Positions 1 to 61,413 of a stretch of DNA of 61,413 nt are shown piece after piece (within the stretch, counting starts at the first letter, position 1; each line of letters opens with the position of its first letter). The DNA lies in assembly GCF_003363715.1 (NCBI RefSeq), contig NZ_QREV01000007.1, positions 1 to 61,413 of the forward strand, in the 5' to 3' direction. The position numbers were made by a program, and so were the translations under genes. The notes under the pieces are model-generated. The model did no database searches and was not told the DNA's origin. It was given only the letters and a program-made list of their open reading frames with translations. The stretch comes from Parabacteroides acidifaciens. GTDB lineage: Bacteria > Bacteroidota > Bacteroidia > Bacteroidales > Tannerellaceae.

Positions 1-360
1 GGAAAGCGTAAACGCTGGCAAAGTGATAAACCTTAACTCCCGGAGAATCGAATATTTGAAAATAAAACGGACGGCGTCTCAAATATCCCAAGGAAATTTG
101 AGCGGCTTTTGGGCATGAGGACGGTCGTTTTTCAAAAGAAGACGGTCGTAATCGCCATTGCGACCGTCCTCATGGGTGATGCACTCGGCACCTCGCGAAG
201 ATTAGAACGGTCGCAATGGCAAAGAGGACGGTCGCAATGGCGAAAAACTCCCGAAAAAGGAGAAAAAGCGCATTTTTGACGTCTGAAAAGAGGATTAACA
301 TTTGTTTAGTTTCAGATGTCTTTTGGGGATGGAAAATCTATTTTTTACAATAAGCCCCCC
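1..360 (+). repeat. Dispersed ~355 bp palindrome-rich repeat, copy 1
   Basis: This stretch closely matches 18816-19171 and, inverted, 61083-61413. It has an AT-rich inverted repeat near 50-88, then four GACGGTCG-type half sites. Two of these form a hairpin: GACGGTCGTAAT (141-152), loop CGCC, ATTGCGACCGTC (157-168). A core, GCACTCGGCACCTCGCGAAG, is identical in all three copies. The right end finishes at a shared ACAATAAGCC motif just past the 3' end of the DUF6807 gene. No reading frame is conserved between copies. It resembles a MITE-like or REP-like non-coding element. No transposase or target duplication can be identified. No gene lies in 1-381. Confidence 0.8.
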
Positions 361-381
361 CTAATTTATCGGCAAGTTAGC

Positions 382-1308
382 TCACAATCTCTCTGCTGTT
401 GCCGCATCAATTTTCCGGTCCAACACGTAAATCCGGTAAGAGAGGCTTAACTCCTTACCCGGTTCCAACGTAAAAGCTTGCTGCTTTGTCGGAGAGAAAT
501 TCCACATCACATCGCCGGCGGGTTTATTGACAGTCTTGTCCCAGACACGCAAAGGCTCCGGATAGTTCAGATTGGAAGGATTGGCAACAATCAGGATACA
601 GGCATCTTCGTTTCCGGCTTTCCCTTGGAAATAGCACCAACGAGCTCTCGAGCCATCCGCCTGATCGCGGGCAAGCCCTTCGGATGTAAGCATTTCAGCG
701 GTCTGGTCATTCCAGTCTTCGCGCGTACGTATACATATACCACCATACCGGTAAGCTTCCATTGTAATCGGACTGGAGCCGGCACAACGCAACGTTGTGT
801 GGTAATCGACATAATAGCCCGGCAAGTCCGTTCTGCCGATACGGACTTCCAGTTTCTCATTCATCGCCACCTTTTCTGCGGGAGAATCCGGATAAACAAC
901 ATGATCCAACGTCGCCGCAAAGCCGGTATCGGAAACACGGTCGAAATTACGGAAACGGACAGTTCCTTGCTTTTTGTTGAGATTCCAAAAATCGATCTCA
1001 TTGCCTTCAAACGTCGTTTTCGTCCAGGCATACCACAACCCGAAATGATGGTAGTGGTCGGAAGGCGAACAATTGGTCAGCACTTCACCCTTCAACGTCT
1101 TCAACGGATGGATAAAGCCACTGCGCTTATAAACCGTATCCACTCCGGGAGCCGGATAAACCATCGCATAATTATAGGAGAACAAAGGCTTGCCATCCAT
1201 ACTATAGGTTAACGATTTGCCGGTATCCTCCACCGAAAGAGACGCCTGTTGACAACCGGCAAACAAGAAAGAAATAAAAACACAAACAAAAAATGGTACA
1301 ACTTTCAT
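382..1308 (-). CDS. DUF6807 (PmoA-like) family lipoprotein
   Basis: The protein has about 308 residues and begins with a lipoprotein signal ending in a LFAGCQQ lipobox, so it is probably anchored on the periplasmic or surface side. The body has features of the DUF6807/PmoA-like family, including a HYHHFGLWYAW segment near the first third and an EAYRYGGICIRTREDW segment. Members often occur in carbohydrate-use regions, but their reaction is not established to my knowledge. I chose the ATG at 1308 because the signal peptide starts there and upstream in-frame codons run into the histidine kinase gene, which stops at 1322. The 13 bp gap suggests co-transcription with the two kinase genes upstream. 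The 3' end abuts a dispersed repeat. Confidence 0.75.
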   Translation of the reverse strand: MKVVPFFVCVFISFLFAGCQQASLSVEDTGKSLTYSMDGKPLFSYNYAMVYPAPGVDTVYKRSGFIHPLKTLKGEVLTNCSPSDHYHHFGLWYAWTKTTFEGNEIDFWNLNKKQGTVRFRNFDRVSDTGFAATLDHVVYPDSPAEKVAMNEKLEVRIGRTDLPGYYVDYHTTLRCAGSSPITMEAYRYGGICIRTREDWNDQTAEMLTSEGLARDQADGSRARWCYFQGKAGNEDACILIVANPSNLNYPEPLRVWDKTVNKPAGDVMWNFSPTKQQAFTLEPGKELSLSYRIYVLDRKIDAATAERL

Positions 1309-1321
1309 AATGATATTCTTT

Positions 1322-2440
1322 TTATAATGCTTCGTTATCATCCGGCATACGCAAGGGCAGGATGAACCAGAAAACAGAACCTTTCCCCGGCTCCGACTCC
1401 ACTCCTATCTGACCGCCCATGTGATCTACAAAACCTTTGCAAAGCGCCAATCCCAATCCGACGCCCTTTGATTTGTTAGCGACAGCCTGGATAAAACGGG
1501 CAAAGATCTTCTCCTGTATTTCATGCGGGATACCTTCACCGGTATCGGATACAAAGAAACGAATCTGTTCCGACCCGGACAAGGCACATCCGACCCGTAT
1601 TTCTCCTTCCGATGTATGTTTAACAGCATTCGACAAAAGATTGGAGAGTATTTGCGTCAACCGGTTGCGATCTGTAAACATATGAAGATCAGGAATAGGC
1701 TCCATGACCAGCTTCACCGACGGAGCAACCTGCAATGCGTAAACCTTGCACAATCCATCGACCAGGTCGGGCACATAAACCTTCGAATAAGAAAACGAGA
1801 TTGTATCCGACTCGATTCTGGAAATATCCACCACATCATTCAACAGATCCAGCAATAATACATTATTATTTCGAATTATGCTAATATATTGTTCGCAAAC
1901 TTCCGGGTCCGTCTCATCAGCCAACAACTGCGAGAAACCGGCGATGGCATTAAGCGGTGTCCGGATTTCATGATTCATATTGGCAAGAAAGGCTGATTTC
2001 AACTGCTTGGAACGTTCCGCCTTATCACGGGCCTCCGCCAGCTTTTTACGCATCCGGCGATTGACCTGTATCATCACGAACAACAGAAGGCAGCAGAACA
2101 GCAGGCAGGAAATAAACAAATACAGGAAATCCGATTTCAAATGCAGCTGTTCGTTTTCCTCCGCCATTTGCCGGGCTTCATTCTCAGCCCGGAGGCGGTC
2201 GATCTGCCGGACATAAAAAACCTCTTCGAGCGAATCCCGTGTGTCGGCCAGATGAAGGTATGAATCGAACGCTCCTTTATAGTCGCCCGATTCTTCTTTC
2301 CTTACGGCTTCATCATAAAGTTTCCGGAGCTGTTCCGCGGTGGAGTCAGGCAAAGCCCTTGTCCCCTCTAACTCGGCAGAGACAAGAGAGAACGGAAAAA
2401 CCGAAAGAACTATACATAATATGAATATATACCGTTTCAT
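1322..2440 (-). CDS. Membrane sensor histidine kinase
   Basis: This 372-residue kinase has an N-terminal signal peptide (1-22), a short periplasmic part resembling one TPR-like repeat, a coiled region, and one membrane helix near 105-125. A HisKA domain follows, with NHEIRTPLN and phosphoacceptor His157. The HATPase domain is complete: N box NLLSNAVKHT, G1 box DTGEGIP and G2 box GVGLGLALC. It should therefore autophosphorylate. No response regulator is encoded nearby, so its partner is unknown. It lies 4 bp after a degenerate kinase with the same layout and 13 bp before a DUF6807 lipoprotein, suggesting one transcript. The periplasmic part is unusually short, so signal sensing may depend on the larger neighbouring kinase-like protein; that is inference. 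Confidence 0.88.
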   Translation of the reverse strand: MKRYIFILCIVLSVFPFSLVSAELEGTRALPDSTAEQLRKLYDEAVRKEESGDYKGAFDSYLHLADTRDSLEEVFYVRQIDRLRAENEARQMAEENEQLHLKSDFLYLFISCLLFCCLLLFVMIQVNRRMRKKLAEARDKAERSKQLKSAFLANMNHEIRTPLNAIAGFSQLLADETDPEVCEQYISIIRNNNVLLLDLLNDVVDISRIESDTISFSYSKVYVPDLVDGLCKVYALQVAPSVKLVMEPIPDLHMFTDRNRLTQILSNLLSNAVKHTSEGEIRVGCALSGSEQIRFFVSDTGEGIPHEIQEKIFARFIQAVANKSKGVGLGLALCKGFVDHMGGQIGVESEPGKGSVFWFILPLRMPDDNEAL

Positions 2441-2444
2441 CTTT

Positions 2445-4406
2445 CTATATATGTTTAAGAGGCATCACAAATTCTATCCGGCATCCCGACTCCGTCCGGA
2501 CCGGCATGGACATCCGTCCGCCCATTTTCATAATAAGTCCTCTGCTGATCACCATACCCAATTGTATATTCTCTAACTTGCTGGCCGTTTGCGCCAATCG
2601 ATCGAACATAAACTGGCAAGCCTCTTCCGAAAAGACGATGCCCTTGCAGCTAACAAAGAAAACAACTTCTTCGCCTTCCGCCTGATATCCAAAAGAGACT
2701 TCCCCTGACTTGGCATGCAGAAATGCACAATGAAGTATATTCTCCAAAACCTGGGCAAGCCGTATCGGATCGGTCGTCATCCGCATCTCTTTTACCGGAA
2801 GCAGTCTCAAATGAACCTCCTCGGTAGCAAACGATTGCATCTTCATATAGACTTCACGTACCAGCCGGGCCAGGTTTACATCTTCATAATGAAATTGCAT
2901 CCGGTCCGACTCGATCTTCGAAACATCCAAAATATCGAAAATAACACGTTGTGCCAGTTCGTTGCGCGAACAAAGCGAAACAGCATATTCCTGTCTTTTC
3001 TCCATCTCCGTCTCACGGATCAGAGACTCGGAAAAAGCAGATGTTTCTTGCAGGAAATCATTTACCACGCGGGTCATATTACTCAGAAAAACAGAAGTAT
3101 TCTCATCTGCCTCCACCGCCTCTTCCACCGCTACAGCCAACAGGCATTTAATCCGGTAAAAACGGTAACACAAATAACAGAGCAACAAGAGAGCCAATGC
3201 AAGGGAGAAAGCCAGTATTAACTGGAAATGAATGACTAACGATTGTTTTTTTCTTTCTGTTTCGAGCTGATTGATATGGAAGAAGGAACGAAGTTGATGA
3301 GATTGGCAGTCAAACCGGGCACAGCTAAGGGAATCGGCAATTTGCACACAATGGCGAAGTTCTTCGGTTGCCTGTTTATAATCACCTTTCTTAGCGGCTA
3401 TAACCGCTCTTCTACGGTAGACATCTGGATTCTCACCCGGGTGGCGGAGTTGCAAATAGTAGGCTGCCGTGTCCAGGCACGCCGTCGCCTGATCATAATC
3501 CCCTACCGCCAGATAATAGTCCGACCAGGTAAAATAGAGGCCATCCTTATAAGTATCATAAATATCGCTTTGCTTATATTTGTCGGCTTTCTTCAGGCAG
3601 GAACAAGCTTCCGCCGGATGGTTGCAGTAAAGCTCGTAATCCGCTTCATTACAATAAACCCAAATCCAGTAATAGGAGAAATAATCTTTCGGTTTGTCGG
3701 GATTAAGCAAATGGAAATCGATCAGTTCCCGGCGTACGGAGTCGACATAAACGATCACCCGCTCTTCCCGGTTCAACTGACGGCTGGATTCCGCTAAAAT
3801 AAAATAGAATTCCATCCGGTTCATGTGTTTGTCTTTCATACCATCCAACAACCGAACGCCCCGTTCGGCCCATTCCAAAGCGTCATTACACCGTCCCGAG
3901 ATATAACAAGCATAGGCAATTACATAGCAAGCCTCGGCTATATCGCCCGCACTCCCGATTGCTTTCGCTTCCTTATACATCTCCCGTCCTTTCTGAAGGG
4001 CCAGCTCAAATTCGCCACGGTCCGTATATAAGGTGATAATCATTGCCTGAGTTTCGAACAGATAATCCAGCATCTGTTCGCGACGGAAAAAACTGATAGC
4101 AGGTACCGACACCTTCTCGGCCTGTTCCCAATCGACAGCATTATAATAATGGCGGATTTGATTCCGGTAGGCATAGGCTTTAAAATTCCGGTTTTCCGGA
4201 CCTTCCGACTCGTTTAGAAGAGAGTCGAGATACAATAGTTCTTCAGGCGTATCGTCTGCCCGTTCGCAGCAATCTTTCAGATATTGTAACCGAATAGAAT
4301 CGGGAGGAAAGGAGTTCACAGCATTACCTCTTTCCTGACACCAGATCATACCAGTCGCATATACGAATAATAGTCCGGAAAATATACATCTCCTCAGGAC
4401 GTTCAT
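2445..4406 (-). CDS. TPR-containing pseudo-histidine kinase
   Basis: The protein has about 653 residues: a signal peptide, a long TPR-rich periplasmic region (roughly 30-390), a membrane helix near 400-425, and a cytoplasmic region with the layout of a histidine kinase. The expected phosphoacceptor segment NMNHEIRTPLN reads NMTRVVNDFLQ, so the His is replaced by Arg. The N box reads NILHCAFLHA, the G1 box Asp is lost (VSCKGIVFS) and the G2 glycines are mostly gone (IQLGMVISRG). The dimerisation-helix end, DVSKIESDRMQFHYEDVNL, is intact. I infer a catalytically dead partner that senses through its TPRs and pairs with the intact kinase 4 bp downstream. The ATG at 4406 is preferred over an upstream in-frame GTG. 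Confidence 0.82.
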   Translation of the reverse strand: MNVLRRCIFSGLLFVYATGMIWCQERGNAVNSFPPDSIRLQYLKDCCERADDTPEELLYLDSLLNESEGPENRNFKAYAYRNQIRHYYNAVDWEQAEKVSVPAISFFRREQMLDYLFETQAMIITLYTDRGEFELALQKGREMYKEAKAIGSAGDIAEACYVIAYACYISGRCNDALEWAERGVRLLDGMKDKHMNRMEFYFILAESSRQLNREERVIVYVDSVRRELIDFHLLNPDKPKDYFSYYWIWVYCNEADYELYCNHPAEACSCLKKADKYKQSDIYDTYKDGLYFTWSDYYLAVGDYDQATACLDTAAYYLQLRHPGENPDVYRRRAVIAAKKGDYKQATEELRHCVQIADSLSCARFDCQSHQLRSFFHINQLETERKKQSLVIHFQLILAFSLALALLLLCYLCYRFYRIKCLLAVAVEEAVEADENTSVFLSNMTRVVNDFLQETSAFSESLIRETEMEKRQEYAVSLCSRNELAQRVIFDILDVSKIESDRMQFHYEDVNLARLVREVYMKMQSFATEEVHLRLLPVKEMRMTTDPIRLAQVLENILHCAFLHAKSGEVSFGYQAEGEEVVFFVSCKGIVFSEEACQFMFDRLAQTASKLENIQLGMVISRGLIMKMGGRMSMPVRTESGCRIEFVMPLKHI

Positions 4407-4491
4407 TACCACGATTTAATTGTTATTCTATTCTACCCTATGCAAAAAGTTATACATTCTGATCAGAAGGTTGTATATCCTGACCATTTTG

Positions 4492-4522
4492 CAAATATAC
4501 AACAATGTAGCAAAGCTGCAAT
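4492..4522 (-). promoter_or_regulatory. Promoter of the pseudokinase/kinase operon, with leader inverted repeats
   Basis: On the minus strand, ATTG (-33) is separated by 19 bp from TATATTTG (-7). This fits the Bacteroidetes sigma consensus and predicts a leader of about 80 nt. The leader carries TATACA (4451-4456), CTGATCAG (4459-4466) and TGTATA (4472-4477), a nested palindrome. It sits within a wider inverted pair, TGCAAAA (4441-4447) and TTTTGCA (4487-4493). These could be a regulator site or an RNA hairpin. Confidence 0.65.
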
Positions 4523-4606
4523 AGTATTGTAGAAAAAATTAACTTTCCCTCTCAAAAAAACACTTGGAAAATCAACCATCCAATTGCCGAAATATTTCTT
4601 TAATCG

Positions 4607-4638
4607 TTTGCGTGATATGTGGATTTAGCCTACCTTTG
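4607..4638 (+). promoter_or_regulatory. Promoter of the fumarate reductase operon
   Basis: TTTG at 4607-4610, a 20 bp spacer and TACCTTTG at 4631-4638 match the Bacteroidetes housekeeping promoter very well. Transcription would start near 4645, leaving a leader of about 60 nt. The rest of 4413-4703 is AT-rich divergent control region without a gene. Confidence 0.85.
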
Positions 4639-4703
4639 CACGATAATAACCATAGATTGGAAGAAATTTCTAAATACAATTAAATAACTTAAATTATTAT
4701 CTT

Positions 4704-5378
4704 ATGTGGTTACTTAATTCTTCTATCGGGAAGAAGCTGATAATGAGCATATCAGGTCTTTTCCTAATTCTGTTTCTATTGTTCCACTTGTGTATGAACA
4801 TAGCAGCGGTATTTTCTGGTGAAGCGTATAATGTTATTTGCGGTTTGCTGGGATCTAACTGGTATGCTCTGGTTGGTACATTAGTGTTGGCTGCTGGTGT
4901 GGTAGTACACTTTGTGTATGCTATCATTTTGACCCTGCAGAATCGTAAAGCACGTGGTAATGACCGTTATGCTATCAACGCCCGTCCGAAAGGCGTTGAA
5001 TGGGCTTCTCAAAACATGTTTGTTTTGGGTCTGATTGTTATCCTGTTCATGATTTTGCACTTTTCACAGTTCTGGTACAACATGATGTTCGCCGAACTGG
5101 CAGGTATTCATGGAGACATTCATCCGCAGGATGGTGCCGCTTTCATCAACTTCTATTTCCAGGGCAATGTTGTAAACACAGTGCTGTATCTGGTATGGTT
5201 CGTCGCATTGTGGTTCCACCTGACTCATGGTTTCTGGTCCGCTATTCACACTATCGGTTGGAACAATACAATCTGGTTAAACCGTTGGGAATGCATTTCT
5301 AAGTGGGTAGCTACTATCATTTGTGGCTTGTTCGCTGTTATTACAATTATTTTCTTCCTGAATGGTGTAGGTGCTTAA
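4704..5378 (+). CDS. frdC: Fumarate reductase/succinate dehydrogenase cytochrome b subunit
   Basis: This 224-residue membrane protein has five predicted helices and several His residues in helices (for example LLFHLCMN, HFVYA, LHFSQFW and FHLTHGFW) that could bind the two b hemes of a b558-type quinone-reactive subunit. It anchors the flavoprotein and iron-sulfur subunits encoded next to the inner membrane and exchanges electrons with menaquinone. In anaerobic Bacteroidales this complex normally runs as fumarate reductase to make succinate. The gene is first in a three-gene operon behind a strong promoter. The sdh and frd names cannot be separated by sequence alone. Confidence 0.92.
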   Translation: MWLLNSSIGKKLIMSISGLFLILFLLFHLCMNIAAVFSGEAYNVICGLLGSNWYALVGTLVLAAGVVVHFVYAIILTLQNRKARGNDRYAINARPKGVEWASQNMFVLGLIVILFMILHFSQFWYNMMFAELAGIHGDIHPQDGAAFINFYFQGNVVNTVLYLVWFVALWFHLTHGFWSAIHTIGWNNTIWLNRWECISKWVATIICGLFAVITIIFFLNGVGA

Positions 5379-5413
5379 TTTAGGTTTAAATCTTCAATTG
5401 AAAATAAATCATT

Positions 5414-7357
5414 ATGACTCAAATAGATTCTAAAATTCCTCAAGGCCCGTTGGCTGAGAAGTGGAAAAATTATAAAGATCACCAGAAACTGGTGAACCCC
5501 GCTAACAAGCGTCGTCTGGATGTAATCGTTGTAGGTACAGGTCTGGCTGGAGCATCTGCTGCCGCTTCTTTGGCAGAAATGGGATTCAACGTATTGAACT
5601 TCTGTATCCAGGACTCTCCCCGTCGTGCACACTCGATCGCTGCACAGGGCGGTATCAATGCTGCAAAGAACTATCAGAATGACGGCGACTCTGTTTACCG
5701 TCTGTTCTACGATACAATCAAAGGTGGTGACTATCGTGCCCGCGAAGCTAACGTCTATCGCTTAGCAGAAGTTTCCAACTCTATCATCGACCAGTGCGTA
5801 GCACAAGGCGTTCCTTTTGCCCGCGAATACGGCGGTCTGTTGGACAACCGTTCATTCGGTGGTGCTCAGGTATCGCGTACGTTCTATGCCCGCGGTCAGA
5901 CGGGACAGCAGTTGTTGCTGGGTGCTTACTCCGCTTTGAGCCGCATGATCGGTCTGAACAAAGTGAAGATGTACACTCGTCACGAAATGTTGGACGTTGT
6001 CAAGATCGACGGCCGCGCTCGCGGTATCATCGCACGCAACCTGATCACCGGTAAGATCGAACGTTTCTCCGCTCATGCCGTAGTGGTTGCAACAGGTGGT
6101 TATGTAAATACATTCTTCCTGTCTACCAACGCAATGGCTTCCAACGGTTCTGCTGCATGGCAGTGCTACAAGAAGGGCGCTTATTTCGCTAACCCCTGTA
6201 TGGTACAGATTCACCCGACTTGTGTTCCTGTACACGGCGACTACCAGTCCAAGCTGACATTGATGTCCGAATCACTGCGTAACGACGGTCGTATCTGGGT
6301 ACCGAAAAAGCTGGAAGATGCAAAAGCATTACAGGCCGGAACGAAGAAAGGTAAAGACATCCCCGAAGAAGACCGTGACTACTATCTGGAACGCCGTTAT
6401 CCGGCATTCGGTAACCTGGTTCCGCGTGACGTAGCTTCACGTGCCGCCAAAGAACGTTGCGACGCCGGTTTCGGTGTGAACAACACGGGTCTGGCCGTAT
6501 TCCTCGACTTCTCCGACGCTATCAACCGCCTGGGTAAAGATGTTGTAAAAGCAAAATATGGTAACTTGTTCGATATGTACGAAGAAATTACCAACGATGA
6601 TCCATATGAAACTCCGATGATGATCTATCCGGCTCTGCACTACTCGATGGGTGGTCTGTGGGTAGACTACGAATTGCAGACATCCATTCCGGGTCTGTTC
6701 GCTATCGGTGAAGCCAACTTCTCTGATCACGGTGCTAACCGTCTGGGTGCATCTGCTTTGATGCAAGGTTTGGCCGACGGTTACTTCGTATTGCCTTATA
6801 CAATCCAGAACTATCTGTCCGACCAGATCCAGGTTCCGCGTTTCAGCACCGACCTGCCTGAGTTCGCAGCTTCTGAAAAGGCTATCAAAGACCGTATCCA
6901 GAAATTGATGAGCATCAAGGGTAAAGAATCTGTCGATTCTATCCATAAGAAACTGGGTCACATCATGTGGGAATACATCGGTATGGCCCGCGATGCCGAA
7001 GGTTTGAAAGAAGCTATCCAGAAACTGAAAGACCTGAAGAAGGAATTCTGGACAAATGTACATATCCCGGGACAGGCTGAAGACCTGAACGTGGAATTGG
7101 AAAAGGCATTGCGTCTGGCAGACTTTATCGAGATCGGTACACTGATGGCTCACGATGCATTGGATCGTGCCGAGTCTTGTGGTGGTCACTTCCGTACTGA
7201 ACATCAGACAGAAGAAGGTGAAGCTCTTCGTCATGATGATAAATTTATGTATGTATCTTGCTGGGAATATCAGGGTGAAGACAAAGATCCTGTTATGCTG
7301 AAGGAAGATCTGAATTATGAATTCGTAGTACCTCAGACACGTAACTACAAGAAGTAA
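5414..7357 (+). CDS. frdA: Fumarate reductase/succinate dehydrogenase flavoprotein subunit
   Basis: The 647-residue catalytic subunit interconverts fumarate and succinate. An FAD-binding Rossmann motif [15 protein letters not shown] lies near residue 40. [11 protein letters not shown] carries the His expected to bind FAD covalently. Substrate-site segments include the HPTC region and [19 protein letters not shown] near the FAD. Length and ending fit the larger b558-type family found with a single cytochrome subunit. It lies 35 bp after the cytochrome b gene and 21 bp before the iron-sulfur gene. The codon use looks like that of a highly expressed gene (many CGT and GGT codons), as expected for a central enzyme of anaerobic energy metabolism. 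Confidence 0.96.
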
Positions 7358-7378
7358 CAATTTTCAAAAATTAGAATC

Positions 7379-8134
7379 ATGGATAAAGATATAAATATCA
7401 CACTTAAAGTCTGGCGTCAGAAAGGTCCGAAAGAAAAAGGACAGTTCGAAACTTACCAGCTGAAAAACATTAACCAGGGCACATCTTTCCTGGAAATGCT
7501 GGATATCCTGAACGAACAACTGATTAACGAAGGTAAAGACCCTGTAGTTTTCGATCACGACTGCCGTGAAGGTATCTGCGGTATGTGTTCATTGTATGTA
7601 AACGGACACCCGCACGGACCGGCAACCGGTGCTACTACTTGTCAGCTCTATATGCGTCGTTTCAACGATGGCGAAACAATCACGATCGAACCGTGGCGTT
7701 CAGCCGGTTTCCCGGTAATCCGCGACTTGATGGTAGACCGTTATGCTTACGATAAAATCATCCAGGCAGGTGGTTTCGTATCTGTAAACACAGGTGGTGT
7801 GCCTGATGCAAATGCAATTGCTATCCCTAAGGCTGATGCTGATTTGGCTATGGATGCTGCTGCTTGTATCGGTTGTGGTGCATGTGCTGCTGCTTGTAAG
7901 AACGGTTCGGCTATGCTGTTCGTTTCTGCTAAGGTCAGCCAGTTGGCTCTGTTGCCTCAAGGAAAAGTGGAAGCTGCCCGCCGTGCGAAAGCAATGGTTG
8001 CCAAAATGGACGAACTGGGCTTCGGTAACTGTACCAACACTCGCGCTTGCGAAATGGAATGTCCGAAGAACATCTCTGTCAGCAACATCGCCCGCCTAAA
8101 CCGCGAATTTATTTGCGCGAAATTGAAAGACTAA
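7379..8134 (+). CDS. frdB: Fumarate reductase/succinate dehydrogenase iron-sulfur subunit
   Basis: The 251-residue electron-transfer subunit carries the expected three centres. The N-terminal plant-type ferredoxin domain has CREGICGMC for [2Fe-2S]. The C-terminal part has [11 protein letters not shown] and a second cysteine run, [13 protein letters not shown], for the [4Fe-4S] and [3Fe-4S] centres. It moves electrons between FAD in the A subunit and the quinone/heme subunit. It is last in the operon and is followed closely by a strong intrinsic terminator. Confidence 0.96.
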
Positions 8135-8154
8135 TACATTATATATGTATATAG

Positions 8155-8190
8155 AAAAAGCCCGTTGCGATAAACAACGGGCTTTCTTAT
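8155..8190 (+). terminator. Intrinsic terminator of the fumarate reductase operon
   Basis: An 11 bp perfect stem, AAAGCCCGTTG (8157-8167) and CAACGGGCTTT (8175-8185), with a 7 nt loop and T-rich tail, follows the iron-sulfur gene by about 20 bp. Confidence 0.92.
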
Positions 8191-8202
8191 TTTATGTCCA
8201 CA

Positions 8203-8240
8203 AAAAAGCCGCACTCCATATAATAGGATGCGGCCTTTTT
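8203..8240. terminator. Bidirectional terminator hairpin
   Basis: GCCGCACTCC (8208-8217) pairs with GGATGCGGC (8226-8234) with one bulged base. The stem is flanked by A-runs on the left and T-runs on the right, so it can stop transcripts from both directions. On the minus strand it is the likely end of the small-RNA cassette that starts near 8325. Confidence 0.75.
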
Positions 8241-8363
8241 GCTGCTTTCCAGCGAAACAATCTCTCGATCCCCTCCCCGCAAAGACTTTTTGTTAACCTT
8301 AGATCTAAAATACTATGAAAAAAACTCACTGCAAATATAAACTATATTTATTATAAATGCAAG
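8203..8363 (-). ncRNA. Candidate small-RNA cassette, copy E (diverged)
   Basis: On the minus strand, CTTG (8360-8363), a 20 bp spacer and TATATTTG (8332-8339) form a promoter. The body shares the TTTTTTCATA and AAGGTTAACAAA segments with four closer copies elsewhere in the window. The usual GNRA hairpin is absent, and the transcript would instead end at the bidirectional hairpin 8208-8234, giving about 120 nt. The rest of the 8135-8493 gap holds only terminators and AT-rich sequence. This is the most diverged member. Confidence 0.55.
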
Positions 8364-8493
8364 AGCCTTTAGTTACAATTTATTGCAAATTTGTCATTTT
8401 TCCTTTTAAAATTGACATTGTGCGCGATTTCACACTATTATAATATCAATAAACAGCCTGTTCCGGCAGAGGAAAGTCTCCCGGACTCCCCAT

Positions 8494-9477
8494 TCAGATC
8501 GAATAGCGCTCAGGGATGGAATCCAGAATACCGAACAGCTCTTCCACCGTCTCCGCCCGCAACATTGCAACGCGCGTCTGCTTGAAATCCGCAATACCTT
8601 TAAACAACGGAGTAGCAGCCAGATGGCGGCGGATATGCAAAATGCCCCGCCGCTCATCCAAACGCTCGACACTTTGTATGACCTGTTTTTTCAATATGTC
8701 GAGATACCAGGAAAAAGACTCGGCAGGAAGCAATTCGCCTGTATTCAGAAAATGTTTCACCTCCCGAAAAATCCAGGGGCGACCGATACTGCCCCGGCCA
8801 ATCATCACGGCATCCACACCATACTGCTCAAAACGTTGTTTGCATATCTCGGCAGAAGTGACATCGCCATTTCCTATAATAGGAATATGCATCCGGGGAT
8901 TGTTCTTGACTTCGCCGATCAGTGTCCAATCCGCCTCGCCCGTGTACATCTGCGCCCGTGTACGTCCGTGTATGGAAAGGGCGGCAATACCGCAATCTTG
9001 CAACTGTTCGGCCAAATCGACAATGATCTTGTTGTCGGCATCCCATCCGAGACGGGTTTTCACCGTAACGGGAAGTTTGACTGCTTTTACCACTTCACGC
9101 GTGATATCCAGCATCAGCGGAATATTACGGAGCATTCCGGCCCCTGCTCCTTTTCCGGCCACACGTTTCACCGGACAACCGAAATTAATATCGAGAATAT
9201 CCGGCCGCGCCGCTTCACAGATTTGTGCCGCTTCCACCATCGTCGGGACATCGCGCCCGTAAATCTGGATAGCAACCGGACGCTCTTCGTCTGCCACATT
9301 CAACTTCTGCTGCGTCTTGTTGACACTGCGGATCAGAGCGTCTGCCGAAACAAATTCGGTGTACACCATATCCGCACCAAAACGTTTGCACATCAACCGG
9401 AAAGAAATATCTGTAACATCTTCCATAGGCGCCAGGAAGACGGGATGTTGACCTAAATCTATTGTTCCTATTTTCAT
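8494..9477 (-). CDS. dus: tRNA-dihydrouridine synthase (DusB-type)
   Basis: The 327-residue flavoenzyme would reduce uridines in the tRNA D-loop to dihydrouridine using FMN and NADPH. It has the TIM-barrel start APMEDVTDISFR, the DINFGCPVKRVAGKGAGAGM segment with the catalytic Cys, VKTRLGWD, SIHGRTRAQMYTG and the phosphate-binding IIGNGDV/MIGRGSIGRPW motifs. I chose the ATG at 9477 because the promoter -7 box (TACCTTTG, minus strand, 9500-9507) lies between it and an upstream in-frame start, which would not be transcribed. The gene stands alone, convergent with the fumarate reductase operon. Confidence 0.93.
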   Translation of the reverse strand: MKIGTIDLGQHPVFLAPMEDVTDISFRLMCKRFGADMVYTEFVSADALIRSVNKTQQKLNVADEERPVAIQIYGRDVPTMVEAAQICEAARPDILDINFGCPVKRVAGKGAGAGMLRNIPLMLDITREVVKAVKLPVTVKTRLGWDADNKIIVDLAEQLQDCGIAALSIHGRTRAQMYTGEADWTLIGEVKNNPRMHIPIIGNGDVTSAEICKQRFEQYGVDAVMIGRGSIGRPWIFREVKHFLNTGELLPAESFSWYLDILKKQVIQSVERLDERRGILHIRRHLAATPLFKGIADFKQTRVAMLRAETVEELFGILDSIPERYSI

Positions 9478-9499
9478 CTTATAACTTAATATACGCACG

Positions 9500-9507
9500 C
9501 AAAGGTA
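9500..9507 (-). promoter_or_regulatory. -7 promoter element of the dus gene
   Basis: TACCTTTG on the minus strand sits 23 bp before the chosen start codon. No good -33 element is visible. It decides the start by excluding the upstream in-frame ATG. Confidence 0.6.
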
Positions 9508-9544
9508 CTGATTTTCTGCCAAAAACAGAGGGGAAAGGATATCT

Positions 9545-9609
9545 ACTAAGAAATATAGTAAAATAACTATACAATATAGTTGTATTACTAAATAATATAG
9601 TTATATTTG
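9545..9609 (+). promoter_or_regulatory. Triple BlaI-type operator and promoter
   Basis: Three 15 bp palindromic sites of form ACTAnnnAATATAGT lie at 9545-9559, 9566-9580 and 9587-9601, exactly 21 bp apart. They run up to the -7 box TATATTTG (9602-9609) of the BlaI-like gene. ACTA...TAGT half sites resemble known BlaI/MecI operators, so autorepression of the operon is likely. Two-turn spacing puts all three sites on one face of the helix. Confidence 0.75.
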
Positions 9610-9635
9610 TGCATTCCGCTAATAAGAAACAGATT

Positions 9636-9992
9636 ATGGTCAGATTAACAACAAAAGAAGAAGAGATATTAGGTTACTTCTGGGCAAAAGGCCCGCTGTT
9701 CGTACGGGAATTACTCGACTTGCAGGAAGAGCCCAAGCCGCATTACAACACCTTGTCGACAATTGTCCGTTCGTTAGAAGAAAAAGGATATATCGGATAC
9801 AAGGTGTACGGCAATACGCACCAATATTACGCACTGGTATCGGAAGACGAATACCGGCGAAACTCGCTGAAACAGGTGATCGGCAAATATTACGACAATT
9901 CCTATACGCGTGTCGTCTCTACTCTGATCGAGGAAGAAGCGCTCACGGTAGACGAATTGCAGGAGCTGATCCGGCAGATCAAGAACAAATAA
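9636..9992 (+). CDS. BlaI/MecI/CopY-family winged-helix repressor
   Basis: The 118-residue protein starts MVRLTTKEEEILGYFW and continues with the winged-helix pattern of the Penicillinase_R family (HYNTLSTIVRSLEEKGYIGYK as recognition helix and wing). The C-terminal half is the dimerisation part. In this family a membrane M56 protease inactivates the repressor, and such a protease is encoded 14 bp downstream. An in-frame GTG at 9609 overlaps the promoter -7 box and cannot be the start, so the ATG at 9636 is used. Three phased operators in front suggest it represses its own operon. No beta-lactamase is nearby, so the regulated function is unknown. Confidence 0.9.
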   Translation: MVRLTTKEEEILGYFWAKGPLFVRELLDLQEEPKPHYNTLSTIVRSLEEKGYIGYKVYGNTHQYYALVSEDEYRRNSLKQVIGKYYDNSYTRVVSTLIEEEALTVDELQELIRQIKNK

Positions 9993-10006
9993 TAAAACCA
10001 ACACTT

Positions 10007-11572
10007 ATGGAAGCCTTTCTTCTATACATACTGAAATCCGGCATTTGCCTGGCCGTGTTCTACGTCTGCTTCAAGGCGCTGTTCAGCAACGATACCTTTT
10101 TCCGGTTCAACCGTTGGATATTGCTGGCGGGAACAGGCGTTTGCATGTTGCTACCGTTTTGCAGGATTACCACCACGCAACCTCTTCCGCTCAGCCAACC
10201 GGTTAGCCAGTTGGAAACGGTTTTCCTGAAAGAAGAGGTAAACACAACGCCCATTCAGGAAAATAGAACAACAGCGACAGTTACTCCAACAGACAACGCC
10301 GCTATTCCCTGGATAAAACTTATCGGCATCGCTTATCTGACAGGATGTTGCATATGCCTGTCCACGACTGTCCTTTCATTCCGGAAAATGTATCAACTGA
10401 TGCGGAAAGGGAAGAAGCAGAAAAACGGGAAATATACGTTAGTCCTGATAGCCGATCCCATTTCCCCCTTCAGTTGGGGACGTTACATCTTTCTCTCCGG
10501 GGACGACTACCGGAACCATCCGGAAGAAATCCTCACACACGAGAAAATGCATCTCCGTTATAACCATTCGGCCGATCTGCTCTATATGGAAATGATTATT
10601 CTTCTGCAATGGTGTAACCCGGCAGTATGGTTGCTCAAAAGGGAACTGCGGGACATACACGAATACCAGGCAGACAAAGGCGTACTCAATCAAGGCATCG
10701 ATGCAACAAAATATCAACTGTTACTCGTGAAAAAAGCTGTCGGCTCCAGCCTCTACACTCTTGCCAACAGCTTTAACCACAGTAAAATTAAAAAGCGTAT
10801 TACTATGATGTTAAAAAAGAAATCGAACAATTGGGCCCGGTTGAAGCTCGTGCTCCTGGTCCCGGCAGGCCTTGCGGCCTTAAGTGCATTCGCCCGTACG
10901 GAAACGGTAGTGACACCTGTTCAAACTCCTGCTCCGGCAGTCATAGAACAGGTTAACGAAGAGCCCTTGCCTACAGCAAGCAAAAGTACGAATTTACAGA
11001 AAGATATCCAAGATGATTACAATGTCTATCTGTCTTTTACCAAGAATAATAATGAGGGAAAGGAAGTGATAGACGGCATATCCATCTATGGTGTCGGGGA
11101 ACAAAAAGCATTGGAGATTGCAGAGAAAGCGATAAAAAACGGAAGGTTCGCCGCTGCAACCAAAGTAATTATCTGTCCGCATACTCCCAAAGTGCCTATG
11201 AGCTACTTAGAGAAAATGAAGGATTTATTCGACAGGAACAATATCAAATGTAATATTACGAAAGCGCAGGGATATGATGACAACGGGAATGCGCTGCCAA
11301 CCCCGCCACCACCACCTCCTGCACCGGATGCTTACGTCACCCTAAATTACAAAAGCGGAAAGAAAGAGGAAGGAATAACCATTTACAAACGTTACCTCGA
11401 GACAGGTGAAAAGATAAACGAACGACTGGATAAAATCTATTCCGACGATATTTCAACTGTCACCATCACCACCTATAAATGGACTCCGGACGGAGTGCTT
11501 GAGGGAGTTGAAAAGTTCCTGAAAGACAGAATCAAACTGGATGGCGTGAAATATGTGACACAGAAGAAATAA
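10007..11572 (+). CDS. BlaR1-like M56 family membrane metallopeptidase
   Basis: The 521-residue protein has N-terminal membrane helices (5-25, 35-52 and about 103-125), then the M56 zinc peptidase core with HEKMH (about 178-182), a downstream third ligand in the EYQADKG segment (about 219-225), and another helix near 285-300. The C-terminal 200 residues are periplasmic, with a proline run (PPPPPP) near 430, and have no recognisable penicillin-binding motif. This suggests sensing of something other than a beta-lactam. It lies 14 bp after the BlaI-like repressor. By analogy with BlaR1/BlaI it would cleave or trigger cleavage of that repressor; the target is inferred. Confidence 0.88.
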   Translation: MEAFLLYILKSGICLAVFYVCFKALFSNDTFFRFNRWILLAGTGVCMLLPFCRITTTQPLPLSQPVSQLETVFLKEEVNTTPIQENRTTATVTPTDNAAIPWIKLIGIAYLTGCCICLSTTVLSFRKMYQLMRKGKKQKNGKYTLVLIADPISPFSWGRYIFLSGDDYRNHPEEILTHEKMHLRYNHSADLLYMEMIILLQWCNPAVWLLKRELRDIHEYQADKGVLNQGIDATKYQLLLVKKAVGSSLYTLANSFNHSKIKKRITMMLKKKSNNWARLKLVLLVPAGLAALSAFARTETVVTPVQTPAPAVIEQVNEEPLPTASKSTNLQKDIQDDYNVYLSFTKNNNEGKEVIDGISIYGVGEQKALEIAEKAIKNGRFAAATKVIICPHTPKVPMSYLEKMKDLFDRNNIKCNITKAQGYDDNGNALPTPPPPPPAPDAYVTLNYKSGKKEEGITIYKRYLETGEKINERLDKIYSDDISTVTITTYKWTPDGVLEGVEKFLKDRIKLDGVKYVTQKK

Positions 11573-11628
11573 TAAATCCTTATTCTTGAGGAATGTATTA
11601 TCTTTACCCCTTCAAAACAAGGAATACG

Positions 11629-12864
11629 ATGATACATAAAATAAGGCTGGTCATTTTCGCCTGTCTTCTCGTGGCCTGTACGCCAACCGGCCGGGAAGAT
11701 ATTGCAACAACCGGAACACTTCTCCGGCAAGCGGCCTTCTATAAGGAACAGCTGCAATATCTTCCGGCATTGGAAACCTACCGGCAAGCGATCAGGCAGG
11801 CGGAAAAAGAAAAGGACAGCACGGCCCTTTCCCTCGCCTATCTGGAAACGGGAAAGATTTACCGGAACCAGTCTCTCAAACCAAAAGCGCTGCAAAGCGA
11901 AAAGACAGCATTGGCTTATGCCGAAGGAACAGCCTGCGACTCCCTGCGGATAGCTCTTTACCGGGAGATGGCCGATATTTATGCCTTATCCGGACAAACA
12001 GACAGCGCTTTTCACTACTACCAAAAAGCCGGTTGCCGGATCAGGCAGGCCCAAATATTACAGCAAACAGGAAAACAGAAAGAGGCGGAAGCCATTCTGA
12101 AAACAGAGCTGGAACAAACACGTTCCCAAGAAGAGAATGCGGAACTCTATCTGGCCTTAGCCGACCTGCAAATCAGCTGGGGACAGCTGAAGGAAGCGGA
12201 AAAGAATTTAAGCCGGCTTCCCCCTTCACATCCACATCTCTATGCAGCTTTGTCACGGATTGCCCAAAGCCGCGGAGACAGCCTGCAAGCGGACTTTTAT
12301 CATAAAAGCTATCTGCATTATCAGGATGCCTTGCGTAAAGAAATGGAACAAAACCAAGTCACCCAACTTCTCCGCACCTCGGAACAGAAAGAATGGGAAG
12401 CGCGTTTATCCGACTCGCAAAAGACACAACAGGGGCAAATGTACGTCTGGATCGCCCTCTTAGTGTCTTGCGGAACGGGAGCCTGGGGTTATTCCCGCTA
12501 CCGGCTGAAAAGAACGGCTGATAGTTTGTCCGAAACAGATTTCCTCTCTTCCGAGATTTATCTCCGTTTCCACAGAAAAGAAGAATGGAAACCGACGCCT
12601 AAGGACTGGGAAGAATTGCTGCAAGCCTTCAACCGGGCCTATCCGGAGTTTCGCGAACGGCTGAAAAGAAAAATTCCGAAATTAAGCGAACAGGAATGGC
12701 GGATGTGTTGCCTGATCAAAATGGAGGTTCCGCCTTCTACAGCCGCCATGTTGCTCTGTTGCACCAACCAGGCCATTTCGATGCGACGCGTCCGCCTGTA
12801 TCAGAAAACGACAGGTGAAAAGGGAACGCCGGAACAATGCGACGCCTTTATTCGTGATTTTTAA
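11629..12864 (+). CDS. TPR lipoprotein with membrane helix and cytoplasmic HTH-like tail
   Basis: The protein has about 411 residues: a lipoprotein-like signal (VACTPTG), several TPR repeats (about 20-230), a charged coiled region, one membrane helix near 270-290 and a C-terminal segment. In the tail, LSEQEWRMCCLIKMEVPPSTAAMLL followed by TNQAISMRRVRLYQ resembles a LuxR-type helix-turn-helix. The layout matches the protein at 43694-45571. Such proteins are common in Bacteroidetes and their mechanism is not well known; transmembrane control of transcription is inference. The ATG at 11629 is chosen because a TATCTTTA -7-like element near 11600 lies after the earlier in-frame ATG. Confidence 0.72.
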   Translation: MIHKIRLVIFACLLVACTPTGREDIATTGTLLRQAAFYKEQLQYLPALETYRQAIRQAEKEKDSTALSLAYLETGKIYRNQSLKPKALQSEKTALAYAEGTACDSLRIALYREMADIYALSGQTDSAFHYYQKAGCRIRQAQILQQTGKQKEAEAILKTELEQTRSQEENAELYLALADLQISWGQLKEAEKNLSRLPPSHPHLYAALSRIAQSRGDSLQADFYHKSYLHYQDALRKEMEQNQVTQLLRTSEQKEWEARLSDSQKTQQGQMYVWIALLVSCGTGAWGYSRYRLKRTADSLSETDFLSSEIYLRFHRKEEWKPTPKDWEELLQAFNRAYPEFRERLKRKIPKLSEQEWRMCCLIKMEVPPSTAAMLLCCTNQAISMRRVRLYQKTTGEKGTPEQCDAFIRDF

Positions 12865-12930
12865 GCAGATGTGAACTGATGTGAAACCGCCAGAAAAACC
12901 GTTACTCCTACTTTTGCCCGAAAAAAGCGT

Positions 12931-14118
12931 ATGAAAAAGATGTTGTTTTGGCTGATAGCCGTTGTTGCTTTGACCGGATGCGGATCGAAAAATTCCACCG
13001 ATAAATTGCCGGTACTCGATCTGACGAACCCTAATTTTGCATCAGACCGGGTAGAGATTTCAGACGAGATAAAATCAATCGAATATGTTCCGTTGGAACT
13101 GACAGACGAATCCCTGATCGCCGAGATACTGGATTTGGCTGTTTCCGACGATTATGTCTTTATCTATTCCACCCGCCAGGACGGTATTTTGCAGTTCGAC
13201 CGCAAAGGACACTTTGTCCGCAGCGTCGCAAAAACCGGAAACGGACCGGGAGAAACGGCGCAGATCGTCTCGCTCTCGGTCGACGACGAGAACCGGTTGC
13301 TGTGCGTCAGCGAATTTTTTTCCACCTCTTTCTACTCTTTTGACGGCGAGTTTATTAAAAAGGTAAATACATTGCGCCCGTATCTCTGGCAATATTGCAT
13401 CGGTCCCAACACGATGGCCGAAATGGGCCGTGAAAGTATCCCGATGGATACGCCAGGCATATTCAGTCTCGGCGTTTTCAACTTGGCGACAGACGATACG
13501 ATTGCGATCCGCCAGACTGTCGGAAACATGGATTTATTGCCATTAAAAGAAACTTTGCTGGGAGAGTGGAACTTTAACGGAGGCACAGGCGGCATGCTTT
13601 GCTATTCTGCCGGCATCGATACAGTCTGGGAGTTGGGAATGGACGGCATTCATCCTGCCTTCCGCATCGATTTCGGCTTTTCCGCCGACGAACAGAAGAT
13701 GGTACGTTCCGAACCGGGTGCGATCGTAGACGGGAAATACTGGATATCCCGCTTCTTCGAGACTCCGCGCCGCTACATTGTCAAATGTTTCGAAGCCGAC
13801 AACCAGTCACGATTCCATCTATTCAGCCTGGACAAGGAAACCGGAGCGGTATGCCACGAAAAATCTTCAATCGATGCCATGGAACTGTTTAAACATAACC
13901 GGATTCTGACGGGTATCGGCATCCATAACGAGACAGACGGCGGCCTTCCTGTCTGGCCGTACTATTCCTATCCGGGTAAAAAACTGATGGTACAACTCAA
14001 CACCGCCGTAGAGATCGAATACCTGAAAGAGAAATATCCGGAGCTGAAGCAACACCCGGTCCTGCAAAAGATAACCGAAGACTCGAATCCTCTCGTCACG
14101 ATTTACCATTTGCGCTGA
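12931..14118 (+). CDS. 6-bladed beta-propeller lipoprotein
   Basis: The 395-residue protein has a lipoprotein signal (VALTGCGSK). Its repeated four-strand pattern is seen in the family of Bacteroidales 6-bladed beta-propellers (DUF5128-like): IEYVPLELTDES, FIYSTRQDGILQFDRKGHF, then GNGPGE. The GxGPGE turn after the first blade is typical. It is probably surface or periplasmic, and its ligand is unknown. TACTTTTG about 20 bp before the start is a plausible -7 element, so it is likely transcribed alone. It follows the TPR/HTH gene by 66 bp in the same direction and could be its target; that is inference. Confidence 0.75.
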   Translation: MKKMLFWLIAVVALTGCGSKNSTDKLPVLDLTNPNFASDRVEISDEIKSIEYVPLELTDESLIAEILDLAVSDDYVFIYSTRQDGILQFDRKGHFVRSVAKTGNGPGETAQIVSLSVDDENRLLCVSEFFSTSFYSFDGEFIKKVNTLRPYLWQYCIGPNTMAEMGRESIPMDTPGIFSLGVFNLATDDTIAIRQTVGNMDLLPLKETLLGEWNFNGGTGGMLCYSAGIDTVWELGMDGIHPAFRIDFGFSADEQKMVRSEPGAIVDGKYWISRFFETPRRYIVKCFEADNQSRFHLFSLDKETGAVCHEKSSIDAMELFKHNRILTGIGIHNETDGGLPVWPYYSYPGKKLMVQLNTAVEIEYLKEKYPELKQHPVLQKITEDSNPLVTIYHLR

Positions 14119-14138
14119 TCCGCATAAACAGCCCCGGG

Positions 14139-14224
14139 CATCCGCCAAAAATTCCATGGGCATGGAAAAACTATTTCATGCCCATGAAACTAAAGTTGCA
14201 TGCCCATGGAACCGGAGGCGGATG
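14139..14224. repeat. Nested palindrome cluster built on CATGCCCATG
   Basis: An outer stem, CATCCGCC (14139-14146) and GGCGGATG (14217-14224), encloses three CATGSSCATG units. TTCCATGGGCATG (14152-14164) is the exact reverse complement of CATGCCCATGGAA (14199-14211). TTTCATG (14174-14180) and CATGAAA (14183-14189) form a central hairpin. It lies between the propeller gene and the U32 promoter. There is no T-run of a classic terminator. Confidence 0.8.
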
Positions 14225-14253
14225 CAAATGCACATCTTCTCGGATATTATTCC

Positions 14254-14261
14254 TACCTTTG
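14254..14261 (+). promoter_or_regulatory. -7 promoter element of the U32 operon
   Basis: TACCTTTG lies 16 bp before the first ATG of the U32 gene. Transcription would start only about 10 nt before that codon, leaving a very short leader. The -33 element is weak. Confidence 0.6.
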
Positions 14262-14277
14262 CAAGAGTAATCTGTAA

Positions 14278-15549
14278 ATGTATAATAACTTGAACGAGAA
14301 AGATTTTGAAATAATGGCGCCCGTCGGTTCGTACGAATCGCTGATGGCGGCTATCCAGGGAGGAGCCGACTCTATTTACTTCGGTATCGAAGGGCTGAAC
14401 ATGCGTTCGCGCTCTTCCAATAACTTTACGACAGACGATTTGCGTAAGATCGTAGCCATTTGCCGCGAGCACGGCATCAAAAGCTACCTGACCGTAAACA
14501 CGGTAATCTACGGAGAAGACCTGCCGTTGATGCGTGAAATCATCGATGCAGCCAAAGCGGCAGAGGTTTCCGCCATCATCGCAGCCGATGTGGCCGCCAT
14601 GAATTATGCCGACAGCATCGGACAGGAAGTGCACCTTTCCACGCAACTCAATATCTCGAACGCAGAAGCCCTGAAATTCTATGCCCGCTTTGCCGACGTG
14701 GTCGTGCTGGCACGCGAGCTGAACCTGAAACAGGTGCACGAGATATACCGCCAGATCGTCGAGCAACAGATCAAAGGCCCGAAAGGAAAACTGATCCGTA
14801 TCGAGATGTTCGCCCACGGCGCCCTCTGTATGGCCGTCTCCGGCAAATGTTATCTGAGCCTGCACGAGATGAACGCTTCCGCCAACCGGGGAGCCTGCAT
14901 GCAGATTTGCCGCCGCGCCTATACGGTAAAAGATAAAGACAGCAACATCGAACTGGATATCGAAAACCAATATATCATGTCGCCCAAAGACCTGAAAACA
15001 ATTCATTTTATGAATAAGATGATGGATGCAGGCGTGCGGGTGTTCAAGATAGAAGGGCGTGCACGCGGACCGGAATATGTGCGCCTCGTAACGGAATGCT
15101 ATAAGGAAGCCGTACGCGCTTACTGCAACGGTACTTTCACAGAAGAAAAAGTGGCTGCCTGGGACGAACGCCTCAGCAGCGTGTTCAACCGGGGATTCTG
15201 GGACGGCTATTACCTGGGGCAACGCTTAGGCGAATGGAGCAGCAAATACGGTTCCGGCTCGACCAAGAAGAAAGTTTATGTCGCCAAAGGAATCAAATAC
15301 TTCGACAAGATCGGTGTGGCCGAATTTGAAATGGAGTCCGGCACCCTGAAAGCAGGCGATGAAATCCTGATTACCGGACCGACTACAGGCGCTGTTATGC
15401 AGACGATAGACGAGATCCGCGTAGAGCTCAAACCGGTAGAACAAACCGTCAAGGGCGAACGTTTCTCCTTTAAGGTAAACGAGAAGATCCGCCCGTCCGA
15501 CCGGCTATATAAAATGGAAAAAGTTCAACTCGAAAAATCGTTTGAATAA
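14278..15549 (+). CDS. Peptidase U32-family protein (TrhP/YegQ-like)
   Basis: The 423-residue protein begins with the U32 pattern IMAPVGSYESLMAAIQGGAD and has the conserved central block RIEMFAHGALCMAVSGKCYLS followed by GACMQICRRAY. Its cysteines, with one more, can hold an iron-sulfur cluster in this family. A C-terminal beta-barrel-like region follows (FDKIGVAEFEMESG). Some U32 proteins modify tRNA wobble uridine (TrhP, prephenate-dependent hydroxylation) or 23S rRNA rather than act as proteases. A tRNA-modification role is plausible but not proven. It starts an operon: its stop overlaps the next gene start in TAATG, then dprA follows. The first ATG is used; a later one at 14314 would lose conserved residues. 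Confidence 0.85.
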   Translation: MYNNLNEKDFEIMAPVGSYESLMAAIQGGADSIYFGIEGLNMRSRSSNNFTTDDLRKIVAICREHGIKSYLTVNTVIYGEDLPLMREIIDAAKAAEVSAIIAADVAAMNYADSIGQEVHLSTQLNISNAEALKFYARFADVVVLARELNLKQVHEIYRQIVEQQIKGPKGKLIRIEMFAHGALCMAVSGKCYLSLHEMNASANRGACMQICRRAYTVKDKDSNIELDIENQYIMSPKDLKTIHFMNKMMDAGVRVFKIEGRARGPEYVRLVTECYKEAVRAYCNGTFTEEKVAAWDERLSSVFNRGFWDGYYLGQRLGEWSSKYGSGSTKKKVYVAKGIKYFDKIGVAEFEMESGTLKAGDEILITGPTTGAVMQTIDEIRVELKPVEQTVKGERFSFKVNEKIRPSDRLYKMEKVQLEKSFE

Positions 15550-15956
15550 TGAAAGAATATCTCTTTAAACTGACAGACAAAGTCCGTGACTACGAATGTG
15601 ACTTGCAGGGAGTTGTCAACAACTCCAACTACCAGCATTATATGGAGCATACCCGTCATGAATTCCTGGAATCGCTCGGCGAGAACTTTGGAAAGATGCA
15701 TGAGAAAGGAGTGGACGGATTCGTTTCGCGGGTAGAAATCCAGTATAAAACTTCCCTGAAAAGCGGCGACAGCTATATCTCCTGCCTCAACGTGTATAAG
15801 AAAGGCGTCAAACTGGTCTTCGAACAGGACATTTACCGGGCTTCCGACAATGCGTTGGCAACAAAAGGGATCGTAGAGTCGGTAATCGTGGAGAACGGGA
15901 AACTGACACGCGGCGAATATTTCGATGAAATGCTAAAAAGAATAGAACATACATGA
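15549..15956 (+). CDS. Hotdog-fold acyl-CoA thioesterase (YbgC/FadM type)
   Basis: The 135-residue protein has the 4HBT pattern RDYECDLQGVVNNSNYQHYME, where the Asp and following Asn-Tyr region match the YbgC/FadM thioesterase active site. It would hydrolyse acyl-CoA or acyl-ACP thioesters in the cytoplasm, and its substrate cannot be told from sequence. Its ATG overlaps the U32 stop codon by one base, and its own stop overlaps the dprA start (ATGA), so the three genes are probably translationally coupled. Confidence 0.88.
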   Translation: MKEYLFKLTDKVRDYECDLQGVVNNSNYQHYMEHTRHEFLESLGENFGKMHEKGVDGFVSRVEIQYKTSLKSGDSYISCLNVYKKGVKLVFEQDIYRASDNALATKGIVESVIVENGKLTRGEYFDEMLKRIEHT

Positions 15957-17065
15957 CAGAAAAACAGATTTACCAAATCGGCCTTACTATGATCAACGGC
16001 GTGGGAGACATCCTGGCGCGCCATCTCCTGCAAACATTGGGAGAAGCAGAGGCCGTGTTCGCTGAAAAGCAACAGTTGTTGGAGAGAATCCCGGGTATCG
16101 GCAGCGTCTTAGCTGCCGAAATCAAACGCCCGGAAGTGCTGCAACGGGCGGAAAAAGAGGCGGTCTTTATCGAAAAGAACCATATTTCCTGCTACTTCCT
16201 GGCCGATGCGAACTATCCGGCTCGCCTCAGGGAATGTCCGGACGCTCCCGTCCTCTTCTATTTCAAGGGAAATACCAATCTGGATGCAACGCGGATCATC
16301 AGCATTGTCGGAACGCGCAATGCCACCGAATACGGCAGGGAACTCACCGAATCGCTCCTGAAAGACCTCTCCCAAATTATCCCCGATTTATTAATCGTCA
16401 GCGGATTGGCCTACGGCATCGATATCTGTGCCCACCGGAGCGCCCTTCGAAACCAATTGCCGACCGTCGGCGTATTGGCACACGGCCTGGACCGCATTTA
16501 TCCGTCCAGCCATCGCTCTACGGCTGTCGAGATGTTGGAACGCGGAGGCCTGTTGACTGATTTCCCCAGCGGGACGGAGCCGGATCGTCCTAATTTCCTT
16601 CGCCGGAACCGGATTGTAGCCGGTATGTCTGATTGTACGATTGTCGTCGAATCAGCCGAAAAAGGCGGTTCCTTAGTGACGGCCGATATCGCCTTCTCGT
16701 ATGGCCGGGACGTTTACAGCTTTCCGGGGCGTGTCGGCGACAGCCATTCCAAAGGCTGCAACAACCTGATCCGACAGAACAAAGCCGGATTGATTACTTC
16801 TGCCGCCGACCTGATCTCCGCTCTTTGCTGGGACGTGCAAGAACCGATAACACCCGTACAGACGGAACTATTCTTTTCCGACCAGGAGCCGTTGGCCGAA
16901 CAAAACCCGATTCTGAGAATCATGCAGAAAGAAAAGGAGATGCATATCAACCAGCTTGCCTTAGCATTGGATATGCCGGTCTATCAACTCACAACGCTGC
17001 TGTTCGAACTGGAAATAAACGGAAAGATAAAAACGCTGCCGGGAAATATCTACAAACTGCCCTAA
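15953..17065 (+). CDS. dprA: DNA-processing protein DprA
   Basis: The 370-residue protein has an N-terminal helix-hairpin-helix region (LLERIPGIGSVLA), then the DprA/Smf Rossmann domain. Visible motifs there are ISIVGTRNATEYG, IVSGLAYGID, VGVLAHGLDRIYPSSHR, FLRRNRIVAGMSDCTIVVE and SYGRDVYSFPG. A C-terminal winged helix follows (about 305-370). In transformable bacteria DprA loads RecA onto incoming single-stranded DNA. It is also conserved in species not known to be naturally competent. It is the last gene of a U32-thioesterase-dprA operon with overlapping start and stop codons. Confidence 0.95.
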   Translation: MTEKQIYQIGLTMINGVGDILARHLLQTLGEAEAVFAEKQQLLERIPGIGSVLAAEIKRPEVLQRAEKEAVFIEKNHISCYFLADANYPARLRECPDAPVLFYFKGNTNLDATRIISIVGTRNATEYGRELTESLLKDLSQIIPDLLIVSGLAYGIDICAHRSALRNQLPTVGVLAHGLDRIYPSSHRSTAVEMLERGGLLTDFPSGTEPDRPNFLRRNRIVAGMSDCTIVVESAEKGGSLVTADIAFSYGRDVYSFPGRVGDSHSKGCNNLIRQNKAGLITSAADLISALCWDVQEPITPVQTELFFSDQEPLAEQNPILRIMQKEKEMHINQLALALDMPVYQLTTLLFELEINGKIKTLPGNIYKLP

Positions 17066-17107
17066 CCGGGCACTATTTTCATCAGGTAAAATAGAAACGA
17101 AACCCCT

Positions 17108-17224
17108 ATAAACAATTAAAGGCTGTCTCACGACAACCCCTAACCAACTTTGTTAACCTTAAATCTAATACTATTATGAAAAAACCACATTGCAAAGATA
17201 CACCTGTTTTGACCATTTGTCAAG
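17108..17224 (-). ncRNA. Candidate small-RNA cassette, copy A
   Basis: The minus strand has CTTG (17221-17224), a 20 bp spacer and TATCTTTG (17193-17200), a near-ideal promoter. The predicted RNA starts near 17186. It runs through a block almost identical in copies A-D and ends in a hairpin, GGTTGTC/GACAGCC with a GTGA loop (17121-17138), followed by TTTAATTGTTT. Predicted length is about 75 nt. It lies between the convergent dprA and glycerophosphodiesterase genes, where no gene leader is needed, which favours an independent RNA. The rest of 17066-17308 holds no gene. Confidence 0.65.
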
Positions 17225-17308
17225 CATTTTACCGCTAATACTTGTTAAATCAAGGTCTGTAAATAGCAAAAAGATTCTAAACGCCCCTAAAGAGTCTTCA
17301 AAACCACT

Positions 17309-18193
17309 CTATTTTGTTAAATCTAACCCTTGAAACAGGTACGGATAATCCGTTTCGATCACATCCGGATGCGTCCCGATCTCCGTTTTATAACCGGCAA
17401 TCTTTTCCGCCTCCGTCTTCCCCCGGTCATGCGTCGGAGCAACTGAAATCATGCACATCACACCGTTACGATGCAAGGCATTATACAACGCCTGTTCTTC
17501 CGGCTTCATCTTCGGGCCGACATACGCCATTACCTGTTTCCAGGGAATGCCTGCTTTTTCGTATTTTCCGAACTCCTCCATATTCTTGCACCAGCAAGAG
17601 AACATCGCTTCAGGCTCCCGGTCCAGGTAGTAACGGGCCTGTTCGGCATTATGAACCGTGTACATGACATTCACCGGATTCTCTTTCTCGATAAAATCAG
17701 CCATTATATCCAACGGGACATCTTTGATATCCAGGTTCAGGATTGTTTTGCCCTTGCTCCATTCAATACATTCTTTCAAGGTAGGAATCTTGAAAGCGGT
17801 CACATTCCCATTCCGGTCCACCAGATTGAACTGCTGCAATTCCGCATAGGTATAATCCGACACTTTCCCCTTTCCGGTCGTTGTCCGGTCAATGGTTTCG
17901 TCGTGCATCAGGACGATCACCCCGTCCTTCGTCAAACGCGGGTCTATCTCAAAGAAAGACTCCATATAAGACAAAGTCTTCTCAAAAGACTCGATACAGT
18001 TCTCCGGATAACCATCCAGCATCCCGCCACGATGCCCGCTGATCACAATCGGCCGATCCGGCGCATACCGGAAATAAGCATGCAGATCCCGGCTGTCCTT
18101 TACCGGAATATAATGAGGATTCTGAGCCGACAGATTCCCGACAGGCAGGAAAAGCCCGATGAAAAGTGCAAGAATCAAAGGTATAGCTTTCAT
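17309..18193 (-). CDS. Secreted glycerophosphodiester phosphodiesterase family protein
   Basis: The 294-residue protein has a signal peptide ending near SAQNPHY. The GDPD barrel then shows ISGHRGGM, YPENCIESFEKTL, FFEIDPRLTKDGVIVLMHDETIDRTT and LNLDIKD, covering the catalytic His pair and the Glu/Asp metal ligands. It would hydrolyse glycerophosphodiesters from phospholipid headgroups in the periplasm to glycerol-3-phosphate plus alcohol. The exact substrate is not determinable. It is monocistronic. Small-RNA cassette copy B lies 130 bp upstream pointing toward it, and copy A lies just beyond its 3' end. Confidence 0.9.
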   Translation of the reverse strand: MKAIPLILALFIGLFLPVGNLSAQNPHYIPVKDSRDLHAYFRYAPDRPIVISGHRGGMLDGYPENCIESFEKTLSYMESFFEIDPRLTKDGVIVLMHDETIDRTTTGKGKVSDYTYAELQQFNLVDRNGNVTAFKIPTLKECIEWSKGKTILNLDIKDVPLDIMADFIEKENPVNVMYTVHNAEQARYYLDREPEAMFSCWCKNMEEFGKYEKAGIPWKQVMAYVGPKMKPEEQALYNALHRNGVMCMISVAPTHDRGKTEAEKIAGYKTEIGTHPDVIETDYPYLFQGLDLTK

Positions 18194-18322
18194 GATCTTT
18201 ATATTTATTGATATTCAATCTCGATACAGGGCTTAAAAGTAAGACTTTTCTGGCAGTCTCCTACCACAAAAAGTACTACAAAAACATGAATATTTGATTG
18301 GAAGCGAATGTGGGAGGTATAT

Positions 18323-18439
18323 AAAAAAATTAAGGATTGTCATCCCGACAACCCCTAACCAACTTTGTTAACCTTAAATCTAATACTATTATGAAAAAAC
18401 CACATTGCAAAGATACGCCTGTAAAGCCCGTTTGTCAAG
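18323..18439 (-). ncRNA. Candidate small-RNA cassette, copy B
   Basis: The minus-strand promoter is CTTG (18436-18439), 20 bp, TATCTTTG (18408-18415). The body matches copies A, C and D. The terminator has changed: GGGTTGTC (18347-18354) pairs with GACAATCC (18334-18341) around a GGGAT loop and is followed by a run of seven T. Although loop and flank differ from the other copies, the stem still pairs and one G-U pair is replaced by A-U, which supports RNA function. Similarity to copy C continues upstream of the promoter to about 18545. Sequence from 18546 to 18815 shows no gene or recognised repeat. Confidence 0.68.
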
Positions 18440-18815
18440 CCTTTTACGGACAATATATGTTAAGCCGCAACAAGTATTTTGCCAAAAAGTGTTAGACACT
18501 TTAAAACTATACAGAATACGTGCAAATTCTGCTAAATTTAACAATTCAAACACTCTTTCCTTCCAAAAATATCTGCCTGATCTGCTCGTCACAATTCTAC
18601 GCACCATTCCTTATTGCGGACCATGGTACGCAGATGACAATACATACATTTTTGTATCGAGAAATTACAATAACCCCCTTTTTCCCCATTTTTCTATTTC
18701 GACCAAAATCTTGAACCATTTTGAAGTGTCTCTTTTCTCGTTTTTAACCTTTCCGGCTGACACCGGACGGAACGGGCTGCCGAGTCCATCCCGAAAAACG
18801 TTCAATTTGATTGCA

Positions 18816-19171
18816 GGAAAGCATAAACGCTGGCAAAGTGATAAACCTTAACTCCCGGAGAATCGAATATTTGAAAATAAAACGGACGGCGTTCCAAATA
18901 TCCCAAGGAAATTTAGGGGCTTTTTTGCAGTGAAGACGGTCGTTTTTCAAAAGAAGACGGTCGTCATCGCCATTACGACCGTCCTCATGGGTGATGCACT
19001 CGGCACCTCGCGAAGATTAAGACGGTCGCAATGGCAAAGAGGACGGTCGCAATGGCGAAAAACTCCCGAAAAAGGAGAAAAAGGGCATTTTTGACGTCTG
19101 AAAAGTGGATTAACATTTGTTTAGTTTCGGCGGCCGTCCGAGTCGGAAAAATACGTTTTATACAATAAGCC
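18816..19171 (+). repeat. Dispersed ~355 bp palindrome-rich repeat, copy 2
   Basis: This is the only copy flanked by sequence on both sides in this window, so it defines the element ends: GGAAAGCATAAACGCTGG on the left and TACAATAAGCC on the right. It keeps the GACGGTCG half sites, the hairpin at 18955-18982 and the core GCACTCGGCACCTCGCGAAG. It differs from copy 1 by scattered substitutions and a diverged right arm. No reading frame is conserved. It lies between the hydrolase gene (3' end at 19203) and small-RNA cassette B. Confidence 0.82.
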
Positions 19172-19202
19172 TCCGAAAATCAGATATAGGAGAATTAAAT
19201 AT

Positions 19203-20666
19203 TTACTGATTCTCAGTTCTTTCCAAAAGCCGTGTAAAAACCAGACTGCCAAGTTGCCAATTCCCATTTTCTTTCACAAAAACTTCCGTTACCATGAAAG
19301 GAAAAGTCACTTCATTGCCTGCCACCATGGAGGTTAGATGAATGTTACTGTAAACAATGCCAATATTAGCAGTAAATTTCACCGAAACATCATGGATATC
19401 GGCATGTTTATAATGGATAAAACCACCTTTAATAGTTTCCAATTCAGCTTCTTTCCCCCAAGATCCGCCCATGTGGACAAACATGGCATTCTCATGGAAT
19501 AATGATTCCAGTTTATCCACATTCTTTTCGGACATCCATTGCCATTTAGCATTCGAAATATCAATCAGCTCCTGTTCAGTAGAAGAAAAGGCTTTCGCCA
19601 TGGTCTGAGTCTGCCCCACCGAAACATCAAGCCACTGTTCTAACAAATCGGCAAGCTGAGTATTGTTCAGGTCTTGCATCAAAAAATGGGTATTACCATA
19701 AATCCCGATCTTAGGCAACTCCACCAAAGTGGCATTCCCCCCATGCCGGTTGATAGCTTCTACAAATTTACGTCCCATCTGAAGACGTACACGCCAGTTC
19801 TCATCACCCAGTTTTTCCGAGGGTGTTTCAGGAATATAGTCTCCAAAATACATGACTATAGGGATTTGAGTCAGTTTCATAAACTGCTCCAGGGGTACAG
19901 GTATTCCCTGTACTCCACCGGTGAGTCCTTCAATCGGGGCAGGAACCTCACCTTCCGGGAATACATATCCGCCCGGCTCATACGCAACAACGCCCTTAAC
20001 CTTCTGATTTTGCATGGCGGCCATCCAACCGGGAAAGCCTCCTGCCGAATGTGTTACCAGGATGTTTTTACCTATTCGTTCCGTCAATGCATCGATCGCT
20101 GTCACATCTTGCCGGTGGTCACTCAGGTCTGGTGTCATTTCACGGAAGAATTGTGACAAGGATACGGAATCCGTAGGAAACTGTACGCCCTTGTTATAAT
20201 CGGGCCATACGCCTATACGCCATATATCGAACCAGAACATCTCGTCGGCAACCGGTTTTACCGTCGTTGTCGCAGAAGTTCTTCCGGCATGACCACGCCC
20301 GGGAAGATCCATCACATAAGTGCTGTAATGCTTGCGCAGCATCAAAGTGGAGAATCCGTCCCGTCCATCAGGAGTCATCTCCCAGCAAACACCGGAGCCG
20401 CCATAGCCATGAATAAAGACAAGCGGAAGCTTTTTGGGCTGCACGGGTATCTGGTAGTGGACAAAAGCATGGTCTGCCCGGTAGCTTTGCCCCTTCTCTT
20501 CTTGCGTTGCCCATCCGACAAACTTGGAGTTGTCATATTCACCTTCACGTTGAATCGTTTTTCCTGCCACAGAGAAATGGCCTTGTTTCTCTATCACAAC
20601 AGGTTCCTGAGCTGATACCATCGCGACAGTGACCGATAGCAATATTGTTTCAATACACTTTTTCAT
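19203..20666 (-). CDS. Secreted alpha/beta hydrolase fused to an NTF2/SnoaL-like domain
   Basis: The 487-residue protein has a signal peptide (VAMVSAQEP). Its alpha/beta-hydrolase domain (about 50-360) has oxyanion segment LVFIHGYGGSG, nucleophile elbow LVTHSAGGF and a late His in GNTHFLMQD. After a linker, a C-terminal domain (about 370-485) reads as an NTF2-like/DUF4440 cone fold (LIDISNAKWQWMSEKNVDKL, FHENAMFVHMGG, NGNWQLGSLVFTRL). The combination is unusual. The substrate is unknown; an ester or lactone is likely. It is 30 bp downstream of another fused hydrolase and is probably co-transcribed under the divergent AraC regulator. Confidence 0.8.
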   Translation of the reverse strand: MKKCIETILLSVTVAMVSAQEPVVIEKQGHFSVAGKTIQREGEYDNSKFVGWATQEEKGQSYRADHAFVHYQIPVQPKKLPLVFIHGYGGSGVCWEMTPDGRDGFSTLMLRKHYSTYVMDLPGRGHAGRTSATTTVKPVADEMFWFDIWRIGVWPDYNKGVQFPTDSVSLSQFFREMTPDLSDHRQDVTAIDALTERIGKNILVTHSAGGFPGWMAAMQNQKVKGVVAYEPGGYVFPEGEVPAPIEGLTGGVQGIPVPLEQFMKLTQIPIVMYFGDYIPETPSEKLGDENWRVRLQMGRKFVEAINRHGGNATLVELPKIGIYGNTHFLMQDLNNTQLADLLEQWLDVSVGQTQTMAKAFSSTEQELIDISNAKWQWMSEKNVDKLESLFHENAMFVHMGGSWGKEAELETIKGGFIHYKHADIHDVSVKFTANIGIVYSNIHLTSMVAGNEVTFPFMVTEVFVKENGNWQLGSLVFTRLLERTENQ

Positions 20667-20696
20667 ATTTCAGCTATATTTTATTTTTCAATCAGA

Positions 20697-22181
20697 TTAC
20701 TTAATAGATACACTCTGTCTGGCTGCCGCGAAATAGTCACTGTCTTTCACCGGATCAAGCCATTTGACCTCATTATTCTGCGGATTACACCTGATAGCAA
20801 TATGGGCAAACCAACTGTCGGGAGCTGCGCCATGCCAATGTTCGACATCCGATGCTATCTCAACCACATCACCCGGAAATAATCTACGAGCAGGCCGCCC
20901 CTTTTCCTGATAATAACCGATACCGGCCGTTGCTATCAGTATTTGTCCGCCGGAATGACTATGCCAACTGTTTCGGCAACCCGGCTCAAATGTCACATTC
21001 GCCATCGGAACATTCAGCCCTTTGTCCATACTGATCGAGGCAAGATAAGCTTGTCCGGTAAAGTTTTTGTTTTCAAGCAATTTCTCGCCCAGTGGAAACG
21101 GCTGTTCAAAAGTTCCTACCGTATGCTCCGCATAGAGCAATCTTTTAGCAAAAAATTCCACCAGTTTATTTACTGCCTGGTCTACGTATTCAGGGACATA
21201 GTAAGTCTGAATATGAGTCGCACCGGAAATAAGGAACAATTCTTTGTCCGCTGTTCCGGTTGCTCTATGGAAAGCCTCCTCAGTCATATAGTAGGTATCG
21301 GCCTTGCTACCTGCCAGCATAAGTAACGGCTGACCGATCAAATCGATATTAGAGGTAGCATCCCACGTCATCAGATCGAGCAGGCTGCTGACCGTATATC
21401 TGAAAGTGGAATTGGAATGAGCATGGGTTTTGCCATAATAGATAAACCCTTCGCGATACAAATCGAACGGCAGTTTTGCGATCTGTTCGTCTGTCAGTTT
21501 GGAATCTCCCGTATATTGCACTTCCCCGCCTGCCATTTCCCGCGCACGGGCATCTGTGGCTTGTTTCAACCTTTCCTGAATGGTTGAAACCTGGGAGCCC
21601 ATAAATCCGTCCCGCCTGACTTTACCGGAATTAAACATACTCAAAGTCGCTACAGCTTTCAAACGTTTATCCGATTGGGCAGCGCCCAAGGTATATCCGC
21701 CACCGCCGCATATGCCGAGAATACCGATCCGTTTCGCATCGACACCCGGATAATGGCTCATATAATCGACCATGCCGTGAATGTCTTCAATACGATTGGC
21801 CGGTTTGTCCACATTACGCGGCTCACCTCCGCTCGCTCCCTGATAAGAGGCATCCGCCACTAAAGTAATATATCCTTTCTCCGCCAGCCGCTGTGCATAA
21901 AGCCCGGCAACCTGTTCTTTCACTCCCCCGTTCGGATGTGCCACAACTATTGCCGCATATTTGTTTGCAGGATCATAACCGGCAGGCACATACACATTGG
22001 CTGCAATCTCTATGTCATGCAACCGGTAAGTAACAGGATGGATATTCACCCGGCCTTCGATATTTTCTTTGAGCGCATTTTCATAAACCAATCCGAAAGG
22101 ATTGTTCTGTGCCGGTAAAACAGCAAGACTTTGACTTAGTGTCATTATAAAAACTAATTTGAGGATTAAACATTTCTTCAT
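20697..22181 (-). CDS. Secreted dienelactone-hydrolase-like protein fused to a cupin domain
   Basis: The 494-residue protein has a signal peptide (LAVLPAQNN). A YcjY/dienelactone-hydrolase-like domain follows (about 45-350), with VVAHPNGGVKEQ, nucleophile region LGICGGGGYTLG (Cys in place of the usual Ser) and late His in SGATHIQTYY. The C-terminal cupin (about 375-490) has NSWHSHSGGQ, FPGDVVEIASDVEHWHG and HIAI, carrying the metal-binding His set and resembling cupins found with carboxymuconolactone decarboxylases. It may act on a lactone or aromatic-derived acid, but no substrate is proven. It is the first gene of a two-gene operon. Confidence 0.82.
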   Translation of the reverse strand: MKKCLILKLVFIMTLSQSLAVLPAQNNPFGLVYENALKENIEGRVNIHPVTYRLHDIEIAANVYVPAGYDPANKYAAIVVAHPNGGVKEQVAGLYAQRLAEKGYITLVADASYQGASGGEPRNVDKPANRIEDIHGMVDYMSHYPGVDAKRIGILGICGGGGYTLGAAQSDKRLKAVATLSMFNSGKVRRDGFMGSQVSTIQERLKQATDARAREMAGGEVQYTGDSKLTDEQIAKLPFDLYREGFIYYGKTHAHSNSTFRYTVSSLLDLMTWDATSNIDLIGQPLLMLAGSKADTYYMTEEAFHRATGTADKELFLISGATHIQTYYVPEYVDQAVNKLVEFFAKRLLYAEHTVGTFEQPFPLGEKLLENKNFTGQAYLASISMDKGLNVPMANVTFEPGCRNSWHSHSGGQILIATAGIGYYQEKGRPARRLFPGDVVEIASDVEHWHGAAPDSWFAHIAIRCNPQNNEVKWLDPVKDSDYFAAARQSVSIK

Positions 22182-22219
22182 AACCGATCCTTTTTATTTT
22201 GATGTTGATTTCAATAATG

Positions 22220-22251
22220 CAAATTTAAAGGGAGTGACAAAGCAGGACAAT
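22220..22251 (-). promoter_or_regulatory. Promoter of the fused-hydrolase operon
   Basis: On the minus strand, ATTG (22248-22251), a 20 bp spacer and TAAATTTG (22220-22227) fit the Bacteroidetes consensus. The leader would be about 30 nt. The operator-like array begins 10 bp upstream. Confidence 0.7.
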
Positions 22252-22260
22252 AGACAGATT

Positions 22261-22350
22261 ACGGATATGATAACACTATTCACTGATCGTACAAGGCTAT
22301 TTATCAACCGGCAAACACAAATCACTGATTCGCTAACCTTAATTACTGAT
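22261..22350. promoter_or_regulatory. 21-bp-phased ACTGAT operator array
   Basis: ACTGAT occurs at 22282, 22324 and 22345, and ACGGAT at 22261, all on a strict 21 bp grid; the slot at 22303 is degenerate. The array lies between two divergent promoters, directly upstream of the hydrolase -33 box. This is the expected layout for direct-repeat binding by the AraC-type protein encoded alongside. Confidence 0.6.
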
Positions 22351-22388
22351 TCTATGATATGCGTTAATTATTTACCATACAAAATCAT

Positions 22389-22396
22389 TACTTTTG
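22389..22396 (+). promoter_or_regulatory. -7 promoter element of the AraC-type regulator
   Basis: TACTTTTG lies 23 bp before the regulator ATG, giving a leader of about 18 nt. The -33 region is weak, as expected for an activated or lightly transcribed gene. Confidence 0.55.
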
Positions 22397-22419
22397 TAAC
22401 AAAGTAAACAATACGGGTC

Positions 22420-23319
22420 ATGGGAAGTATTATAAAGTTAGAGACTATTCAGGAATATAACTTGCTGTTGGGTGCGGAAACTTTGCATCCCCTTGTCAGC
22501 ATAACAGACTTTTCCAAACTGAAGTCAATCAAACATTGCCGGAAAAACTTCGGATTCTACTGTGTGATTTATAAAGAACTTACATGTGGGACATTACAAT
22601 ATGGCCGTAATAAATACGATTATCAGGACGGCACATTGATCTTCATCTCCCCAGGGCAGGTGGCAGGCATAGATGACGGAGGAGAAACGGTTAATCCTAA
22701 AGGGATCGCGCTGATGTTCCACCCGGATTTGCTATACGGAACTCCCCTTGCCCCCAGGATGAAAGATTATACATTTTTCTCATACGAATCTAACGAAGCC
22801 TTGCATATGTCCGAACGCGAACGCCATATCATCCTCAATTGTTTTAATGAGATCAAAGAAGAATTGGAACACGCGATCGACAAACATACAAAACAAATTA
22901 TAGCCTCAAACATAGAAACGCTGCTCAATCACTGTGTCCGTTTTTATGAACGCCAGTTTGTTACCCGTGAAATTGTCAACCGGGATTTACTCGGTAATTT
23001 TGAACAGATATTAAATTCCTATTATGCTTCGGAAAAGCCTCAAACGATCGGATTGCCGTCTGTCGGGTATTGTGCCGAACAAATGCACCTTTCGCCAAAC
23101 TACTTTGGAGACTTGATAAAAAAAGAAACCGGAAAGTCCGCACAGGAATACATTCAGTTGACTGTAATGGAGAAAGTGAAAGAGTTATTAGTCGAAAGCA
23201 ATAAAACGATCAGTGAAATCGCTTACGAACTCGGTTTTAAATACCCGCATCATTTGAGTAGAATATTTAAAAAGGTAGTCGGCACTACTCCTAATGAATA
23301 CCGGCTGCAAGCCGGATGA
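22420..23319 (+). CDS. AraC-family transcriptional regulator
   Basis: The 299-residue protein has an N-terminal cupin-like sensing domain (about 20-160, with YDYQDGTLIFISPGQ typical of the AraC cupin). The C-terminal AraC DNA-binding domain (about 200-299) has two helix-turn-helix motifs, the second in ISEIAYELGFKYPHHLSRIFKK, and the family ending GTTPNEYR. It is divergent from the fused-hydrolase operon, separated by 238 bp holding a phased operator array, so it likely activates that operon in response to a small molecule. The ligand is unknown. Confidence 0.9.
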   Translation: MGSIIKLETIQEYNLLLGAETLHPLVSITDFSKLKSIKHCRKNFGFYCVIYKELTCGTLQYGRNKYDYQDGTLIFISPGQVAGIDDGGETVNPKGIALMFHPDLLYGTPLAPRMKDYTFFSYESNEALHMSERERHIILNCFNEIKEELEHAIDKHTKQIIASNIETLLNHCVRFYERQFVTREIVNRDLLGNFEQILNSYYASEKPQTIGLPSVGYCAEQMHLSPNYFGDLIKKETGKSAQEYIQLTVMEKVKELLVESNKTISEIAYELGFKYPHHLSRIFKKVVGTTPNEYRLQAG

Positions 23320-23389
23320 GAAAATTCTTGAAAAAGCGAGCGAAGGAAACCGTATGAATAGTATTTGAGATACTAAAAAAAAGAGTATC

Positions 23390-23428
23390 TTTGGACAATT
23401 TTAAACTTACACTTTAAATTTGTCCAAA
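23390..23428 (+). repeat. Long hairpin overlapping the AAA_14 gene start
   Basis: TTTGGACAATTTTAAA (23390-23405) pairs with TTTAAATTTGTCCAAA (23413-23428) with a single mismatch around a 7 nt loop. The last base is the A of the ATG. The -7 box TATCTTTG (23386-23393) overlaps its 5' edge. A near-identical hairpin follows the gene at 24639-24687. It could mark an element boundary or limit translation. Confidence 0.8.
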
Positions 23429-24624
23429 TGCAGAGTAAAGAACTAATATACAGATCCTTGTCAGAAGAGATAAAGCGCTGTTTTGACTTCTTTCCGGTTA
23501 TAACCCTGACTGGCCCCCGGCAATCAGGAAAGACGACAATCTGCCGTGAACTGTACCCAGATCTGCCGTATGTAAATCTCGAAGAGATCGACACACTGAA
23601 CAGAATTAAAGAAGATCCACAAAGTTTTTTTGCCAATCATCCTAATGGTGCCATCATAGATGAAGCACACCATTATCCGGAAATCTTCTCCTACATCCAA
23701 GTCAATGTCGATGAAGATATCTATCAAGGAAAGATGGACCGAAAATTTATTGTGACGGGGAGTAGCAACTTTGCGCTATTGGAAAAAGTTACTCAGTCGA
23801 TGGCTGGACGTACTGCCGTCCTTACTTTGCTGCCACTGTCACAAAAGGAATTACAGCAGGCCGGAAAAAAAACAGATACAGATCGACTAATCTTAAATGG
23901 CGGCTATCCCGCCGTGTGGAAGAACGAAACTGCACGTGAGATAATCTATCGGAATTATTTCACAACCTATATCGAGCGGGACGTACGGAGCATAATCAAC
24001 ATAAAGGATCTGATGCCTTTTCAAACATTCATGCGGCTGTGTGCCGGAAGGATAGGGACAGAATTCAACGCATCGGCCCTGTCAGTGGCTGTCGGCGTGA
24101 GTGTGCCGACAATCAACAACTGGCTTAGTGTCCTGGCCGCATCCTATACCGTTTACCTGCTATCACCTTATCATGCCAATATAGGCAAAAGGCTTACTAA
24201 AACCCCGAAGCTTTATTTTTATGATACCGGCCTGGCTACTTTCCTACTGGGTATAGAGAATGAAGAACAATTAAAAACACACCCTTTGCGGGGAGAGCTG
24301 TTCGAAAACATGGTCGTTAACGAGATGATGAAAGAAGGGCTCAATAAAGGGAAAGAAGAACATCTGTATTTTTACCGTGATAAGACACAAAGGGAAATAG
24401 ATGTAATCCGGATGAAGGCTTTAGACCTCGAAGCATACGAGATAAAATCCGGGAAGAGTTATAATGGCGATTATTACAAACAGTTGAAGTTCTTCAAGGA
24501 TTTATTGGGTGATCAGGTGAAGCGGACAGCTGTTATCTATGATGGAGAAACAGACAATAGGGACTTGATAAACGGACTTTATAATTATCGGGACTTTAGT
24601 TTATATGATAATAAAACACTGTAA
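23428..24624 (+). CDS. AAA_14/DUF4143 ATP-binding protein
   Basis: The 398-residue protein has Walker A GPRQSGKTT near residue 29, Walker B AIIDEAHHYPE near 75 and the sensor-like FIVTGSSNFALL. This is the AAA_14 pattern of widespread archaeal and bacterial ATPases. The C-terminal DUF4143 region has the restriction-endonuclease-like block REIDVIRMKALDLEAYEIKSGKSY (D, E-x-K). These genes are common, variable in number between strains and mostly of unknown role. The gene stands alone, bracketed by two matching long hairpins, the first ending at its start codon. TTTG, 18 bp and TATCTTTG (23364-23393) form its promoter. Confidence 0.88.
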   Translation: MQSKELIYRSLSEEIKRCFDFFPVITLTGPRQSGKTTICRELYPDLPYVNLEEIDTLNRIKEDPQSFFANHPNGAIIDEAHHYPEIFSYIQVNVDEDIYQGKMDRKFIVTGSSNFALLEKVTQSMAGRTAVLTLLPLSQKELQQAGKKTDTDRLILNGGYPAVWKNETAREIIYRNYFTTYIERDVRSIINIKDLMPFQTFMRLCAGRIGTEFNASALSVAVGVSVPTINNWLSVLAASYTVYLLSPYHANIGKRLTKTPKLYFYDTGLATFLLGIENEEQLKTHPLRGELFENMVVNEMMKEGLNKGKEEHLYFYRDKTQREIDVIRMKALDLEAYEIKSGKSYNGDYYKQLKFFKDLLGDQVKRTAVIYDGETDNRDLINGLYNYRDFSLYDNKTL

Positions 24625-24638
24625 ATGTATATATTATG

Positions 24639-24687
24639 GCACTAATGGACAAATTTAAAGTTGCATTTTAAATTTGTCCATTAGTGC
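24639..24687. repeat. Perfect 21-bp-stem hairpin after the AAA_14 gene
   Basis: The arms 24639-24659 and 24667-24687 are exact reverse complements (they start GCACTAATGGAC and end GTCCATTAGTGC) around the 7 nt loop GTTGCAT. The inner TGGACAAATTTAAA arm matches the hairpin before the gene. It lacks the usual terminator T-run and appears paired with its partner as flanks of one unit. Confidence 0.85.
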
Positions 24688-24701
24688 ATACGGCGCAATC
24701 C

Positions 24702-25085
24702 TTACAAAACCAACTCCCTGAACAATGTCTCCAACGTCTGGTCCAGATCGTCGGAGAAACCCGGATGCGGGCGGGAGGTTTGGATGGAGGCGCTCCGAAC
24801 GGCTGTCAGCCAGCGGAAACGTTCCGGGATGTCGAGGGAGGCGATCGGGCCGCCGTCGTTGGCTCCGGAACAGATTCGATCGAAAACATGGAGGTTGGCG
24901 AACAATGCTTCACGGTCCAACTCGGAGGAAAAGAGGTTCAGCTTGTCCTCGTCCACCTTATAAAGCGCTTTGATATATTTCGCCCGCTTCGAGAACAGAA
25001 TGATTCCGACATTGAAAAACTCCTCCCGTTCCACCCGGGGAACCAGTCGGATCACGGCATATTCATATAAGTGTTTTCCTTGCAT
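24702..25085 (-). CDS. DUF3037 family protein
   Basis: The 127-residue protein opens LYEYAVIRLVPRVEREEFFNVGIILFS, the recognisable start of DUF3037, and has a mid-region DRICSGANDGGPIASL. The family is small and cytoplasmic and has no assigned activity that I know of. Its start overlaps the end of the HipA-like kinase gene by 23 bp, and the two families are repeatedly found as neighbours, so they probably act together. Confidence 0.85.
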   Translation of the reverse strand: MQGKHLYEYAVIRLVPRVEREEFFNVGIILFSKRAKYIKALYKVDEDKLNLFSSELDREALFANLHVFDRICSGANDGGPIASLDIPERFRWLTAVRSASIQTSRPHPGFSDDLDQTLETLFRELVL

Positions 25086-25845
25086 CCTGCGCTTCTTTTA
25101 CAAATGTTTCGGAATGGGCCAGTCTTTCACATAAGAACTGATAATAGACTTCTCTTATCTCATCCGGACTGCCGGGGCTATCGCTCCAATGCAACCAGTC
25201 ATCCGGGATCAGGGCGACGATCTCACGTATCTTCTCATCCGTCAGCAAGCGTTTCATGTCGGCATCCGCCTCTTCCAGCCGGGAGGCTTCGGGCAACAGG
25301 ACATGGTCTTTTATCTGCACGAAAGGGCTAACGGCATGTTTCTTCCAGTTCACCCACGAATAATGGAAATAGAGGGAAGCGCCGTGATCGATCAACCACA
25401 GTTCTTTGTGCCACATCAGCATATTAGTATTACGGAACGTACGGTCCACATTGGTCAGGAACGCATCCAGCCAGACAATACGGGAAGCCTGTTCCGCACC
25501 GACCTTTGTCACCACCGGATCAAACGTCAAAGCGCCCGACAAGAAATGCAGCCCTAAGTTCAGTCCGCGACTGCCTTGCAGCAAATCCTGTATCTCCTCG
25601 TCCCCTTCCGTACGGCCGAATGCCTCGTCCAGGTTCAGGAAAACCAGTTCGGGCACGCGGAAACCAAGCGCACGGGCCACCTCGCCGCCTATCAGTTCGG
25701 CAATCAGCGCTTTCGTCCCGTGACCGGCACCGCGAAACTTCACGACATATTTGAACTCATCGTCCGCTTCCGCCAGTGCCGGCAACGAGCCGCCTTCCCG
25801 AAGGGGCATGATATACCGGGTTACATTTGCTGTTCGTAATTCCAT
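25063..25845 (-). CDS. HipA-like kinase domain protein (HipA_2 type)
   Basis: The protein has about 260 residues from the ATG at 25845 (MELRTANVTRY); an in-frame start at 25905 would add 20 residues. Kinase-like elements are visible: VVKFRGAGHGTKALIAELIGGE as the nucleotide and Lys/Glu region, then LDAFLTNVDRTFRNTNML with Asp and Asn like the HipA catalytic loop. ELWLIDHGASLYFH is the equivalent of DFG. These suggest an active serine/threonine kinase fold. It lacks the HipA N-terminal domain, and no HipB antitoxin is adjacent. It overlaps the DUF3037 gene by 23 bp. The target is unknown. Confidence 0.78.
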   Translation of the reverse strand: MELRTANVTRYIMPLREGGSLPALAEADDEFKYVVKFRGAGHGTKALIAELIGGEVARALGFRVPELVFLNLDEAFGRTEGDEEIQDLLQGSRGLNLGLHFLSGALTFDPVVTKVGAEQASRIVWLDAFLTNVDRTFRNTNMLMWHKELWLIDHGASLYFHYSWVNWKKHAVSPFVQIKDHVLLPEASRLEEADADMKRLLTDEKIREIVALIPDDWLHWSDSPGSPDEIREVYYQFLCERLAHSETFVKEAQDARKTLI

Positions 25846-25917
25846 CGCATTCCATTTATTTCGGAGATAAAGATACAAGTTCTTTTTAAACAAACGAAAC
25901 GCCAAAAAGATTCAATT

Positions 25918-27090
25918 CTAATTTACTTCCAACTCTTCCCAGGCCGGGAGTGTAGGGAATTTATTGTGTGGTTCGGACTGGTACCAGAAAACGACAGACG
26001 AAATATCCGATTTCTGAGGCAGATACCGGCCGCCGAGACGCCAACCCAAATCCTGGATCGTCACCCGTAAATCTTTATCGAAACGGACCGGGTCTGTAAT
26101 ATGCCAGCGGTAGAGCCCGAAGCGTTCCTGTGACTTATATGTCCCGTCCGGGCGAATCACCTGATGCAGACCGGCATACGGCGTACAAAATTCCTTATAC
26201 TGCCCTTCCCTGTCGAAGTTATAGGAACCGCAGAAATAGTCTTCCGTCCCTGTTCCGCAAATCGTCGGGTATTTGGTATCTCCATCCATAAAGAATTTGA
26301 TTTCGCCTTCGCCCCACCAACCGTTGTTGTTAACGCCCCAGGCCATATAGACACCGACGTATTGTCCTTTTCCCTTGATGCCGTCGACAATCGTATAGTC
26401 GGAAGTCATATTCGGGTTGGAACGGCGCCATTGGGCATGGAAATAGCCGGCATCCGCCGGAACCTCCGTCAAGGTATAGTCTACCTGGTAATATAAGGTC
26501 ATCGGTTCCTCTTTATTGATATTCTCCATCGTAATCTTGCATTTCCGGCGGAAAGGCATAGTCCAGTAGCAGTTAAAGGCACTTCCGGGATTCACACAAA
26601 CCGCCAGCGAAGAAAGCGGAGCATACACGCCCCAGCCCATTCCGAAGAAATCGCCCACAGGACACTCGACAGAAGGCTCTTTTTCATCATCCCAATAAAT
26701 ACGGAGGATAGAGAAACGCCAGTTTCCGGTAGGAGTCATCCAGATATGCTGAATAGCACCCGGTCCTTCTATATCGGCAAGCACGGCAGTTTCGCCCGAC
26801 TGGATACGGATATACGGATTGACTTTCCATCCCTGCCCCAAATCGCGGGCGGCATGGGCGGCATTTGCGACATTGAGAATGTCTTTATCTTTCGGATCGG
26901 CCATCCCGCCTTTTCCCTTTTCGCCGGTTCTGTTTTCCGGACTGATAGAGCGCGTCTTTGCATCCGAAAGCCGGAACAAATTGCCCATATCGCTACCCAA
27001 ACCATTAAATGATTGTGCAAAGCCTGCCGAAGAGAATAGCGTGAGGCTCAGCATCAGAAGAACACCTTTCAGAACAGTTCCTTTTTTCAT
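25918..27090 (-). CDS. GH172 (DUF2961) glycoside hydrolase, secreted
   Basis: The protein has about 390 residues and a signal peptide ending near SSAGFAQSF. The DUF2961 body has GPGAIQHIWMTPTG, ILRIYWDDEKEPSVECPVGDFFG, WWGEGEIKFFMDGD and GTGTEDYFCGSYNF, where the Glu residues in GEGEIK and GTEDYF match catalytic positions discussed for GH172. Characterised GH172 enzymes act on alpha-D-fructofuranoside or D-arabinofuranoside linkages, often as multimers. The substrate here is unknown and no partner carbohydrate genes are adjacent. The ATG at 27090 fits the signal peptide. The only visible promoter upstream is that of small-RNA cassette C. Confidence 0.85.
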   Translation of the reverse strand: MKKGTVLKGVLLMLSLTLFSSAGFAQSFNGLGSDMGNLFRLSDAKTRSISPENRTGEKGKGGMADPKDKDILNVANAAHAARDLGQGWKVNPYIRIQSGETAVLADIEGPGAIQHIWMTPTGNWRFSILRIYWDDEKEPSVECPVGDFFGMGWGVYAPLSSLAVCVNPGSAFNCYWTMPFRRKCKITMENINKEEPMTLYYQVDYTLTEVPADAGYFHAQWRRSNPNMTSDYTIVDGIKGKGQYVGVYMAWGVNNNGWWGEGEIKFFMDGDTKYPTICGTGTEDYFCGSYNFDREGQYKEFCTPYAGLHQVIRPDGTYKSQERFGLYRWHITDPVRFDKDLRVTIQDLGWRLGGRYLPQKSDISSVVFWYQSEPHNKFPTLPAWEELEVN

Positions 27091-27132
27091 ACACATTAGA
27101 TTTTTATTGAGAATATTCATTTACAGACCCCC

Positions 27133-27249
27133 ATAAACAATTAAAGGCTGTCTCACGACAACCCCTAACCAACTTTGTTAACCTTAAATCTAATACTATT
27201 ATGAAAAAACCACAATGCAAAGATACAGGCGTCAAGCCCTTTTGTCAAG
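27133..27249 (-). ncRNA. Candidate small-RNA cassette, copy C, possible GH172 leader
   Basis: The minus-strand promoter is CTTG (27246-27249), 20 bp, TATCTTTG (27218-27225). The body is identical to copies A and D except near the transcription start. The hairpin GGTTGTC/GACAGCC with GTGA loop lies at 27146-27163, followed by a weak T-tract. The GH172 start codon lies 55 bp beyond and no other promoter is seen between, so readthrough could drive that gene. Homology to copy B extends upstream of the promoter to about 27355. Confidence 0.66.
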
Positions 27250-27369
27250 CCTTTTGCAGACAATATTTGTTAAGCTCAAAGCCTCTTTTCGACAAAAAGT
27301 GTTACAAAGCTCAAAACTTAATACAAAGGCGTCAAATTCTGCTAAAATTAACACTTTTACGACACCAAA

Positions 27370-28155
27370 TCAGAGGGAAAGACGTTCTTTCAGGAGCTTA
27401 TAACCGCCATTGCTTGCCCGCAGGCAAACGCCGTTTTTAAGCCGGACCTGGTAATTTTCTTTTCCGAACAGTTCCACCCGCAGAATCTGTTCGGTATTGA
27501 CGATACAGGAACGATGAATCCGCACAAATACCGTAGGAGGAAGGTGTGTCTCAAAATATTTCATCGTCTGCTCTTTCACGAATTGCCCATCCGGGGTAAA
27601 GAGCGTGACATAATCGCCTCCGGCCTGCAGGTATAACAGTTCATTCAGATGAATGATATGGATGCGGGAACCGTCTTTCACGGAAACCCGGTCCAGGAAA
27701 GCCTCTTCGGCCTGTACAGGTTCTACCGTTTCTATTTCAGAAGCCTCTTCAAACTCCTGATCATCGGTCCGGTTCATCCGGTACCATTGCAGCAGGACGA
27801 TCCAGCATAAGATACCGAAAACCAGGCGAAGGGGTATCGTGTGGACAAAATCATCAGTGGTTCCCTGTTCCAGTAGCACTTGCAGTTCGAATGCCCCGGC
27901 CAAGCTGATTGCCTGAACCAACACTGCCAGTGCAACCCGTATCTGCAAGGCATGGATAGTTCCGTCGACATATCCATACAGGAAACCCGCCACAGCCAAC
28001 AATCCGACGGAAACCAGGCCATCTAAGCAGGCATTCCACAACCCCTCCTGCCCATAGCAAAACAGGAGCCATGCATAAACCATCCATGCCACTACCGCCA
28101 GGGTAATCCCCATTATGCGGTTAACGACCGATTCTATAAATGGATGCGTCTGCAT
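27370..28155 (-). CDS. Membrane-anchored LytTR transcription regulator
   Basis: The 261-residue protein has four predicted membrane helices in its first 140 residues and a LytTR DNA-binding domain at the C-terminus (about 160-261; HLNELLYLQAGGDYVTLFT, then FVRIHRSCIVNTEQILRVELFGKENYQV). It has no response-regulator receiver, so it probably senses at the membrane directly. It lies 3 bp after the LiaF-like gene. The pair faces away from four DUF2807 genes, possible targets by analogy with envelope-stress systems (inference). Confidence 0.87.
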   Translation of the reverse strand: MQTHPFIESVVNRIMGITLAVVAWMVYAWLLFCYGQEGLWNACLDGLVSVGLLAVAGFLYGYVDGTIHALQIRVALAVLVQAISLAGAFELQVLLEQGTTDDFVHTIPLRLVFGILCWIVLLQWYRMNRTDDQEFEEASEIETVEPVQAEEAFLDRVSVKDGSRIHIIHLNELLYLQAGGDYVTLFTPDGQFVKEQTMKYFETHLPPTVFVRIHRSCIVNTEQILRVELFGKENYQVRLKNGVCLRASNGGYKLLKERLSL

Positions 28156-28158
28156 AAA

Positions 28159-28923
28159 TCAACTTTTAAACTCGATACCTCCGAAAGAGACTCTTCCTCT
28201 TACTAAGAGTACGTGTTCCCTGTCTATTTCTATAGATGTGTTGTATCGCTTATCGTCACACCCGCCGATAAGAGCATCGATCTGCGTTTGCAAGTTCCAG
28301 TCCGAGGGCAAATAAATTTCGACTCCGCCAAAGGTGCAGTCCACGTCTATTGCAGTCTGTGCAGCTTCCAGCCGTGTCCGGCGCAGGTCCAGGATAGTCC
28401 CGCCGAATGTATTTTTAATCCGCGCCCCTCTAAAGACCGGGTCCAACACAATCTGCCGGACGGAACCAAACGTATTATCCGAAACCACATACCCGTCTTG
28501 CGAGCTGTAAACCTCTTTGGCATATTCCGTCCTTCCGTCCCAACGGCGACGGGAGGCATGATGTCGCGGCTTAAAAAGAATCATGAGTCCTGTTGCAATG
28601 AGAAAGATCGGCCAAAATGCGTTGTCCCACTCCCTCCCCATACTGGTTATTTCGGGTAACAAAAAATAAACACCGATAGCGATCGTAACAAAACCACCTA
28701 TAAAATGCCGCTTAATCAGGTTCACGACACCAACCACAACCAGCAACATCTGCCACGACACTAAAATATCGAAAAGATAAGAATCGATCAGCCCGAAATT
28801 CCTTCCGAGATAGAGCAAGCCGACTATAATAAATACAGCAGCAGTTGCAAGTGTATTCAGTCTCTTGTGGTGAGGGAAGCCACCTCTGTAAAAATTTCCC
28901 TGTTGATTTGTTTCCATACTCAT
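28159..28923 (-). CDS. LiaF-like membrane protein (DUF5668 + LiaF C-terminal domain)
   Basis: The 254-residue protein has four short membrane helices (about 22-120), where GLLYLGRNFGLI and WPIFLIATGLMILF follow the DUF5668/LiaI-LiaF pattern. A soluble C-terminal domain (about 145-254) has repeated NTFGGTILDLR, CTFGGVEIYLP and SFGGIEF turns of the LiaF-type beta-helix fold. In Firmicutes LiaF represses an envelope-stress system. Here the partner is a LytTR protein encoded 3 bp downstream. Promoter ATTG-20-TAGTTTTG is at 28941-28972. Confidence 0.85.
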   Translation of the reverse strand: MSMETNQQGNFYRGGFPHHKRLNTLATAAVFIIVGLLYLGRNFGLIDSYLFDILVSWQMLLVVVGVVNLIKRHFIGGFVTIAIGVYFLLPEITSMGREWDNAFWPIFLIATGLMILFKPRHHASRRRWDGRTEYAKEVYSSQDGYVVSDNTFGSVRQIVLDPVFRGARIKNTFGGTILDLRRTRLEAAQTAIDVDCTFGGVEIYLPSDWNLQTQIDALIGGCDDKRYNTSIEIDREHVLLVRGRVSFGGIEFKS

Positions 28924-28940
28924 ATCATTTTAATTTGCTG

Positions 28941-28972
28941 CAAAACTACGGTCAGCGAGTCACTTACGCAAT
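28941..28972 (-). promoter_or_regulatory. Promoter of the LiaF-like/LytTR operon
   Basis: On the minus strand, ATTG (28969-28972), a 20 bp spacer and TAGTTTTG (28941-28948). Upstream, 28985-29030 holds a GAATAC-TCCG-GTATTC hairpin of unknown role. The remainder of 28924-29300 holds small-RNA cassette D and an AT-rich start region for the DUF2807 genes without a convincing promoter. Confidence 0.65.
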
Positions 28973-29057
28973 AGAAACACGGCCGGTAACGGGTAAATCC
29001 CGATGAATACCGGAGTATTCCCGATAAAAAAAGGCTCCTGCACCGGCAGAAACCCCT

Positions 29058-29173
29058 ATAAACAATTAAAGGCTGTCTCACGACAACCCCTAACCAACTT
29101 TGTTAACCTTAAATCTAATACTATTATGAAAAAACCACGATGCAAAGATACGGGCTTTTCCGAATTTGTCAAT
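29058..29173 (-). ncRNA. Candidate small-RNA cassette, copy D
   Basis: The minus-strand promoter is ATTG (29170-29173), 19 bp, TATCTTTG (29143-29150). The body and GTGA-loop hairpin (29071-29088) are identical to copy A. It sits in the divergent region between the LiaF-like gene and the DUF2807 array. The LiaF-like gene has its own promoter downstream of this cassette, so the RNA does not need to be its leader. Confidence 0.65.
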
Positions 29174-29300
29174 AGTTAAAATGCTAATTTGTGTTGTACA
29201 GCATATAAGAAAATTTAATTTGAGAAATAATAAAGAATATATGCAACCGTCGTCCCACCCCGTTCGTCTTTAAAAGAAAACAAACAAAAAAGCATAAGAC

Positions 29301-30098
29301 ATGAAAACAAGAGTATTTTACTTTATCGCCAGTATCCTGCTGATGGCTACAAACGGGTTTGCCCAGAAGAATACGATAAAAGGTGACGGGAACATTACGA
29401 CGAAAGAAATATCCATATCCGATTACGACGAAATCTCGTATGTCGGAAGAATGGATATCGAATACGAACAGTCAAACGCTTCGCCCTACCTGAAAATAAC
29501 AGTAGACGAAAACATCCTGTCCAATCTTGAAATCAAGGTAAAGGGCAAGACACTGATCATCCAGCCCAAAAGCAGTGGATTTTCGCGTAGCCTGAACCTC
29601 CAACCGACTGTTTGCGAAATAAAAACAAACTCACGGAGTCTGAAAGATATAAGCGCTGTCGGAAGCGGAGAATTCACTGTGACAAGCCTCCTCAAAGTCG
29701 ATAAAATAGAGGTAAGCATTGCCGGAAGCAGCACGGTAAACTTCGACAAATCGCTGGAAGCACGTAAAGTGGAATTCAGTGTTGCCGGATCAGGCGATCT
29801 GAATGCAAAGAATTTGAAAGTGGACAATCTGGATTGCAGTGTTGCAGGCAGCGGTAACATCACACTCAAAGGAGAAGCCGAACGGGGCAGCATGAGCGTT
29901 GCCGGAGGCGGAGACATCAGCGCTTTCGGCTGCACGGTCAGAAAAGCGGAATGCAGCGTTGCCGGCGGTGGTAATATCGAAGTCTTTGCATCCGAACAAT
30001 TGGATGCCAGCATAGCCGGGGGCGGACATATCCGCTACGAAGGCGACCCCAAACTCAGCAAAAGCGTTGTCGGCGGAGGCTCTATCAAGAAAAATTAA
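29301..30098 (+). CDS. DUF2807 (head GIN domain) protein 1
   Basis: The 265-residue secreted protein has a signal peptide ending at NGFAQ. It then opens IKGDGNITTKEISISDYDEI, the usual start of DUF2807. The rest is a chain of short repeats (VAGSGD, VAGSGN, VAGGGD, VAGGGN), the ladder of a beta-helix. Such proteins are periplasmic or outer-membrane associated and have no assigned activity. It is the first of four tandem paralogues and lies divergent from the LiaF-like/LytTR pair, whose C-terminal domain has a similar beta-helix pattern. Confidence 0.88.
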   Translation: MKTRVFYFIASILLMATNGFAQKNTIKGDGNITTKEISISDYDEISYVGRMDIEYEQSNASPYLKITVDENILSNLEIKVKGKTLIIQPKSSGFSRSLNLQPTVCEIKTNSRSLKDISAVGSGEFTVTSLLKVDKIEVSIAGSSTVNFDKSLEARKVEFSVAGSGDLNAKNLKVDNLDCSVAGSGNITLKGEAERGSMSVAGGGDISAFGCTVRKAECSVAGGGNIEVFASEQLDASIAGGGHIRYEGDPKLSKSVVGGGSIKKN

Positions 30099-30121
30099 TC
30101 AATCATAATACGAAGAAAGCG

Positions 30122-30955
30122 ATGAAAACAAAATTAATCACATTAGCAACTCTGTTCTTTTTATGTGTAACAGCCGGATATGCTAAAGATATAAAAGGCA
30201 ACGGTACTGTCATTACCAAAGATATCCAAATATCCGACTACACCGAACTGCATATCGGCGGGAATATCAATACGGACGGAAATAACTTCTTTTCTTCAAA
30301 AGGTGAAAACAGGGGTCCAGCCTTTAACTACATGCAGAACGCAGGAAAATCATCCCTGCAAATCACGATTGACGAGAATCTGCTTTCGCAACTGGAGATC
30401 AATGTATCTAATGGATGTTTGAGTATCCGGACCAATAACAAAGACAGACTCTTTCCGACAAAACTTATCATCAACAGCAGTTCGGCCAAGCTGGAAGAAG
30501 TTAAAATAAGCGGATGTGTCGATTTTATACTCCAAAATAATTTTACCGGCGATGACCTGAAAATGAATATATCCGGGTCCGGGGACATCTACCTGAACAA
30601 ACCGGTACGCATTGCAAACACATACGAGATAAAAGTCAGCGGGTCCGGCGATATGAAAGCAAACAACCTGACATGCCGGAACATCGAAGCATCGATATCC
30701 GGCTCAGGCGACCTGGACCTAAAAGGGAAAGCGGAAAGCGGCGTATATAAAGTAACGGGCAGCGGAGATATCAGTGCATACGGATTTGTCGTCAAAGACC
30801 TGAAATGCAAGGTGAGCGGCAGTGGAGACATTGAAGCGCACGCAACCGAAACGTTGGATGCTTCTACCTCCGGAAGCGGCGATATCCAATATAAAGGATA
30901 TCCCAGAGCCGATATCCGCAGTACTGGATCCGGAGATATCAAACGTATAAAATAG
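30122..30955 (+). CDS. DUF2807 (head GIN domain) protein 2
   Basis: The 277-residue protein has signal peptide TAGYAKD, then IKGNGTVITKDIQISDYTEL and a ladder of SGSGD turns. It has an insert of about 20 residues (near 60-75, GNNFFSSKGENRG) compared with its neighbours. It starts 23 bp after paralogue 1 and is followed by a strong terminator, so genes 1 and 2 form one unit. Its function is unknown. Confidence 0.87.
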   Translation: MKTKLITLATLFFLCVTAGYAKDIKGNGTVITKDIQISDYTELHIGGNINTDGNNFFSSKGENRGPAFNYMQNAGKSSLQITIDENLLSQLEINVSNGCLSIRTNNKDRLFPTKLIINSSSAKLEEVKISGCVDFILQNNFTGDDLKMNISGSGDIYLNKPVRIANTYEIKVSGSGDMKANNLTCRNIEASISGSGDLDLKGKAESGVYKVTGSGDISAYGFVVKDLKCKVSGSGDIEAHATETLDASTSGSGDIQYKGYPRADIRSTGSGDIKRIK

Positions 30956-30971
30956 ACTGAATATATTATGC

Positions 30972-31021
30972 AAAACACCTGTAATTATCAGTAACTGAAC
31001 TGACAATTACAGGTGTTTTTA
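30972..31021 (+). terminator. Intrinsic terminator after DUF2807 genes 1-2
   Basis: A perfect 13 bp stem, AACACCTGTAATT (30974-30986) and AATTACAGGTGTT (31005-31017), ends in a T-run. The 18 nt loop can form an inner TCAG/CTGA pair. Confidence 0.93.
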
Positions 31022-31045
31022 TGCGTACTTTTACAAAATTCCTCC

Positions 31046-31053
31046 TACATTTG
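31046..31053 (+). promoter_or_regulatory. -7 promoter element of DUF2807 genes 3-4
   Basis: TACATTTG lies between the terminator of the first pair and the start of the second, so the four paralogues form two separately transcribed pairs. The -33 element is weak. Confidence 0.6.
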
Positions 31054-31104
31054 TAACCAGGGCGCGACAGATGCGTCTAAAAATATAATATAAAGAAGAT
31101 GTAC

Positions 31105-31890
31105 ATGAAAACAAAAGGACTATTAGCGATTGCTTTCCTGCTGGGAATATTTTTCTCCGTCCAGGCAGCAGACCATGTAAAAGGAAACGGAAAACTCTCG
31201 ACCAAGAAAATAACCGTAGGCGATTATAATGCAATTAAGATAGACGGAGTGATCGACTTCAACTACGAACAGTCGGATGCAACCCCTTACCTCGAAGTGA
31301 CGGTAGACGAGAACCTCCATCCTTACGTCAACATCGACATAAAAGACCGCGAACTGACAGTCAGCTTTAAAGGAGCCAAGGTAGACCACTTCACCAAGTT
31401 CATCGTCAAGACCAACTCCAAATGGCTGAAAGAAGTAAAAGCCGCCGGTAATGCGAACTTCATGATTAACAGTAAGCTGACCGGTGACGAACTGAAGATC
31501 AAGGCAAACTCCAACTGTCTTGTCCAGCTGAAGGAAAAAGTCGAAATAGGCAAACTCGACCTGAACGTATCGGGCAGCGCCAACATGGTTGTCAACAATT
31601 TGCAGGCCGACAAACTGGAATGCAGCATCAACGGTTCAGGCACGATCAACCTGAAAGCGGGAAAAGCCGGGGAAGCGGATTACAGCATTACGACCGACGG
31701 CGAGATCATGGCATTCGGCGTTGCCGTTCCCGAAGTCAACTGTAAGATAACCGGTAAAGGTTCCGCCCAGGTTCATCCTACCGAAAACCTGAAAGCGACG
31801 ATTGTCGGCAAAGGAAACATCCGTTATAAAGGCCCGACAGCCGTACAGCAAAAAGTGATAGGAAAAGGAACGGTAGAAGAAGAAAAATAG
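31105..31890 (+). CDS. DUF2807 (head GIN domain) protein 3
   Basis: The protein has about 261 residues, with a signal peptide ending at FSVQAADH and then VKGNGKLSTKKITVGDYNAI. Its glycine turns are less regular than in paralogues 1 and 2 (NVSGSANM, SINGSGTI, ITGKGSA). The ATG at 31105 is preferred because the paralogues all begin MKTK, though an ATG two codons earlier is possible. It is separated by 2 bp from paralogue 4. Confidence 0.87.
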   Translation: MKTKGLLAIAFLLGIFFSVQAADHVKGNGKLSTKKITVGDYNAIKIDGVIDFNYEQSDATPYLEVTVDENLHPYVNIDIKDRELTVSFKGAKVDHFTKFIVKTNSKWLKEVKAAGNANFMINSKLTGDELKIKANSNCLVQLKEKVEIGKLDLNVSGSANMVVNNLQADKLECSINGSGTINLKAGKAGEADYSITTDGEIMAFGVAVPEVNCKITGKGSAQVHPTENLKATIVGKGNIRYKGPTAVQQKVIGKGTVEEEK

Positions 31891-31892
31891 AC

Positions 31893-32678
31893 ATGAAAAC
31901 AAAAGTATCTTTATTAGCGCTCTTGTGCATCCTCTTTGTGATGTCCGGTTGTTCTCGTATTATCAGGGGAGACGGAAAGGTGGAAACCATAAACGTGCCT
32001 GTCGAAGAATATGACGAGCTATCCGTAGCCTGCCCGACGGGAAAAATCCATTACGCACAGGCGGAAGGGGCTACCGCTTTGTCGATTACGACAGACCGCA
32101 ATGTCTATGACATGCTCGAAGTATATGTAAGCGACAAGACTTTAGTCATCAAGATCAAAGACGCTTATAAAGAGAAATTCATCTGGCCGTCCGAATTTAC
32201 GGTCCGGGCAAGTTCCGAAAAGATGAAAGAGATCAGTCTCGCCGGCAAAGCCGAGATTAGCCTGGACGGCCCGTACACGGCCGAAGAACTGGAAATATCA
32301 GTGGCCGGCTCGGGAACAATCAACCTCAACGACCGGATCGAGGTGGAGAAACTATCAACCAGCTTAGCGGGAAGTTCGACCATCAACGGCAAAGACCTGA
32401 ACGTCGGCACACTCGAGTGCGAAGTAGCGGGTTCGGGCACTTACCAACTGGGAGGTACCGCCAAAAAAGTTTCTTATGAAGTGGCCGGAAAAGGCCGGGT
32501 CAAGGCATATGACCTGAAAGCGGAGGACGTATCTTGCGAAGTGGCAGGTTTCGGGATATTCAATGTGTATGCCAGCAACAACCTCAGCGTGGAAGCGGCC
32601 GGGTTTATCAAAATCAGCTACAAAGGTAGTCCGGCTCTCTCAACAGAAGGGATCGTCATGGCACGAAAGGCAGACTGA
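31893..32678 (+). CDS. DUF2807 lipoprotein 4
   Basis: This 261-residue paralogue, unlike the other three, has a lipobox (VMSGCSR) and would be lipid-anchored. It then follows the family pattern IRGDGKVETINVPVEEYDEL and SVAGSGT/EVAGSGT repeats. It begins 2 bp after paralogue 3. The anchored member could tether or template the soluble ones; that is inference. Confidence 0.86.
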   Translation: MKTKVSLLALLCILFVMSGCSRIIRGDGKVETINVPVEEYDELSVACPTGKIHYAQAEGATALSITTDRNVYDMLEVYVSDKTLVIKIKDAYKEKFIWPSEFTVRASSEKMKEISLAGKAEISLDGPYTAEELEISVAGSGTINLNDRIEVEKLSTSLAGSSTINGKDLNVGTLECEVAGSGTYQLGGTAKKVSYEVAGKGRVKAYDLKAEDVSCEVAGFGIFNVYASNNLSVEAAGFIKISYKGSPALSTEGIVMARKAD

Positions 32679-32682
32679 CCAT

Positions 32683-33693
32683 CTACAGCCAGCCTTCTTT
32701 CTTATACCATTCGATACTTTCTTCCAGCCCGCGACGTAGCGGATAAGCCGGAACAAAGCCAAGTTCTTTCTGAAGCGGCGTAACGTCACAAATCCAGTTA
32801 CGTTGCTTCAGGATTATATATTTATCCGTATTCAACGTCATGCTCTTCTTCAACAGCCTGCCGACCCATTCCGAGCACAGGCAGGCAATATGCACCAATC
32901 CCATCGGAACCCGGGCACGCAAAACATGCTTCTTTTGCAATATTTCCTGGATCATCCGGGCAAACGACTCGTCTGTATAGACATCGCCGTCCGCCACAAA
33001 ATAATGGCGGTTCCGGATAGCCTCGTTCTCCAATGCCAGGAAAGCGACGGTAGCCAGATCTTTTACATATATAAAGGTAATACGTTGCGGCGTAAGACCG
33101 GCGGTAAAGTCGAAACCGGACTGCACACTTTTAATCTCCACAAAATAATCCCTCTCGCCCGGTCCATACACGCCTGTCGGACGCAGGATGACATACGGGA
33201 AATAGGGTTGTTGACGCAGGTAGTTTTCCGCCTCCAACTTGCTCTTTCCATAAGCCGTGTCCGGCAATTGCGGATCGTCCGGCGAGATCGGTCGGAATGT
33301 CTTCTCATCCCCGCGCCCGTAACTGCTCAGGCTGCTCATCAACAGGAACTTCTCCGGCTTACAACCGGATGCGGCGAGCGCTTCGATCAGATTGGCTGTG
33401 TTCCCGGCATTGATGCGGAAAAAGTTTTCTTTATTAAGCGTTTTCGTCAGCCCGGCATTATGGATCACATAATCCCAGGCGCCATGCTCGCGGACAAAGT
33501 CAACCAATTGGGCCGTCAACGCTTTCCGGTCGGAATATTTCAGGTCGATAAAATGAATCCGTTCATCCTTCAGATTGGCACGGCTACTCGTCGAACGGAC
33601 TCCCGCCCACGTCTCATAGCCCCGGTCGAGCGCCTCTTTTACGAGGAAACCGCCGATAAAACCACTTGCTCCGGTAATCAGTATCTTCTTCAT
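32683..33693 (-). CDS. NAD-dependent epimerase/dehydratase family protein
   Basis: The 336-residue extended SDR protein has cofactor motif ITGASGFIGGFLV at the N-terminus, SSLSSYG and the catalytic YGKSK near residue 150, and RPTGVYGPGERD after it. It probably acts on a nucleotide sugar or a 3-hydroxy substrate in the cytoplasm; the precise reaction cannot be read from the sequence. Its start overlaps the end of a 66-residue membrane protein gene by 4 bp, placing it last in an operon with zinc-transport-type genes. It converges on DUF2807 gene 4, 4 bp apart. Confidence 0.85.
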   Translation of the reverse strand: MKKILITGASGFIGGFLVKEALDRGYETWAGVRSTSSRANLKDERIHFIDLKYSDRKALTAQLVDFVREHGAWDYVIHNAGLTKTLNKENFFRINAGNTANLIEALAASGCKPEKFLLMSSLSSYGRGDEKTFRPISPDDPQLPDTAYGKSKLEAENYLRQQPYFPYVILRPTGVYGPGERDYFVEIKSVQSGFDFTAGLTPQRITFIYVKDLATVAFLALENEAIRNRHYFVADGDVYTDESFARMIQEILQKKHVLRARVPMGLVHIACLCSEWVGRLLKKSMTLNTDKYIILKQRNWICDVTPLQKELGFVPAYPLRRGLEESIEWYKKEGWL

Positions 33694-33890
33694 TTATTCT
33701 TCATATAATAGGTATAGTAGTACAACAGCAGGCCGATCCAGTTCAACACGATGATAGTCAGAATCCAAAGAATCTTCTGTCCACGCGTGATGAATGGGTT
33801 CTGCCTTACGGCGGTAATACCGAAAATAATAACTGCAATGCCGACGATATATCCGATCTCCGGTAGGCTTATCCAACAAAGGTTACTCAT
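33690..33890 (-). CDS. Small PLDc_N-like membrane protein
   Basis: The 66-residue protein has two membrane helices. The segment with LWILTIIVLNWIGLLLYYYTYY matches the phospholipase D N-terminal-like domain (PLDc_N) seen in many tiny bacterial membrane proteins. It overlaps the ABC ATPase gene by 8 bp at its start and the epimerase gene by 4 bp at its end, which supports it being a real gene. Its role is unknown. Confidence 0.8.
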   Translation of the reverse strand: MSNLCWISLPEIGYIVGIAVIIFGITAVRQNPFITRGQKILWILTIIVLNWIGLLLYYYTYYMKNK

Positions 33891-34644
33891 GTTCGTGTTT
33901 TTTCAAAACCCGGTGAGGCAAGTCACCATGTCCGATCAGCTCTATCGGGCAGGCATATTTCTCGCCCAGCCATTCCTCGGACACATCCGCGCCGGGATGG
34001 TAATGTAATGTTTCATTTACGCAGGCAATGTTCTTTACCATCGCCAATACGGTTCCGATATCGTGCGAAACCAGGATGATCGCGCTCTCTTTATTGATCT
34101 CTTCCAATAATTTATAGAAGTGAGACTCGAAGCGCTTGTCCACATACGAGTTCGGCTCATCCAGTATCAACACCTGCGGACGGGAAACGATGGAACGTCC
34201 TAACAACACCCGTTGTAACTGCCCGCCGGACAGTTCGCCGATCGCGCGGCCAGCCAGTTCTTCCAGCCCCATCTTGCCGATCACCTCTTCCACCCGTTGC
34301 TTCTGGCCCGAATCGAACGAACGGAAAAGCTTCTTTTCCGAAGCAAGTCCGGAAGCGATCACCTCGCGCACGGAGATAGGAAACTTCTTATCGATATTAT
34401 TCAGCTGGGGCAGATAGCCTATCCGGAGAGAAGAGACAGCCTTGCCGTCCTCATAAAAACGGATCGTGCCGGAAACGGGGGACAGCAAGCCGAGTATCAC
34501 CTTCAGAAGCGTCGTTTTCCCACCTCCGTTAGGTCCTATAATCCCGAGGAAATCATCTTTCCAGATTGTCAGGGAAACGTCGCGTAAGACGGTTTTATTG
34601 CCATACGCTGCCGTTACATGTTCTATGTCAATCAGTTTGTCCAT
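33883..34644 (-). CDS. znuC: Metal (zinc-type) ABC transporter ATP-binding protein
   Basis: The 253-residue ATPase has Walker A GPNGGGKTTLLK near residue 36, signature LSGGQLQRVLLGRS, Walker B VLILDEPNSYVD and switch His in ILVSHDIGTV. The overall sequence fits the ZnuC/metal ABC branch. It overlaps the substrate-binding lipoprotein gene by 17 bp. No permease gene is adjacent, so the membrane part must be elsewhere if the transporter works. Confidence 0.88.
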   Translation of the reverse strand: MDKLIDIEHVTAAYGNKTVLRDVSLTIWKDDFLGIIGPNGGGKTTLLKVILGLLSPVSGTIRFYEDGKAVSSLRIGYLPQLNNIDKKFPISVREVIASGLASEKKLFRSFDSGQKQRVEEVIGKMGLEELAGRAIGELSGGQLQRVLLGRSIVSRPQVLILDEPNSYVDKRFESHFYKLLEEINKESAIILVSHDIGTVLAMVKNIACVNETLHYHPGADVSEEWLGEKYACPIELIGHGDLPHRVLKKHEHE

Positions 34645-35536
34645 CAGCCAATGCTTTTGCTATATGAATCATTTCCGTATTCCAATGATAATCCAGCGGA
34701 TTGATGACCACCAGGCGGCAGCCGGTCTCCTTTGCGATCAGTTCGGCATTCTTCCGGTCGAACTCCTGCTGGATAAAGACAACCTTCGTATGATGCTCCT
34801 TGGCTGTCATAACCAACTGTTTCAGCTGGGCAGGCGAAGGTTCCTTCCCGTCCATCTCGATGCAAAGCTGGGTAAGATCGAACTCGGCGGCAAAATAGGT
34901 CAGGGCCGGATGATAGATAATGAACGTACGGTCGGCCAACGGATCGAGCAGCTGTCTGATCTCAGCGTCTGTCTTTTCGATCTCCGCCAGCAGATCGTTA
35001 TAATTCTTCCAATAATATTCGGTATTCTCTTTATCCAGCTCGATAAAGGCATTCAGCGTATTCCAGGCAATCACTTTCGCCCCTTCGATGGAACTCCAGA
35101 TATGCGGGTCGACACCTCCTGCATGGTGGTGGTGATGTCCGTCACCGGCTTCGTGCTGATGCCCTTCATGCTGGTGCTCTTCTTCCGTATCCTTCATAAA
35201 TTGCATACCCTGGGAAACATCAAATATCTTCAGATCGGGATTATTCTCACGTATCTTCTGCATCCACACCTGCTCGAATCCGATATAACCGATCTGCAGG
35301 TAAGCGGCGCTCCGCCCGATCTGTACCATTTGCTTCGGAGTCGGATCATAGGTTTCGGGACTTTGTCCGGAAGGAACCACACAATGGATGGCAAACTTAT
35401 CTCCTGCAATCTTCTCGGCAAAAAAGCGCTGCGGCTCTATCGTCACCGTCACCACTTTCCCCCCCGCCTGCTTTCCTCCACAGGCGGTAAGCAGCAGCAA
35501 GACTGTCAAAAGAATATATATTCGGGTATATTTCAT
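34628..35536 (-). CDS. znuA: Zinc-type ABC transporter substrate-binding lipoprotein
   Basis: The protein has about 302 residues from the ATG at 35536, with lipobox LTACGGK. It has the metal-binding protein fold of the ZnuA/TroA cluster. A His-rich acidic loop (HQHEGHQHEAGDGHHHHH, about 125-145) is followed by VDPHIWSS, and later HPALTYFAAEFD, supplying zinc ligands. An upstream in-frame start is rejected because the -7 box TATCTTTG (minus strand, 35562-35569) lies after it. It is first in a compact four-gene operon. Confidence 0.9.
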   Translation of the reverse strand: MKYTRIYILLTVLLLLTACGGKQAGGKVVTVTIEPQRFFAEKIAGDKFAIHCVVPSGQSPETYDPTPKQMVQIGRSAAYLQIGYIGFEQVWMQKIRENNPDLKIFDVSQGMQFMKDTEEEHQHEGHQHEAGDGHHHHHAGGVDPHIWSSIEGAKVIAWNTLNAFIELDKENTEYYWKNYNDLLAEIEKTDAEIRQLLDPLADRTFIIYHPALTYFAAEFDLTQLCIEMDGKEPSPAQLKQLVMTAKEHHTKVVFIQQEFDRKNAELIAKETGCRLVVINPLDYHWNTEMIHIAKALADGQTD

Positions 35537-35561
35537 CTTACTCTCTATTTTGACAAGGATA

Positions 35562-35569
35562 CAAAGATA
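35562..35569 (-). promoter_or_regulatory. -7 promoter element of the zinc-type operon
   Basis: TATCTTTG on the minus strand lies 25 bp before the substrate-binding protein ATG. No convincing -33 or Zur palindrome is seen. Confidence 0.6.
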
Positions 35570-35736
35570 GGAACAATCCGGCAAATATACTAAACAAGAG
35601 AATAATGCCTTGCCAGCTTAACATACATTTTACAATAGCTACAATTTAAGAAATAGTGAACCTGTAAATGCTGATTTATTGTTTCATATTTGGCAAATAG
35701 TGAATCAATAACGGATAAACAGCGGTCCTCTATTGC

Positions 35737-35824
35737 ATGTTACGGCTGTATTCCTTTTATGTCACAACTGTCTTCCTTCTATGTTACAGTTGGATTTCTT
35801 TTGTTTCACGACTGTGACATGAAT
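35737..35824 (+). repeat. Four imperfect 22 bp tandem repeats
   Basis: Units begin at 35737, 35759, 35781 and 35803, each following ATGTYACRRCTGTNTTYCTT with changes; the last is the most diverged. They lie in a gene-free gap (35585-36235). The two-turn period suggests protein binding. There are no unique spacers, so it is not a CRISPR. Confidence 0.7.
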
Positions 35825-35985
35825 AGCGGGTAGGTATGGAAGGGGCACACATCCCGCATCGTTCATTCTATCTGCCGGGTTATTCATTCCTTTACGGCAC
35901 TATAACCCCATGAAGTGCTGCAATACCATTTCGCAGGCGATCTTGACGAGTCAGGACCTTTCCGCTTGCTTATTAAGAAAAAGTG

Positions 35986-36151
35986 AACTATCTCGTTCCC
36001 GCGCTCCGACGCGGGATCGCAAAATAGCCTGCGGCACGAGTAGAGATGTACAGGCATGCATCTCTACAGACCCATAAATCATCATTTACCAGTTTAGGAC
36101 AAAACCTGTTCCTTTGCGATCCCGCGTCGGAGCGCGGGAACGGGATAGTTC
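35986..36151. repeat. Inverted-repeat element with ~39 bp arms
   Basis: The arms 35986-36023 and 36113-36151 are near-perfect reverse complements from GAACTATC to TCGCAAA. Each contains its own small palindrome, CCCGCG...CGCGGG. The 89 bp interior holds a perfect 9 bp hairpin, GTAGAGATG and CATCTCTAC (36040-36067). No reading frame is supported. It resembles a short non-autonomous repeat element. Confidence 0.8.
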
Positions 36152-36191
36152 AGTTCTGGCAAGAAATAAACTGCCGCCGGACCTATAAAAC

Positions 36192-36226
36192 AAAAAGAGC
36201 CTGCTCCAACGGAACAAGCTCTTTTT
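36192..36226. terminator. Terminator downstream of tRNA-Leu
   Basis: AAAAAGAGC (36192-36200) pairs with GCTCTTTTT (36218-36226), with further inner pairing. It can end the minus-strand tRNA transcript and is roughly symmetrical. Confidence 0.85.
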
Positions 36227-36235
36227 GTTTTTTCG

Positions 36236-36317
36236 TGCGCCTGATAGGACTCGAACCTACACGTCTCTCGACACCAGATCCTAAGTCTGGCGTGGCTACC
36301 AATTACACCACAGGCGC
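36236..36317 (-). tRNA. tRNA-Leu (anticodon TAG)
   Basis: The minus strand folds as a class II tRNA: acceptor GCGCCTG with CAGGCGC, anticodon stem CCAGA/TCTGG around loop CTTAGGA (anticodon TAG), a long variable arm (GTCGAGAGAC) and T-arm GTAGG-TTCGAGT-CCTAT. The discriminator is A and the CCA is not encoded. The UAG anticodon reads CUN leucine codons. Confidence 0.95.
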
Positions 36318-36327
36318 GTTGCGAGTG

Positions 36328-36358
36328 CAAAGGTAAATAAAATATGCTAATATGCAAG
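36328..36358 (-). promoter_or_regulatory. Promoter of tRNA-Leu, overlapping the S41 gene end
   Basis: On the minus strand, CTTG (36355-36358), a 19 bp spacer and TACCTTTG (36328-36335). Its -33 box lies within the last codons of the S41 protease gene, so the tRNA has its own promoter despite close spacing. Confidence 0.8.
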
Positions 36359-37417
36359 GCCTGCGGAAGAGATTTTACTTTTTGAAGCCGCTTCTATCGA
36401 ATCGGCCTTTGCCAACAACAGTTCGATCGCTCTATCTATGATCGTATCACGTCCCTTCATTATGTCTTCTCCTGTAATTGAGACTTTGACATCCGGATCG
36501 ATGCCGAACTCCGTGTGCTGCTTATTGACATCGAGCACCGGACATGCCGAGAAGCGAACACTCCACCCGTTCGGCAGTTCCGAACTGAAAGGCAGGCCGC
36601 TTCCCCCTCCCGTACGGTCACCCATGATCGTAACCTGCGGCAAGAGGCGCATCACATTCACAAAATCGTTCGTCGCACTGTAAGAATGGCGGTTCGTCAG
36701 GACAATAACCGGACGTGGCCAGCGGAGACGGTCTGAAGGAGACAGATAGACCGGGTTCGGCTCGGTGAAATCGTTATGCCCGTTGCCTTTCTTGTACTGC
36801 GTATAGCAAGTCAGCATCTTTTCTTCCAGGAAACGGGAAGCGATACGGTCGGAAAAGGTCATCGAGCCACCGCCATTATCACGCACATCGAAGATCAACC
36901 CCTTGCATTCCTTGAAATGCATGAACATATAATCCAGGTTATTCTCGCCGACACCACTCGAGAAACTACCGTAATAGACATAGCCGATCTGATCGTCCGC
37001 CAGACGTTTATATTTCATGCCGCCGGCAATCTTGTAGTCAGTACCGAGATAGTTGTCTTGTATTTCCTTGTAGTAGTTGGCCGGATAATCTTCGTACCAA
37101 GCCCAGTAGCGGGACATATCAAAAGAAGAAATCAAGTTGGTATGTCCGTCTTTCACTTCCGCCAACATCTTGCCGAGGACATCAAACAGCTCATACTGGT
37201 TCATCGTATCCTTGACAAGCAGGCTGTAACGATCGTGCACCTCGTCCCAATCCACTTTCTTATACTCAAAAAAGCAGTAGTTTTCGTCCATAATCCGCCA
37301 GAGCGCTTCGAAGTTGTCGCGGGGAGACGAGTTGTATTTCGTCGCTTCCTCACATCCTGAAAACAGGATGCAGAAAAGAAGTAGATAATATGTAATGCTT
37401 GTTTTCATCTTCATCAT
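36347..37417 (-). CDS. S41-family (tail-specific-type) protease lipoprotein
   Basis: The 356-residue protein has a lipobox LFSGCEE, an N-terminal domain with EVKDGHTNL, then the S41 core: GYVYYGSF, GLIFDVRDNGGGSM, VIVLTNRHSYSATNDF with nucleophile Ser near 242, and GDRTGGGSGLP. No PDZ domain is obvious. It is an envelope serine protease or carbohydrate-locus-type S41 protein of unknown substrate. It lies 9 bp after the DUF3316 gene and is the last gene of the parC-DUF3316-S41 group. Confidence 0.88.
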   Translation of the reverse strand: MMKMKTSITYYLLLFCILFSGCEEATKYNSSPRDNFEALWRIMDENYCFFEYKKVDWDEVHDRYSLLVKDTMNQYELFDVLGKMLAEVKDGHTNLISSFDMSRYWAWYEDYPANYYKEIQDNYLGTDYKIAGGMKYKRLADDQIGYVYYGSFSSGVGENNLDYMFMHFKECKGLIFDVRDNGGGSMTFSDRIASRFLEEKMLTCYTQYKKGNGHNDFTEPNPVYLSPSDRLRWPRPVIVLTNRHSYSATNDFVNVMRLLPQVTIMGDRTGGGSGLPFSSELPNGWSVRFSACPVLDVNKQHTEFGIDPDVKVSITGEDIMKGRDTIIDRAIELLLAKADSIEAASKSKISSAGLAY

Positions 37418-37426
37418 TCAAACAGT

Positions 37427-38290
37427 TCAATAGTAAGCACTACTGTATCGGTGTGCATTACTCTTCAAACGCTTACCACCGAAAGAAACAAATTCCTTTA
37501 CAAACCCGATCATGAACGAGTTGGAGAGAACATGCGTCTTGATGCTGTTCACATCCGTCCGGTACATACTGTTCAGATAGCCGACGCGGAGCGTAAAGTT
37601 CGACACCGGTATGTCGAGCGTGAAATAGTTTTTCATCGCAAACTTATTGTGGAACGAACTGAACCGTACGATCCCGTCCGAGCCTCCCTGCGTCAGGAAA
37701 TAATAAGGTTCGCCTTTGTGCACCGAGAAAAGGACACCGGCAAACGGTATCTCCGCCTGATAGCGGAAAGTAAGCGGAAACTCCTTGATCTTAAAGTTAT
37801 AAATCGCCATTGCCGACAGATTCAGATCAAAGTCCCCCTTCCCTGAAACCGGATTATTGCTGTTGCGCGTGTTATAGATGAAACCACCCGAAAGACGGGC
37901 GGAAGCACCGGTCAGCACCTTCAGTCCCGGCAACAGGTTCGTAAAGCGGTAATGATAGCCGAGGCTGTAATCCACAAACCCGGCATATTCGTTCGCCGTC
38001 TCCGCACCATTGCGGGTAGAACCGAACTCGACGTTGATAAGCTGCTGGCGGGAAATCTTATAATCTGCCAACCGGACTACCTTCATCCGTTCGTTGAGGA
38101 TACGCGCCACCCAACCGGTATAGTTGATGTCCGTACTGGGTGAAAGGTACGTGTCCCGCAAATTGTAACCACCGATACCAACCATCGTACTCTCGTTGAT
38201 CGAGCGGGGTACTTCTTCTTCATCCGACTGCGCCACGAGAGGCAAAGCCATCCAAAGAAACAGGAACATCAGACAGGCAGTCTTTTTCAT
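37427..38290 (-). CDS. DUF3316 secreted protein
   Basis: The protein has about 287 residues, with a signal peptide ending at PLVAQSDEE. The rest is rich in alternating beta-strand segments with aromatic ends (VDYSLGYHYRFTNLL, FTLRVGYLNSMYR) and fits DUF3316, a Bacteroidetes family that looks like a small outer-membrane barrel. The start at 38290 (MKKTACLM) is preferred to one at 38308, which would overlap parC. Its function is unknown. Confidence 0.75.
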   Translation of the reverse strand: MKKTACLMFLFLWMALPLVAQSDEEEVPRSINESTMVGIGGYNLRDTYLSPSTDINYTGWVARILNERMKVVRLADYKISRQQLINVEFGSTRNGAETANEYAGFVDYSLGYHYRFTNLLPGLKVLTGASARLSGGFIYNTRNSNNPVSGKGDFDLNLSAMAIYNFKIKEFPLTFRYQAEIPFAGVLFSVHKGEPYYFLTQGGSDGIVRFSSFHNKFAMKNYFTLDIPVSNFTLRVGYLNSMYRTDVNSIKTHVLSNSFMIGFVKEFVSFGGKRLKSNAHRYSSAYY

Positions 38291-38297
38291 ACGCACA

Positions 38298-41051
38298 TTA
38301 TTCATCAAAAAGTTTCATTTGTCCGGTAATCTCATCGATGATATCCGAATTGCTTTTATCGGCATCAGAATCAAGATCCGTATCATCATCGCCTTCGTTC
38401 TTTTCCTGCTGCGGTTGCGCTACGGGGGCAAAGCGAACAGGATCGAGTTCGTTGATCGTCTCGATATCGAAGGTCGAGAGGCGTTTTCCTTTGGCTTTGA
38501 ATCCTTTCACGGCGATGAACTCTTCCGCATCCAATACCAGCGGTTCACGGAAAGAGTCGTGTCCGCCGAATACCACTTCGATACGCGGATAGGCCTCGTC
38601 GGTCAACAACACCAAGCGGCTTTTCGGATTTTCACCTAAGAAATTCTGCTTACGGCTTCCAGCCTCAAGCTGGAAACGTTTCAGGTAGAAGTATTTCTGG
38701 TCGGCATCGTAAAGAGCAGCCGTCCAGATTTTGTTGGCATCAAACTTTTCGATATTCAAGATATTAGCCTCGTAATGATTGCTTAACTCGAAGTTCGTCG
38801 TATAGAAATCACCGTTCGGAAGAATCACTAAGATCAGGTCGTCACTCTGGAATTCACCCAGTTCCTCGCCTCTTCCGTCGTAGTTCAACCGCAACACATC
38901 CCGGTCGAACCAGACCATACGGCCACCCAGCGTAGAGCTGCCTTTCTGCTTCAGGCTGATCTTATGTATCTCGGCTCTCGTCAGGATATTCCCAATCGAG
39001 CCACGTCCCTTAATGACCACCTCACTGAAATCCTTTTCGAACACCAGCAATCTCTGGCGGGGTTTCGGTTTCAGGATCACCTTCACCGTCTCGGCCTCAC
39101 CATTGGCATTGGCACTGAAATACAGGATACGGGACTCTTTCGTTCCCTTTGTTATATCGTATTCCCTGTCACGCGTCACACCTGTTACAGCAAAACGCTT
39201 GATATAGTTGCAACCGATTTGTCCGTCGCGGTAGATTCCGTCGCGATAGATCACGTTGTATATCGTCCGGTTATCATTCCGCTTGAAGACATTCAGGTAG
39301 AGCAGGTCTTTCCCGATAAACATCTTTTCGCTCACCCGCACGATCTTGTAGGTCCCGTTGCGGTAGAAAAGGATGATATCGTCGATATCGGAACAGTTGC
39401 AGACATATTCGTCTTTCTTGAGACTTGTCCCGATAAAGCCTTCGGCGCGGTTGATATAGAGTTTCTCGTTGGCCTCCACCACTTTGGTTGCTTCGATCGT
39501 ATCGAAGTTGCGCACTTCGGTCATACGCGGATAGTTCTTTCCGTACTTTTCTTTCAGCATCATGAACCAGTCGACCGTATAATCCACGATATGCGCCAGA
39601 TGGTCTTCAATCTTCGCAATCTCTTCCTTATACTGGGCGATGGTCGCATTACATTTGTCCGTGTTGAACTTCAGGATACGCCCCATCTTGATCTCCATCA
39701 GTTTCAGGATATCGTCGCGGGTCACCTCGCGGATGAACTGCGGCTTGAACGGTTCGAGCCGTTTGTCGATGTGGGCGACTGCCTCATCCATATCTTTCGA
39801 CTCTTCAAACTCCTTATCCTTATAGATACGTTCTTCGATGAATATCTTTTCAAGGGAGGCGAAGAAGAGCGATTCTTCCAGTTCGCCTTTCTGGATTTCC
39901 AGCTCGGTGCGAAGCAGATGCAGCGTGTCGTCCGTCGAATGTTTCAGCACGTCGCTTACCGTGAGGAAGTGCGGCTTGTTGTCCATGATGACACAGCAGT
40001 TCGGCGAAATACTGATCTCACAGTCCGTAAAGGCGTACAGGGCATCGATCGTCTTATCGGATGACACACCCGGAGCGAGATGCACCAGGATTTCGACATT
40101 GCGGGCCGTATTATCGTCCACCTTCTTAATCTTGATCTTTCCCTTATCGTTCGCTTTCAGGATAGATTCAATCAGGGTAGACGTTGTTTTCCCATAAGGG
40201 ATTTCACTGATAACAAGCGTCTTGTTGTCTAACTTCGTAATCTTGGCACGCACTTTTACGGAGCCGCCCCGTTCGCCGTCGTTGTATTTCGTTACATCTA
40301 TGTAACCGCCGGTTTGGAAATCGGGATATAGCGTAAACTCTTCCCCCCGCAGGTAAGCGATGGAAGCGTCCAGCAATTCGTTGAAGTTATGCGGTAATAT
40401 TTTGGAAGAAAGACCGACAGCAATACCTTCCACACCCTGTGCCAGCAGCAGCGGGAACTTGACCGGAAGCGTCACCGGCTCCCTGTTTCGTCCGTCGTAA
40501 GAAAGTTGCCAAAGGGTTGTTTTCGGATTAAAGACCGTTTCGAGTGCGAACTTCGACAAACGTGCCTCGATGTAACGGGGAGCGGCCGCACCGTCACCGG
40601 TGAGAATATTACCCCAGTTTCCCTGGCAGTCGATCAAGAGATCCTTTTGTCCGAGCTGCACCAATGCATCGCCAATGGAGGCATCGCCATGCGGGTGGAA
40701 CTGCATGGTGTGTCCGACGATATTCGCTACCTTGTTGTAACGTCCGTCGTCCAAGCGTTTCATGGAATGCAGGATTCGTCGCTGAACGGGTTTCAATCCG
40801 TCATTGATATGCGGAACGGCACGTTCCAGAATCACATAGGAGGCATAATCGAGGAACCAGTCCTGATACATGCCTGATAAATGATAAGATACTCGGCTTT
40901 CCGACTTTCCCGGTATCTTATATTCCGAATGTGTTTCCTGACTTGCCTCCGCCTCTACCGTTTCATCGGTATTTCCTTCAGCAGCCGGCTGTCCTTCCGT
41001 ATCTTTTATTTCTTCGCTTTCGTCCTGTTCAGTAATATCTTCTGGTCTCAT
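38298..41051 (-). CDS. parC: DNA topoisomerase IV subunit A
   Basis: The 917-residue type IIA topoisomerase A subunit has the breakage-reunion domain starting SYVILERAVPHINDGLKPVQRRIL. HPHGDASIGDAL is the quinolone-resistance region, and the catalytic Tyr is about residue 160 in APRYIEARL. The C-terminal propeller region lacks a GyrA-box of the QRRGGKG type, which favours ParC over GyrA. Both ends are acidic extensions (the N-terminal 45 residues and a C-terminal DDDTDLDSDADKSNS). It works with ParE, not in this window, to decatenate chromosomes. Confidence 0.92.
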   Translation of the reverse strand: MRPEDITEQDESEEIKDTEGQPAAEGNTDETVEAEASQETHSEYKIPGKSESRVSYHLSGMYQDWFLDYASYVILERAVPHINDGLKPVQRRILHSMKRLDDGRYNKVANIVGHTMQFHPHGDASIGDALVQLGQKDLLIDCQGNWGNILTGDGAAAPRYIEARLSKFALETVFNPKTTLWQLSYDGRNREPVTLPVKFPLLLAQGVEGIAVGLSSKILPHNFNELLDASIAYLRGEEFTLYPDFQTGGYIDVTKYNDGERGGSVKVRAKITKLDNKTLVISEIPYGKTTSTLIESILKANDKGKIKIKKVDDNTARNVEILVHLAPGVSSDKTIDALYAFTDCEISISPNCCVIMDNKPHFLTVSDVLKHSTDDTLHLLRTELEIQKGELEESLFFASLEKIFIEERIYKDKEFEESKDMDEAVAHIDKRLEPFKPQFIREVTRDDILKLMEIKMGRILKFNTDKCNATIAQYKEEIAKIEDHLAHIVDYTVDWFMMLKEKYGKNYPRMTEVRNFDTIEATKVVEANEKLYINRAEGFIGTSLKKDEYVCNCSDIDDIILFYRNGTYKIVRVSEKMFIGKDLLYLNVFKRNDNRTIYNVIYRDGIYRDGQIGCNYIKRFAVTGVTRDREYDITKGTKESRILYFSANANGEAETVKVILKPKPRQRLLVFEKDFSEVVIKGRGSIGNILTRAEIHKISLKQKGSSTLGGRMVWFDRDVLRLNYDGRGEELGEFQSDDLILVILPNGDFYTTNFELSNHYEANILNIEKFDANKIWTAALYDADQKYFYLKRFQLEAGSRKQNFLGENPKSRLVLLTDEAYPRIEVVFGGHDSFREPLVLDAEEFIAVKGFKAKGKRLSTFDIETINELDPVRFAPVAQPQQEKNEGDDDTDLDSDADKSNSDIIDEITGQMKLFDE

Positions 41052-41194
41052 ATATATCTATCCAAATTCATTGCATCATCCCGGGGCCTTATAGCAATCG
41101 CTTATAAGCCATAATAGGCTGTAAATATACAAAATATTGCTGAAATAATAAAATAGGAGAAATTCCATTCCATACAGACGAAACCAAACCGACA

Positions 41195-43519
41195 TTATTT
41201 GGATGTATTCATCACACCCGAATCGGTATCCTGATTCCATATCTTCTTTCCTTCACTCTGGTACTTTCGTCCGAACTGGAAATTCCAGGCAAAGGTAAGA
41301 AAGAAGGCGCGTGAGCTTTCGTTGACATACGTCTCTTTAATAGACGACACATATTTGTTCCAGTTCTCATTGATCCTTTTATAATTATCCGCAAACGGAT
41401 TGACCATTCCCACACCGACAGCAATTTGCTTATATTTGTACATAGCAGAGAGCATATGCAGGTTCTCCCCGCTCGACATTGTTTCACCCCAAAAACCATT
41501 ACGGCGGTTATAGATAGTAAAGGAAGCCATCAAGTGTTTGTATTGCGCCATCATTTCCGCCCGGTAATACCAGTTTGTATAGGTATGCCTGTAGTCCTTT
41601 CCGTCGCTCCAGAAACGGTTTACACCACCGCTTAACGAGAATTGCAGGATATTCCACAACATCCCGGCCCGCAAGTTCAGTTCGCTGTTGAAATATTGGA
41701 ATCCGTCTTGATTCCGGTACGTATGGACAAACATCCCATTCTCGATAAATGTAGATTCCATTATGGCTTTGGGATTCGTCTGATAGAGAGAAGAAAGCCC
41801 GACGGATACTTTCCCTTTCCGGTATTCCATATACAAGTTTGTCTGGAAACGGTTATAAGGGTTCAAAGCCGGATTTCCCCGCCGTATCTGCATGGAATCG
41901 ATCATCTGCTCCACTGCGCTCAGTTCGGACAAGGCCGGAGGATTATTCACCAGACTACCGTTCAGCCGGGCATAGAAATGATCCGTAAAGGCATACTGCA
42001 GGGAAAAACGGGGGCGGAACGTATAGGTCTGATAGCCTTCTTCTCCCTCCTGTTTTAACCAGGAACGGGTAACGCCGATACCCAACGTATAGTTCAACTT
42101 CTCCCATTTACCTTGAAATTCGGTATATAAATAGGTATCCGCCTGCTTCATATTCGTCTTGTATTCCAGATTACCTGCATACGTGTTATCCGAAAAAGCC
42201 TGCGTATGCTTTAGCCCGGCACTTAACCGGCCTTTCTCAAAACCCTTTTCATAAATGCCTTCCCCGATCACGGAATACTTATTACCGGTAACACCGGAAA
42301 ATATATCTGTCAACAAATTTCCATCCTGTCTTTCCTGATACGAACGTTTGGAATCCGTATAAATATAAGTGCCTACCAGGTTCAACGCCAGAAATTGTTT
42401 ATTCTTCAGTTCTTGCTGATAATACAAGTCTATAAACGGACGATGCGTAGCCTGGTCCGTATAGTCCTGCATATCCGTTATGTGATCCGGATACTCCACA
42501 TTGTAAAGATCACTCCTGTAATCCGTATGCGGTTGCGAATAACCCCAATAGCCCAGTTGGGCATTCAACTGATATTTATCCGGTTCCTGATAGTTGTAAG
42601 TGAAAGAACCACCATGATTCAACTCGGACAAATGCCCCGGTTTCCCTTTCTCATACCGGTTCAGGGAAGTGCCGTCCTCAAAATGAAAGACCTCTTCATT
42701 CGAACGCCAGCAATCGTAAAAGTCACGCGGACTGGTCCTGTAGTTAATGCTGAATTCCGACTTCTTATGGTTCAAGCGGGCGGAAACTGCGTCGTTATGA
42801 AAGACGATATGCGGAGAGTTCATCAAATCCAGACTGACGGAACCACCGGTTTCGTGCCGGCGGGTTATATAGTTCAATACGGCTTCGGCACTCCCATACC
42901 GTAATCCCGGATCTTCCAGGTACTCGATACGGAGGATATCCTCCGGCTGCAAAGCATTAATATCTTCTGTCGAAACTTTTACTCCGTTCATACAAAGTTG
43001 TACGGTCCCGCCTCCTGCCAAACCGACCGACTTCGTTAATGGATTCACCTGTATGCGAGGTAACATCAAGGCTTGTAACAGATTTATCCCATTAGTGGAA
43101 GCCTCCAATTGCTTTTGGCTGGGGAATACGATTTTACGATCTGCCTGGTTAATGATATTGGCAGCGGTTACGGTCACTTCGGCCAACTGTTCTGCCGCTT
43201 CACTTAAAACCAACTCTCCCAGATCGATCGATCCGGTTAAACCGGCCAAATCAGCAATCAAATCGGTATATCCGATCGCAGAAATAACCAGCCGATAATT
43301 TCCTGCCTGTACCTTCTCCAACTGAAAGTTTCCTTTTACATCAGTAGACACGCCGGCTACAAATACTGAATCCGATGTCTGCAGTACAATATTCGCATAC
43401 TCAAACGGAGCCTTATCCATGCTCCCATCCACCACTTTTCCCGTTATTTTTATCTTTTGAGCAAACACAGTTCCAAAAGATAAAATAAGGCAAATTATAA
43501 CTATACCGACTCTTTTCAT
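41195..43519 (-). CDS. Outer-membrane beta-barrel protein with carboxypeptidase-like N-terminal domain
   Basis: The 774-residue protein has a signal peptide, an N-terminal CarboxypepD_reg-like domain (ITGKVVDGS...FEYANIVLQTSD), a plug-like region (LPRIQVNPL, MNGVKVSTEDINALQPEDILRIEYLEDPG) and a long barrel of the OMP_b-brl_3 type. It resembles TonB-dependent receptors without a clear TonB box. Its ligand is unknown. It has its own -7 element, TATCTTTG on the minus strand at 43551-43558. Confidence 0.85.
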   Translation of the reverse strand: MKRVGIVIICLILSFGTVFAQKIKITGKVVDGSMDKAPFEYANIVLQTSDSVFVAGVSTDVKGNFQLEKVQAGNYRLVISAIGYTDLIADLAGLTGSIDLGELVLSEAAEQLAEVTVTAANIINQADRKIVFPSQKQLEASTNGINLLQALMLPRIQVNPLTKSVGLAGGGTVQLCMNGVKVSTEDINALQPEDILRIEYLEDPGLRYGSAEAVLNYITRRHETGGSVSLDLMNSPHIVFHNDAVSARLNHKKSEFSINYRTSPRDFYDCWRSNEEVFHFEDGTSLNRYEKGKPGHLSELNHGGSFTYNYQEPDKYQLNAQLGYWGYSQPHTDYRSDLYNVEYPDHITDMQDYTDQATHRPFIDLYYQQELKNKQFLALNLVGTYIYTDSKRSYQERQDGNLLTDIFSGVTGNKYSVIGEGIYEKGFEKGRLSAGLKHTQAFSDNTYAGNLEYKTNMKQADTYLYTEFQGKWEKLNYTLGIGVTRSWLKQEGEEGYQTYTFRPRFSLQYAFTDHFYARLNGSLVNNPPALSELSAVEQMIDSMQIRRGNPALNPYNRFQTNLYMEYRKGKVSVGLSSLYQTNPKAIMESTFIENGMFVHTYRNQDGFQYFNSELNLRAGMLWNILQFSLSGGVNRFWSDGKDYRHTYTNWYYRAEMMAQYKHLMASFTIYNRRNGFWGETMSSGENLHMLSAMYKYKQIAVGVGMVNPFADNYKRINENWNKYVSSIKETYVNESSRAFFLTFAWNFQFGRKYQSEGKKIWNQDTDSGVMNTSK

Positions 43520-43693
43520 ACAACATAGAATTTAAGTAATTATCCAAGAGCAAAGATAGAGAGCTAACATGCTCCGGCCTTAAATTCCATATGGACAATA
43601 AAAAGCGGTTACCTGTACAATCAAGAACAGATAACAAACTGATATAAAAAGGAATAAAAAATTAAGATTTTCTGATGTGGACAAACCGGTAGC

Positions 43694-45571
43694 CTAATAT
43701 CCCCAGAGGTAGACATCGACCGGTTGCTCCTTGCCGATCAGCCCTGTCCTTGTCTGGTTAATCCGCTCCTTTATCCGTTGCTTGCGCTTCGTCACCGAAG
43801 AGGGTGCAATACCATACAGACGCGCAATAGCTGAGGTGGAAAGTTGCAATTTGATCAGGCAGCAACATTGAATATCCTCTTCCGTTAGCGACGGATAGTT
43901 TTGCCGAAGACGCTTCGTATAATTATTAAAAAGTTGATCCAAAGTTTTATATACGGATGGCCAGTCGATATCGGACAGATGCTTAAACTCCCCCTTTTGC
44001 AAACGTTTCAGGAATTCGTTCCGGTCGATCAAGATCGCCGACAGTTGTTTTGCACAGGTAACGAAAGTCATGTTCTGCTCAGTCATCCGTTCATAAGCTT
44101 CCATTTCAATACTCTTCCCTGGAACAGCCTGCATGAAACGACTCATCTCCTGTTCCAACTTTTGCTTCTCTTTCAACAAGAAGCTATTTTCTTGTCTTAT
44201 CTGCTCAATTTCCATCTGGCGGTCATGCAACTGGTCACTCAATTCTCCCTGTTCATCCAATTGAGCCGATAAAACACGTATGGTTTCTTCATTCTGGCTC
44301 ATCAGCTGTTCATTCTCATTCAAGGCAATCCGGTGAAGCCGTATCTGTTCCTTCACTTGCTGCAAATAGCGCTCTTTCTTCAGCAGTTTCCGTTGATATA
44401 GATAGACTAATACGGCCACGACAAATCCGCCCGCCAATAAAATATACAGAACCAACTGGCGTCCCTGTTCCTCTTTTATCTTCAGCAACAAATTATTGCG
44501 TTCCAACTTATTTTGAGTCCGGACTCGTTCCTGTTCGATGCCCATCCTGTTTGCTTCCCAGTTCGCAACCATTTCACTGGTCATATAAACATCGACCAAA
44601 TTGACCGGACGTCCCATCTTTATATTATAAGCCGTATGTAATAACTTAGTTACATAGATGATAGAGATTTTATATTTGTTTTGATCACTTCCGTTTACAA
44701 TCGTTTTACCATATCGATCCAATCGGTCCAGGCACGCCCGTACAGAATCCATTTTTCCCTGATCCAACCAAAGGCAAGCATATGCAAACTCTTTCGCTGG
44801 ATAATCATTGTCGCTCTTAAATGCAAAACGTTTGTAAAATCCATCTAACAAGGATTGGACTTCCCTGCTTTGGCCTGCCGCATTCAGGCAATCTATATAA
44901 TTCCGGACAATATAAAACTCCATCTCACTATTCAATTTTTGAGAAAGACGAATGGCTTCTTCCATATACAAACGTACCGAATCCGTTTTCCCCAATTGCG
45001 CATAGCTACAGCCCGTCATATATAATCCGGTCATCCTTCTCGCAGAGTCTTTTTCCGTATATTGAAGAACTCTATTTCCTATATCTATGGATTGCCGTTG
45101 TTCATTCAACAGGAAATACACACGCCCCAATTGAGATCCTATATTGATAAATTGCACCGTATCACGCAAGTTTTCAGCGATCTGCAAACCTTCTTTCATA
45201 TATTCAATCTCTTCCTCCGGTTTATCGCCAGCCCAATTCTTTTGCATTCCCGCCAACACATATGCATAGGATAGACGTGGAGAACCTGTTTGATTGAAAT
45301 AATGCAAAGTATGATGGATAACCGAGTCATTCATCAAGCTACGCCTCTGCCGGTTATGCAATCGCGTTATCCACCAGCCATATTCCGCCTTCAAACTATC
45401 CGGCAACAAGGCAGGATCAATCCGGTCTTCCAACAACACCGCCAAACTATCCGGTTTTTCCATCAAAAGAGTCTCGGCAATCTCATAATCCGGAAAAGAG
45501 GCAACCTGTTTTTCACAAGAGACCAGTACCAGAGCAATCGATAACAAGCATCCATAAATAATATCTTTCAT
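43694..45571 (-). CDS. TPR lipoprotein with membrane helix, coiled coil and HTH tail
   Basis: The 625-residue protein has a lipobox LVSCEKQ, TPR repeats (about 30-330), one membrane helix near 375-395, a long coiled coil (about 400-480) and a C-terminal segment. There, LTEEDIQCCCLIKLQLSTSAIARLYGIAPSSVTKRKQRIKERI is a clear helix-turn-helix of LuxR/sigma-like type. It has the same layout as the protein at 11629-12864. It probably senses in the periplasm and may bind DNA from the membrane (inference). Its promoter lies at 45596-45627, separate from the adjacent polysaccharide locus. Confidence 0.8.
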   Translation of the reverse strand: MKDIIYGCLLSIALVLVSCEKQVASFPDYEIAETLLMEKPDSLAVLLEDRIDPALLPDSLKAEYGWWITRLHNRQRRSLMNDSVIHHTLHYFNQTGSPRLSYAYVLAGMQKNWAGDKPEEEIEYMKEGLQIAENLRDTVQFINIGSQLGRVYFLLNEQRQSIDIGNRVLQYTEKDSARRMTGLYMTGCSYAQLGKTDSVRLYMEEAIRLSQKLNSEMEFYIVRNYIDCLNAAGQSREVQSLLDGFYKRFAFKSDNDYPAKEFAYACLWLDQGKMDSVRACLDRLDRYGKTIVNGSDQNKYKISIIYVTKLLHTAYNIKMGRPVNLVDVYMTSEMVANWEANRMGIEQERVRTQNKLERNNLLLKIKEEQGRQLVLYILLAGGFVVAVLVYLYQRKLLKKERYLQQVKEQIRLHRIALNENEQLMSQNEETIRVLSAQLDEQGELSDQLHDRQMEIEQIRQENSFLLKEKQKLEQEMSRFMQAVPGKSIEMEAYERMTEQNMTFVTCAKQLSAILIDRNEFLKRLQKGEFKHLSDIDWPSVYKTLDQLFNNYTKRLRQNYPSLTEEDIQCCCLIKLQLSTSAIARLYGIAPSSVTKRKQRIKERINQTRTGLIGKEQPVDVYLWGY

Positions 45572-45595
45572 GCTACAAACAGAATCAATTCACAG

Positions 45596-45627
45596 CAAAG
45601 GTAAAAGATTCTCTTCAAGTGCACAAC
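45596..45627 (-). promoter_or_regulatory. Promoter of the TPR/HTH gene
   Basis: On the minus strand, GTTG (45624-45627), a 20 bp spacer and TACCTTTG (45596-45603). It makes the gene independent of the GH88 operon that ends just before it. Confidence 0.65.
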
Positions 45628-45683
45628 TTACTACAAGCTAACGCGGACAAAAGGGACGTCCGAATCCATAACCGGCGGATGGC

Positions 45684-46892
45684 TCAGAACGCCTTTTGTT
45701 CGATATCCCGTTTCCGCTTCAAAGCCTCCAGGAAGTAATAGTCGGCATAATTCAATGGAACATCTATTTCTCCATTATGCGGAATACTTCCAACACAATG
45801 CATCAACAGGAAATTCCCGTTCGTACCCAATTTAGCCCGGTAGGCCGGAGAAGCGAGGCTTTTCATAATCCGGTCGGCATACGTCTTATAGGTCTGCGGA
45901 TCGGGCACATCCATTGTACTGATTTCATACAAAGCAGAAGCGATACAAGCGGCAGCCGAAGCATCCCGGTAATCGTCCGGTATATCAGGGGCATCCATAT
46001 CCCAATAGAAGACAAGGTCTTCCGGCGTATTCTTATGATTAAACATGAAGCGGATCGCTTTTAAGGCCAGATCAAGATATTTCCGGTCACCTGTTTCCCG
46101 GTAGCAAAGTGTCAGACCGTAAATTCCCCAAGCCTGTCCACGGCTCCAAGCCGATTCATGCGCATATCCCTGTGCCGTATGGCGGTTGCGCACGGAACCG
46201 TCTTCCATACTGTAATCCACCACATGATAACAACTGCCATCCGGACGATACTGTTCCTTCATCGTCCGGTCGGCATGCGAAACGGCAACTTTATAGAAAG
46301 TCGAGTCGCCGGATAGCCGTGTAGCGGCAAACAACAGTTCCAGATTCATCATGTTATCGATGATCACCGGACATTCCCAACCCCGTTCGGAAATCCATCC
46401 TCTATCCACATTCCACGACTGGATAATCCCTGCTACCGGCCGGAAGCGGGTTGACAAAGAACGGGCCGCCTCAACAATCACCTCTTTGTACTCCGGATCG
46501 CCCGTCAAACGTAAACCGTTCCCAAAACTGCAATAGATCATAAAGCCGACATCATGATTCCATTTGATGTTTTTGGCTTCTTCCACCGCTTTCGTGTACT
46601 TTCGAGCAATCGGCAATAAACTCTTATCTCCTGTCAGTTCATATAAATACCAAACCGAGCCAGGAAAGAAACCGCTACGCCAGTCCGCCAGATTACAATA
46701 ATAAACGGAACTATCAGGGTTTAGCGTAGTCGGATTCATAAACTTACCGCTTGCTTCGATCAGTTCGATTTCTTTTCCTATCTGTTTACGGGCAAATTCG
46801 ACATTCTCATCTACAAATCCACATCCTGTCCCTCCACAGGAAATCAACGTAACACTGAGTGCCATACCCATTAAATACTTTGTTTTCAACAT
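45684..46892 (-). CDS. GH88 unsaturated glucuronyl hydrolase, lipoprotein
   Basis: The 402-residue protein has lipobox LISCGGT and the (alpha/alpha) barrel of GH88. Two Asp in the expected positions are visible: NHDVGFM near 115 and VIIDNMMNLELLF near 179. The segments WSRGQAWGIYGLTLCYRETGD and FYWDMDAPDIP are also typical. It removes the unsaturated uronic acid left at the non-reducing end by a polysaccharide lyase. It is the last gene of the SusC-SusD-lyase operon, 33 bp after the lyase. Confidence 0.93.
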   Translation of the reverse strand: MLKTKYLMGMALSVTLISCGGTGCGFVDENVEFARKQIGKEIELIEASGKFMNPTTLNPDSSVYYCNLADWRSGFFPGSVWYLYELTGDKSLLPIARKYTKAVEEAKNIKWNHDVGFMIYCSFGNGLRLTGDPEYKEVIVEAARSLSTRFRPVAGIIQSWNVDRGWISERGWECPVIIDNMMNLELLFAATRLSGDSTFYKVAVSHADRTMKEQYRPDGSCYHVVDYSMEDGSVRNRHTAQGYAHESAWSRGQAWGIYGLTLCYRETGDRKYLDLALKAIRFMFNHKNTPEDLVFYWDMDAPDIPDDYRDASAAACIASALYEISTMDVPDPQTYKTYADRIMKSLASPAYRAKLGTNGNFLLMHCVGSIPHNGEIDVPLNYADYYFLEALKRKRDIEQKAF

Positions 46893-46925
46893 ATTTATAT
46901 TCTTTATTTTAATGTAATTACACTT

Positions 46926-48752
46926 CTATTCTCCTGACAGAAGAACTTTGATTACCTGTATGGAGCTACCCGATACCGATGCCGACAAAACCGTATATCC
47001 CTCTATCGGTTTCTCTGCTTCCGTATCTCTTTTGGCCCTTTTAGCCATAAAAGAAGCATTGGCAGGAGAAATGATCTTTAAGAAAAAAGATTTACCGTCT
47101 TTCCGGAGAATCGCCATATTTCCCTGACATTCAACATCCGCCGAAGTAATCGCAGACCATTGCACAGATTGCGACGGACGCTCCAGTCCGACACTGTCCG
47201 TAACCAATATGCGAGTATCGTCGAGCATACGGAATGTCCGGTAGACAAAGCGGCTCTGTCCGCCATAAGCAGTGCTCATATCCATTGTGACAAAAGGTTG
47301 GTTTACCTTATCGTCCTGCTCTTTGATTTCGCCGATCCCGGCGGAGTTTTGCAACTTATGGTCGATCGACAACGTATTGTGGCTGAAATTCGAATTTCTG
47401 AAATAGCTCCAACGCTGTCCGTCCGGCTTGTAATCCCAGAATCCGGGTAAACTATAATTATCGGTCCCCAGATCGTCCGTCCACCTGATCCCATTTGTCT
47501 CCACAATAAAAGTTCCGATATCCAATTGCTGGTGAGCCATATCGGGATCTCCGGTCTTGGCGATCAGATACAAGCTGTTAGGCGTATTCCGGTCTCCGTT
47601 GAACACGACAATATCATTAATACCTCTATAAACTTTCAGCTTCGGTAATACATCTGCAGACGAAGAGGCTGTATCATACCAGGGAATGGAAAGGAAATAA
47701 AATCTGAAATAATTTCCTCCTTGTACCGTCTTTGACAAGACATTCCGATAAAAAGCTGCCGCTTCCGGCTGATTAAAAGCCTGACTGAAATAAAAGTAGA
47801 TAGGTTCTGCCGCCGGGGCCGTACTACTGGAATTGGCAAAATTGAATATCTTACCGGAAGGACTCGTACTATGCATATAATACAAGACACTTTTATCCAC
47901 TCCCTCCATTTCCGACAAGCCGAAATCCTCTCCAAAATTATCATTCAAGGCTTTCAGCAAAAGGGACAAATACATGTTCGTATATCCCCAATAGGCAGGC
48001 CCCTCGTAGCAAACACCATCCGGTGCAAAATGCTTCAGGCATTTCGGAACATACTTTACCGCTTCTCCGATGATATGTCTGGCCAGTTCCGGTTCCTGTT
48101 CTTCAATAGCCAAAGCGCCTAATACCATTCCGGTATTGCATACGACATTCCAGTTCGTTTCTCGCTTCGCCCAAGAATCAGCATTCCCGGTTTTATATTC
48201 TTCTACAACAATGTCTAACGCTTTTGTTTTAATCGAATGGACTACTAACTGCCTGGTCGAAGGAGTCAGCACATCATATAGCCAGTCGTAACCGATGGCA
48301 ACTGCCGTTGTCATTTCCGCCACATCCAGATAGTGAACAGGATCCCAGTCCTTATAATTGCAAACATTGATCAACTCTTTCTCTGCTTTTTCAGCAAACC
48401 GTTTGTCACCACTAAGCCTGTAAGCCAAAGACAGGTTAACCATTCGATAGACCTGTTCACGGCTGATAGACAATATGTCTTTCGTATTTTTTATTTTCTC
48501 TCGGGGATCTTCCTGGAGAGGGACTGTCAATAAACGCTCCGCCTCTTTCATCAAACTAACGTATAAGCTGTCTAATAGAGGTTCCATGCCTAACAAATCC
48601 CGGACCTTCTGTTCTTCCTGCTGGCAGAAAAGCAGCCTCGGATGTTGGCGCAACCCCTTTTCAAGTTGCCGGACAGAATGATTCTGCCCCTCCACCGCAG
48701 AAAAGAACAAAAGGGAAAATAAACCCAATAAATTAATCAATCTCATAAACAC
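46926..48752 (-). CDS. Heparinase II/III-family polysaccharide lyase
   Basis: The 608-residue secreted protein has signal peptide FFSAVEGQ, an N-terminal alpha/alpha domain and a C-terminal beta-sandwich of the heparinase II/III type. Motifs are TNWNVVCNTGMVLGAL, APDGVCYEGPAYWGYTNMYL (with the likely catalytic Tyr near 250) and DMAHQQLDIGTFIV (His near 405). Such enzymes cleave uronic-acid polysaccharides by beta-elimination. The fold occurs in several PL families with heparan sulfate, hyaluronan, alginate or gellan as substrates, so the target cannot be fixed here. It works with the GH88 enzyme. Confidence 0.85.
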   Translation of the reverse strand: MFMRLINLLGLFSLLFFSAVEGQNHSVRQLEKGLRQHPRLLFCQQEEQKVRDLLGMEPLLDSLYVSLMKEAERLLTVPLQEDPREKIKNTKDILSISREQVYRMVNLSLAYRLSGDKRFAEKAEKELINVCNYKDWDPVHYLDVAEMTTAVAIGYDWLYDVLTPSTRQLVVHSIKTKALDIVVEEYKTGNADSWAKRETNWNVVCNTGMVLGALAIEEQEPELARHIIGEAVKYVPKCLKHFAPDGVCYEGPAYWGYTNMYLSLLLKALNDNFGEDFGLSEMEGVDKSVLYYMHSTSPSGKIFNFANSSSTAPAAEPIYFYFSQAFNQPEAAAFYRNVLSKTVQGGNYFRFYFLSIPWYDTASSSADVLPKLKVYRGINDIVVFNGDRNTPNSLYLIAKTGDPDMAHQQLDIGTFIVETNGIRWTDDLGTDNYSLPGFWDYKPDGQRWSYFRNSNFSHNTLSIDHKLQNSAGIGEIKEQDDKVNQPFVTMDMSTAYGGQSRFVYRTFRMLDDTRILVTDSVGLERPSQSVQWSAITSADVECQGNMAILRKDGKSFFLKIISPANASFMAKRAKRDTEAEKPIEGYTVLSASVSGSSIQVIKVLLSGE

Positions 48753-48776
48753 ATAAGTTAAAGGGATTCAAGAAAC

Positions 48777-50516
48777 TTACCACCCCGGATTTTGTGTCAA
48801 CGCCTCATTCCGTTCCCGTTCTACACCTGGTATAGGCCAAAGCATATCACGTTCAGTAAATAGATGAGTATAAATCAGTTCACCATAAATATTGACGGCA
48901 TCGACATTATCAAGCGCTTTGCGGGCAACCTCATATCCCCAACGGCGCAAGTCGCTGAAGCGAAGTCCTTCTCCGGCAAACTCTACAGCGCGTTCTTTGC
49001 GGATTCGTTCAGCCATCTGCTCCTTGTTACTGACAGCCATCCACGCGGGACCGGAGTTCAAACCCGGCATATCGACACGGGCACGGACTTTATTGAATTC
49101 GGTCACGGCTTTGTCCAACTGCCCCGCCTCATTATAGGCCTCCGAAAGCATCAAGAGGACATCGGCAAAACGGATCAAGGGGAAAGCGAACGGCGTATGC
49201 AGACGATTACTGATCGCACCGCCCTGGTCTCCTTCAGTCACGAATTTCCGATAGAGATAAGAGACCCAACCTGCATTGTTCTGAAGTGTACCACCATTAG
49301 CATTCCCCGACAGATTGTGATCCAGGGCAAAGATCAGATCGACATTGGTTGTCCGGCCAATGTTCCCCATATAGTGGGAATAAGGGACGATCACGGTAGC
49401 CATCAGACGTGGATCGCGGCAAGTATAAGCGCTCAGTATCTTGGCGGTATCTGCCTCACGAATACCTACGACAGTCCCCGATCCATCCATCTCAACGCTG
49501 AGAAGATCTTTGCGCTCATCGGGTGTCATAGTGTTATAGCCGGGGAAGACCTCGTCCCAATCGAATGGACGGCCATCCTTGAATTCATACATATCCACCA
49601 ATTGCGTAGAAGGAACCGTATTATTCCAACAACTTCCGTAAGCACTACGACAACCCATCAAGGCCTGTATCTGCATACCATACTCCGTACCGACACCACT
49701 CTTGTTCTGGATTGAAAAGACTGTTTCCGAGCTTTTCGCTCCGTTATAAAGTTTGAAGACACGGGCATAATCGTCATCGAGGGCATACCCATAATTATCG
49801 GATTTGTTATAGACGATCTCCTCGAAATCGTTGATAGCTGATTGCCACTCCTTGTCATAAAGATGCACCTTGCCACGCAGGGCGTAGGCAGCACCTTTGG
49901 TAGCACGCCCATATTCGCTGGCAGCATGATTGACGGGAAGATACTTGATCGCCTCATCCAGATCCTCCAGAATATGGGCACGTACCTCTTCAAGACTACT
50001 TCTCGGCCTCTTCAAGTTCATAAACTCTTCATTGACGTTGGTCGACTCGTCATAATAGGGTACACCACCGAAAAGGTCGGTTAAGGTGAAATAGAACACC
50101 GCACGGAGAAACTTGGCTTCCGCCACGTACACATTGATCTGTTCTTCGGAGATAATGCCGTTCATTCCCCTTACCGAACGGATAAAGGTGTTGGCACGAT
50201 GTATGCCGTCATAATAGGTCTGCCAATGAGCCTGAATCGTTCCGTCACGGTCAGTATAGGTCGCCAGATACATCATATAATAGTTATATCCGTAGGCTAT
50301 ATCTCCCAAATGGTCGAAACAGAACTGGTAGCCATATGCCTCGTTCAGGCGCAACATGCCGTAGATACCCATCAACCCCTGGTGGGCATGTTCATCGGTT
50401 TTATAGAATGTCCCTTCGTTAACCTTATCTCCCGGATAGGTCTCCAAATCATAGCAACCGGTGAATGTAATAACGGAGAAAAGTGTTGCAGTCAAATATA
50501 TTATAATCTTTTTCAT
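48777..50516 (-). CDS. SusD/RagB-family nutrient-binding lipoprotein
   Basis: The 579-residue protein has lipobox TFTGCYD and the SusD N-terminal pattern LETYPGDKVNEGTFYKTDEHAHQGLMGIYGM. The C-terminal family ending, FAGEGLRFSDLRRWG, then MLWPIPGVERERNEALTQNPGW, is present. It would lie on the cell surface as a lid over the SusC channel and capture oligosaccharide. It starts 12 bp after the SusC gene. Confidence 0.96.
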   Translation of the reverse strand: MKKIIIYLTATLFSVITFTGCYDLETYPGDKVNEGTFYKTDEHAHQGLMGIYGMLRLNEAYGYQFCFDHLGDIAYGYNYYMMYLATYTDRDGTIQAHWQTYYDGIHRANTFIRSVRGMNGIISEEQINVYVAEAKFLRAVFYFTLTDLFGGVPYYDESTNVNEEFMNLKRPRSSLEEVRAHILEDLDEAIKYLPVNHAASEYGRATKGAAYALRGKVHLYDKEWQSAINDFEEIVYNKSDNYGYALDDDYARVFKLYNGAKSSETVFSIQNKSGVGTEYGMQIQALMGCRSAYGSCWNNTVPSTQLVDMYEFKDGRPFDWDEVFPGYNTMTPDERKDLLSVEMDGSGTVVGIREADTAKILSAYTCRDPRLMATVIVPYSHYMGNIGRTTNVDLIFALDHNLSGNANGGTLQNNAGWVSYLYRKFVTEGDQGGAISNRLHTPFAFPLIRFADVLLMLSEAYNEAGQLDKAVTEFNKVRARVDMPGLNSGPAWMAVSNKEQMAERIRKERAVEFAGEGLRFSDLRRWGYEVARKALDNVDAVNIYGELIYTHLFTERDMLWPIPGVERERNEALTQNPGW

Positions 50517-50528
50517 GTCTTCAACTAA

Positions 50529-53500
50529 TTAAAATGTAAGGTTCAAACCAAATGTCGTTAATCGCATAGTCGGATATTTCGTTCCCGACACTTCAGGATC
50601 CAATCCCTTATATCCTGTAAAGGTTAAGGCATTGTCGATGCTGACATATAAACGGAAGTTCTCAATCAGGAGCTTTTGAGAGAGGCGTTTCGGCACCGTA
50701 TATCCCAACTGAACGTTCTTCACCCTCAAATAAGACTTATCCTGTATCCAGAAGTCGCTTGCCACGCGATTCCGGCCGTCCGTATAGTTCAGGAGGCGCG
50801 GATAGGTTGCATCCGTACGGCCCGGATACCAGCGGCCGTCTGCAATAGTCTTGTTGATCTGGTTACCCCGGCGTACCTGCGGCCAATAGCTGGCACCGTC
50901 CAATCCGCTCCAATAGGTTTTCAATCCGGTAGCACCTTGCAAGATACAAGTGAAATCCCACCCTTTCCAGTTAGCACCGAAATTAAAGCCGAAAGTGAAT
51001 GTCGGATTAGTACCGTTTCCGACTTTGATCTTATCGTCATCCGTGATACATCCATCCCCGTCGATATCTTTATATAGAAAATCTCCATATTCCGGCTTCT
51101 TGTATTGTTTAAAAGCATCCGGATTGTTGGCTTCCATAGCTTCCACGATTGCCATATCTTCTTTCGTTTGGACGATCCGGTCTACAGAAAGCACATATTG
51201 TACATTGATCGGCTCTCCTTCAAGAATCATATTGGTACCATTAAGAGCCATTTCTTCTCCTTTAAATTTCGTCACTTTGTTTTTGACGTATGAGAAATTT
51301 CCTCCGATGAAGTAATTGACAGCTCCAACTTTATCATTCCAATTCAAACTTAGTTCAACACCCCGGTTACGGACTTCGGCCGCGTTGGATTTGGGAACGG
51401 TGGCATTACCATGTACCAATGGCGCCGGCAATTCGATCAGAATCCCTTTTGTCTTTTTGACAAAAGCATCGACGGTCCCGCTCAATTTAGAGAATAAAGC
51501 GAAATCCACACCAAAATTCGTGATATAAGAGGTTTCCCAAGTCAATGCTGCATTCGAAAGCGCGCGTTGTGCCATACCGATCTGCAAAGCGTCATTCAGA
51601 ACATAATTAGATGCTTGGTAATACATCTGGTAGTCATAATTACCCACAGCATTGTTTCCCAACGAACCATACGAAGCACGGAGTTTTAACTGGTTAAGCC
51701 ATGAAATATCTTTCATGAAAGCTTCCTGTTCCATGCGCCAACCTAACGAAAAAGAAGGGAAATAGCCCCAACGGTACTTCTTTGCAAAACGGGAAGAGGC
51801 ATCAGCACGAAGATTGGCTTCCAACAGATATTTCTCATTCCAGTTCAGATTGATTCGCCCGAAGAATGAACGCATAGACCAATCGGAGTAGGTTCCTGTT
51901 GCCGTAGCGTTGGCAGTGGCGGCATTTAACTCCGTCAATTCCGAAGAGGTCAACTTTTCTCTGGAAGCTTCAAACCAATTATTACGGTAAGATTCCTGGC
52001 TGGCACCAACTGTCGCTTGGATATTCAGCCGGTTGATACTGGTTTCATATTTAATCAATCCGTCCATGTTGTTGCGAACAGTCTTATTATTACGGTTGAT
52101 TACCTTCGTAACTCCGGTTCCGGCAATCTGTAGCGTATTGTCATACAAATTCCACAGATCATGGAAGACAGGCTGTTGATACAGGAACTGGTCGGAAAAA
52201 GCGTAGGTATAAGACCCCTCGATCGTCAGCCCCTTCAATGGCCTCAACTGAGCATAAAAGCGGGAAACGATATTATTGGTTGTACGGTTTCCTTTGACGT
52301 CGTTCAACATCTTCAAGACATTGTTGGAGCTACTCTGCGGGTCATCTTCCGGATTATTTACACCACCATACCGGCCATCAGGCGCTTGATAACAAATACC
52401 TGGCGTAGTGGCTTGCATATAAGTATAGAAATTATCATTCGATTCGGTCTTTAACAACCCTAACTCTTCTTTCCCCCGAATCCCATAGGCATTGACACCG
52501 ATCGTGAACCAATCTTTGACTTCTGCATCCAAATTGACACGGGCACTGTAACGTTCGTACCCGGAATTTTCCATGACACCCGGGTTGTTCATATAATTGC
52601 CGGAAATATAATAATGGATCTTATCAGAACCTCCATTAATATTGATCGTATGGTTTTGCATCCATCCGGTCTGGAAAAGAGCATCCTGCCAGTCGGAGTT
52701 CGGATATTTGACAGGATCGCTGTCACCGGCAGCCCGCCACTCGTCGATTTTCTCTTGGCTGAAAATAGCGGGAAGGTCACTATTGAGTTGTCCTTCGTTA
52801 TACAGTTCCATATAATCGGCATAATTGGAGACCAAGTCGATACGGTGCGCCACTTTCTGCATGGTGACGTAACCGTTATAAGATATTTTTGCTTCACCTG
52901 ATTTCCCCTTACGGGTAGTGATCAAAATAACACCGTTAGCGGCACGGGATCCATAAATGGCTGACGAAGCCGCATCTTTCAATACCGAGATGCTTTCAAC
53001 ATCCAGCGGGTTGATGTTGTTCATGCTGGCTTCCACTCCGTCGATGATCACCAACGGATTGGAATCATTCAGTGTTCCCTGGCCGCGTACACGGATCGTC
53101 GCACCATCATTACCCGGCCGACCTCCACTGCCGGCTGTGACAGAAACACCCGCCGCCATACCGGCAAGCCCGGCAGAAAGAGATGTGATCGGACGGCTAT
53201 CCACCATTTTGCTCATGTCTACCGAAGCGACCGAACCGGTCATATTCACCTTTTTCTGCGTTCCGTATCCAACGACAACCACCTCGTCCAATGCTTGGAA
53301 ATCTTCTTTTAACAAAACCGAGACCACACTCTTGCCATTCACCGGTATCGTTTGATCCACATAACCAATATAGGAAATGGTCAATATGGCATCCGGAGAT
53401 ACCTGCAAAGAGAAACGGCCTTCCATATCCGTAACCGTTCCGTTTGTAGTCCCCTTTTCCACAACATTCGCCCCGATTACCGGACCGAGTACGTCTTTAA

Positions 53501-53675
53501 CTGTTCCCGTAATTGTCACTTTCGATTGCTGAGATGACGTCATCACGTGTTTTTCCGCTGTATCCTCCCCGGCACTAACCGGATTGGCCTGGGTAACTCC
53601 TGTTGACAAGAATAGTGTGGCTACTCCCGCAAACATCGTTTTCCTAAAGAAAGGAATGTTTAAATCATTCATCAT
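50529..53675 (-). CDS. SusC/RagA-family TonB-linked outer-membrane transporter
   Basis: The protein has about 1048 residues with a signal peptide, a CarboxypepD_reg-like domain (ITGTVKDVLGPVIGANVVEKG), a TonB box in LDEVVVVGYGTQKK, the plug domain (IRVRGQGTLNDSNPLVIIDG, SILKDAASSAIYGSRAANGVI with one change) and a long barrel. It imports oligosaccharides from the surface. The ATG at 53675 or 53672 is used because an upstream in-frame ATG at 53735 precedes the -7 box TACATTTG (minus strand, 53719-53726). Confidence 0.95.
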   Translation of the reverse strand: MMNDLNIPFFRKTMFAGVATLFLSTGVTQANPVSAGEDTAEKHVMTSSQQSKVTITGTVKDVLGPVIGANVVEKGTTNGTVTDMEGRFSLQVSPDAILTISYIGYVDQTIPVNGKSVVSVLLKEDFQALDEVVVVGYGTQKKVNMTGSVASVDMSKMVDSRPITSLSAGLAGMAAGVSVTAGSGGRPGNDGATIRVRGQGTLNDSNPLVIIDGVEASMNNINPLDVESISVLKDAASSAIYGSRAANGVILITTRKGKSGEAKISYNGYVTMQKVAHRIDLVSNYADYMELYNEGQLNSDLPAIFSQEKIDEWRAAGDSDPVKYPNSDWQDALFQTGWMQNHTININGGSDKIHYYISGNYMNNPGVMENSGYERYSARVNLDAEVKDWFTIGVNAYGIRGKEELGLLKTESNDNFYTYMQATTPGICYQAPDGRYGGVNNPEDDPQSSSNNVLKMLNDVKGNRTTNNIVSRFYAQLRPLKGLTIEGSYTYAFSDQFLYQQPVFHDLWNLYDNTLQIAGTGVTKVINRNNKTVRNNMDGLIKYETSINRLNIQATVGASQESYRNNWFEASREKLTSSELTELNAATANATATGTYSDWSMRSFFGRINLNWNEKYLLEANLRADASSRFAKKYRWGYFPSFSLGWRMEQEAFMKDISWLNQLKLRASYGSLGNNAVGNYDYQMYYQASNYVLNDALQIGMAQRALSNAALTWETSYITNFGVDFALFSKLSGTVDAFVKKTKGILIELPAPLVHGNATVPKSNAAEVRNRGVELSLNWNDKVGAVNYFIGGNFSYVKNKVTKFKGEEMALNGTNMILEGEPINVQYVLSVDRIVQTKEDMAIVEAMEANNPDAFKQYKKPEYGDFLYKDIDGDGCITDDDKIKVGNGTNPTFTFGFNFGANWKGWDFTCILQGATGLKTYWSGLDGASYWPQVRRGNQINKTIADGRWYPGRTDATYPRLLNYTDGRNRVASDFWIQDKSYLRVKNVQLGYTVPKRLSQKLLIENFRLYVSIDNALTFTGYKGLDPEVSGTKYPTMRLTTFGLNLTF

Positions 53676-53718
53676 AAATAGTAGATTTAGATTAATAAAT
53701 TTTGCTAATCTCTGGAGG

Positions 53719-53726
53719 CAAATGTA
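53719..53726 (-). promoter_or_regulatory. -7 promoter element of the SusC/D operon
   Basis: TACATTTG on the minus strand, about 44 bp before the chosen SusC start. The weak -33 region fits a promoter that depends on the hybrid two-component activator encoded upstream. Confidence 0.65.
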
Positions 53727-53837
53727 GCGGGACATAAAAAAGCGGACCTATACAGAGCGTCCGTTTCTTATGCACACACAGTCCAAATAGAAGAATTAAC
53801 TGTTTGAATATAAACGCTTAGCGAATAACGCCTATTC

Positions 53838-56800
53838 TTAGCTGTCTTTTTTCCGGAATTGGGCAGGTGAAATTCCGAATTTCGCTTTAAAACAACGGCT
53901 AAAATATACGGTAGAGACAAATCCAAGTTGATCCGAGATTTCGCTTACCAACATATCCGGCCGTTCCCGCAACAAAGTTGCCGCACGTTTAATACGTTGA
54001 TTTTGTATAAACTCACTTGGCGTCATGCCGGTAAGGTTCTTGATTTTTGTAAAGAAAGAACTACGCCCCATATTCAACTCCCTGGCAAGAACATTTACAT
54101 CAAAATCCGGTTCTCCCATAGATTTATCAACAACCTCAACGAGATGGTTCAATAGCTCTTGATCCAAGGAAGTGGAAGCCAACAACTGTACATCAAAATC
54201 GACCTGCTTGGTCAATCTGGATTTCAGCAACAGACGGTTCCGGATCAAGTTATTACAACGCATCAATAAAACTTTTGCGTGGAAAGGCTTACTGATATAA
54301 TCATCCGCCCCCTGCTGAAGTCCTTCTATATTATACTCGACCGAATCAAGAGCGGTCAACAAGACAACAGGAATATGGCAGAGATCGATATTATTCTTGA
54401 TCTTCATACACATCTCCATACCGCTCATCAGGGGCATCATAACGTCACTGACCACCAGGTCCGGCTTTTCTTCATTTGCCATCTGCAACCCTTCTTGCCC
54501 GTTCCGGGCTAATATTACCTGATAAAACGGAATAAACAATGTATTTAATATCTGTAACAACTCCTCATTATCTTCAACGATCAAAACCTTATAAGAACCA
54601 GACTTCAAGTCAGGGAAGGCATTGTTTATTTCTTCATATTCTTCCGGAGAAATAGAGTCCGGCAGTGATTCTCCCTTTATCACAGGTTCCTCCACACTTT
54701 CCAAAAGAATCGTGCTTTTATCATTTTCAAAATGCGATCTTCCTTTTAATAACGTAATTGTAAAAATCGTTCCATACCCTAATTGACTTTGCACCGTAAT
54801 ATCTCCATGATGAAGATTGACTATATTTTTGCTTAACGCCAGTCCGAGTCCAGTACCCGGATTGGAATTGGAAAGCTGCTTTCCGTTTTCTGCCTGATAG
54901 AAACGATCAAAAATATGGGACACATCCTCAGCCGAAAGACCGATACCCGTATCGATCACTTTAATCTTAACATCATTATCATTTGAAGAGATATACAGCT
55001 CAACAACTCCTCCGGGTTTCGTATATTTAAAAGCGTTGGATAAAAGATTATAAAACACTTTCTGCAATTGATTCGAATCAAACCATAACAGAATGTCATC
55101 CTCTTCTGTGTTGAAATTAAATGTAATTGTCTGTTGAACGGACAATTCACAATAAGACAGATAAATATCCTTCAAGAAAGGAATCAGGTTCTGTTCACAT
55201 ACATGCAACGAAACATAGTTCTGCTCCAACTTCCGGAACTCCAACAGTTCGGAAATCATGTTCCGCATCCGGTTTGCATTTTTACTGATTTTGATAATCC
55301 GGTTATACAAAGTCGGAGGGAGTGAAGAACTTTGGAAAAGCATATCTATCTGACTGATAATAAGCGTAAGCGGAGTCCTGAATTCATGGCTGATGTTGGT
55401 AAAGAAACGCAATTTCGCCTGATTCAGTTCTTCATTACGTTCTTTTTCCTCCCTTTCTTTTTGAAGAGATAAAGCCAACTTCCGCCGTGCATTTACAGTT
55501 CGTACAGTCAAATAAGTAATTGTAAAAGTTGTCAGGACATACAAAGCCCATGCCCACCCCGTATTATACCAAGGCTGGGCAATCCGGATATCTAAAGATA
55601 TTTCACGCCTGTTCATCAAATGTTGAGACAGATTTTTTTCACGAACCTGTAACGTATATTTCCCAGGATCCAAATTCGTATAATAAATACTTGAAGACGA
55701 AGAAGAAACCCAATCTTTATCAAATCCGATCAATTTATACTGATATTCATTATTCTTCTGAATATCAATATAGTTTGTAGTAGCAAAATTTATAATCAAG
55801 TTGTTTTGCCCATGATTCAGATGAATAGACTCACTAAACGGAAATGCCTCTTTCAGGATGTCGCCCGAAACCGCCCCCGGATATATTCTTTTATTATGGA
55901 TATACAGTTCTGAAAAATATAAAGAATAATTTTTTTCTTTCTTATCCAAATCTTCCTGGTAAAAAGATGTAAGCCCATCATTGCCTCCAACAAACAATTC
56001 ATTATTCCGGCACACCAAAATACCACATCCATCCGCAATAGAAGTGATAGGCAGGTTTGCCCCCAATGTGGCAAACCTTGCCTTCCCGTTGGAAGGATTC
56101 AGAAATGTAACCCCTTTATCACTGGTAACCAAAAGTTCTCCGGAATTTGTTTCTGCAACATTGTAACAATAATTGCTCAATAGATGTCCACTTCCTTGCG
56201 AATAATGGATAAACGAATCAGCCTGTTTGTCGTACCGGTATAAACCGCCTCCCAAAACAACACAATAGATATTTCCATCATGGGTTGTTATAATCCGTTT
56301 TGGCTCAAACTGGATACCATATCGAGGGAGAGCATAATTTTTCTGATTATCAGGATTTGCCAGCTCCATGCGGATAAGTGACGTACCAATCAGAATCCAT
56401 ATATTTTCTTCTTTATCAATTGTAAAACTTTGGGCATTCCTGCATAACCATTTGAATTTATCCGTATCGAGATCCATCACAAACGTCCCGTTCATCGCAC
56501 TTACATACAGTCTATCGTTATGAATCATTGTATGGAAAATAATACCGTCCGGCTTCATATCTCCTTCTTCATAATCATTCAGGTAATTATGAAAAAGACC
56601 GGTTTTTATATCATATCTGGAAAGCCCTCCATGATGTGTCCCGATATACAGCCTGTGCCGCTTTTCATCGTATGCAATACTTTTCAAATTATTCTGTAAT
56701 ACGGAATTAGGATGACCGGCTGTGAAATATTTGAAAGTCCGTGTTTTACGATCCATAAAATTCAGGCCTCCCCCTTCCGTACATATCCAGATATTTCCAT

Positions 56801-57839
56801 CTTTATCTTCAGCTAAATGCCCGACAAATGAATAATTCAGGCATTCTTTCCGTAAAGGATTATCTGTATAATGAGCAAATATTTCCCTCTCCGGGTTGAA
56901 ATAGTTTACACCTCCATAATAAGTGCCCACCCATATTGTCTCCTGCGCATCTATAAAGACTGAAAATACGGAAGAATGTGACAAACTACCCGGCAAATGG
57001 TCCCGTTGATATACTGTAAACTGATCCGTATAGGGATTATATTTATGCAATCCCATGAACGTACCGAACCAGATATTGCCAAACCGGTCTTCGGCAAAAC
57101 CCCTTATCTGGCTGCTCTCCACATGATAAGGCGCCGGATTTGTATCCGAATACCAAGTTATTTTCTCATCCGGTGTTATCCTATACAGCCCTCCGGTACG
57201 GCAACCGGCCCATATCTCTCCCGTAGAACTTTCAAATAAACGATAGAACTCCGGTCCATCTATCAGGCAACGAACCTTTTTCCCCTCCTCAATTACATAT
57301 AATCCTTCATACGTGCCTATCCAAATCTTCTTTTTTGCAATCTGGAGACAGGAAATATCCGGAATATTTTCTTTTATGCAAAGCTGTAAGCTATCTCCTT
57401 TGTCATCATATCGGCATATCATATTTTCATAGCCTGTCCATACATCCCCGTCTGAAGAAGTTACCGTTTTGGCTTTATAACTCCCAACCACATAAAACTT
57501 CTCTTCCCGGATATCATATCTTACCAAAGAATCACATGCCCTAAAGAATATATCCCCCTGCCTGTTACCTACAAGATGATCGCATTCGTGTCCAAGCAAA
57601 ACATTTATAGAGCTTTCCGGATCTAAATTCTCCCAACCTTTATACACCCGCATCCGCTCCCCGTCATAGATGCTAACACCCTCACGTGTTCCAAACCACA
57701 TTCGCCCCAACTGATCCTGATAAATAGACATAACGGAAACCTGCGACAAGCCGTCACTCATGCCGAGATGCTTAAAATAGACCGGATAGATGGCCTGGCG
57801 AATAAATAAAAAACACAAGAAAAGTAGTAGCTTTTTCAT
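53838..57839 (-). CDS. Hybrid two-component system sensor/regulator (HTCS)
   Basis: The 1333-residue protein has a signal peptide, about 14 periplasmic propeller repeats (Reg_prop motifs such as GRMWFGTREGVSIYDG, GNIWFGTFMGLHKYNP and GNIWICTEGGGLNFMD), a Y_Y_Y domain (about 690-765) and a membrane helix near 780. HisKA (NISHEFRTPLT) and HATPase (NLLSNAFKYT, DTGIGLSAED, GTGLGLALS) follow, then a receiver with Asp in VVSDVMMPLMSG and a C-terminal AraC domain (about 1225-1333). It would sense an oligosaccharide in the periplasm and activate the SusC-SusD-lyase-GH88 operon. Its -7 element is TATCTTTG on the minus strand at 57908-57915. Confidence 0.95.
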   Translation of the reverse strand: MKKLLLFLCFLFIRQAIYPVYFKHLGMSDGLSQVSVMSIYQDQLGRMWFGTREGVSIYDGERMRVYKGWENLDPESSINVLLGHECDHLVGNRQGDIFFRACDSLVRYDIREEKFYVVGSYKAKTVTSSDGDVWTGYENMICRYDDKGDSLQLCIKENIPDISCLQIAKKKIWIGTYEGLYVIEEGKKVRCLIDGPEFYRLFESSTGEIWAGCRTGGLYRITPDEKITWYSDTNPAPYHVESSQIRGFAEDRFGNIWFGTFMGLHKYNPYTDQFTVYQRDHLPGSLSHSSVFSVFIDAQETIWVGTYYGGVNYFNPEREIFAHYTDNPLRKECLNYSFVGHLAEDKDGNIWICTEGGGLNFMDRKTRTFKYFTAGHPNSVLQNNLKSIAYDEKRHRLYIGTHHGGLSRYDIKTGLFHNYLNDYEEGDMKPDGIIFHTMIHNDRLYVSAMNGTFVMDLDTDKFKWLCRNAQSFTIDKEENIWILIGTSLIRMELANPDNQKNYALPRYGIQFEPKRIITTHDGNIYCVVLGGGLYRYDKQADSFIHYSQGSGHLLSNYCYNVAETNSGELLVTSDKGVTFLNPSNGKARFATLGANLPITSIADGCGILVCRNNELFVGGNDGLTSFYQEDLDKKEKNYSLYFSELYIHNKRIYPGAVSGDILKEAFPFSESIHLNHGQNNLIINFATTNYIDIQKNNEYQYKLIGFDKDWVSSSSSSIYYTNLDPGKYTLQVREKNLSQHLMNRREISLDIRIAQPWYNTGWAWALYVLTTFTITYLTVRTVNARRKLALSLQKEREEKERNEELNQAKLRFFTNISHEFRTPLTLIISQIDMLFQSSSLPPTLYNRIIKISKNANRMRNMISELLEFRKLEQNYVSLHVCEQNLIPFLKDIYLSYCELSVQQTITFNFNTEEDDILLWFDSNQLQKVFYNLLSNAFKYTKPGGVVELYISSNDNDVKIKVIDTGIGLSAEDVSHIFDRFYQAENGKQLSNSNPGTGLGLALSKNIVNLHHGDITVQSQLGYGTIFTITLLKGRSHFENDKSTILLESVEEPVIKGESLPDSISPEEYEEINNAFPDLKSGSYKVLIVEDNEELLQILNTLFIPFYQVILARNGQEGLQMANEEKPDLVVSDVMMPLMSGMEMCMKIKNNIDLCHIPVVLLTALDSVEYNIEGLQQGADDYISKPFHAKVLLMRCNNLIRNRLLLKSRLTKQVDFDVQLLASTSLDQELLNHLVEVVDKSMGEPDFDVNVLARELNMGRSSFFTKIKNLTGMTPSEFIQNQRIKRAATLLRERPDMLVSEISDQLGFVSTVYFSRCFKAKFGISPAQFRKKDS

Positions 57840-57907
57840 ATTATTTGCACAAACTGGATAAAATAATCTTCTCGTATCTCCTTCACTATATCATGCGATG
57901 ATATACG

Positions 57908-57915
57908 CAAAGATA
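57908..57915 (-). promoter_or_regulatory. -7 promoter element of the HTCS gene
   Basis: TATCTTTG on the minus strand about 70 bp before the HTCS start codon, with no good -33 partner. Confidence 0.55.
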
Positions 57916-57960
57916 GTGATATTTACATTATATCCAGATAATATTGTTTCATACTTTTTC

Positions 57961-60900
57961 CTATATCAACTCCTTCCACTCCTCGTCCGTCAACTGTTCC
58001 AACGGGTCGTTTTCGGTGATGAAGCGGTCGGACAGGGCGCTTTTGCGTTCTTGCAGCTGACGGATTTTCTCTTCTATCGTGCCGGAAGTGATGAAGCGGT
58101 AGACGAATACCTGTTTTTGCTGTCCGATACGATGTGCACGGCTTTCGGCCTGCATCTCGGCTGCCGGGTTCCACCAGGGGTCCAGGATGAACACATAATC
58201 GGCCTCCGTCAGGTTAAGTCCCACACCACCGGCTTTCAAGGAAATGAAGAAAGCGGAAACTTCGCGATCGCGGGAGAAACGGGCAATCTCGCTTTCCCGG
58301 TCGACAGTGCTTCCGGTCAGCAGGGCATATTTCCAGCCACGTGCCTCAAACTCGGCGGCAAACAATTTCAGATGCGTGACAAACGATGAGAATATCAAAA
58401 CCTTATGCCCCTCGCTCAACAGCGTTTCATAGGCCTCCAATACCTGCTCCATCTTCCCGGAACTTCCGGTGTATTCCGGCAGGATCATACCGGGATGGTT
58501 GGCAAGCTGGCGAAGGCGGGTGATACCGTTCAGAGCAATAATCTTGTTTTTATGCCATTCCTCAAGCAAGGAATTACGCAAGGTATTTTTCTCTTTCTTA
58601 TAAAGTCCCTGCTGCTCTTCCGGCATATCGCAATAGACCACCTCTTCCATCAATGCAGGCAACTCGGGAGCAACCTGCTCTTTGGTGCGGCGCAGTAAAA
58701 ACGGAGATATCAACTGTTGCAACCGCTGCCGCGCACGCTCGTTGCCTTCTTTTACGATCGGGTTGACAAAACGGTTCCTAAAATCAGCCAATGTTCCCAA
58801 TAGCCCGGGATTAATGAAGTTGAACTGCGCCCACAAGTCCTTCAGCGAATTTTCGATCGGAGTGCCGGTCAACACCAACCGGTTATCGCATTTCAGGCGG
58901 ATAACGGCATGATAAGACACCGAATCGGGGTTCTTGATGTTCTGGCTTTCATCCAGTATCACATATTTAAAGGTATAATTTTCAAGCAATTCAATATCCC
59001 GCCGCAAAAGGCCGTAGGTCGTCAGCACAACCGGATAACGGTCGAACTTCTTCCACGGCTCCCGGCTTCGCTGCTCACCGGCATACTCATACACCCGCAA
59101 CGAGCTAAAGCGCTGTATCTCCCTCTTCCAGTTCGGAAGCAGGGAGGCAGGCACCACAACCAACGAAGCCTGTACTTTTTCCGGCACAGCCGTACGGACT
59201 ATAAAATCAGACTGCATCGCATCTCCCTCATCCCCAAAAAGGGAAAACTGCCCGAATTTATCAGCTATGGAAACCGGGGGAAGCGCTGTTTTCACCACTT
59301 GGTGCACTTCAGGGGCCGACGGATCATACAGATGTTGCAGCAAAGTGATCGTCTGTAAAGTCTTGCCCAATCCCATATCGTCTGCCAAGCAACCACCAAA
59401 ACCATTCGCCGCCAAATGAGCCATCCATGTAAAACCTTCCCGCTGATAAGGGCGGAGCGCGGCACGGATACGCGGCGGGACCGGAATATCTTCTCTTTTC
59501 ACATATTCCCGCGAAACAGCCGGACCGGTATTTTCCCGTAAGCCGTCAACCAGTCCGAGATGCATCTTCCGGACACGCAGCTTCTCTTCCTGTTCGCTGC
59601 TAAAACTGAAAAGATCGCCGTATTTCTCAAACCACTCTTCCGGCAACAAGGCTATTTTCCCGTCAGGCAGTTTAAACAAACGGTCTCCTTCCATAATATG
59701 TTTCCGGAAACGGACAAACGGAAAAGTAAACTCCCCGATCTGCACGGTTATGCGTATCTCGAACCAGTCGGGCATATCCGCTATATCTTGTTTCAGAAGG
59801 ATATCTCCCACATAATAGGTATTGCCCGAACCGGAAATGTCCAATGCAAAATAAGACTCCAGCTCTTCTCTGTGTTCATGGAGCCATTCGACAAGCGCAT
59901 ACTCCGAAACACAGCCGGAAGCGGTAAACTGCATATCTCCGACCTGCGTAAAACCATAACCGGCCAGCCGGTCGACACAGTCCTGCTCTTTATGCCGATT
60001 CCGCTTAAAATAACGGATAACCGGCTTCCCCTCTTCTTCTTCCAGGCGAGGATAACAACGTTGCATCTCTTCCCCCGGAGAAAAATATTTATCGCCATAA
60101 CAGAAACGCAGTTGCAAAAGCGGGCGGTCCAGAACGGAAGGTGTCACCGACAGCTCGGCCACACACGGGCGATACTCCACCACCATATCGAACCCCGAAG
60201 CACTCACCGGATAGCGCACCATCGTCGGCAATACGATCTTCTCCAAATACCTGCGGGTTTCGGAAGCCGGCACTTCCACAAAGGTCTTTTCCAGAAAAGG
60301 GTTCAATCGCGGCATCTCGATCCGTTTGAAAACAAGCAGATCGCGCCCCAAAACCAGGATAGCCGGACGGGAGCATAAGACAAGAACCGGTTTCTTTTTC
60401 TGCAAAGTGACCAGGCGGTCCTCCATTTCGCAATTGACGGAATAGCGGAACACCCGCTCATCCAGCTCAAACCGGAAAAAGGCCTCTGCGAGGCTGTCGG
60501 ACACAAAGACCCGGTGATGCTCGTAGAGGAGTTTTGTGGCTGTTTCCCTTATATACAAAGGAATGACCGACGCCCGGAGCAATTCGATAATTTCCCGTTG
60601 CTTCCGGTCGATATAAGTCCGTACCGGAGCCATCCGGGAAGGATCGGATAATTTCGCCAGGAAAGCATTGATCGTGCGTTCCTTCGAATAGTTCTTCATC
60701 AGATTCTTTTCCTCGTAACACTGGGCCAGGGAAATGATCTTTTTCTCCGCCGCAGAGAGGCTGCTTTCCTGCGTGAAAGTTGCTTTTTCTTCCGCCTCGA
60801 GCACACCCAGCGAAACCTCTTTCGCCAGATACGGGACAAGGAGCGCCCCGAAAACGGGATGATTATTGATTGTAACTATTAGCTGGCGACCTTCGGACAT
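57961..60900 (-). CDS. SNF2/RapA-family DEAD/DEAH-box helicase
   Basis: The 979-residue protein has a long N-terminal region of about 480 residues without recognised motifs, then the SNF2 ATPase core. Motif I is DDMGLGKTLQT (about 510), motif II DESQNIKN (about 652), LTGTPIENSLKDLWAQFNF and the RRTKEQV segment. The helicase C-terminal half has LIFSSFVTHLKLF, FFISLKAGGVGLNLTEADYV, DPWWNPAAEMQAESRAHRIGQ. It is likely a DNA translocase acting on protein-DNA or RNA polymerase complexes; its target is unknown. No methyltransferase or defence genes are adjacent, so a housekeeping role is favoured. Confidence 0.92.
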   Translation of the reverse strand: MSEGRQLIVTINNHPVFGALLVPYLAKEVSLGVLEAEEKATFTQESSLSAAEKKIISLAQCYEEKNLMKNYSKERTINAFLAKLSDPSRMAPVRTYIDRKQREIIELLRASVIPLYIRETATKLLYEHHRVFVSDSLAEAFFRFELDERVFRYSVNCEMEDRLVTLQKKKPVLVLCSRPAILVLGRDLLVFKRIEMPRLNPFLEKTFVEVPASETRRYLEKIVLPTMVRYPVSASGFDMVVEYRPCVAELSVTPSVLDRPLLQLRFCYGDKYFSPGEEMQRCYPRLEEEEGKPVIRYFKRNRHKEQDCVDRLAGYGFTQVGDMQFTASGCVSEYALVEWLHEHREELESYFALDISGSGNTYYVGDILLKQDIADMPDWFEIRITVQIGEFTFPFVRFRKHIMEGDRLFKLPDGKIALLPEEWFEKYGDLFSFSSEQEEKLRVRKMHLGLVDGLRENTGPAVSREYVKREDIPVPPRIRAALRPYQREGFTWMAHLAANGFGGCLADDMGLGKTLQTITLLQHLYDPSAPEVHQVVKTALPPVSIADKFGQFSLFGDEGDAMQSDFIVRTAVPEKVQASLVVVPASLLPNWKREIQRFSSLRVYEYAGEQRSREPWKKFDRYPVVLTTYGLLRRDIELLENYTFKYVILDESQNIKNPDSVSYHAVIRLKCDNRLVLTGTPIENSLKDLWAQFNFINPGLLGTLADFRNRFVNPIVKEGNERARQRLQQLISPFLLRRTKEQVAPELPALMEEVVYCDMPEEQQGLYKKEKNTLRNSLLEEWHKNKIIALNGITRLRQLANHPGMILPEYTGSSGKMEQVLEAYETLLSEGHKVLIFSSFVTHLKLFAAEFEARGWKYALLTGSTVDRESEIARFSRDREVSAFFISLKAGGVGLNLTEADYVFILDPWWNPAAEMQAESRAHRIGQQKQVFVYRFITSGTIEEKIRQLQERKSALSDRFITENDPLEQLTDEEWKELI

Positions 60901-60919
60901 ATCTTTTACTTAAATCTTA

Positions 60920-60951
60920 CAAAGATAAGGTTCTTTTGTTTATCCGGCAAA
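60920..60951 (-). promoter_or_regulatory. Promoter of the SNF2 helicase gene
   Basis: On the minus strand, TTTG (60948-60951), a 20 bp spacer and TATCTTTG (60920-60927), an ideal Bacteroidetes promoter about 20 bp before the start codon. Sequence 60952-61082 shows no gene. Confidence 0.82.
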
Positions 60952-61082
60952 CGTCACACTTTTCATTCACAGGATTAAATATGCCTACAAGAAAGCAATC
61001 ATACCGTGCAGCAAGCGGGAGATGAGCATGATATGGTTCTACCCGTGATAGAAATAGTCGGATCCGACGCCAATACCGTAGG

Positions 61083-61413
61083 GGGCTTATTGTATAAAAC
61101 GCATTTTTCAGGCTCGAAAGGCATCCGAAACCAAACAAATGTTAATCCGCTTTTTCAACGTTAAAAAGGGGCTTTTTCGACTTTTTCGAGCGTTTTCAAC
61201 AATTACGACCGTCCTCTTTGCTATCACGACCGTGCTAATAGGTAGTGCACTCGGCACCTCGCGAAGATTAGCACGGTCGTAATGGCGATTTGGACGGTCG
61301 TAATTGAAAAGAGGACCGTTTTCATGGCAAAAAAGCACCTGAATTTCCTTGCGATATTTGGAACGCCGTCCGTTTTATTTTCAAATATTCGATTCTCCGG
61401 GAGTTAAGCTTTA
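61083..61413 (-). repeat. Dispersed ~355 bp palindrome-rich repeat, copy 3 (inverted, cut by window end)
   Basis: Read on the minus strand, this matches copies 1 and 2 from TTAACTCCCGGAGAATCG through the identical core GCACTCGGCACCTCGCGAAG (here on the plus strand near 61249). It ends at ACAATAAGCC beside the SNF2 promoter region. The half sites have diverged but remain in pairs (ACGACCGTGCTAA and TTAGCACGGTCGT). The outer ~24 bp are missing because the window ends. Confidence 0.78.

Follow-up and report, generated by a model that had tools for sequence, protein, structure and literature searches.

FopS is a family of 14 small RNAs of Bacteroides thetaiotaomicron that represses the translation of susC (Nat Commun 2025, PMC11697453). 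According to the published account, FopS pairs with the susC start and thereby blocks translation, and the RRM protein RbpB counteracts this block (PMC11697453). A second relevant family is GibS (RF04182). Here, we analyzed a stretch of 61,413 nucleotides from Parabacteroides acidifaciens (the window), in which a sequence-only reading had placed five minus-strand cassettes, and compared these cassettes to the described RNAs.

Probable FopS genes of the window

All five cassettes were recovered at the positions given by the sequence-only reading. With up to three mismatches allowed, the body TTAGATTTAAGGTTAACAAAG has five matches in the window and none in 100 dinucleotide shuffles, and the same numbers were obtained for the -7/5' block TATCTTTGCANNGTGGTTTTTTCATA. 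Four of the copies pass the 56-bit cut-off of the FopS model, RF04319, with scores of 57.6-62.6 bits. At curated cut-offs, the whole window yields these four FopS matches, one tRNA and nothing else from Rfam, so that neither Bacteroidales-1 RNA nor any other family was detected there. The sequence-only reading had claimed that no described family matched, and had itself named a known Rfam family as evidence against novelty; FopS is such a family, and the novelty claim is thus withdrawn. The other proposal made there, a multicopy small RNA with transcription of its own, remains the interpretation with the most support, judging by the promoter boxes, the unpaired seed, the compensatory changes seen in the stem of the terminator and the curated Rfam match. 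Across the whole genome, the FopS model gives 22 rows at E<=10, of which 13 have E<0.005 and nine exceed the cut-off. A sixth copy lies directly beyond the window end (G000:C112:61662-61742), on the same strand as the five, and FopS matches were found in all 25 genus members examined, including the present genome.

The four FopS copies appear to represent a longer subtype of about 83 nt (class II), which in Parabacteroides occurs alongside copies of the published type (class I). All features listed here are on the minus strand; boxes, seed and upstream elements were read directly, hairpins were taken from the folds, and the upstream elements are de novo motifs. The 17.1-kb copy (17106..17188, 5' end at 17188, ~83 nt; 58.0 bits; fold -17.9 kcal/mol, z -2.54) includes the R1/R1'-type seed GTATTAGATTTAAGGTTAACAAA at 17149..17171, identified from the published query consensus (PMC11697453), and the terminator hairpin at 17114..17145; it is preceded by the -7 box at 17193..17200, the -33 box TTGACA at 17218..17223 and the upstream element E2, TTAACAAGTATTAG, at 17235..17248. 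The 18.3-kb copy (18320..18403; 62.6 bits; fold -16.9 kcal/mol, z -2.46) has its hairpin at 18328..18360, -7 box at 18408..18415, TTGACA at 18433..18438 and E2, TTAACATATATTG, at 18451..18463. For the 27.2-kb copy (27132..27213; 57.6 bits; fold -17.9 kcal/mol, z -2.77), the corresponding positions are 27139..27170, 27218..27225, 27243..27248 and, for E2 in the form TTAACAAATATTG, 27261..27273. The 29.1-kb copy (29056..29138; 58.0 bits; fold -17.9 kcal/mol, z -2.54) has the hairpin at 29064..29095, the -7 box at 29143..29150 and TTGACA at 29167..29172, and further upstream (29182..29205) an E1-like dyad, TATGCTGTACAACACA (29190-29205, one mismatch), overlaps an E2-like element, AACACAAATTAGCA (29182-29195).

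The promoter boxes and the spacer of 19-20 nt proposed earlier hold: the distance from the -33 TTG to the -7 box is 20, 20, 20 and 19 nt in the 17.1-, 18.3-, 27.2- and 29.1-kb copies and 20 nt in the 8.2-kb copy, and the -7 box is TATCTTTG in the four FopS copies and TATATTTG in the 8.2-kb copy. Likewise, the GTGA hairpin loop is present in the 17.1-, 27.2- and 29.1-kb copies, and the 18.3-kb copy has a GGGAT loop on an intact stem, followed by a longer T-run. The T-run TTTAATTGTTTAT of the other three class II copies is weak, so that read-through is possible. In the folds, the class II seed is unpaired, with the terminator hairpin downstream, and nucleotides 1-13 form a weak helix of four pairs. 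Among 144 class II copies, there are 60 distinct terminator hairpins with several pair types per position; because the stems were selected by pairing, only this variety of hairpins is informative.

Class II has much in common with FopS of B. thetaiotaomicron: the R1' seed GTATTAGATTTAAGGTTAACAAA, the unpaired seed followed by a terminator hairpin, the presence of multiple copies in the genome and, for each copy, what appears from its sequence to be a sigma-ABfr-type promoter of its own. The differences are GTGGTTTTTTCATAATAG in place of GTGTTTTTCATAG of the published FopS consensus, and a predicted length of 82-84 nt, compared to published bands of ~65 and ~70 nt (PMC11697453); the earlier estimate of about 75 nt is below the lengths now predicted for these copies and for the 8.2-kb copy. 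A contig scan with one exact 26-nt pattern found class II in at least 119 stretches. The matches listed come from Parabacteroides, Tannerella, other Tannerellaceae, Massilibacteroides, Dysgonomonadaceae, Proteiniphilum, Seramator, Candidatus Azobacteroides and Symbiothrix, Porphyromonas and Porphyromonadaceae, and unnamed Bacteroidales, Bacteroidia and Bacteroidetes, and from these taxa only, although Bacteroides could still hold class II.

Upstream elements E1 and E2

Upstream regions were compared for 248 copies, of which 236 remained once duplicates in the upstream DNA had been removed; the set excludes copies that contain N runs, have an upstream stretch shorter than 150 nt or do not fit the core pattern. 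Of the present genome, it lacks L010 (N run) and L012 (the 8.2-kb copy) and includes L011 and L013 in class I. Genus relatives contribute 49 of the 92 class I copies, other members of the order 28, viral contigs nine and the present genome six; most of these copies are top-scoring RF04319 rows. The genus relatives were sampled as 80 stretches with 82 listed copies from 13 genomes, which is part of all rows from the 25 genus members. The de novo motifs reached log-likelihoods (LL) of 320, 607 and 526, compared to 64-77 for three shuffled sets each, these controls being mononucleotide shuffles run from fewer starting points than the real data.

Two elements were found. E1 is a dyad, TATGYT-N4-ARCATA, that replaces the -33 box in most class I copies; the class I copies of the present genome have no TTG -33 box. 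E2 is a near-palindrome, TTAA-N6-TTAA, located upstream in both classes, at about -58 in class II. E1 occurs at -38..-32 in 67 of the 92 class I copies, whereas permuted motifs averaged 2.6, with single permutations reaching 47. This excess, together with the fixed C/G positions of the dyad, argues against the explanation that E1 and E2 are A+T-rich promoter features, such as UP-like DNA or alternative promoter boxes, rather than regulator sites. We consider that explanation less likely than not, even though both elements are A+T-rich, the TATG of E1 overlays the -33 box, a reversed-pattern control also yields E1-like sites in the present genome (4, compared to 10 exact E1 sites), and 52 of the 67 E1-bearing copies come from the present genus. 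Beyond the genus, E1 was found in 15 of the 28 class I copies from elsewhere in the order, and the positions of E1 and E2 are kept among copies that are less than 70% identical.

E1 and E2 are candidate sites for a regulator of FopS. The chances are about even that the copies are switched together through these conserved elements, E2 in both classes and E1 in most class I copies. Six of the ten exact E1 sites in the genome are not FopS promoters; we take them to precede a small lipoprotein-like gene, lrgA, an aldolase-like gene and others. A regulator gene was sought behind these other exact sites of the present genome, and none stands out. Genes for LiaF and LytTR proteins are located between the copies at 27.2 and 29.1 kb. 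Among the matches listed, both occur together in only 8 of the 119 class II loci; therefore, a link to a regulator would be a guess. E1 was also compared to the published PM2 and is distinct from it by description, PM2 having elements at -10 and -30. No description of E1 or E2 was found in text searches of open-licence PMC papers (PMC11697453, PMC7366714, PMC10994844, PMC12596196 and PMC12119571 among them).

The predicted longer RNA at 8.2 kb and computed pairing with susC starts

The fifth cassette had been considered a diverged version of the same gene; instead, it appears to encode a separate, longer conserved RNA (class III). This predicted RNA of ~126 nt (8202..8327, minus strand), supported by alignment and covarying pairs, combines a FopS-like 5' region, in which the seed is AGATCTAAGG, with an internal hairpin (8244..8286; fold and consensus structure with covarying pairs) and its own terminator hairpin and T-run (8202..8242; fold). 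The -7 box at 8332..8339 and the -33 TTG at 8360..8362 were read directly. An alignment covering 84 or more of 151 nt was obtained for class III in 20 of 38 genus genomes, the present one among them. The copy falls below the cut-offs of both FopS (34.8 bits, compared to 56) and GibS (44.8 bits, compared to 115), and its 3' half differs from that of the other four copies. With GibS it shares the GibS-type 5' end, a similar length and extra structure past the seed, but its 3' half is different, and its canonical -33/-7 promoter, TTG-N20-TATATTTG, is unlike PM2 of GibS as described (-10/-30). By eye, the related RNAs L011 and L013 of the present genome are PM2-like.

It is very probable, from sequence and by analogy to B. 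thetaiotaomicron, that four of the cassettes are FopS genes and that the 8.2-kb cassette encodes a longer member of their superfamily, and that their 5' part blocks translation of susC-type mRNAs, with RbpB counteracting. Each cassette would be transcribed from its own sigma-ABfr-type promoter, giving an RNA with an unpaired seed in the 5' part and a terminator hairpin. The 5' part would then pair with susC-type mRNAs at the point where translation begins and thereby prevent it, susC-type genes standing first in polysaccharide-utilisation operons. An RRM protein (RbpB) would act against the block; the genome encodes four RRM_1 proteins. For the present organism, we infer this mechanism from FopS membership and from computed target complementarity.

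Nucleotides 1-45 were paired with the starts of the best-scoring 30 of 56 susC genes, with start codons set by our own rule. The mean energy was -18.07 kcal/mol, compared to -13.47 (sd 0.79) for shuffled RNA, and for the seed alone it was -9.74 compared to -7.27; in both cases, none of 100 shuffles was as good. No excess was seen for the 3' tail in this test, nor for nucleotides 1-45 on 25 stretches upstream of susC or 30 within susC coding sequence. The 40 window genes likewise gave no excess for nucleotides 1-45, but this control is weak, since it uses the starts of mechanical ORFs and includes the susC of the window. The susD starts also pair better than shuffles, with a weaker excess than susC (nucleotides 1-45: z -4.2, 0 of 100 as good; seed: z -2.7, 1 of 100 as good); hence, susC is not alone in giving this signal. 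The computed pairing of the FopS 5' region with susC starts above the shuffled level fits the published mechanism.

Probable free small RNAs and their possible control

Each of the 18.3-, 27.2- and 29.1-kb copies is followed by a same-strand gene; at 27.2 kb, only ~11 nt separate the copy from the start of a mechanical ORF. This arrangement, together with the weak T-runs in three copies, would suit a reading in which the cassettes serve the downstream genes (gdpd, DUF2961, liaF) as 5' leaders or attenuators instead of being free small RNAs. Such a role is nonetheless very improbable: the 17.1- and 8.2-kb copies are flanked by convergent genes, as the sequence-only reading had reported for two copies; neighbors vary by copy, with 81 of 119 related loci listed (each up to 8 kb) having no match to the 13 window genes tested; and FopS members in B. 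thetaiotaomicron are, in the published account, annotated small RNAs with curated ends, one of the 14 being derived from a 3' UTR.

An insertion sequence end or other mobile repeat is rejected as highly unlikely, despite the multiple copies, the presence of the body in 15 IMG/VR viral contigs and the suggestion of the FopS authors that phages may have spread these genes (PMC11697453), because no transposase family was found among ten neighboring genes scanned, spacer and flanks vary while the promoter boxes and the RNA stay conserved, the stem has compensating changes, and some neighbors recur between species. Of the 119 class II loci among the matches listed, 19 contain a dprA relative and 13 a relative of the iron-sulphur subunit gene located at 7379; judging by these locus-level co-occurrences, some copy positions seem old.

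FopS itself is already described; what is new is the predicted longer sister RNA and the shared putative upstream control elements. A broader model, which we hold tentatively and at slightly under an even chance, is that one dimeric regulator (or two) reads E1 and E2 and thereby controls the FopS genes across Bacteroidales as a single regulon. This regulon would use two interchangeable promoter designs, one with the -33 box and one with the dyad instead; the latter dominates in Parabacteroides class I and was seen in roughly half of the class I copies taken from the rest of the order. Parabacteroides would add the third RNA (~126 nt), which would have targets of its own and a variant seed. In B. 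thetaiotaomicron, FopS is part of the control of sugar uptake, and this circuit is widened by finding the family outside Bacteroidaceae, together with a longer subtype and a predicted sister RNA. The promoter elements would offer a concrete handle on a question left by the FopS paper, namely, which regulator induces these small RNAs under bile stress.

FopS copies in the window and across the order

Reading the window sequence confirmed five minus-strand cassettes where the sequence-only reading had placed them (named here by position: 8.2, 17.1, 18.3, 27.2 and 29.1 kb), and the body pattern and the promoter pattern each matched five times in the window and never in 100 shuffles. As far as sequence can tell, that reading was also right to regard the cassettes as multicopy small-RNA genes, and to place two of them (17.1 and 8.2 kb, by the gene layout of the window) between convergent genes; the 18.3-, 27.2- and 29.1-kb cassettes lie upstream of same-strand genes. 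Its claim that no described family matches has to be withdrawn, because RF04319 (FopS, "family of paralogous sRNAs"; cut-off, 56 bits) covers four of the copies, with scores of 62.6, 58.0, 58.0 and 57.6 bits. The 8.2-kb copy scored 34.8 for FopS and 44.8 for GibS (RF04182; cut-off, 115), below both cut-offs, and was therefore assigned to neither family; the host genome contained no GibS match above cut-off.

The FopS family comes from Ruttiger et al. 2025 (PMC11697453). According to the main text of that paper, B. thetaiotaomicron has 14 copies with a 5' seed (R1'); they repress SusC-like transporters, are antagonized by RbpB and are induced by bile salts. The paper also raises the possibility of an unknown transcriptional regulator and regards the family as highly conserved within Bacteroidaceae. 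When its main text was searched by word, the names Parabacteroides, Tannerella and Porphyromonas and the strings "inverted repeat" and "palindrom" gave no hit. The four RF04319 copies belong to an already described sRNA family, in a genus absent by name from that main text.

The published 5' end, GTGTTTTTCATRGTATTAG, defines class I; class II, the type of the four window cassettes that match RF04319 (predicted RNA of ~83 nt), differs by carrying GTGGTTTTTTCATAATAGTATTAG in its place and a longer linker. In the host genome, the FopS model produced 22 rows at E<=10, of which 9 were above cut-off and 13 had E<0.005; one of these 13 sits just beyond the window end. Four class I copies (L001-L004) were above cut-off, and there are six class II copies (L005-L010), the sixth (L010; G000:C112:61662-61742, same strand as the window copies) being partly masked, with N in its 5' end and promoter. 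Between the 27.2- and 29.1-kb copies, at window positions 27370-28923, are a LiaF-like gene and a LytTR regulator; among the matches listed, both genes were present in 8 of 119 class II loci.

FopS matches were found in 30 of 41 genomes (host and 40 relatives), including 25/25 of the genus, and in 34 of 149 genomes from the order (27 above cut-off). An exact class II pattern scan returned at least 119 stretches, and the matches listed carry record names of relatives within or near Tannerellaceae, Dysgonomonadaceae and Porphyromonadaceae, of termite symbionts, or of unnamed Bacteroidales, Bacteroidia or Bacteroidetes. Therefore, FopS matches extend past the host genus and, going by record names, past Bacteroidaceae. 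The body was present as an exact 22-mer in 15 viral contigs, and 4 phage records and 14 plasmid records showed weaker similarity.

Promoter elements

An unsupervised motif search was run on 62 class I copies less than 70% identical over 110 nt upstream. The motif ATGCTGTATAACATA occurred in 41 of these, 35 of them on the RNA's strand at -34 to -37 (LL 607; shuffled sets, 65-75), and TTAAATAATGTTAA in 56, with 47 at -75 to -77 (LL 320; shuffled, 64-76). The reverse form, AACATTATTTAGCA-like, was present in 91/100 class II copies, 66 of these at -58/-59 (LL 526; shuffled, 73-77). The dyad TATGYT-N4-ARCATA (E1), with up to three mismatches, lies at -38 to -32 in 67/92 class I copies and 1/144 class II copies, and TTG lies there in 26/92 and 134/144, respectively; seven class I copies have both and six have neither. 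Permuted E1 motifs matched 2.6 class I copies on average, yet single permutations reached 47. By source, E1 was found in 48/49 class I copies of genus relatives, 4/6 of the host genome and 15/28 from elsewhere in the order, and in 0/9 on viral contigs, of which 8/9 have TTG. By these position and source counts, most class I copies have either E1 or the -33 box, and it is in the host genus that the E1 design is strongest. At up to 2/12 mismatches, E1 was detected in 34/122 class II copies versus 65/1220 shuffled sequences, and 28 of the 34 begin at -67 or -68.

An E2-like TTAA-N-GTTA stretch is kept in the same place in 8/9 class I copies read on IMG/VR viral contigs (L182-L195), so that the FopS gene seems to travel together with its promoter. 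Because it overlies the -33 box, the dyad may be a repressor or MerR-like site, and E2 (the upstream near-palindrome TTAA-N6-TTAA) may be an activator site. The published PM2 promoter is described as an element different from E1. In the host genome, L011 1501-1578 and L013 1501-1583 (G000:C63 and C35) are RNAs with a FopS/GibS-like 5' end and without the TAnnTTTG box, and their promoters are PM2-like, judged by eye only.

Exact E1 occurs at 10 places in the host genome, four of them the promoters of L001-L004, and the reversed pattern at 4. Exact dyads at L197 1501-1516, L199 1501-1516 and L201 1501-1516 precede non-FopS genes, which we take to be a small lipoprotein-like gene, lrgA and an aldolase-like gene. 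The L197 16-mer recurs in 3/4 other genus genomes, placed ahead of the same gene in both loci read (L367, L370); the 16-mer common to L199 and L201 also recurs in 3/4, ahead of the aldolase-like gene in the sole locus read (L380).

Predicted RNA structure and target pairing

In the predicted class II fold the seed is left unpaired, a weak helix of 4 pairs involves nt 1-13, and the hairpin has 14 pairs (z -2.46 to -2.77). Distinct hairpins number 60 among 144 class II copies and 43 among 92 class I copies, with several pair types per position; because the best-pairing stem was chosen per copy (for at least 8 of the class II copies, a different stretch), the evidence is this pair variety, not the share of paired cells.

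Duplex energies (mean kcal/mol) were computed against the best-scoring 30 of 56 susC genes of the host genome, with starts chosen by a signal-peptide rule. Class II nt 1-45 reached -18.07 (shuffled RNA, -13.47, sd 0.79), the seed alone -9.74 (shuffled, -7.27) and the first 17 nt -9.45 (shuffled, -6.72), each with 0/100 shuffles as good. No excess was found for the 3' tail at susC starts (-16.04 versus -15.75; 35/100 as good), or for nt 1-45 at susC upstream (n=25; 62/100) and coding stretches (n=30; 85/100). The class I 5' end behaved similarly (susC, 0/100; window genes, 20/100). Against 40 window genes, whose mechanical starts make them a weak control, 49/100 shuffles were as good as class II. 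The susC pairing is consistent with the published FopS mechanism. One caution is that part of the signal is also carried by susD starts (n=30) (nt 1-45: -16.16, shuffled -12.79, 0/100, z -4.2; seed: 1/100, z -2.7).

The class III RNA

The 8.2-kb cassette represents class III, a predicted RNA of ~126 nt. A DNA search gave matches in 38/38 genus genomes when short FopS-like matches are counted; in 20/38, host included, 84 or more of the 151 nt were aligned. In the alignment of these 20 rows, an invariant 5' block, GAGTTTTTTTCATAGTATTTTAGATCTAAGGTTAA, is followed by an internal hairpin and a terminator; 8/22 pairs of the predicted consensus structure are changed on both sides, and some pairs are broken in up to 5/20 rows. 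The window RNA's own fold has z -3.85. The class III loci of four relatives had no Rfam match at cut-off, and part of the 5' block, as an exact 26-mer, was not found in viral contigs. The class III seed has AGATCT, whereas that of FopS has AGATTT; class III may therefore have different targets. To the published FopS family, these comparisons would add promoter elements that we did not find in print, a longer subtype, and a putative sister RNA that stays below the Rfam cut-offs here.
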